Shown piece after piece: positions 1 to 27,141 of a stretch of DNA of 27,141 bases. Numbering within the stretch: the stretch's first letter is position 1; every line of letters begins with the position of its first letter. Under the pieces are notes generated by a model. The model had not been told where the DNA came from and searched no databases. It was given only the letters and a program-made list of their open reading frames with translations. The stretch comes from Terramyces sp. JEL0728 (Eukaryota; Chytridiomycota; Chytridiomycetes; Rhizophydiales; Terramycetaceae), in contig JADIIU010000156.1 of assembly GCA_027603945.1 (NCBI GenBank), positions 1-27,141 on the forward strand. Direction: 5' to 3'. A program made the translations under genes and the position numbers.

Positions 1-605
1 GTAGTTAACTCTGCTTACTTTGACTGGTTAAGCGAATACAACACCAAAACTCAAACTATTGGCCGTGGATCTTTTGGTGGATCCATCGATGTCACTGACA
101 ACTTGCAAAGCTCATTGGATGATCAAAATGATATCCAACCATTCTTGACAGCTCTTGCTGATGCTGGAAAAATCCAACCTGGTGCGCAAACACTTACTTC
201 CCAATCCACTTTAAATCTGGTGTTGACATTACTCAAGGCGGATCTGGATCTTGCGAAGTTTTCTGTGCTTACCACGGAACCATCGCTTACAAGGGAGGTT
301 ACATTTTCTATGGTGTCATCCCAGATCAAGGCGGTTCATGTGCTGGCGGTTGTGGATCAGCTTCAAGCACTTTCGATAACCTTTCCTCTGTTTCCTCCCA
401 CGAATTGGTTGAAGCAACCACTGACCCAGCCGTTGGTCTTGCTACTGGAAACTCTTCTCCACTTGCATGGTACGACACCAACAACGGTGAAATCGGAGAT
501 ATTTGCAATGCTCAACAAGGATCCATCACTGGTGGAGATGGCAACACTTACACTGTCCAAACTGAATGGTCCAACAGCCAAGGTGCTTGTGTCGTTTCTG
601 CATAG
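1..605 (+). pseudogene. PHI-1/EXORDIUM-like secreted protein, copy 1 (5' cut by window, frameshifted)
   Basis: The 3' part of a gene nearly identical to the copy at 1546-2370. The family (plant PHI-1/EXORDIUM and fungal or bacterial relatives) is extracellular; its biochemical role is not settled. The signature is SSHELVEATTDP, then WYDTNNGEIGDICNAQQG and a TVQTEWSNSQGAC end with stop at 603-605. Reading starts in frame at base 1, but two extra bases (GC) near 184-187 shift the frame; from base 189 the family sequence resumes in another frame to the stop. A two-base change cannot be one of this genome's 19-22 nt introns. The original frame happens to stay open to 693 but encodes nothing family-like. 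It is a pseudogene or an assembly indel. The family match is secure; the functional state is not. Confidence 0.75.
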
Positions 606-611
606 AATAAA
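606..611 (+). terminator. AATAAA poly(A) signal right after copy 1 stop
   Basis: AATAAA begins at the base after the TAG stop of the PHI-1-like copy 1, giving almost no room for a 3' UTR before the signal. Confidence 0.6.
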
Positions 612-1505
612 CCATTTTCATTCTGCAATTCACTTTACAACATCGGATTGTGGTGCTGTGAGTGTTTCTAATGTTGAATCCATGACTTTGTAATACACAA
701 TCATCTACATTTGCAACCTATTGTTTCCTATTATTCCGAGTTAGTTTGCACAAAGTTCTTTTGCTCTTGAAACAGCAAATCACAGGTTCATATCTTGTAC
801 TTTTTGATATTCCGTGTGGATTAATGAAATGGGACAAAGCAATTTTATGAACTAGCAATAACCCAAGCGGCAATCATATACCTTAAGTTTGTTTCTCGAA
901 CCCATCAAGACGTGTTAGTCCGCAATGGCCGAATTCGCTTCAATTGTTTTTCCATTGTTTGAGTTTATTATTGTTACCTTCTTTAAGTTGATTGAATCGG
1001 AATAGTCTGTTGGTTACCGCAAGTACAAAAGCACATGTAATAACGGCCATGTAATAATGGTCATGTAATCATGGTCATGTAATAAACATACCAGCTGGAA
1101 TACATACCTACAAAAAAGATGCTGTCGATTTGCAAGATCACCAATCTCGGCAAGAAAGCTGGGTAGACCTCTTTGATTGAAATTGAAAGAGGAGCAGTTA
1201 ATCATTTACACCGCATCACACGGTTAATTTGTCGTTTTATCCAATGATTGCATTGTCTTTTGAGATCCATCGTGTAACACAAAACGGCAAAGTTGAACTG
1301 CTAAAAGTAAAACAATGAATTTGGAATCAGGCACAACTGGAAAGCACCCTACCGAGTCAGCAGTGCGTTGATATCTACCACATTTAGTATAATCGAAGTT
1401 TTTTTGTATCATCAAACTCGCAGAGAAACCGGCAGTCTGTGGACTACCTCATGGAAACTCATGCCAGGTCTTTTCCCTGTCTTTGACATTGGACGTTGAA
1501 CAGAG
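612..1505. other. Intergenic spacer between PHI-1-like copies
   Basis: No supported gene on either strand; the open frames are short and lack family features. It holds a four-copy 14-nt tandem repeat (1034-1089) and, at its end, the promoter of copy 2. Confidence 0.6.
1034..1089. repeat. 14-nt tandem repeat, four copies
   Basis: Four consecutive units start with CATGTAAT: CATGTAATAACGGC, CATGTAATAATGGT, CATGTAATCATGGT, CATGTAATAAACAT. It is a minisatellite in the spacer of the duplicated gene pair. Confidence 0.85.
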
Positions 1506-1512
1506 TATAAAT
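1506..1512 (+). promoter_or_regulatory. TATA box of PHI-1-like copy 2
   Basis: TATAAAT lies 33 nt upstream of the ATG at 1546, so transcription should start very close to the start codon. Confidence 0.5.
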
Positions 1513-1545
1513 GCTGTTCCAAAAATGTAGTCAACATCCTATAAA

Positions 1546-2370
1546 ATGGTTTCTGCTGCTCTCTTATTCGCTGCTGTCTCTGCATCCACTGTCCCAAGAC
1601 AACGTGGTGTCCACTACAGAACTGATATCGTTACTGCCCCAGCTCTTGACAAAAGAGCTACAGCTAAATTAACCTACTACGGCGGTCCAGTCATTTCAAA
1701 CGTCGAAGTTCACCCTATCTACTATGGTGGAAGCAGCGTCAACTACAAATCTCAAATCAACGCATTCTACTCTGGTGTAGTCAACTCTGCTTACTTTGAC
1801 TGGTTAAGCGAATACAACACCAAAACTCAAACTATGGATCTTTTGGTGGATCCATCGATGTCACTGACAACTTGCAAAGCTCATTGGATGATCAAAATGA
1901 TATCCAACCATTCTTGACAGCTCTTGCTGATGCTGGAAAAATCCAACCTGGTGCAAACACTTACTTCCCAATCCACTTTAAATCTGGTGTTGACATTACT
2001 CAAGGTGGAAGTGGATCTTGCGAAGTCTTCTGTGCCTACCACGGAACTATTGCATACAATAGGTGGATATATCTTTTATGGTGTCATCCCAGATCAAGGC
2101 GGTTCATGTGCTGGTGGTTGTGGTTCAGACTCTAATACTTTCAACAACCTGTGCTCAGTCTCTTCCCACGAATTGATTGAAGCTACCACCGATGCGGCTG
2201 TTGGTGTAGCATCTTCAACTGCTTCCCCATTAGCTTGGTACGACTCCAACAACGGTGAAATCGGAGATATTTGCAATGCTCAACAAGGATCTATCACTGG
2301 TGGAGATGGAGTCACTTACACTGTTCAAAAGGAATGGTCCAACAGCAAGGGAGCTTGTATTGCACAATAA
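1546..2370 (+). pseudogene. PHI-1/EXORDIUM-like secreted protein, copy 2 (two compensating frameshifts)
   Basis: It starts MVSAALLFAAVSA, a short signal peptide, then a propeptide-like stretch and the family start LTYYGGPVISNVEVHPIYYG. It ends with SSHELIEATTDAAVG, GEIGDICNAQQG and WSNSKGACIAQ. Compared with copy 1 it lacks seven bases at about 1835/1836 and has one extra T at about 2060. The net change is minus six, so both ends share one frame, but 1836-2060 can be read only in another frame and the starting frame meets a stop at 1915-1917. Neither change fits a GTA...AG intron. A TATA box and an AATAAA (2387-2392) flank it. It is a recent pseudogene or an assembly error; family identity is clear. 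Confidence 0.75.
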
Positions 2371-2386
2371 CTGTGTATGATAGAAC

Positions 2387-2392
2387 AATAAA
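2387..2392 (+). terminator. AATAAA poly(A) signal of copy 2
   Basis: AATAAA lies 17 nt after the stop of the PHI-1-like copy 2. Confidence 0.55.
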
Positions 2393-2503
2393 GGTACGCA
2401 AGTCTTTCTGCAACCTTTTCATATTCTTGCGATTGAGCCACTGTCTTCAACTGGTTGCAGTGCCAATAAACTCAGCAAACTACTGATGACTTGTAAAAAG
2501 AAA

Positions 2504-3583
2504 TTAAATAGACTTTTTAAAAAACAATCGCCAATCAAGCGGCTGCTCTACATCAAACTGCTCTTTCGGTTGCTTTTTAGGGAGAGGCAGTTCAAGGTGA
2601 TGTGCTGGCAGAGGTTTGTTGAAAAAGTAAGAGTCGAGCAAGGCTTCACTAGCTGATATCCGCTTGCTACTCTGATAAATCAAAAACTTTTCCAGTAACG
2701 CAACAGCCTCTTTACTGGCATCAGGGCATATAGTTTGGATCGGCACTGCTTTGGTTGTAGGAAATTGTATCTTGTTATAATCGGGCAGGTTTTCCAGTTC
2801 CTATGATTAAAAGAGAGTACTGGCCAAGATTCAACAGCTGGAGTGCCAAGAACAGAAATAACACTGAATAGCTGATCGATATCGTTTTGACCAGGGAATA
2901 GCGGCGAGTGGTTCAGCAGTTCGCCAAATATACATCCTACCGCCCACAAATCAACTCCAAAGTCGTATTTCCTTGCACCGTACAATAACTCTGGAGCTCG
3001 GTACCATCTAATTAGAAAATAAGATACCTTGTAGCAACTTGGTGCGAGTAAGGACGAATAGTTTCCAAATTGCAGACCCTGGCAAGCCCGAAATCAGCTA
3101 GTTTGAGTATCCTGTTTGGCGAAATCAATAAATTGGCTGGCTTCAAGTCCCTATGCATGATTTTGTTGGAATGGCAATAAGCAATGCCTTTAAGTATCAT
3201 GAGCATATAAGCTTTGGTTTGCGGTTCCGTCAATGGCGCAACTCCATTCTTCAGCACTTCAGCCAAATCAGAAAGCATATATTCAAACGCCAACACGAAT
3301 CCAGTGCCTGATGGAAATACCTCGCGCAATAGGACTACATTTGGATGGTTGAGTTGTTCCAATGCTGTATTAGTAAGAGTTACCCTTGATTTCTCTAATG
3401 ATGGTTGTTGGAATGCCATTTTCAAGCTGCAGTAAATTAAAAATTACTTTTCGCAAAGGTACTTTTTTCAAAGCTACAATTTCCCCCGTTTTTACAAAAG
3501 TTGCTTTCAAAACCACGCCGTGAGCTCCTTCGCCAATCTATTTAATTTTAATTTACTTTTTCAAGGATATTATACTGATTCAT
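2504..3583 (-). CDS. CDK20: Cyclin-dependent kinase 20 (CCRK) orthologue
   Basis: Ser/Thr kinase of the CDK20/cell-cycle-related-kinase family, 326 aa after removing five introns: 3538-3556 (19 nt), 3427-3447 (21), 3365-3383 (19), 3008-3027 (20), 2801-2820 (20). N-terminus [20 protein letters not shown] carries the Gly-rich loop; then the Lys in VALKKV, a PSTAIRE-like helix [13 protein letters not shown], the CDK20 hallmark [15 protein letters not shown], catalytic [20 protein letters not shown], and the T-loop [21 protein letters not shown]. The C-terminus retains [17 protein letters not shown], close to the human tail. Without the introns the Gly loop, T-loop and C-lobe fall in different frames. 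In animals and algae CDK20 controls cilium length and Hedgehog or cell-cycle signalling; in fungi Crk1-type relatives act in cell cycle and mating. It converges on the PHI-1-like gene. Confidence 0.93.
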
Positions 3584-4038
3584 TGATTACTTGATTTTTT
3601 CAGGGGCAGAGCGTGATTTGCGGGGCACAGATGTATTCAAAAATCAAGCTTATTCAAGGCCATTTAGCTGCCCTTTAAGGCAACGCAAATATTGCCGATA
3701 CTGGAAATATTCTTTATTGATATAAATGGACATGAAACCCTTTTCATGAATTTTTCCTGTGTGGGGACACTCCAAATTAAAACAGGGCGGTATTGTCCCG
3801 TAAATTAGAAAATCAAAAGCAGGTCGACGACGGCATTGCGGCTCTATTTTTTTAAAAGCTGGTTTTCTGATATTTCATTCTCTTTGAAATTCTGCTGTCT
3901 GAACGAAATGGTCATTTGGTAGCACAAAACCCACCTCGCACCCCCTAGGTGCCGCATTTCTGTCCTAAAGCCCTTGGGTAAAAGACAAATGTTCCTTTTT
4001 TGGCCCACTCAAGTCAAAATGATGTGTGGCACCATTAG
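3584..4038. other. Spacer upstream of CDK20 and the AT-hook gene
   Basis: A divergent promoter region with no coding sequence I can support. It holds G-rich patches such as GCGGGGCACAG and AGGGCGG and T-rich runs, but no recognised element apart from the TATA box just beyond its end. Confidence 0.5.
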
Positions 4039-4046
4039 TATAAATA
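4039..4046 (+). promoter_or_regulatory. TATA box of the AT-hook gene
   Basis: TATAAATA lies 25 nt before the ATG at 4072, the same short TATA-to-ATG distance seen at other genes here. Confidence 0.5.
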
Positions 4047-4071
4047 TAGCTAGGGTAAATTGGACGAAAAA

Positions 4072-4353
4072 ATGGTTTGTCGTAAAAAGCTTATTCCTGT
4101 TAAATCGATATCAGTCGACCCTCTGAACAAGGAAGAAATGGGGATTATTCAGCTAGACGTTTACGCAATATTACATTCCAAACCCTCCAGTTTGCTGTAC
4201 CGTAAAAGAATTATAGAAAAGGAAATACCAGTCAAGAGGGGAAGAGGAAGGCCAAAGAAAATCAGACCTGTTAGCGACTCTGGTTCAGAAAAAGAACCAA
4301 GCTCGCCTAATGGAATGTATTTTTCTGTTGCAAAAACCACTGTAAAGAGTTAA
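4072..4353 (+). CDS. Small AT-hook protein
   Basis: A 93-residue basic protein with no family I recognise. The clear feature is an AT-hook core, KRGRGRPKK at about residues 55-63, which binds the minor groove of A/T-rich DNA; it is followed by a Ser/Glu-rich acidic patch (SDSGSEKEPSS). The first 45 residues (VCRKKLIPVKSISVDPLN...) could be a small fold. Start ATG 4072 follows a TATA box, and an AATAAA lies about 10 nt after the stop, which supports a real short gene. No intron is needed. It is probably nuclear; function is inferred only from the AT hook. Confidence 0.6.
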   Translation: MVCRKKLIPVKSISVDPLNKEEMGIIQLDVYAILHSKPSSLLYRKRIIEKEIPVKRGRGRPKKIRPVSDSGSEKEPSSPNGMYFSVAKTTVKS

Positions 4354-4414
4354 TCATTTGTAAAATAAAAAACCATTGCAAGAGTATTGTGGGGTGTAAT
4401 TAATTTTCTTGCGG

Positions 4415-4690
4415 CTACTGGAGGACCACTTGCAGCACACGAGCATCAAGGAGAAAGTCTTTTTCCTCTTTGATGTTGCATAGAGATTGCAAAGAGCCCA
4501 TCAGTCTATCAGTTATGAAAGGAAACTTTGTTCCATTGTCGAGAGAAACTGCTGCCCAAACAGCTAATGAACTGCTTAGAGCGTACACAGTTCTTGAAGG
4601 TAGCTTCTGGTTGGTGCTTAAAGAATAGCAAAATACATTTAATAAGATGGCAAATACAATTGGCAAATACAATTTAATAAGATGGCACAA
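4415..4690 (-). other. Open frame downstream of NoxR, unknown
   Basis: An open frame of about 91 codons ends at 4415-4417. The last 65 residues (KLPSRTVYALSSSLAVWAAV..., ending in LLDARVLQVVLQ) look protein-like, with a hydrophobic segment. There is no ATG near its 5' end: the frame begins inside the NoxR 3' end, and its first third is the A/T-rich duplicated tail of NoxR. A GTA...AAG stretch of 20 nt at the KLPSR boundary could be an intron, but no upstream coding exon was found. It may be a fragment of a lost gene or a chance open frame. Confidence 0.25.
4643..4688. repeat. Local duplication of the NoxR tail
   Basis: The bases around the NoxR stop are repeated just downstream. On the minus strand GCCATCTTATTAAAT occurs twice, and ATTGTATTTGCCA recurs between the copies, so the stop codon and following A/T-rich bases are duplicated. 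Confidence 0.7.
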
Positions 4691-6001
4691 AACACCAGAT
4701 ATCCAATTTAGACGGATTAGGTGCGGTTTCTATCGCTTCGTTCAAATCATCGTCATTAGACATGACACATTTCTGCCCAGATTCATCCAAGAATTTAATC
4801 AGCAACTCTTGATTCTTGAACTTTTTACGGACAAATTCAAGTAGCTCATCGTAAATCACATCATCAGGAACAAGGATCATTCGAGTATCGTTAAAAGTAG
4901 CTTTTACGCGGATCTGTTGTTAGCAAAAGTTACCATATCGTTAGGTATAGAGATTCCTGATGCTGATACTTCTGATCTTGGCGATTCTGCTGCTAACCCA
5001 GGTCTTCTTTCATAAGGTTCATTTTGCGACAATGAGGATCGTCTTTGAGTGATCTGCACAGGCTTCTTTTTAGCGTCATCCAAACTGATGTAGTTTGGCT
5101 TGGCGCCGACAGAACTGCTTCTCTGTCTGATACTAGAATTGCTGCTTTTGGATAGGGTTGGTGCTCTTCTTGATAAAGTAGCATTGATTTGTACATTTTC
5201 AGGGATAGTTGTTGGTAAAGCAGGTACTGGACTTGTCTTGTTCTTTTTCCTGTAGTTTCTTCCCAGTGTCATTTCTTTCACTTGTCTGCCAGAGAACCCG
5301 TCAAAGTTGTCGTTCAAGTTGTTTGCAGCAACAACAGTGGATTTACCAAGGTAGTCGACTTTTTTTGCATTCTTGATATTATCTTCCTGTGGGCGATATA
5401 CGGTAGTATCTGGAATCTCATATGGTAATATTTTTGCTGGCGCTTGCGATCCTAAACGAACGGCTTCTTGTATTTTACTGGTATCAGGCCTAGTTTCGGA
5501 TTGATTGGCTAGATCGAGCGCTTCGTTAAAGTATTTCATTCCTCTGTCCTCATCTCCAAGCACCAGGAAACACAGGGCCAAGTTGAAAATGACATGGGCC
5601 GCATGTAGAGTATAGTCAAGCCCTAATTGAGAGTAATTGATAAAGGTATTTGAACGGAGTCTATCGTAGCAATCTTGATAGCATTCCAACGCAGTTTCTA
5701 CATCGTCTGCGTAATAATAAATAGCGGCTTTCTGGAAATATGCAGCAGCCAGGTAGGGGTCGCACTGAATTGCTCTGTTGAACGCAGCAACCTATAATTA
5801 ACAATAAATACTGCTTCCTCGCTATCTTTTAGTTTCATTGCAACCATCCCGACATTAAAGTGTAATTTGGAAATGTCTGCAAACTCTTGAAACTGGAGTA
5901 GAGATAGCTTGTAGTTGCCCTGGTCAAACGAAGTTAAAGCCGTAGCCCACTTGATTAGTTGTTCCTAGCGTAAAATTATGAATTACTTTGACAGTACTCA
6001 T
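4674..6001 (-). CDS. noxR: NADPH oxidase regulator NoxR (p67phox-like)
   Basis: Cytosolic activator of fungal NADPH oxidase, 421 aa. Three introns: 5965-5986 (22 nt), 5792-5811 (20), 4914-4933 (20). The N-terminal half has TPR repeats: FADISKLHFNVGMVAMKLKD, then VAAFNRAIQCDPYLAAAYFQ, then YTLHAAHVIFNLALCFLVLG. The activation segment follows (TTVYRPQEDNIKNAKKVDYLGK), then a Ser/Pro-rich linker and a C-terminal PB1 domain that starts IRVKATFNDTRMILVPDDV and has the acidic cluster SNDDDLNEAIE. The third intron must be removed to join the linker to PB1. Like other fungal NoxR it has no C-terminal SH3 domain. In known fungi it works with Rac, Cdc24 or Bem1 and NoxA/B to make superoxide at growing cells. 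Divergent from the TEAD-like gene. Confidence 0.93.
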
Positions 6002-6408
6002 GCAGCAATTGGTTGGGTTGCAGAGTTTTTTACCCTTTGAATTTATACTGCCGTAGGCTCTTACAATGGGCTTGCCACTTGAAAAAAAAAGCCTTCATTC
6101 GTGTTATTCAATATTATTCAGTTGTTTCATATTTTGCCCTGAAAGCCAGATTAAAATATACGGAAATGAATCCTTTATGAATGCATATTCGTGATTAAGC
6201 GGTTTTTCCATGTTTTACTCACGCAATGCAAATTTCCAAGCTGAGATCTGGTCAAGCGGCTTGGACTTTGAAACGCTTTGAATATTCGGGTTCGCACAAT
6301 CAGTATCTTGCATCATTCCAGCAGTATAACTAAGCTTCTATATTTTCGGCTGACATCACTTGCTTGCAGGGGGTGAATAAAAGTCACGCAAAAGTTTAAC
6401 AAATTAAA
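6002..6408. other. Divergent promoter of NoxR and TEAD-like genes
   Basis: 407 nt between two divergent starts. I searched it for an upstream TEA-domain exon of the TEAD-like gene and saw none of its signature residues. No other gene is visible. Confidence 0.55.
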
Positions 6409-7188
6409 ATGATATCTGATGCAGTTTATGTACTACGAGCTAATCCTAGGCCAAAGATTATTTATTAGATAAAGATATTCGCAAACGAACGCAGTTGCAG
6501 ACAATCAGACAGGCGTCGCCGCTAATGTTTCTCCGCTACCTGTATTTATTCATAGACCCGTCAGATTCTATTTACGATGTAATTCCAGTTAATGTAGAAC
6601 CCTAGACATGCTCTAACATGTCACTCTAATTTGCCAGATGATTTTGTGGAAACAGTTTCAGTCAGTGATTTTGAACCGGGGGTAATCAAATCTGCTTTTA
6701 ATCTGTACGGGTTCGCCTCTTTTTATTACTTGAATGTAAATCTTGCTAACAAAGATTCGTTTGGATACAACAGGGCTACCACTTGGAGATGCAAAATCAA
6801 TGATCTTGGTTGAAACTCCGTTGCAAACATGTGTATCATGTACAACTTCTATTTATTCTTACGACGACCTCATCTTGGAAACCAAGGAGGCTCACAAACC
6901 TCTACGCGTGCAAGAAAGCAATTATATTTACAAATTCGACTTTGTCCGAGAATACTGGTAGATTACGTTAATCATAGGACTGCGTTTTTGAATGGGTTCC
7001 AGTTATTATCGAACGAAATCGAAGCCAGTATGGCGATAGAGAGCCTGACCATTATCCAAGTATCTTGTTTTAACCAGGTTTTTCATTGCGTGGACGAGAG
7101 GATGCAAGAAACTCCGCTTCTCTGTTTAGCGTACAAATTCAGTGGAGATGGAGATGGCTCTGTAGAAATTTCCCAAATATTAGAATAA
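6409..7188 (+). CDS. TEAD-like YAP-binding-domain protein without TEA domain
   Basis: 227 aa (233 if the last intron is not spliced). Introns: 6430-6449 (20 nt), 6579-6597 (19), 6736-6754 (19), 6958-6977 (20), and candidate 7060-7077 (18). Start MISDAVY, then AKDYLLDKDIRKRTQLQ. The rest aligns along its length with the C-terminal immunoglobulin-like YAP/Vestigial-binding domain of TEAD/Scalloped factors: VSCTTSIYSYDDLILETKEA against TEAD VTCSTKVCSF...VVEKVETEYA, and LTIIQVF...QETPLLCLAYKF against FTIL(Q/L)VV...QETLLCIAYVF. No TEA DNA-binding domain is present in or upstream of the gene. Function is inferred: a co-activator-binding partner or a diverged transcription regulator. The stop lies inside an AATAAA. 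Family call is from remembered sequence, not a search. Confidence 0.7.
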
Positions 7189-7189
7189 A
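7184..7189 (+). terminator. AATAAA containing the stop of the TEAD-like gene
   Basis: The TAA stop (7186-7188) is part of AATAAA. Confidence 0.6.
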
Positions 7190-7383
7190 TTAAATAGATT
7201 TTTATGCGCATCTTTGCTGGCTTCATCCCCTTGCTTCATTGGGATGGCGCAATCAAACAGGCTTATCAATAAAAAGCAGGGCACAAACAAGTTAATTGAA
7301 GGCTAGCGGAAACCACTGCTCAGCCAGCGTCCAGGCTTGGAGTTAGGCTACATGATATGTGAGCTAAGTATCAAGCAATCTCC

Positions 7384-8291
7384 TCAAGCAGAATATTTAT
7401 TAGAGTTTACAACAACCGAATCTCCCAGCAAATTCAGAGCTGGTTTGGCATCCTTGACAACCGTCGTATTAGCCGTCAGTCCTGATGGTTCCGCTTTCTC
7501 TGGCATTGTAGACTCCAATGAAATCTGCCTTCCCCTTCGCAGCGCCAGGATTTTAAATTGATCAAATAGCAGCGACAGAATAGTGGAATGTAGCCCAATC
7601 ATTGCACATGAGATGTCATAAATCTGAGCAGATTTTAGTGTCTGTCTATCGTATTTAGATACAAGAAACAAGTAGAATGTGAACCAGTTCAGCCCGCAAG
7701 TACCAATCAGCGAGTAAATCAGCACCTTTAACCTGAATGTCGTCGTGATTGTCAGCTGGGTCAAGTGCTTGTAAATCAAGTACGCAATATAAAACATTTG
7801 AGCGTTGGAAGAAAAGATGAGTATAGCCAGCCAAGTGTCAAACGAAACTGAAAGAATCTGGATTAAAAACAGGTTACAGCTGCAAGCACTGGGCTATTCA
7901 CATATAGCTGGTACACAAATGTACCTATAAACAAGGCGTACACTGTAATTACCGTTATAAACCCAAACCGTATTCCTTTTTCTGTAATCCGCGTATCCAA
8001 AATTGAAAATATTTCCAGTGTTTTCAAGTGCACAAAACACACGCCGATTGAAATTAACTGGATCCATATTCCTTGCACGAGGAAATTAACCACGTCTTTT
8101 GGATATACGTTGTAGTAAGCTATTCGCTGTGCACATCCAACAATGTTCATAAATTGCAGACAGATAATGTACCTGATTATAGGCTGTTTTATATCATTGT
8201 GGATTAGGTATTTGATTGTGATTGCTGCGCTTGCGAGAGTTGTCGAGATTAGTATTGCGAGTGTGATATACTGAATCAATTCTGCATTCAT
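7384..8291 (-). CDS. 7TM protein a (receptor-like family)
   Basis: 295 aa, seven hydrophobic segments, extracellular N-terminus of only a few residues. One intron, 7858-7877 (20 nt: GTAACCTGTTTTTAATCCAG), joins ...NSPVLAA to ILSVSFDTW at the loop before TM5. It shares with the five other family members the TM3 end HLKTLEIFSILDTRI; its TM6 has GLNWF in place of the usual LDW, and its TM7 has LHSTI...FDQFKIL. It has a longer, polar C-terminal tail. I chose ATG 8291, which puts TM1 directly after the start as in the relatives; an in-frame ATG at 8354 would add 21 residues. It is not assigned to a known GPCR class; a receptor or sensor role is inferred only from topology. ACGTCA sits directly before the start. 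Confidence 0.75.
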
Positions 8292-8292
8292 T

Positions 8293-8298
8293 TGACGT
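8293..8298 (+). promoter_or_regulatory. TGACGT element at the start of 7TM a
   Basis: The hexamer lies one base before the chosen ATG; on the gene strand it reads ACGTCA. Confidence 0.45.
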
Positions 8299-8487
8299 GG
8301 AGAAACTTGTGTTTGTCGCAGCAAAACAAAAACACAGAAGGAAATTTGGTTCATTTACCTCTAGTTTCCAGACCCTATTGCTACTTGTTTGCGCAGGTTT
8401 GGCAGGCAGCTCTTCGCGAGTCAGTCCTTAAATTTGGACAATACCAGAAGTGAATAGAGTACCAATTCGTTAAAAATGAAAAATCGC

Positions 8488-8493
8488 TTTATT
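8488..8493 (-). terminator. AATAAA containing the stop of 7TM b
   Basis: The stop TAA (8489-8491) is embedded in AATAAA. Confidence 0.6.
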
Positions 8494-9326
8494 TTGCACC
8501 TTTTGTGTCCTCAATGTCATGCTGTTTTTGCTTTTGCTCGAAACCATTCTTTGATCTCAGTTCCTTTGTCGCTAACGTTCTGAATTTACTGAAATTGTAA
8601 GCAGCTAGAGCGCAATGCCAGCCACTAAGAGAAACCGTAATCGCCCGTCCTTCTTCATACTGATACCCAGAGAAATTCAAGTAGTTGTAAATGTAATAGC
8701 ATAGAGCCAGCCAGTCGAGTGAAATCATAACCCCAATTGAAAATAACACAGCTCTTACTTGTGCTTTAGATTGGCTGGTGGTGGACACTCGGTGCTTGTT
8801 GATCAAAAATGTCAAGTAGATGCCTTGGAGGGTAGTGTAGATAATCCCACACCCCAAGATTGCCATATAAGTAAAATTTGACAACTACGATCAAGAAAAA
8901 TATACGTTTCCTATCTCCTGGTTTTCTGTATAAATGTAAATGTCATAGGTAACTTCGCAAAACAAGAATAGTAGTGAAACTATGATTTTCGCATAGTAAA
9001 TGTACCTTCTGTTTATGCGTTTGTCAAGGCTGCCAAATATCTCCAAGCTGTTCAGCTCTATCATTGTTATTCCAAACTTGTTAATGATGCCTTACCACTA
9101 GGAAATCTGCCAGGAAAGATCTTATTACCATGCTAAACCGTGGGATTGGGTAGGACAAGAGGATATACACCAGGAACAGCACTCCAATCATTTGAACAAG
9201 CTGTGTCAGTAGCATCCACTTGTAGATGAGCTTTGTGCGATACTCTCTCTGGCTATAAATTGCTATGACGGCCACAGAAGACAGGAACGATATTGCCATC
9301 GTAATTTTCGCTACTTGATCAGCCAT
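8489..9326 (-). CDS. 7TM protein b (receptor-like family)
   Basis: 265 aa, start MADQVAKITMAISFLSS. Introns: 9077-9095 (19 nt) after SFLADFLV and 8885-8905 (21 nt) after NQEIGN. Seven TM segments, with family motifs ELNSLEIFGSLDKRI (end of TM3), MISLDWLALCYYIYN (TM6) and WHCALAAYNFSKFRTLATKEL (TM7 into the tail). The Lys/Gln-rich C-terminus is short. Without the introns the frame stops after TM3 and again before TM5. It is the closest relative of neighbours c and d, so the block arose by tandem duplication. The ligand and pathway are unknown. Confidence 0.8.
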
Positions 9327-9337
9327 TTAGAAAACAA

Positions 9338-9343
9338 TGACGT
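9338..9343 (+). promoter_or_regulatory. TGACGT element at the start of 7TM b
   Basis: Eleven bases upstream of the ATG, in the 31-nt gap to the neighbouring stop. Confidence 0.45.
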
Positions 9344-9356
9344 AAAGAACATTACG

Positions 9357-9362
9357 TTTATT
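9357..9362 (-). terminator. AATAAA containing the stop of 7TM c
   Basis: The stop TAA (9358-9360) is part of AATAAA. Usual cleavage 10-30 nt downstream would fall at the start codon of gene b. Confidence 0.6.
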
Positions 9363-10155
9363 TTTCTGTTGCTTCCATTTGAGATGCCAAGTCTTTGGTG
9401 GTCAAATCCTTGAATTGGCCAAAATTGAATGAGGCTATTGCGCAGTGGATGCCAGTAACCCCCAAGCATATCGCGCTTACAAGGTCATGCTGGAGCCCAT
9501 CCAGGTAAAGGTTGCCATAAATGTACAATGATACCGCAGACCAGTCGAGTAATAGCATTACACACATACTGCAAATCAAGACTTTTCTTTTCCTTATTGA
9601 CATGGAGGTATTCAATTGTCGGTGATGCATAATCAGTCTGGTGATATACATTCCTTGCCAATTGACATAAACAATACCTATAACTATAATTGCTAAATAT
9701 ACTATATCAGAGATCTCGTTAATCCTTCCTTACCTGATAGAGAATCTGTGCCTGCGTATTCCATATGTAGATATTGTACAACAGCTCTACCACGAACCCC
9801 AGGATAACCAAAGCCCATCGAGCATACGCAATCCACTGCTGTTTTAGTTTAGGGTTCAGTACCCCGAAAATACTAAGCGTATGCAAATCAATGTACAAAA
9901 TCCCGTACGACTTGTTTAATAGCAACTTACAATAAAATCAGCAACAAACGACCGAACCCCTTCCAAATAAAACGGCACGGGATAATATAATAAATAGTAC
10001 GTTGTGAATACGATTCCAAGCAACTGCACGGTTTGGACGAGCAAGATACACCGATAAATGAACTTGTCGGTGTACTTGTACTGCGAGTAAATGGATATAA
10101 CTACAACAGAAGATATAAATGAACTTCCTAGCACGATTTTAGCTCCTGTGTCCAT
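9358..10155 (-). CDS. 7TM protein c (receptor-like family)
   Basis: 252 aa, start MDTGAKIVLGSSFISSVVV. Introns: 9911-9930 (20 nt) after VADFI and 9715-9733 (19 nt) after QILYQ. Seven TM segments. Family motifs: DLHTLSIFGVLNPKLKQQW after TM3, MLLLDWSAVSLYIYG in TM6, and IHCAIASFNFGQFKDLTTKDL in TM7 and tail. Only 38 nt separate its start from the stop of gene d and 31 nt its stop from the start of gene b. Function unknown; receptor-like by topology. Confidence 0.8.
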
Positions 10156-10190
10156 CAGTTTTATTATAAAAATTCAATTTTTGATGGCAT

Positions 10191-10196
10191 ACGTCA
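10191..10196 (-). promoter_or_regulatory. TGACGT element of 7TM c, sharing the stop of 7TM d
   Basis: On the minus strand TGACGT begins with the TGA stop codon of gene d and lies 35 nt before the ATG of gene c. Confidence 0.45.
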
Positions 10197-11003
10197 TTGT
10201 CGTGGTTCTGTAGCTTTTACATGAGATTCCGAAAGGTAGTCTGTGCTGCCAACTGTTGCTAAGCGCTTGAATTCACTGAATGTGTATGATGCTATTGCGC
10301 AGTGGACGCCGCATATTGATACACCTATACACTTGATAGCTGTTCGCTGCAGGCCGGTTGTAGATATCCCATAGATGAAATTCGCTACGCCAATCCAATC
10401 TAGCGATACCATAAACATAACCATGCCAATCAACATCCACATCCGGCGGGGATCTTGGTCAATCCGCGACTTGTGGATCAACAGCGTGATGAATATTCCC
10501 TGCCAAGTAATGCATATTATCCCAATGATCAATCCAGCCATATAAGTATAGTTATTAACCTGGATCAACAATCAGTTACAGTTAGTAGTGTTTGGTTGAG
10601 ATTTAGCAGGTAAATATTGTAAGAAGCCTCGATGAATAGCGCAAATACGATTAGAATGTATTTGGCGGCAGTTATCCATCTCTTCTTTATCCGCGTATCA
10701 AGCGTCCCAAATATCTCCAACGATTGTAAATCAATATAAAAGATCCCTGAATTAGGAAAGCGTACCGTAGATCATGAAATCAGACAAGAATGAACGGATA
10801 CCTTCGCACCAGAATGGCAATGGATGATACAACAACAAGCACTCTAAAAAGAGTATTCCAAGGATTTGTACAAACTGGACAAGCAGGATACACTGGTATA
10901 TGAATTTTGTTCTGTAATTACGGGTGAGGTAGATGGATACTACTATTAACGAGCATAGGAAAGAGAATGAGAGGGTGGTATGTGCAACTATTATTTCAAT
11001 CAT
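10194..11003 (-). CDS. 7TM protein d (receptor-like family)
   Basis: 256 aa, start MIEIIVAHTTLSFSFLCSL. Introns: 10747-10765 (19 nt, phase 1 inside the Gly codon of IYG) and 10560-10579 (20 nt) after QTLLT. Seven TM segments with DLQSLEIFGTLDTRIKKRW after TM3, FMVSLDWIGVANFIYG in TM6 and VHCAIASYTFSEFKRLA in TM7. First of four tandem paralogues and 52 nt downstream of the homoserine kinase stop on the same strand. The ATG at 11003 was chosen because the frame has no earlier ATG and TM1 follows at once. Confidence 0.8.
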
Positions 11004-11010
11004 GAAAAAT

Positions 11011-11016
11011 ACGTCA
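11011..11016 (-). promoter_or_regulatory. TGACGT element at the start of 7TM d
   Basis: Seven bases upstream of the ATG, in the context AATGACGTATTTTTCATG. Confidence 0.45.
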
Positions 11017-11054
11017 TTCAATTTCTACGATAGTAAGGTTACGGAACTTGGATG

Positions 11055-11060
11055 TTTATT
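11055..11060 (-). terminator. AATAAA containing the THR1 stop
   Basis: The stop TAA (11056-11058) lies within AATAAA. Confidence 0.6.
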
Positions 11061-12063
11061 CAACGACTAAGCCAGTCTTGTCGAAATCTAGTACCAAATA
11101 TCTCGATTTAATTGTGCTACCATCTTGGTCTCTTTCATTACCAAACATTCCCACAATCTGACTCCCGATTTTATCAAGGTTGTCCGTGGCTAGTACTAAA
11201 ACAGTAGGGCCAGCACCGGATAAGCAAATACCAGCTAAACCAGGACAGGTAGATGGGTTTAGCTGTAAAATCTTTGCAAGCCCAGGCACAAGATGTGCTC
11301 TGTATGATTGATGGATTTTATCTTGCATAGATTCATAAATTACTTGATGCTCGACTTGTTCTGCTCCAATTGCAAATGAGAATGTGTTCAATCTGGACAT
11401 GTTGAATATAATATCCTGTCTGGAGTAGGAATCTGGTAGCACTGATCTTGCCAATGAAGTCATTAACGTAAATTCCGGAATAATTGCGATACATTTGATT
11501 GCTGGATTCACCTTTAATGGAGTAACTTGAGTTAGGTGGCTGCCAATTACACCACTGTCGCTTAATAAAGATTCGGGGGTTGGAACTGTATTTCCTGCAA
11601 TATGCCACTCGTCGTTCCATTTTGGAAGAGGACAGCGTACAAAACATGTAACAAACGAGCCAAATAATGATCCTGCAACATTATCTGGATGTCCCTCCAC
11701 AATTACGGCCAAATCAAGAATTTCTTGGCGTGTGAGGTTCAATTCTAATAGCTGGTCTGCCATAGAAATAGCTCCGATAATCGCACTTCCAGAAGAACCC
11801 AGCCCTCGGCCCAAAGGAATAGGATTATTAATATGCAGTTTGTAATTTGGTAAAATCTTTTTGTGTGCATTAGCTACAAATACTGCGATTTGGCAGATGA
11901 AATTATCCAGTGGGTTTAATGGTACTGATCCTAATCCAGAGTAAGAAACCGCGGTGTTATCTGCTTTTTCAACTGTCAATTCCAGGTATAAGGATAGACC
12001 TGCACCCATCACATCGAATCCTGGTCCTAAATTTGCTGTCGAAGCTGGGATTTTTATCTTCAT
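11056..12063 (-). CDS. THR1: Homoserine kinase
   Basis: GHMP-family kinase, 335 aa without introns (yeast Thr1 is 357 aa). It phosphorylates L-homoserine with ATP to O-phosphohomoserine, the step before threonine synthase, in the cytosol. Motif 1 IPASTANLGPGFDVMGAGL is at residues 5-23; motif 2, the ATP-binding PLGRGLGSSGSA, is at about 83-94; EGHPDNVAGSLFG follows; motif 3 CLSGAGPTVLVLA is near 280. ATG 12063 gives the family's normal N-terminus MKIKIPAS. Its presence shows that the organism makes its own threonine, arguing against a strongly reduced parasite. Confidence 0.97.
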   Translation of the reverse strand: MKIKIPASTANLGPGFDVMGAGLSLYLELTVEKADNTAVSYSGLGSVPLNPLDNFICQIAVFVANAHKKILPNYKLHINNPIPLGRGLGSSGSAIIGAISMADQLLELNLTRQEILDLAVIVEGHPDNVAGSLFGSFVTCFVRCPLPKWNDEWHIAGNTVPTPESLLSDSGVIGSHLTQVTPLKVNPAIKCIAIIPEFTLMTSLARSVLPDSYSRQDIIFNMSRLNTFSFAIGAEQVEHQVIYESMQDKIHQSYRAHLVPGLAKILQLNPSTCPGLAGICLSGAGPTVLVLATDNLDKIGSQIVGMFGNERDQDGSTIKSRYLVLDFDKTGLVVE

Positions 12064-12145
12064 TTAATTATTTTAAAAAAACAAAAGAATATCTCTTCAA
12101 CATCACCCAAGTGGCGTAGCCAAATCTGCAATTTACCAAAGAGAG

Positions 12146-12151
12146 TTTATT
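12146..12151 (-). terminator. AATAAA overlapping the stop of the GPI protein
   Basis: On the minus strand the sequence CTAATAAAC overlaps the TAA stop at 12150-12152 with the AATAAA signal. Confidence 0.55.
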
Positions 12152-14508
12152 AGAGGAGCAAAGCAAATAAGAGTGGGATAGTCAACATAAGTAGACCGTA
12201 TCGTTCCGCACTTGATTTGGCACTAACAGTTGGATTTGAACCTTGGGCTGTGGCGGTATTTGACGGTGAATTTACTTGCTTACATTGTTGCTGCCATAAG
12301 GCGCCTAATATTCCAAAATCACTGCTCAATACTGCTGCGTTATTCTTGAACACTTGCGCTTCGGCCACTCCGCACGACGAACAAGGTAGAGAATAATATC
12401 CATTTGGAAGCAAGAGACTAAAGACTATGGTCAGTAAAATATCTACCTTCCTTGGCTACTTCACTAGGGAACGTCTCTAGACAGTAATCGTTGCTTGATG
12501 GATCTGTGGTGCACAGGAATCCAGTTAAAGCTGCAACAAAGCCAGCAATTTCTGAACCAGTGATTGGATTTGATTGTCCGAATTGAGCAATAACTTGAGA
12601 AGCGCAAGCTTGGTTGATATTTGAAGCTGCGTTTGTCAGAGCACTGCCACAAGTTTGACCGCATAAAGTGTTTAGCGACTCTGGAGATATTTCAGCACCT
12701 TGGAAGTTGTCTCCTGGGAAACACGCCGGGCCAATTGCGTTGCCACTAGCATTGACTGCTTGAACACACTGGTTAGTCAGTTTTGAAAAGTCGATCGTAA
12801 ATGCATTTGCGCTATTTGCACAGAATTGGCCAAGGTTGGCCAAGAAATTGTTGACAGCTTGCGCTGCGTCAGGAATCGCAGAGTTATTCCCGATTGCAGA
12901 AATCATTCTATTTACACACGTAGAACAAGTAGCGTTGTAAACAACATTTGGAATTAATGATAAAGAGTTGGTTAAACCCTGAATCCATTGGTTAATAACA
13001 GTGTTAATGCAGTAGCGATTAGAGTTTGGCTCTTTTGCACAGAATGCTGATTGTGCAACCGAGAATGAATTCCCAACTTGTTTTGCAGTCATATTTGCTG
13101 TAACTCCGTAATACCCAAGAATTTGATCTGCACATACTGGTTCAACCTGTCCAACAAAGCCTTCAATTGCTTGTTCACATTGAGAAGAGCAGTATTTGTC
13201 CAGGAATGTTGTATTGTAAACACCTGTATTTGGCACGATAATGTCTGGAATATTAAACCCGCAGGCACTGGCCACGCCGTTAACGGCATTTGCTGCAGTA
13301 GATTGGCATTGCATCATGTTAGGAGGAATTAAGCTTGATGGCAAGACACCTTGCTGGCAAGTGCTATTCAAAAACAAAGCAAAGTCTGCTAAACCAGGTG
13401 CGGCAGCTTGAATAATAGAGTTTGAAGAACTTGTAAGTAACGTTACTTCGTCTAAAGCACACTGCGAACAAACTGGACCACTGGAGTTGAACGAAGGCGC
13501 GCCAAGAGAAGTCAGCACGAAATTGATTGCATTTCCAAACACGCTACCAAGAATATTTTCAAGACAGTAAGTACCTCCACGTTTCAGACAAAAGAATGAT
13601 TGGATTTCGGTAAAAAGATTGTTGAAATCAGAAATCGAAGATGTTAATCCAGCAACACTGATGAGATTTTCGGCACAATGACTGTCCAATGCAGAAACAA
13701 AGTTTTTTACCGCGTTTCCACACGTAGCATTGCAGATTGGATCTAAAACTGCTGGATCAAACAAAGCACTGCTATTCCCATTCCCATTCCCATTCCCATT
13801 CCCATTTCCATTTCCATTTTGAGGGCTACAAGCCGTTACAACCGCAGGGGCAGCAGATACAACTTGGGAAGTACACGATATTCCACTTGTAGGTAAAAGT
13901 TGGAAATAGTTTGGCCCTCCACCGCAGAATCCTTGCATAGCTTGGTACAATGCATCAATTCCCTTGGCATAAACTCCAAATAGAGCTTCATTTTGCTTAA
14001 TCGCGTTCATAACTTGCTTAAAACAGCTACTGCAGAAAATAGTGTTCATTTCTTGTTGTCCAATTCCATTTTTTAGCATGGGAATGACACTTTCCCAGCA
14101 GTAGCTGGCAGGTGAGTTAGTGGTATCTTGAACACATTCGATAGCTGCAGCTGCAGAGAAATAGTTTTGAATGGTAGCTGTAGTAACATAGGAGCCGTTG
14201 CCAAAACCAAACAGATTTTGGCCAGCGCAGTATGGATTAATGTAATTAACATAAGCTGCTACCGCGTTTGTACAGTTATTCGATTGACACATACCAGCAT
14301 AGTTGAATGCTCCATTCGTTGGAGGGATAACGTACTGGTGATTGTTGTTTGTGTAATAAGCGGGGTAGTCATGTTGGAAACAATAGCCTTGAAGTGGAGT
14401 TGTGTATGCCCAGTTATACATGGCCTGGTGACACGCATTAGTAACGTCTGGGGGGAAATTAGGGCCCTGAGTAGCAGTAACGACCGAGATGAGCAAACTA
14501 CAAATCAT
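12150..14508 (-). CDS. GPI-anchored cell-surface protein with four 8-Cys modules
   Basis: 778 aa after one intron (12425-12446, 22 nt). Start MICSLLISVVTATQG is a short signal peptide; an in-frame ATG at 14583 would add 25 residues. Four modules follow, each with C-x(3,4)-C-x14-C-x(28-30)-C-x(7-11)-C-x(21-31)-C-x2-C-x(29-33)-C, starting near residues 74, 259, 440 and 616. Between modules 1 and 2 is a (GN)n linker coded by a hexanucleotide repeat. The intron is supported because it alone supplies the last three Cys of module 4 (PCSSC...QQQC) and the C-terminal GPI signal, SSAERYG followed by LLMLTIPLLFALLL. Many N-x-S/T sites. I do not recognise the module family. Likely wall or membrane surface. 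Confidence 0.85.
13775..13820. repeat. Hexanucleotide microsatellite in coding sequence
   Basis: TTCCCA repeated about five times, then the variant TTTCCA; on the coding strand it encodes alternating Gly-Asn in the linker of the GPI protein. Copy number probably varies between strains. Confidence 0.85.
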
Positions 14509-15034
14509 ACTGTAGTCTAGCTTTGTGGAGAAGACTTTTCGTGAAGCATGATTTATTACCAACGCGTAAACAAGCACATGCACAGCAAAATTACCCAGTT
14601 TTCAGAAAAAAGTAAAAAGGATTCGCTTCTTTAAGTGATATTCACAATCCAAACTTTATTGGTACCGCATGTTGCTTAAAATCTATACTGTTGTGGTCGC
14701 CAAACCAAATTTAGGAGACAATTAGAAAAGTTTGGGCCCAGTCCACTACCAGAAGAATTAGACAAATACTAGTTACCTCCAAGTTAAGTAGGTGGTCAGA
14801 GATATTTATTATTGTCATGTGCAGGAAATAACTATCGCGTCATCCCCTAATTGACAAGACATTATGACGTCCATCGAATGTACAGCCAGTACAGCTAAAA
14901 TTGGTAAATCCGCCTTGCATTGAAAGTTGATTGAAATACCGCACAAGGAACACAGTTCCTAAAAGCTTCATGTTAACGAATAAAGGGATACCATTCAAAT
15001 TATAATTTCCATGATACTAAAACAATATATTATA
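14509..15034. other. Promoter region of the GPI protein
   Basis: 526 nt between two minus-strand genes with no supported coding sequence. It contains an isolated TGACGT at 14865-14870, about 355 nt from the nearest start and not obviously related to the 7TM elements. Confidence 0.5.
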
Positions 15035-17557
15035 CTACTTTCTTCTCTTGTTCTTTTGCTGCTCCTTACGCTTCATTGCCCTCTTTTCTTTCTTCATTGT
15101 ACCATCAACCATCTACATTAATGACAAATACCTTATATCTACCCTTAACCCCTTTAGGTCTGCCTTGAACACCGCGATATGCGCCTTTAGCAACAACGAC
15201 CTTAAGTTGAGGCTTTTCAGATTTGCCTTTAGATCTTGCTCTGGACATGACTTTGCTTGCTTGTTCAAGCTTGGTTTTTTCAGATAAATCTTCTTGGTTG
15301 GCCAAGCCTTCGGATTTCTTTGCAGCCTTTTCTAATCTGCGTTGAGTACGCAATTGTTTCCTCCACTTGGCTTCAGCAATCTTCTTTATAGGTCGGGCGT
15401 CAAGAGCTCTCATTTGTTGACGCATTATATCAACTGCTTCTTTAGTCACTGGCATTGTAGGCTTGTTGTGTCTATTTTCGTCTTGAGAGAACCTGTCATA
15501 AGTAACAATTACCATGCGGGTAATCCTTCTGAGTCATTAAACGCATATCGATTGAAAGAGTCATCAATTAAATCACGCTTGCCAGATTTAGTAACCATCT
15601 TTTGGGCGAGAGTGTATGCTGCAGCAGAATCAATAATGTTTCCATCTGTATTAACAAATATTACCATCAGACTCTTCGTCGGATTCTGGTCTTTCGAAAT
15701 CCTTTTGCAAAGGGACGATTTCAAACCCTTTCGATTCTTTTTCTTCATCAGAATCCAGATCTTGAGACTTTTTCTTTTTCTCCTTCTTTGGTTTCATTAC
15801 TAGTTCATTATCGAATAAACTATCTTCAAATTTGTCTTTTGTGGATTCAAAGATTGGATTATCAAAGAATAATTTAGCTTTTTTGGATAATTGTTCCTCG
15901 CTTTCGAATGATCTCTTGTTTGCAGGCAGAGCAAGTTCCCCTTCATCATCAGAGCTACTATCTGAATCAGATTCAGAGTTGTATTCAGCAGAGCTTTTGG
16001 TCTTTATTTTCTTGTCTGATTCAAGGCCGTACCATTCTTCAAATGCTTGTGAAGCCTCCTTTACTTTTTTGACTTTGGCACTTGGATTTCTTTCCAATCT
16101 GATTTTTTCGTATTGTTCATACATGGTATCCATTTCAGAATCTAATCTTCCAATTTTACGCTCCAATTCATCATCCGAATCGTCAAAGACTGAATCGTCG
16201 GCGTCTTTGTCAGAATTCTCGTCTTCACTCCCATCGGCCACAGTTTTCTTCACCTTCAGGTGTTCTTTGTCATCTTCGCCAAAATCAATATCAGGCAATG
16301 CACCCATATCGCTTTGTCCTTCAATACCAATATCAGCAGGTGTTTCCATACCGAGCTTCAATTTCAACAGCTGCTTTGCTTTTCTTTCCCTTTGCTTCTT
16401 TTTCAATTTGCGCATCTTTTGCTCCATGGTTTCTTTTTCATTCTGGATAATATCTTCAATGTCCATTTCTTCCTCTGGTTCTTCTTCCACGGCCTTTTCT
16501 ACTTTTTTAGGTACCAAATCCATCATTACACGGACAGAATCTCTCCATTTAATGAGTTGCTTAAACTCTTTTTTACCCAATACCTTTAAATCTGATAAAT
16601 ACTCAAGAATTTCGTCACTGGTTAATTTGCTATTCTTGATTTTTTGACTGAATTCATCATCTCCAAATACAAATGCGCTTGAGCGAGATAGAATTCCAAG
16701 AAAATCCGGACTGTTAATGAAATCACTCAAGGTATTTTTAACGTGAAGAGTGTAATCTCCATCTTCGTAACCTTCTCTTTGTCTCTTTCTCTTTTCAGGA
16801 TGGAACAAATCATTCAATACAGCACCTTGCCTTTCCTTGATTTTTTTCAATGATTCTTCTTCTTGAGGTTGGTCATCCATTTCCTTGAAAGCAAATTTGG
16901 GATCCAATAGTCTAGGATCAATCTTTTTAGGAGCCAAATAATCTCTGCAAACAACAAAGATTTCCGCAGAGACATTACGAGATGCAGTTGGTTTGGTTGC
17001 TTCTACTTTTCCAAATAGCTGATTGAATACCCACATCAACTTGTTGTAATCTTTGGATCTGAAGACTTTTGTAACAAAAGTACCGCCAGGCACCAAGAAT
17101 TCTGTAGCTAATTTACAGGCAGATAGTGTCAATTCAGATTGAGTGAAAGCATCTTGTGCCCACGAAACACCCACATTTGGCGCACCGTCATGCATGACTA
17201 CATCCGCTTTCCAGGTTTTTAAATCCCTCTTGATTGTGGTTCTGCAACTTGGCGTAGTAATATCTTCCACATGTGTAATTACTCCTGGAATTGGTTTAAT
17301 CTTTTCCAAATCCACACCAATGATAATATTTGGTTTTGGCATGTACTTGACACACACTTGCAGCCAACCACCCTACATTAAATAATTCATACTGGTGCAG
17401 CACACAAGTCGATGGCACATTTTGACTTTTCCAAAAAGTTGTATTTCTTGTTTAATTGAATTAATTTGAAAGCGGAACGAGCTCTGTAGCCTTGTTCCTT
17501 CGCCAAATGGTAGAATTTATCCAGTCTCCCTTTGGCATGTTTTTTAGTTACACCCAT
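15035..17557 (-). CDS. SPB1: 27S pre-rRNA (guanosine-2'-O-) methyltransferase Spb1
   Basis: Nucleolar AdoMet-dependent 2'-O-methyltransferase for 60S ribosome assembly, 814 aa (yeast 841). Four introns: 17373-17392 (20 nt), 15646-15664 (19), 15493-15512 (20), 15113-15131 (19). N-terminal FtsJ/RrmJ domain: [23 protein letters not shown] loop DLCAAPGGWLQV (rebuilt across intron 1), catalytic Asp in [11 protein letters not shown], Lys in [11 protein letters not shown]. The middle is the DUF3381-like region and long acidic/Lys-rich stretches; the C-terminal Spb1 domain has [33 protein letters not shown] and a basic tail ending KNKRRK. Introns 2-4 are required to join the C-terminal domain in frame. 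Confidence 0.97.
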
Positions 17558-17978
17558 CTTTGAGAAAGTTTCTTTTTTTTCTTTTTTTTTTGTTTCAACT
17601 TTCTAGTCACGTGATTTATTGGTTGCAGAGATAGACTTGGGTTAATCTTGCGTGTTTTACTCTCGCGTGCCAAGATAGTAACCGGAGAGACGATGGAAAG
17701 AAGCTTGTTTAACCATTGTAATAAAACCCTCGGATAGAACATTCCACAACCTTTGTCGTAGAATATCTGGCCAAATATCGCTGCACCAATTCAATTCAAT
17801 CTGCGGTTGCTATTATTTAAATATCTTGTTTCTTAATTTTTCTACTTTGAAATACTATCTTCACAGCCACGGTTTGAGACGAAATCACTCACGTAATATA
17901 TTGGAGGATTCTACTTTTTAAAGAGATATTTCTTTACCCCTGTCAGAATGGTGCTTCCCTTCTCCAAAAATAAATGAA
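17558..17978. other. Divergent promoter of SPB1 and 7TM e
   Basis: About 420 nt with no coding sequence I can support. It contains a poly-T tract near the SPB1 start and the palindrome TCACGTGA (E-box-like) near 17609. No other element is recognised. Confidence 0.5.
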
Positions 17979-17984
17979 TGACGT
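17979..17984 (+). promoter_or_regulatory. TGACGT element at the start of 7TM e
   Basis: Six bases before the ATG. The 11-mer AATGACGTTTG is identical to that in front of 7TM f. Confidence 0.5.
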
Positions 17985-17990
17985 TTGCCA

Positions 17991-18872
17991 ATGATTCACC
18001 AAACAAACTTGGTGCTGGACATCAGCGTGGGCTTAATCGCAGTACTAATCATAATTGGATCCACATCTACCATCTTCAAAATCACAAAGTCGCAAACTGT
18101 GTCTTTGAAATTCCGAAATGTGTTTATATTCGCTCTCGCTATAAACTACTTGGCAGCACTCATAACACTATTTTGGATCACTGCGTGTTACACAAGTACA
18201 GATGCATGTCAGCTCTTAACAACCCAGGGCCAAGCGTACGATACAGTGTATGTTATATTGTCAGCAATTGGAAACAGCCAAATTTTCATTCTAGTTATAT
18301 TCAATATTGAAATTCTCCGGATATTTTCAGTGCTCACAACTAATTTCAGACCACTGTTATTAAAGATTTTACTAGCAGTGTTCAGCATTGCTTTCATATG
18401 CCGATTATATGATGTAGTGATACTAAGAATGGCGAAATCATTGTTTAATGATATTATAACAAATATATTTAACATGGGGAGTGTATTATATGACAATGTA
18501 CAAAATGGCTATTTGACAATACTGGTTTTCAGGTACAAGGAAGGATTCAAACAGCTGCAGCAAGGGCAGCTCATATACTTGCAGCGAATGGTACTTGGCA
18601 TTGCCTTTGTTGGCGTATCTGACTGGATCGGTGTGGGACTTGCTTTTAAAGCTACGTTTGATCGTTCATATAATTCGCATTTTGGAATTGCAGCTTGTTT
18701 AGTAGTTTGCATCCACACTCTTGCAATGGTGTACTTGTTGGATTTGCTAAAGCAATTTTCATTCTTAAAATCCCCACCAGAAACACAAGTTTCCAGTGCG
18801 TCAGTGAAACGCGTGATGCTGCAGGATGCACCAGTGGATATTTACAGTCAGCGACAAACAGTGAAATTATAA
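17991..18872 (+). CDS. 7TM protein e (receptor-like family, intronless)
   Basis: 293 aa, start MIHQTNLVLDISVGLIAVL, seven TM segments. It is a relative of proteins a-d, with EILRIFSVLTTNFRP after TM3, VGVSDWIGVGLAFKA in TM6 and IHTLAMVYLLDLLKQFSFLK in TM7. It differs from a-d in having no introns and a long tail ending DAPVDIYSQRQTVKL, shared with protein f. ATG 17991 is the first in-frame ATG after a stop at 17979-17981. Receptor or sensor role is inferred from topology only. Confidence 0.82.
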   Translation: MIHQTNLVLDISVGLIAVLIIIGSTSTIFKITKSQTVSLKFRNVFIFALAINYLAALITLFWITACYTSTDACQLLTTQGQAYDTVYVILSAIGNSQIFILVIFNIEILRIFSVLTTNFRPLLLKILLAVFSIAFICRLYDVVILRMAKSLFNDIITNIFNMGSVLYDNVQNGYLTILVFRYKEGFKQLQQGQLIYLQRMVLGIAFVGVSDWIGVGLAFKATFDRSYNSHFGIAACLVVCIHTLAMVYLLDLLKQFSFLKSPPETQVSSASVKRVMLQDAPVDIYSQRQTVKL

Positions 18873-19396
18873 ATAACTCTGACATTTTCATTCAACTATT
18901 GGAGTGTTGTGTGCAGAATAACAAAGCACACTTCAAAAATGGTGAAAATTTGGATAGCGAATTAACTCCATCGATATTCTCTGACAGCACAGGTAATGCT
19001 CATGAAGCACCGATAGATATACAGTGAAAGAAACCTGCTGCTTGGCTCCTGCTGATCTTAAAGATTATCAGCCCTCTTTGTTTCATCTTGGCTTTGACAG
19101 AATTGATTGGGCTTTGAAATCCGCATAGAGAGCATGTGTCGATCCAAATAAAGCAATTCAATTGTAGTTGGGTTTCAGCCTTTGTGTAAATGTGATGTCA
19201 AAAGTTCAAAGTGGTTTGGCTTAGCATTGCATTAAACCCCTTAACACCAGACTTGATCGTGAGCTCTGTTCAGAATTCACTGCTAAAAATAACCAAGAAT
19301 GGGCTACCCAAACAAACAGAGCAAATGTTTTCACAATTTATCTGGCTGTGCAGCCGATGCTGTTGAGTTACCATTGTGGAGTTTGTTTACAGGAGG
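18873..19396. other. Spacer between 7TM e and the glycosyltransferase
   Basis: No coding sequence I can support. An AATAAA near 19147 could serve the upstream gene; the downstream promoter lies at the right edge. Confidence 0.5.
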
Positions 19397-19405
19397 CATA
19401 AATAG
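19397..19405 (+). promoter_or_regulatory. TATA-like box of the GT17 gene
   Basis: CATAAATAG lies 22 nt upstream of the ATG at 19428. Confidence 0.4.
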
Positions 19406-19427
19406 ATAGACAGCATCCTCAGCAGCC

Positions 19428-20771
19428 ATGACTAAATATACAAAACTTGAGGATGGCGAAGATAAAGGAAAAGTCAAGAAATCTAGCCGTGTTTCAAAAA
19501 AGATTACCCTGATAGCCGTCGCAGCAATCGCCTTTGTAATGGTGACATTCCTATGCTCAATGATACTATTGAATGACAAGACAGTAAAGCAGAACCATCT
19601 TGATATCTCCCATTCAAATGCCACGATCGAACGAGTATCGTTTATGAAGCACATGCAACAATATCCGTTTGACGATGCATTGACAGCAATTAGAAAGGGT
19701 GACGACCAAGAAATCAGCAACTACAGATCACTTATTCTGGACTATTTACACGAATACAACAGCAAAACTCCCTTGGAGAAGCCAAATAGAGCGTGCACCA
19801 AACCAACTTTCGAGCCGGTATGCAATGAAGCAATATTCAGCAGAAAGCGAGATAGCCCTGCAAAAGTCGGAATGGTGATTCAATTCGGATTTGAAGTAGA
19901 CTCTCTCCTAATTATTTTAAATCAATACAAAGGTCTGGTGGACAAGCTATTCATCCTGGAATCAACACGCACTCATTTCAAGAATACTAAAAAGCCGCTA
20001 GTCTGGGAACGGATAAAGTATAAACCAGAGTTTCTACCTTTTAGCGATATGGTTGTGCATCTTGTTGTGGACGACTCTCCTATTGCTGTTGGAGAAGTGG
20101 ATATCTGGCAAATGGAACGATTCCAAGAACGTGAGCGGTGGAAAAAATTCTTGGAATGGAATGGAGCTACAAAATATTTCAGTGACACTGATGTATTAGG
20201 TTTCGGTGACCTAGATGAAGTTCCCTCAGCACAAGTGTTAACCGAACTCAAAAATTGCCAGTTTAAAAAAGACATTGATGTAGTCGATGTCGGTATTTGG
20301 TTTCCTATGGGCACTATTCATCAAGCTTTCCGAACTGATTTTCCAGTTCAGTTTAACCTTCCGTATACACTTGGTGATCCAACTTTTTACACTTTTGCTG
20401 GAGCTAAAAGAGCAGGCTCTCCAAGCAGGCAAAGGGGAGGATCGTTGCATCACATTGTTGGTGGAATGCACATGTCTAATTACTGCTACCTGCCGACTAT
20501 GTTACTAAAAGACTTTACATGCTCTGAATGTTCGAGTTTTGACGAAAAGAACATGCTGCTAATGAAAGAACGAATATTTTCCAATAATCACCAGGTTATT
20601 AAAGACTGGCACATGGAAAGATGTGATGTTTCTAGCTGGGGAGCCCGTATTGTAAATGTAGATCAACTGAATGATGAAAATAAGAAGGCGGTTAGTATTC
20701 CATGGTACTTGGAATGCAACAAACACATGTTCCCGAGCTGGCAGCACTTTACCGATTCTCGATTGGGGTAG
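19428..20771 (+). CDS. Family 17 glycosyltransferase (N-acetylglucosaminyltransferase-III-like)
   Basis: 447-aa type II membrane protein without introns. A short cytosolic N-terminus rich in Lys precedes one TM helix (about residues 26-47, TLIAVAAIAFVMVTFLCSMI) and a lumenal catalytic domain (about 135-440). GT17 features: KVGMVIQFGFEVDSLLI, LFILESTRTHFKNTKKPL, the acidic FGDLDEVPSAQVL (the metal/sugar-nucleotide DxD-like site), the SPSRQRGGSLHHIVGGMHMS segment and YCYLPTMLLKDF. In animals the family founder MGAT3 adds the bisecting beta-1,4-GlcNAc to N-glycans in the Golgi; the fungal acceptor is unknown. It sits between two 7TM paralogues and ends 112 nt before gene f. Confidence 0.92.
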   Translation: MTKYTKLEDGEDKGKVKKSSRVSKKITLIAVAAIAFVMVTFLCSMILLNDKTVKQNHLDISHSNATIERVSFMKHMQQYPFDDALTAIRKGDDQEISNYRSLILDYLHEYNSKTPLEKPNRACTKPTFEPVCNEAIFSRKRDSPAKVGMVIQFGFEVDSLLIILNQYKGLVDKLFILESTRTHFKNTKKPLVWERIKYKPEFLPFSDMVVHLVVDDSPIAVGEVDIWQMERFQERERWKKFLEWNGATKYFSDTDVLGFGDLDEVPSAQVLTELKNCQFKKDIDVVDVGIWFPMGTIHQAFRTDFPVQFNLPYTLGDPTFYTFAGAKRAGSPSRQRGGSLHHIVGGMHMSNYCYLPTMLLKDFTCSECSSFDEKNMLLMKERIFSNNHQVIKDWHMERCDVSSWGARIVNVDQLNDENKKAVSIPWYLECNKHMFPSWQHFTDSRLG

Positions 20772-20863
20772 GATTGTTCTAATAAAGCACTTGGCTTCTC
20801 CTTGGATTAATTGAGAACTTGTCAAAGCTCCTGGCAGACCAAACGGCAATTATATTCCGTAAA

Positions 20864-20869
20864 TGACGT
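20864..20869 (+). promoter_or_regulatory. TGACGT element at the start of 7TM f
   Basis: Fourteen bases before the ATG. ATGACG also opens a six-codon upstream reading frame (MTFVTL) that ends directly before the main ATG. Confidence 0.5.
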
Positions 20870-20883
20870 TTGTTACTTTGTAA

Positions 20884-21789
20884 ATGCGACATCAGACAAG
20901 CATTTCTGCGGATACCAGTCTTTCTCTTGTAATATTGCTCATTGCTGCTGGATCAATATTCACCATCATTAAAATCGCATATTCCAAATCACTATCCACA
21001 AAATTCCGACGGATGTTTATTCTAGCACTTGCAGTGAATCTCATAGTAGGGTTTCTGATAGAGCTGTGGTTACTTGCTTGCTATCTAAACACTGCACTGT
21101 GCGAAGCAATATTTCCCTCAAATAATTACGACCCGATATTTCTGACAGTAACATTTATTTGCGATACCCAAATGTACATTCTATTTTTATTCAACGTTGA
21201 AATTCTCTGGATATTTTCAGTTTTGGATTCCAAAGTAAACCCCGCTCTATTAAGAGGAATGGTAGTCGGTTATACGGTCATGTTTATTGCTCGGTTGGCT
21301 GATCTAGCACTAACCACCGTTACATCCGGTACAGCGGCCAAAATATTTCACGTTATTGTCGCTAATGCCTTTGGTATATCACTGGTACTCTATGACAATA
21401 TTCAAAATGTTTATCTGACCATTCTGGTATTCCGCTTCAACAGAAATAGCACCTTGGTTAACATGGGAAAGACAAACTTGATATATCTGCAGAAGATGGT
21501 ATTGAGCATCCTGGCTGTTGGGTTTTTGGATTGGGTTGGCGTGTTTCTTTCAATAGAAGCAACCATTAACCACGAATGGGAAAATCACTTTGGATTGGCT
21601 TCCTGTCTCATTGTATCTCTTCATACGTTGGCGCTGGTGTATTTGATGAATTTGCTTAAAGAGTTTTCGTTCTCCAAGTCGAAATCTATGATTGACCAAA
21701 TTTCAGATCGGCAATCTGTGAAAAAGGGTGTGCTGTTGAAGGATTTACCAGAGGATCTTTACAGCGAGAGAAAGACTGTTAAGCTGTGA
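20884..21789 (+). CDS. 7TM protein f (receptor-like family, intronless)
   Basis: 301 aa, start MRHQTSISADTSLSLVILL, seven TM segments and no introns. Closest to protein e: NVEILWIFSVLDSKVNPALL after TM3, NAFGISLVLYDNIQNVYLTI in TM5 (e has MGSVLYDNVQNGYLTI), VGFLDWVGVFLSIEA in TM6, and LHTLALVYLMNLLKEFSFSK in TM7. The tail ends LKDLPEDLYSERKTVKL, matching the end of e. Role unknown; receptor-like by topology. Confidence 0.83.
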   Translation: MRHQTSISADTSLSLVILLIAAGSIFTIIKIAYSKSLSTKFRRMFILALAVNLIVGFLIELWLLACYLNTALCEAIFPSNNYDPIFLTVTFICDTQMYILFLFNVEILWIFSVLDSKVNPALLRGMVVGYTVMFIARLADLALTTVTSGTAAKIFHVIVANAFGISLVLYDNIQNVYLTILVFRFNRNSTLVNMGKTNLIYLQKMVLSILAVGFLDWVGVFLSIEATINHEWENHFGLASCLIVSLHTLALVYLMNLLKEFSFSKSKSMIDQISDRQSVKKGVLLKDLPEDLYSERKTVKL

Positions 21790-22196
21790 GTTCATTGTTC
21801 GGGCCAACTTCGGAGATGAATAAAGCTGCTTTGAAAGTTTTTGATAGTCAAAGATCAACCAGATGAGAGGAGAAACGAACAGTTAGTCCGGTCGTAATTA
21901 CTCTATTCCTCTACGGTTATTCAATTTGGTCCTTTCAAGATATTAAATTAGTGGTGGGGGACAGTGCTCATGTAGTATGACCTAATCAAACTGCATAAAC
22001 CAAACATAGCCATAATTAAATGACAGATTCTTTCAGTTTGTTTCCCACTGATCTAGCCGGAAATAGAGATCGGGTAAAACAATATAAATACCCGCCGTTT
22101 TACCACTATTGCGGTATGGTATTTTCACGTCTTTTGGGTTTGCATAAACAACCACCATATCACATGGAATTGGCATGAGATGGCGCTATATACAGG
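21790..22196. other. Promoter region of the His/Gly-rich peptide gene
   Basis: No coding sequence seen. It has an AATAAA near 21820 for gene f, a second TATA-like TATAAATACCCGCC near 22084 and the true TATA box at its end. Confidence 0.45.
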
Positions 22197-22204
22197 TATA
22201 AATA
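22197..22204 (+). promoter_or_regulatory. TATA box of the His/Gly-rich peptide gene
   Basis: TATAAATA, within the near-palindrome GGTATAAATACC, lies 28 nt before the ATG at 22233. Confidence 0.55.
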
Positions 22205-22232
22205 CCTCAAGGTTTTTGTAAATCCATCAAGA

Positions 22233-22366
22233 ATGTACTCTGAAGACGAAAGACCAGGACGCGGCGGACACCACAAACCAGGAGGTAAGCTATGCTAATA
22301 GTAGGTGGCCATAACAGCCCTCACCGCCCACCACACCATGGAGGTGGCCACCATGGTGGGCATTAA
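22233..22366 (+). CDS. 37-residue His/Gly-rich peptide, spliced
   Basis: Two tiny exons separated by a 20-nt intron at 22285-22304 (GTAAGCTATGCTAATAGTAG). The peptide starts MYSEDERPGRGGHH and ends PPHHGGGHHGGH; about a quarter of its residues are His and a third Gly. No signal peptide. His clusters of this kind often bind Zn, Cu or Ni, but this is inference. Support for a real gene: a TATA box 28 nt upstream, a canonical intron with CTAAT branch point, and an AATAAA 19 nt after the stop (22386-22391). No family recognised. Easily missed by gene finders because both exons are far below usual cut-offs. Confidence 0.7.
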
Positions 22367-22385
22367 AGACAGCTTAGATTTCTTA

Positions 22386-22391
22386 AATAAA
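22386..22391 (+). terminator. AATAAA of the His/Gly-rich peptide gene
   Basis: AATAAA lies 19 nt after the TAA stop. Confidence 0.55.
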
Positions 22392-22410
22392 GCAATCGTC
22401 TTTGATATAG

Positions 22411-22490
22411 CATTTACTCTTATTTCCATTTACTCACAGTTTCATTTACTCTTATTCCATTGCTCACAGTTTCCATTTACTCTTATTTCC
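22411..22490. repeat. 31-32 nt tandem repeat, 2.5 copies
   Basis: Units begin CATTTACTCTTATTTCCATT and end in CTCACAGTTT(C); there are two full copies and one half. It lies upstream of the BAR-protein start, in its promoter or 5' UTR. Confidence 0.8.
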
Positions 22491-22571
22491 GAATTAGTCG
22501 CTCTCCATTTCAGACAGAATTTCAGTCTTTTGAGGTTGGGAGCCGCTTTCAAAGAGTTTGCAAATTTAAAA

Positions 22572-23578
22572 ATGTCCGCTCAAGAACAATTCTCTGCAGC
22601 TACTTCAGCTCTATCTTCAGCATTTTCCAACTTTACTACCTCTCTTAAACCTCTGGGAGATAACGTTGGTAAACAGTGGGTTCAAGTTTCCCAAGTACCG
22701 TCTCGCTAACATAGTTTGCAAAGGAAAAGATTGGCGGAAACGCAGATGTCACTGAATTACCAGCAGAGTACCGCCAACTAGAAGAAGTATTTCTGATTAA
22801 CGTTAGAGAGTTGACCGCGTCAAACTAGTAAACGAGCTATTGCTCAAAGTCGGAAAGAACTACTCCACTCCAAACTACGACTATGTCCCTCCATTAAACG
22901 ACAAACTAAGCGACTTTGCCTCAGTAGTATCTGCAAATGCTACTTCATTAACACAAAAATTGTCAGGGTCAACAGAAAACGTCTCAGCTCCAACCCATCA
23001 GGAAACACCACCATCTTTATCACACGCATTTGCTAAATCAGCTTTTCAAAGTGCAGAATTGATCGGAACAGACGAACCATTAGGTACTACGATAATAACA
23101 AAGGCGCTGCTTTAAAGAAATTCGCAACCAGCGAAGAAAAGATGGGCAATGCAAGATTACAACAAGATCAAGACGCGGTCCGTAAATTCTGCGTGCCATT
23201 AGTTAATGACTTGGATACCGTTATTGGAGATGCCCTTGTAATTTGTCACTAACCTAGAAATCACGCCGTAATGTTTTATCTTGCCGCCTAACCTATGATT
23301 CATGCCGTGCCCGTCTCAAGTCTGCAGCTCCACCAAAGCAAGAGCAAGTTCGCGCAGAAATGGTTGCCGCTGAAGATGAATTTGTCGCAGCCGTAGATGA
23401 AGCCATGGGTAAGATGAAATTAGTTGTTGAGAACGGAAAAGTTTTGAGAAATTTGGCTGATTTGGTAGCCATCCAACTTCAATATCACAAAGCTTGCTTT
23501 GACGCTCTTTCTGACTTGTCACCAGAGTTGGATGAACTTGTAGTCACTAATGAAGCTCTCTACGCTCCTACTCAATAA
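22572..23578 (+). CDS. Gvp36-type BAR-domain protein
   Basis: 308 aa after removing four introns, each exactly 20 nt: 22695-22714, 22787-22806, 23084-23103, 23238-23257. Together they restore one frame through a sequence that otherwise has several stops. N-terminus MSAQEQFSAATSALSSAFSN, then the domain: KIGGNADVTELPAEYRQLEE, VDRVKLVNELLLKVGKNYST, YDYVPPLNDKLSDFA, ALKKFATSEEKMGNARLQQD, SCRLTYDSCRARLKSAAPPK and a C-terminal helix ending DELVVTNEALYAPTQ. It matches the fungal BAR_2 family of yeast Gvp36, which binds curved Golgi and vesicle membranes in endocytosis and vacuole integrity. The stop TAA is inside AATAAA. Confidence 0.93.
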
Positions 23579-23579
23579 A
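23574..23579 (+). terminator. AATAAA containing the stop of the BAR protein
   Basis: The stop TAA (23576-23578) is part of AATAAA. Confidence 0.6.
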
Positions 23580-23616
23580 ATATGTGATTTAGTTTCAAAA
23601 AAGAGCTACAGTATAT

Positions 23617-24507
23617 TTAAGTGCAAGCTTGACAACTGCCAACTCCGCCAGATAAAACACATTGCAAACCTGGAGCACAATCTTCAAGTACATACCCAGT
23701 GCTTCCAGTAGAATCGGTGTTGACGCAGATTGCCAAAGTATTTCCTGAACAAGTGTACTGCCCAACAGTGCATCCAGTAACAGCAGAGAGATCAGGATTA
23801 GTTGTACATGTGTTGCTAGTGGTTGAACATTGGTATCCACAATAAGCAAGTCCATCACCTGCCACACATGAAGTTCCTTGCGGGCAAGCAGTGACAACAT
23901 ACTGGTTATTGAGGGATCCGAAATTACACGATGCAATTGAACCGGCCTGACTGGTATCGCCAGAGCAAGTAGCGTACCCAACAATTTGAGAAGCACAGCT
24001 GTCCCCATTGTTAATGGTTGGATATACGGTACACGAACCTTGTGTTGTTATCGGATGTATGGTTTTTGAAGTTTGGCAGAGGTTGACACCATTAGAAAAG
24101 CTGGAATATTGTAAAAGACAGCCTGAAGTAGCACCACACCAGTCGCTACCAGTTCCACTATTATCAGCAAGCACTTACCAGTAGCCAAACTTTGAACAAC
24201 ATCCAGCTGCACAGACTGGAACCGCAGAGTTTGCTCCACATGTACCGCTAGGGTTTGCAGGTGGTTGAGGAGCAAGGCAGAGACTGTTTCCAGACGAATC
24301 TAATTGGGAATACTGCGTTGAACAGTCAGATCCAGCTCCACACCACGCATCACCAGTCCCACTGAATTAAAATAGCGCTTACCAATAACCAAATTGTGAG
24401 CAGCAACCGATTGTACAAAGTGGAAAAGCTGAATTTGCACCACAAGTAGCAGCGGAGTTGGACTGAGAATAAACTAGACCGAGGAAGAGATATGACAAAT
24501 ATTTCAT
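23617..24507 (-). CDS. Secreted chitin-binding protein, two CBM18 plus CBM19-like modules
   Basis: 282 aa. Signal peptide MKYLSYLFLGLVYSQS. Two hevein-type CBM18 modules follow: CGANSAFPLCTIGCCSQFGY with CGTGDAWCG, and CGANSAVPVCAAGCCSKFGY with CGTGSDWCG. Each is interrupted by a 21-nt intron (24362-24382 and 24158-24178) in the same codon, between TG and T of the Cys after GY; without splicing that codon would run into a stop. The C-terminal half has Cys-rich modules such as NPDLSAVTGCTVGQYTCSGN...APGLQC that resemble CBM19. It should bind chitin in the wall or mask it; no catalytic domain is present. Two paralogues follow upstream on the same strand. Confidence 0.88.
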
Positions 24508-25006
24508 TATTCTGACGATATTTTAGTAATTTGCTGCTCTTTTAAACCATTCCTCCCGCTGTCTCCGAAAAGCGCATTCAGAAAGTCCGATTGAAATACC
24601 TATAAAAGGTGGTCGGAGGTGTGGTTATAAAGAACGGAATAGTAGAAAGATCACTTGCATGTGCTTGCGTTGTCTATTAAAAGACCACAGAACTAGGATA
24701 ATGAAATCATCGGCAATGTTGAACGAATACGTGAAATAGCTGTAGTGAACAGATGCCGCAATTTCAAAGGATCCTTGATGCGCACAAGAGATATCAACTG
24801 CGGGCAGTATCGATTTAATTTCATCTCGTGTAGCTCCACTGCAGCAATCAATGATTTAGACCCCCCAATCCAGATCAAAGATCAAATAGCTTATTCCATG
24901 TCTGTTCTTGTGCAAGGAAATATGAAGCAACAAGTTCCTCATGAACGTAGATTATCAAAATCATCAAGATAAGCGTGTAAATCAAAAGCAAAATATATTG
25001 ATTATT
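24508..25006. other. Spacer between chitin-binding paralogues 1 and 2
   Basis: No gene I can fully support. Plus-strand TATA-like boxes TATAAAAGG (about 24601) and TTATAAAG (about 24623) precede short open frames at 24659-24820 and 24745-24972, but no splice pattern of this genome's type joins them, so nothing is called. Confidence 0.4.
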
Positions 25007-26239
25007 TCAACAAGCCAAGCAACCAACATTGTAAGGGAAATATTGATCGTTGAGCACCTGGCACTGGTTAGTGCCAGGGCAGAGTGTCATATGATAAACG
25101 TTATTCAACGGATTGGAGTCAACTTGAATACACTGCGCAACTTGAGTACCTGAACAAGCCCACTGTCCAAAAGTACAGCCAGTAACTTTCGACAAATCAG
25201 CATTTGCGGTACAAGTTGTAGATGGAGCAGAGGTGGTTTGCGTAGGAATAGGATTGATCTTTTTGGTAGTTGTTTGAGTAGGAATTGGGTTGATGTTTTT
25301 AGTAGTAGTGGTAGTTTTTGGACACGATGACGCAGCTATGCATTGGATATTGTTAATTCCCACCTGCAAACATTGAAGACCAGGACCACAAGATGAAACA
25401 ACGTAAGCAGTGTCGTAGTTTACATCAACATAGTTACAGATTGCTTGTGATGTGCCTGAACAAGTTATTGTACCATATGTACAACCAGTAACACCTGTCA
25501 AGTCGGGATAAACCGGGCAGGTACCAGTGGACGTTGGAGCTGTGGTGGTAGTAGTCATAGTTGGAATAGGGTTGATTTTTTTGGTAGTCGTAGTTTGTGT
25601 CGGAATTGGATTAATCTTTTTGGTAGTAGTGGTCACAGTAATTCCCTGGCACGATCCACTATTGATACAGATAACATTGTTCACGCCAATCACAGAGCAT
25701 TGAGTGCCAGGGGAGCAAGGCGTAATCACCCAAGCTGTGTTCAAGTTGATATCAACATAGTTGCAAACAGCTTGTTCAGTTCCAGAGCATGTAATTGCAC
25801 CATACGTACATCCAGTCACACCATTCAAGTCAGGATATACTGGACAAGTACCCGTTGCAGTTGGAGCCGTGGTGGTAGTAGTCTTAGTTGGAATAGGATT
25901 GATATTTTTGGTAGTTGTGGTTTTAACAGTGGTTGAGCTAGTCTGGGTAGGGATAGGATTGATATTTTTGGTTGTGGTGGTGGTAGATTGTGGTGCCAAA
26001 CAGAGATTAACTCCGTTGATAGATTGGGAGTACTGTGTCAGACATCCAGAGTTAGCACCGCACCAGGCTGTAGCTGTACCACTAAAATTATTGAGGAATT
26101 ACCAGTAACCAAATGCAGAACAACAGCCAATAATACAAGTAGGCACTGGAGAGTTTGGTCCACACAACCCGCTTGGATTTGGGGGTATTGTGGTTGTGGT
26201 TTGAGCCAGCGCGATACCAATCAAAAAGATCTGTTTCAT
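25007..26239 (-). CDS. Secreted chitin-binding protein, CBM18 plus three CBM19-like modules
   Basis: 403 aa. Start MKQIFLIGIALAQ is a signal peptide; an earlier ATG is out of frame. One CBM18 module, CGPNSPVPTCIIGCCSAFGY followed by CGTATAWCG, is split by a 21-nt intron (26082-26102) at the same Cys codon as in the neighbouring paralogue. Then come Thr-rich linkers with six copies of K(N/K)INPIPT, alternating with three CBM19-like modules, for example CPVYPDLNGVTGCTYGAITC and CTANADLSKVTGCTFGQWAC, each with a GTQC/GLQC-type end. The linkers look O-glycosylated. Likely a wall-associated chitin-binding protein with no enzyme domain. Confidence 0.88.
25057..25078. repeat. Perfect 9-bp inverted repeat in coding sequence
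   Basis: Arms CCTGGCACT and AGTGCCAGG around the 4-base loop GGTT, inside the last CBM19-like module, where it encodes CPGTNQCQV. Confidence 0.6.
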
Positions 26240-26501
26240 TAAGATTCTTGTATCCAGATTTCATTTTTATATTGATTTAATTTACGCTCCGCTAAAACAC
26301 ACAAATTAAAAAATCTAATTAAAATCCGAAAGTCCGAAGGATAATGAATAACACATAGTCAAGCCGCATAATCTGGCACATTTCTGCTATGATCTCTAAA
26401 TCGCTCTTGGTTCCATCTCTGCTTTATACCACTTCAAGTGTGCCAACTGATCGCTCAATAAAATACGGAAAATTTCATATAAAGTGACATTCAAACACAG
26501 A
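26240..26501. other. Promoter of chitin-binding paralogue 2
   Basis: 262 nt. It contains a TATAAAA box (26265-26271, minus strand) 25 nt before the ATG at 26239. Nothing else recognised. Confidence 0.5.
26265..26271 (-). promoter_or_regulatory. TATA box of chitin-binding paralogue 2
   Basis: TATAAAA on the minus strand, 25 nt upstream of the start codon. Confidence 0.5.
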
Positions 26502-27141
26502 TTAATCATTAGCAGAGGGACATAATTTGCAGAAAGGTACGCCATTGGATAACTGACATTTCAATTGAGCACCGCAATTAAAAGTGACATATGCAGTGTT
26601 CAGAGATGTATCTGTGTAAACGCAAATAGCTACTTGTCTCCGAGAACAAGCTTGTTCCCCAAAGGAGCAGCTAGTTACCACGGTTAAATTAGGATAGTGT
26701 TAAATCAGAGCCAGCACCTGCTTCTTGTTACTTTCGGAAATTGGTATGAAATTCTGGGAGTTTGTTTTAATTGCTAGAGTGTTTGTTGACCTTGCGGAGT
26801 TGGAAGTGCTTGTTCGAGCTGCACTGTGAAGCTTTCATTGTCGTGCTAGCAACTGCAGCAATGTTGGCACAGGTTACTTGATTGACACCTACGACCAGAC
26901 ACTGAGTGCCAGCCTTACACGGTGTCAAATCATACCCAGTATTGTTGTAATTGTCAATATAGTTGCAGAACGCCTGTGACGTTTTTGAGCAGGTAGTTGT
27001 TCTGTATTTACATCCGAATCCGTTACTCAAATCAGGGTACACTGGACAAGCAGTTGGTGTGGGTATTGGAGCAGTACTAACTGTGGCAGTCTTTGTAAGA
27101 AAGTAACTTTGTGCGAGGTGCAGGTTTTAGTTGTGCCGACA
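26502..27141 (-). pseudogene. Third chitin-binding paralogue, decayed and cut by window edge
   Basis: Two CBM19-like modules are recognisable. The upstream one (about 26860-27063) reads TACPVYPDLSNGFGCKYRTT with CKAGTQC; the last (26502-26693) reads PNLTVVTSCSFGEQACSRRQ and ends CKLCPSAND with stop at 26502-26504. They lie in different frames. The 170 nt between them has stops in all three frames and no GTA...AG intron that would join them, and the linker has lost the INPIPT repeats. The sequence 5' of the first module also seems shifted. The signal peptide and any CBM18 lie beyond the window. I read it as a degenerating tandem copy. Confidence 0.6.

Follow-up and report, generated by a model that had tools for sequence, protein, structure and literature searches.

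Results

Probable ultra-short introns in thirteen genes of the window

Thirteen genes in a 27,141-nt stretch of the genome of the rhizophydialean chytrid Terramyces sp. JEL0728 (the window) appear to be interrupted by segments of 18-22 nt, which raises the question of whether introns this small are spliced in a fungus and how widely they are used. Re-reading of the window sequence by coordinates gave 33 introns in 13 genes, with lengths of 18 nt (n = 1), 19 nt (n = 9), 20 nt (n = 16), 21 nt (n = 5) and 22 nt (n = 2). This confirmed the 32 introns in 13 genes of an earlier note on this DNA (nine, sixteen, five and two at 19, 20, 21 and 22 nt) and added to them the 18-nt intron at 7060-7077. Every one of the 33 starts with GTA, ends with AG and contains a TRA triplet, and 22/33 have a YTRAY motif whose A lies 5 or 6 nt ahead of the last G, in agreement with the branch point that the note had placed near the 3' end.

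A gene finder with a length preference for 18-23 nt found 23 of the window introns. Those of four seven-transmembrane (7TM) paralogs, R1-R4, were added from minimal stop-free solutions (R1 and R2 have two such solutions each, and the GTA solution was chosen), and a separate finder run and inspection by eye supplied those of a chitin-binding gene and of a small gene. In that run, which covered the 7TM and chitin-binding genes, units of 95, 52 and 128 nt appeared that resolve to 20, 19 and 20 nt, and a 33-nt unit that resolves to 21 nt by eye. Under a flat length prior, the finder called 22 introns in the window, 16 at 19-22 nt and six longer. Three of the longer calls start at a 20-22 nt intron and extend to a later AG, one fuses two separate genes, and two lie within damaged copies at 1-605 and 1546-2370.

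The CDK20-like kinase gene (2504-3583, minus strand) has five introns, all called by the finder, at 3538-3556 (19 nt), 3427-3447 (21 nt), 3365-3383 (19 nt), 3008-3027 (20 nt) and 2801-2820 (20 nt). The first junction is gap-free in 9/10 relatives and the last three in 10/10. The second is gap-free in 9/10 when relatives are compared pairwise; a count of 0/10 at residue 39 was rejected, as one relative's insertion had opened a column in the alignment. The finder also called three introns in a TPR/PB1 (NoxR-like) gene (4674-6001, minus strand), at 5965-5986 (22 nt), at 5792-5811 within the TPR match and at 4914-4933 at the edge of the PB1 match (both 20 nt). In the Spb1 rRNA methyltransferase gene (15035-17557, minus strand), where the finder called four introns, the junctions of introns 1, 3 and 4 (17373-17392, 20 nt; 15493-15512, 20 nt; 15113-15131, 19 nt) are gap-free in 7/7 relatives, and that of intron 2 (15646-15664, 19 nt), in a low-complexity stretch, in 1/7. 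A BAR-domain gene (ending at 23578, plus strand) has four finder-called introns of 20 nt, at 22695-22714, 22787-22806, 23084-23103 and 23238-23257, the last three within the BAR_2 match.

The 7TM paralogs lie on the minus strand. R1 (7384-8354) has one intron, at 7858-7877 (20 nt), whose alignment column and phase are common to R2-R4. The minimal stop-free solutions place two introns each in R2 (8489-9326), at 9077-9095 (19 nt) and 8885-8905 (21 nt), in R3 (9358-10155), at 9911-9930 (20 nt) and 9715-9733 (19 nt), and in R4 (10194-11003), at 10747-10765 (19 nt) and 10560-10579 (20 nt). At the one position common to all four paralogs, the lengths are 20, 21, 19 and 20 nt.

Several genes of the window have introns supported by frame evidence alone. 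These include a plus-strand gene at 6409-7188, which has no Pfam match and in which the finder placed introns at 6430-6449 (20 nt), 6579-6597 (19 nt), 6736-6754 (19 nt), 6958-6977 (20 nt) and 7060-7077 (18 nt), and a minus-strand gene at 12150-14508, with one at 12425-12446 (22 nt). The latter encodes a Cys-rich, predicted secreted protein and has a long exon without a Pfam match. Of two chitin-binding-like genes on the minus strand, one (25007-26239) has a finder-called intron at 26082-26102 (21 nt). The other (23617-24507) has two of 21 nt, at 24362-24382 from the finder run on the chitin-binding genes and at 24158-24178, where a 33-nt call was cut back to its first 21 nt by visual comparison with the gene at 25007. 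An intron at 22285-22304 (20 nt, plus strand) was placed by eye in a small gene that starts near 22233 and has a weak gene model; it forms the start of a 33-nt finder call.

Short predicted introns form the only length peak in a genome sample

Wide use of such introns was assessed in 275 kb of the 15.0 Mb genome. The main set for the gene finder was 200 kb from 20 contigs, run with a flat length prior and with six decoy signal pairs; the other 75 kb was excluded from signal training. The finder's signals were trained on seeds of 19-21 nt, and GT..AG ends were required. In the 200 kb, GTA..AG segments that join two frames, each open over 40 codons or more, numbered 32, 60, 38 and 17 at 19, 20, 21 and 22 nt; all other lengths between 12 and 59 nt gave 3-25 each. 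At 19-22 nt, the decoy ends CTA..AG, GTA..AC and GTA..GA gave 2-12 such segments, GAT..AG 9-14, TTA..AG 6-14 and GC..AG 12-24. Segments of the form GT[CGT]..AG numbered 14, 34, 19 and 16 at the four lengths, and the 34 at 20 nt look like a real rise.

With the flat prior, 182/273 predicted introns in the 200 kb were 18-23 nt long, compared to 4-17 of 123-251 with the six decoy pairs. The finder requires GT..AG ends, but decoy ends give no such length peak. The remaining 91/273 calls fell outside 18-23 nt. Calls longer than 23 nt numbered 90 with the real signals and 112-235 with decoys, and a second, longer intron class was dropped because decoys yield more such calls. In the 75 kb held-out set, 42/66 calls were at 18-23 nt, compared to 1/31, 0/53, 2/45 and 0/23 with decoys. 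The 23 long calls there are level with the bottom of the decoy range (22-53), so that rare longer introns are possible. A codon model with the other reading frames as background was discarded when the finder collapsed under it (31, 30 and 27 genes).

Among the 182 introns of 18-23 nt, the donor triplet was GTA in 163, GTT in 10 and GTG in 9; the earlier statement that all introns run from GTA to AG holds within the window but not outside it. The donor consensus is GTAATT, with T in 57% and G in 12% at position +5. An in-frame stop was present in 28/28 predicted introns of 18 or 21 nt, a count that carries no weight because the finder is blind to stop-free introns of these lengths.

The branch site was examined in segments chosen blind to the motif, as frame-joining GTA..AG only. 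A YTRAY motif whose A lies 5-6 nt from the 3' end was present in 105/191 such segments at 19-22 nt, and at the same place in 4/42 at 12-17 nt, 9/230 at 24-40 nt and 25/335 at 41-60 nt. In the flat-prior set, the branch A lay 5 or 6 nt ahead of the last G in 150/169 introns. The A of the branch-like TRA is mostly 13-15 nt past the first G and 5-6 nt ahead of the last.

Protein continuity and tandem paralogs

Intron junctions are gap-free against relatives in CDK20, in U2AF65 and at three of four positions in Spb1; comparison with solved structures shows the same for acetoacetyl-CoA synthetase and DAHP synthase. Two tandem M28 peptidase paralogs with 66% identity have one of six intron positions in common, and each of the other five introns faces an exact empty site in the sister copy. 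Together with the frame statistics and decoys, protein continuity and this presence and absence in tandem paralogs support the wide use of ultra-short GT-AG introns. The short class was seen across the sample; the term "genome-wide" in the earlier note therefore stands as a result for 275 kb of 15.0 Mb.

Splicing machinery

Of the splicing genes to which the note had pointed, U2AF65, SF1 and U2 snRNA were found in the Terramyces assembly. The U2 snRNA is full length (140.2 bits) with the usual branch-pairing region, and genes for Prp18, Slu7 and Cwc25 are also present. The Cwc25 model begins MGGGDLNLKKSWHP and keeps the N-terminal MGGGDLN (GGG) plug. The SF1 model includes a 36-nt unit that is not reducible to a short intron. 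U1 snRNA was not found in the assembly, by a search that gave no match in any genome. For U6 snRNA there was none above threshold in the assembly, and its two sub-threshold matches were judged to be chance: both are without the AGC triad, and one spans an apparent 21-nt intron (by eye). A short distance from branch to AG is expected to be accompanied by loss of second-step factors. Such loss was not seen in the assembly, where Prp18 and Slu7 are both retained. On this relation, the available part of one paper (PMC5728500) is not decisive.

Discussion

Collectively, these results indicate that the 33 segments are very probably U2-type spliceosomal introns and that theirs is the only length class above noise in the sampled genome; a largely conventional spliceosome is predicted to excise them. 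They have GT..AG ends in 33/33 cases and a positioned branch site, and the genome has a U2 snRNA with its branch-pairing region; from these sequence features, we infer that the 18-22 nt segments are spliced. It is also conceivable, if rather unlikely, that the introns are real but that their removal depends on a remodelled spliceosome, one whose branching factors are altered; the same has been conjectured for Stentor and its 15-16 nt introns. Loss of the usual donor G at +5 would weaken pairing with U1 and U6, and neither RNA was recognised in the assembly. However, U2 is canonical, U2AF65, SF1, Prp18 and Slu7 are present, and Cwc25 retains the MGGGDLN plug that is absent in Stentor (PMC9505925, available part).

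We consider it highly improbable that the segments are assembly indels or pseudogene marks that mimic introns. A peak at 19-22 nt with fixed GTA, YTRAY and AG is not what errors would produce, and neither a position common to four 7TM paralogs nor exact empty sites in the sister gene would be expected of them; what speaks for such errors is the small indels between the near-identical copies at 1-605 and 1546-2370, which suggest that the assembly has some broken frames. Non-spliceosomal removal, whether by DNA-level excision, translational bypass or tRNA-type splicing, has very little probability either. An excised element would also fit the fixed short length and the exact empty sites, but GT..AG ends combined with a YTRAY motif 5-6 nt from the 3' end are signals of the U2 type, and the genome has SF1, U2AF65, U2 and second-step factors. 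DNA elements of the ciliate type have TA at their ends. U12-type introns have a long fixed donor and a TTCCTTAAC-like branch site, and this class was rejected, as it is not matched by the donor GTAATT and branch YTRAY found here.

If splicing is largely conventional, U1 would recognise the 5' site and then hand over to U6, U2 would pair with a branch site directly adjoining the 5' site, and the AG 5-6 nt past the branch A would be used as the acceptor. In this arrangement, the spacing of the signals would be near minimal and the lariat loop about 14-16 nt. The gap of only 3-4 nt from branch A to AG would leave no room for a pyrimidine tract; U2AF65 would either bind the T-rich sequence that lies upstream of the branch point or work mainly with SF1. 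Paralogous introns of differing sequence stay at 19-21 nt, which suggests selection on length.

Known systems with a narrow length class near 15-22 nt, which the 182/273 calls at 18-23 nt resemble, are described here from the available parts of the sources. The nucleomorphs and ciliates that the note had named stand as comparable lineages, and to them should be added mikrocytids (16-17 nt, PMC10245619) and, specifically, heterotrich ciliates (15-16 nt, PMC9505925). The nucleomorph of Bigelowiella natans has about 800 introns of 18-21 nt (PMC10245619, PMC2483917). Chlorarachniophyte nucleomorphs are alike in length range, in having many introns and in a donor that is largely GT(A). In contrast to Terramyces, a free-living fungus with a clear positioned YTRAY, the nucleomorph is a relict endosymbiont nucleus for which those parts report no branch-point signature. 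Stentor coeruleus has introns of 15-16 nt with a weak branch consensus (PMC9505925). Both it and Terramyces have one narrow length class, a GTA start and a branch A at a fixed place, and the commonest Stentor intron begins GUAAUU, resembling the Terramyces donor. Stentor introns are shorter, with the branch A at position 10 rather than 14-16, and the Cwc25 plug, kept in Terramyces, is lost. Mikrocytos mackini, a reduced parasite, has 224 introns of 16-17 nt and 17-19 identified spliceosomal proteins (PMC10245619); mikrocytids likewise combine a narrow length range with conserved sequence, whereas in Terramyces introns are numerous and the tested splicing factors retained.

Ordinary fungal U2-type introns also have GT-AG ends, a YTRAY-type branch, U2, SF1 and U2AF65, but the examples in the available texts are longer: Cryptococcus introns have a mean of 63 bp (PMC8476143) and those of the microsporidian Encephalitozoon one of 35.8 nt (PMC2483917). 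For Malassezia, introns are termed very short, with no figure in the part available (PMC7426719). In the literature searched, no report of introns of ~18-22 nt in a fungus was found, nor were chytrid intron lengths in the available parts of PMC6572847, PMC13391722, PMC9138132, PMC11649378 and PMC9894930; the word "intron" is absent from PMC3207900 and PMC11797018. The Terramyces introns are close to the smallest in any organism known. We tentatively raise the possibility, on which we would not insist, that the intron complement of Terramyces has shrunk to ~20 nt, which would make it the first such fungus, and that minimal introns are still being gained and lost. The exact empty sites at five of six M28 positions suggest that new introns may arise directly at minimal size. 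Tightly positioned branch points have been suggested to need an intron-poor genome (PMC2483917, available part), a rule to which, on this reading, Terramyces and Stentor would be exceptions.

If the segments are spliced as predicted, Terramyces would be a free-living fungus that carries 20-nt introns, probably thousands of them, and it would lower the size limit of normal splicing in fungi with splicing factors that look ordinary in every part tested. Introns of 19-20 nt would then not require the Cwc25 plug to be lost, a loss that has been proposed to suit Stentor. A chytrid within reach of fungal genetics would also become available for dissecting minimal splicing. Gene prediction errs on introns this short: the NCBI Spb1 model of Terramyces sp. 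JEL0728 is without six conserved residues, VKGRYK, at intron 4, as if 37 nt had been cut.

Introns of 18-22 nt in the window

Terramyces sp. JEL0728 is a chytrid of the order Rhizophydiales, and its assembly comprises 15,016,339 bases in 231 contigs, one of which is the window (27,141 bases). The Spb1 exon of the window matches an NCBI protein of this species at 100% identity. Amses et al. 2022 is probably the genome paper. An earlier note on the window had listed 32 introns of 19-22 nt. A gene-finding model favouring 18-23 nt gave 23 introns, and once genes missed by this model were resolved, partly by eye, the final tally was 33 introns in 13 genes (one of 18 nt, nine of 19, 16 of 20, five of 21 and two of 22), GTA..AG in every case. 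All 32 listed introns were borne out as GTA..AG on re-tallying, and the list lacked only the intron of 18 nt. The observation of ultra-short introns is thus confirmed, and their interpretation as widely used spliceosomal introns is supported at the level of sequence. Frame evidence alone placed five introns in gene 6409-7188, one in gene 12150-14508 and one in a small gene near 22233. Two minimal solutions each were available for R1 and R2, two of the minus-strand 7TM paralogs, and the one starting with GTA was chosen. The window gave no Rfam match at the gathering threshold and no tRNA. Near the contig end, 1-605 and 1546-2370 are near-identical gene copies with frame-breaking small indels between them, and are either damaged copies or assembly errors.

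Length distribution against decoys

Twenty contigs contributed 10 kb each to a 200 kb sample, in which GTA..AG segments were counted if they join two frames that both stay open over 40 codons or more. There were 32, 60, 38 and 17 segments at 19, 20, 21 and 22 nt, and 3-25 at each other length between 12 and 59 nt. Decoy ends gave no comparable 19-22 nt peak in this count. When the base after GT was C, G or T instead of A, the count rose to 34 at 20 nt, as expected if real non-GTA introns exist. When all lengths from 12 to 150 nt were given equal prior weight, a gene finder called 273 introns in 71 gene models of the same sample: one below 18 nt, 182 at 18-23 nt, 31 at 24-59 nt and 59 at 60-150 nt. 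With each of six decoy signal pairs the finder made 123-251 calls, of which 4, 5, 5, 8, 8 and 17 fell at 18-23 nt and 112-235 at 24-150 nt, where the real signals had given 31 and 59. Since the finder's signals were trained on 19-21 nt seeds, the test was repeated on 75 kb left out of signal training (five more contigs and the window, whose long frames the codon table had included). Here 42 of 66 calls were of 18-23 nt, with at least three in every one of the six pieces, and decoys gave 1/31, 0/53, 2/45 and 0/23.

Above 23 nt, the held-out calls (23 real, 22-53 decoy) fell within the decoy range, so a second length class was not visible; rare longer introns are possible. In the SF1 gene, a 36-nt unit (reverse-strand bases 1979-2014 of L031, a stretch outside the window) had no reading as an 18-23 nt GT..AG intron and contains a stop-bearing insert of ~24 nt between copies of a short direct repeat. 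Simple scaling of 182 per 200 kb extrapolates to ~13,700 short introns in 15.0 Mb.

Donor and branch-site placement

The 182 short introns of the sample started with GTA (163), GTT (10) or GTG (9), so that the GTA start of all 33 window introns is not universal outside the window. They ended in TAG (122), CAG (38), AAG (21) or GAG (1). A TRA motif was present in 169. Its A was 5 or 6 nt short of the final G in 150 of these, and in 159 it followed the first G by 13-15 nt; a T-rich stretch lay upstream of the branch site. Because the finder rewards a branch motif, placement was retested blind to it on every frame-joining GTA..AG segment in 275 kb. At 19-22 nt, 105 of 191 segments had a YTRAY whose A precedes the final G by 5-6 nt, compared to 4/42 at 12-17 nt, 9/230 at 24-40 nt and 25/335 at 41-60 nt, which agrees with the earlier proposal of a branch point near the intron end. 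Other GT donors at 19-22 nt had it in 17/109, and the window introns in 22/33. Only 3-4 nt separate the branch A from the AG.

The donor was GTAATT, with T at +5 in 57% and G in 12% of the finder's short introns; in the blind set (n=191) +5 was T in 82, G in 38, A in 37 and C in 34. The usual +5 G of the 5' splice site is lost in the sampled introns. The commonest intron of Stentor likewise has a GTAATT donor (PMC9505925). Positioned branch points are described for a subset of intron-poor species (PMC2483917). In Terramyces, the 182 short introns in 71 models (mean 593 aa) amount to ~1.4 per kb of modelled coding sequence; the species is therefore not intron-poor, yet its branch placement is tight.

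Protein continuity and paralogs

For structure and domain comparison, 24 gene models with at least two, mostly short, introns were picked, seven being taken to Pfam and three to PDB. Residues 1-288 of CDK20 (2504-3583) aligned to a solved kinase, and 97% of the protein aligned to a Boothiomyces CDK20 at 98% identity. Across 10 relatives, the five CDK20 junctions were gap-free in 9, 9, 10, 10 and 10. Upstream of the first junction the annotated protein of Boothiomyces differs, as though annotation had overlooked its first exon. In Spb1 (15035-17557), three junctions were gap-free in 7/7 relatives and one, in a low-complexity stretch, in 1/7. In the sample, the U2AF65 gene contains four introns of 19-20 nt; its protein aligned to solved U2AF65, with three junctions gap-free in 7/7 relatives and one too close to the end for scoring. 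Also in the sample, acetoacetyl-CoA synthetase (six introns) aligned to 4wd1 with no gap within 6 residues of any junction, as judged by eye, and DAHP synthase (two introns) aligned to 9j7h. In the window, spliced models yielded BAR, TPR and PB1 domains; in the sample they yielded AMP-binding, DAHP, Band 7, E2 and M28 domains.

Two tandem M28 peptidase genes (5898-6978 and 7161-8361 of L026, G000:C18:40001-50000), identical at 219 of 332 aligned residues, carry seven introns at six positions. One position is common to both, with identical intron sequence; at the other five an 18-20 nt unit in one copy faces an exact empty site in the other, reflecting either gains or losses. A local cluster of six 7TM-like paralogs lies at 7384-11003 (minus strand), 17991-18872 and 20884-21789 (plus strand) of the window. 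One intron (20, 21, 19 and 20 nt) is common to the four minus-strand paralogs, falling in the same column of the alignment and in the same phase, with only 21-44% of residues shared between pairs. Three of them have another intron (19, 20 and 19 nt) at positions a few residues apart, and the two plus-strand paralogs are intronless. Together, these results indicate that certain positions are old, with intron length held, and that turnover elsewhere looks fast. Elsewhere in the assembly, equal or near-equal match scores occurred in pairs (C30:109075 and C33:23034; also within C18, C3, C26 and C42), which suggests recent large duplications or duplicate assembly.

Splicing machinery and known short introns

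The U2 snRNA of the assembly is full length (140 bits) with GUAGUA intact, and Prp18, Slu7, SF1, U2AF65 and Cwc25 (N-terminus MGGGDLN) are encoded, several of them by genes that themselves contain introns of 19-21 nt. An inspection of U2AF, SF1 and U2 genes, proposed earlier, found U2AF65, SF1 and full-length U2 present. U1 was not matched, by a search that matched in no genome at all. U6 gave two sub-threshold matches and nothing by pattern search or BLAST, and may be absent from the assembly or split. We infer that the segments are spliced, and likewise infer how the spliceosome would handle such tightly spaced signals.

Published introns are 15-16 nt in heterotrich ciliates, with the branch A almost always at one place (PMC9505925), 16-17 nt in mikrocytids and 18-21 nt in nucleomorphs (PMC10245619); Paramecium and nucleomorph introns are described as having no branch-point signature (PMC2483917), and ciliates as retaining short-intron factors (PMC12862383). 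Among fungi, the Cryptococcus mean of 63 bp is cited as short in a survey of 644 genomes (PMC8476143), and Malassezia introns are termed very short, with no figure given (PMC7426719). A literature search, with most subscription papers outside its coverage, found no report of fungal introns near 20 nt.

Public annotation

The NCBI Spb1 model (P0001) already splices out three of the four Spb1 introns, and such data are therefore already in public records. P0001 lacks VKGRYK at window 15113-15131, as if 37 nt had been removed instead of 19. The annotated Boothiomyces U2AF65 (P0121) carries a fused ribosomal L24-like protein, and the MFLLPCHLLKG present in Terramyces and Globomyces is missing from it; this looks like a gene-prediction error.
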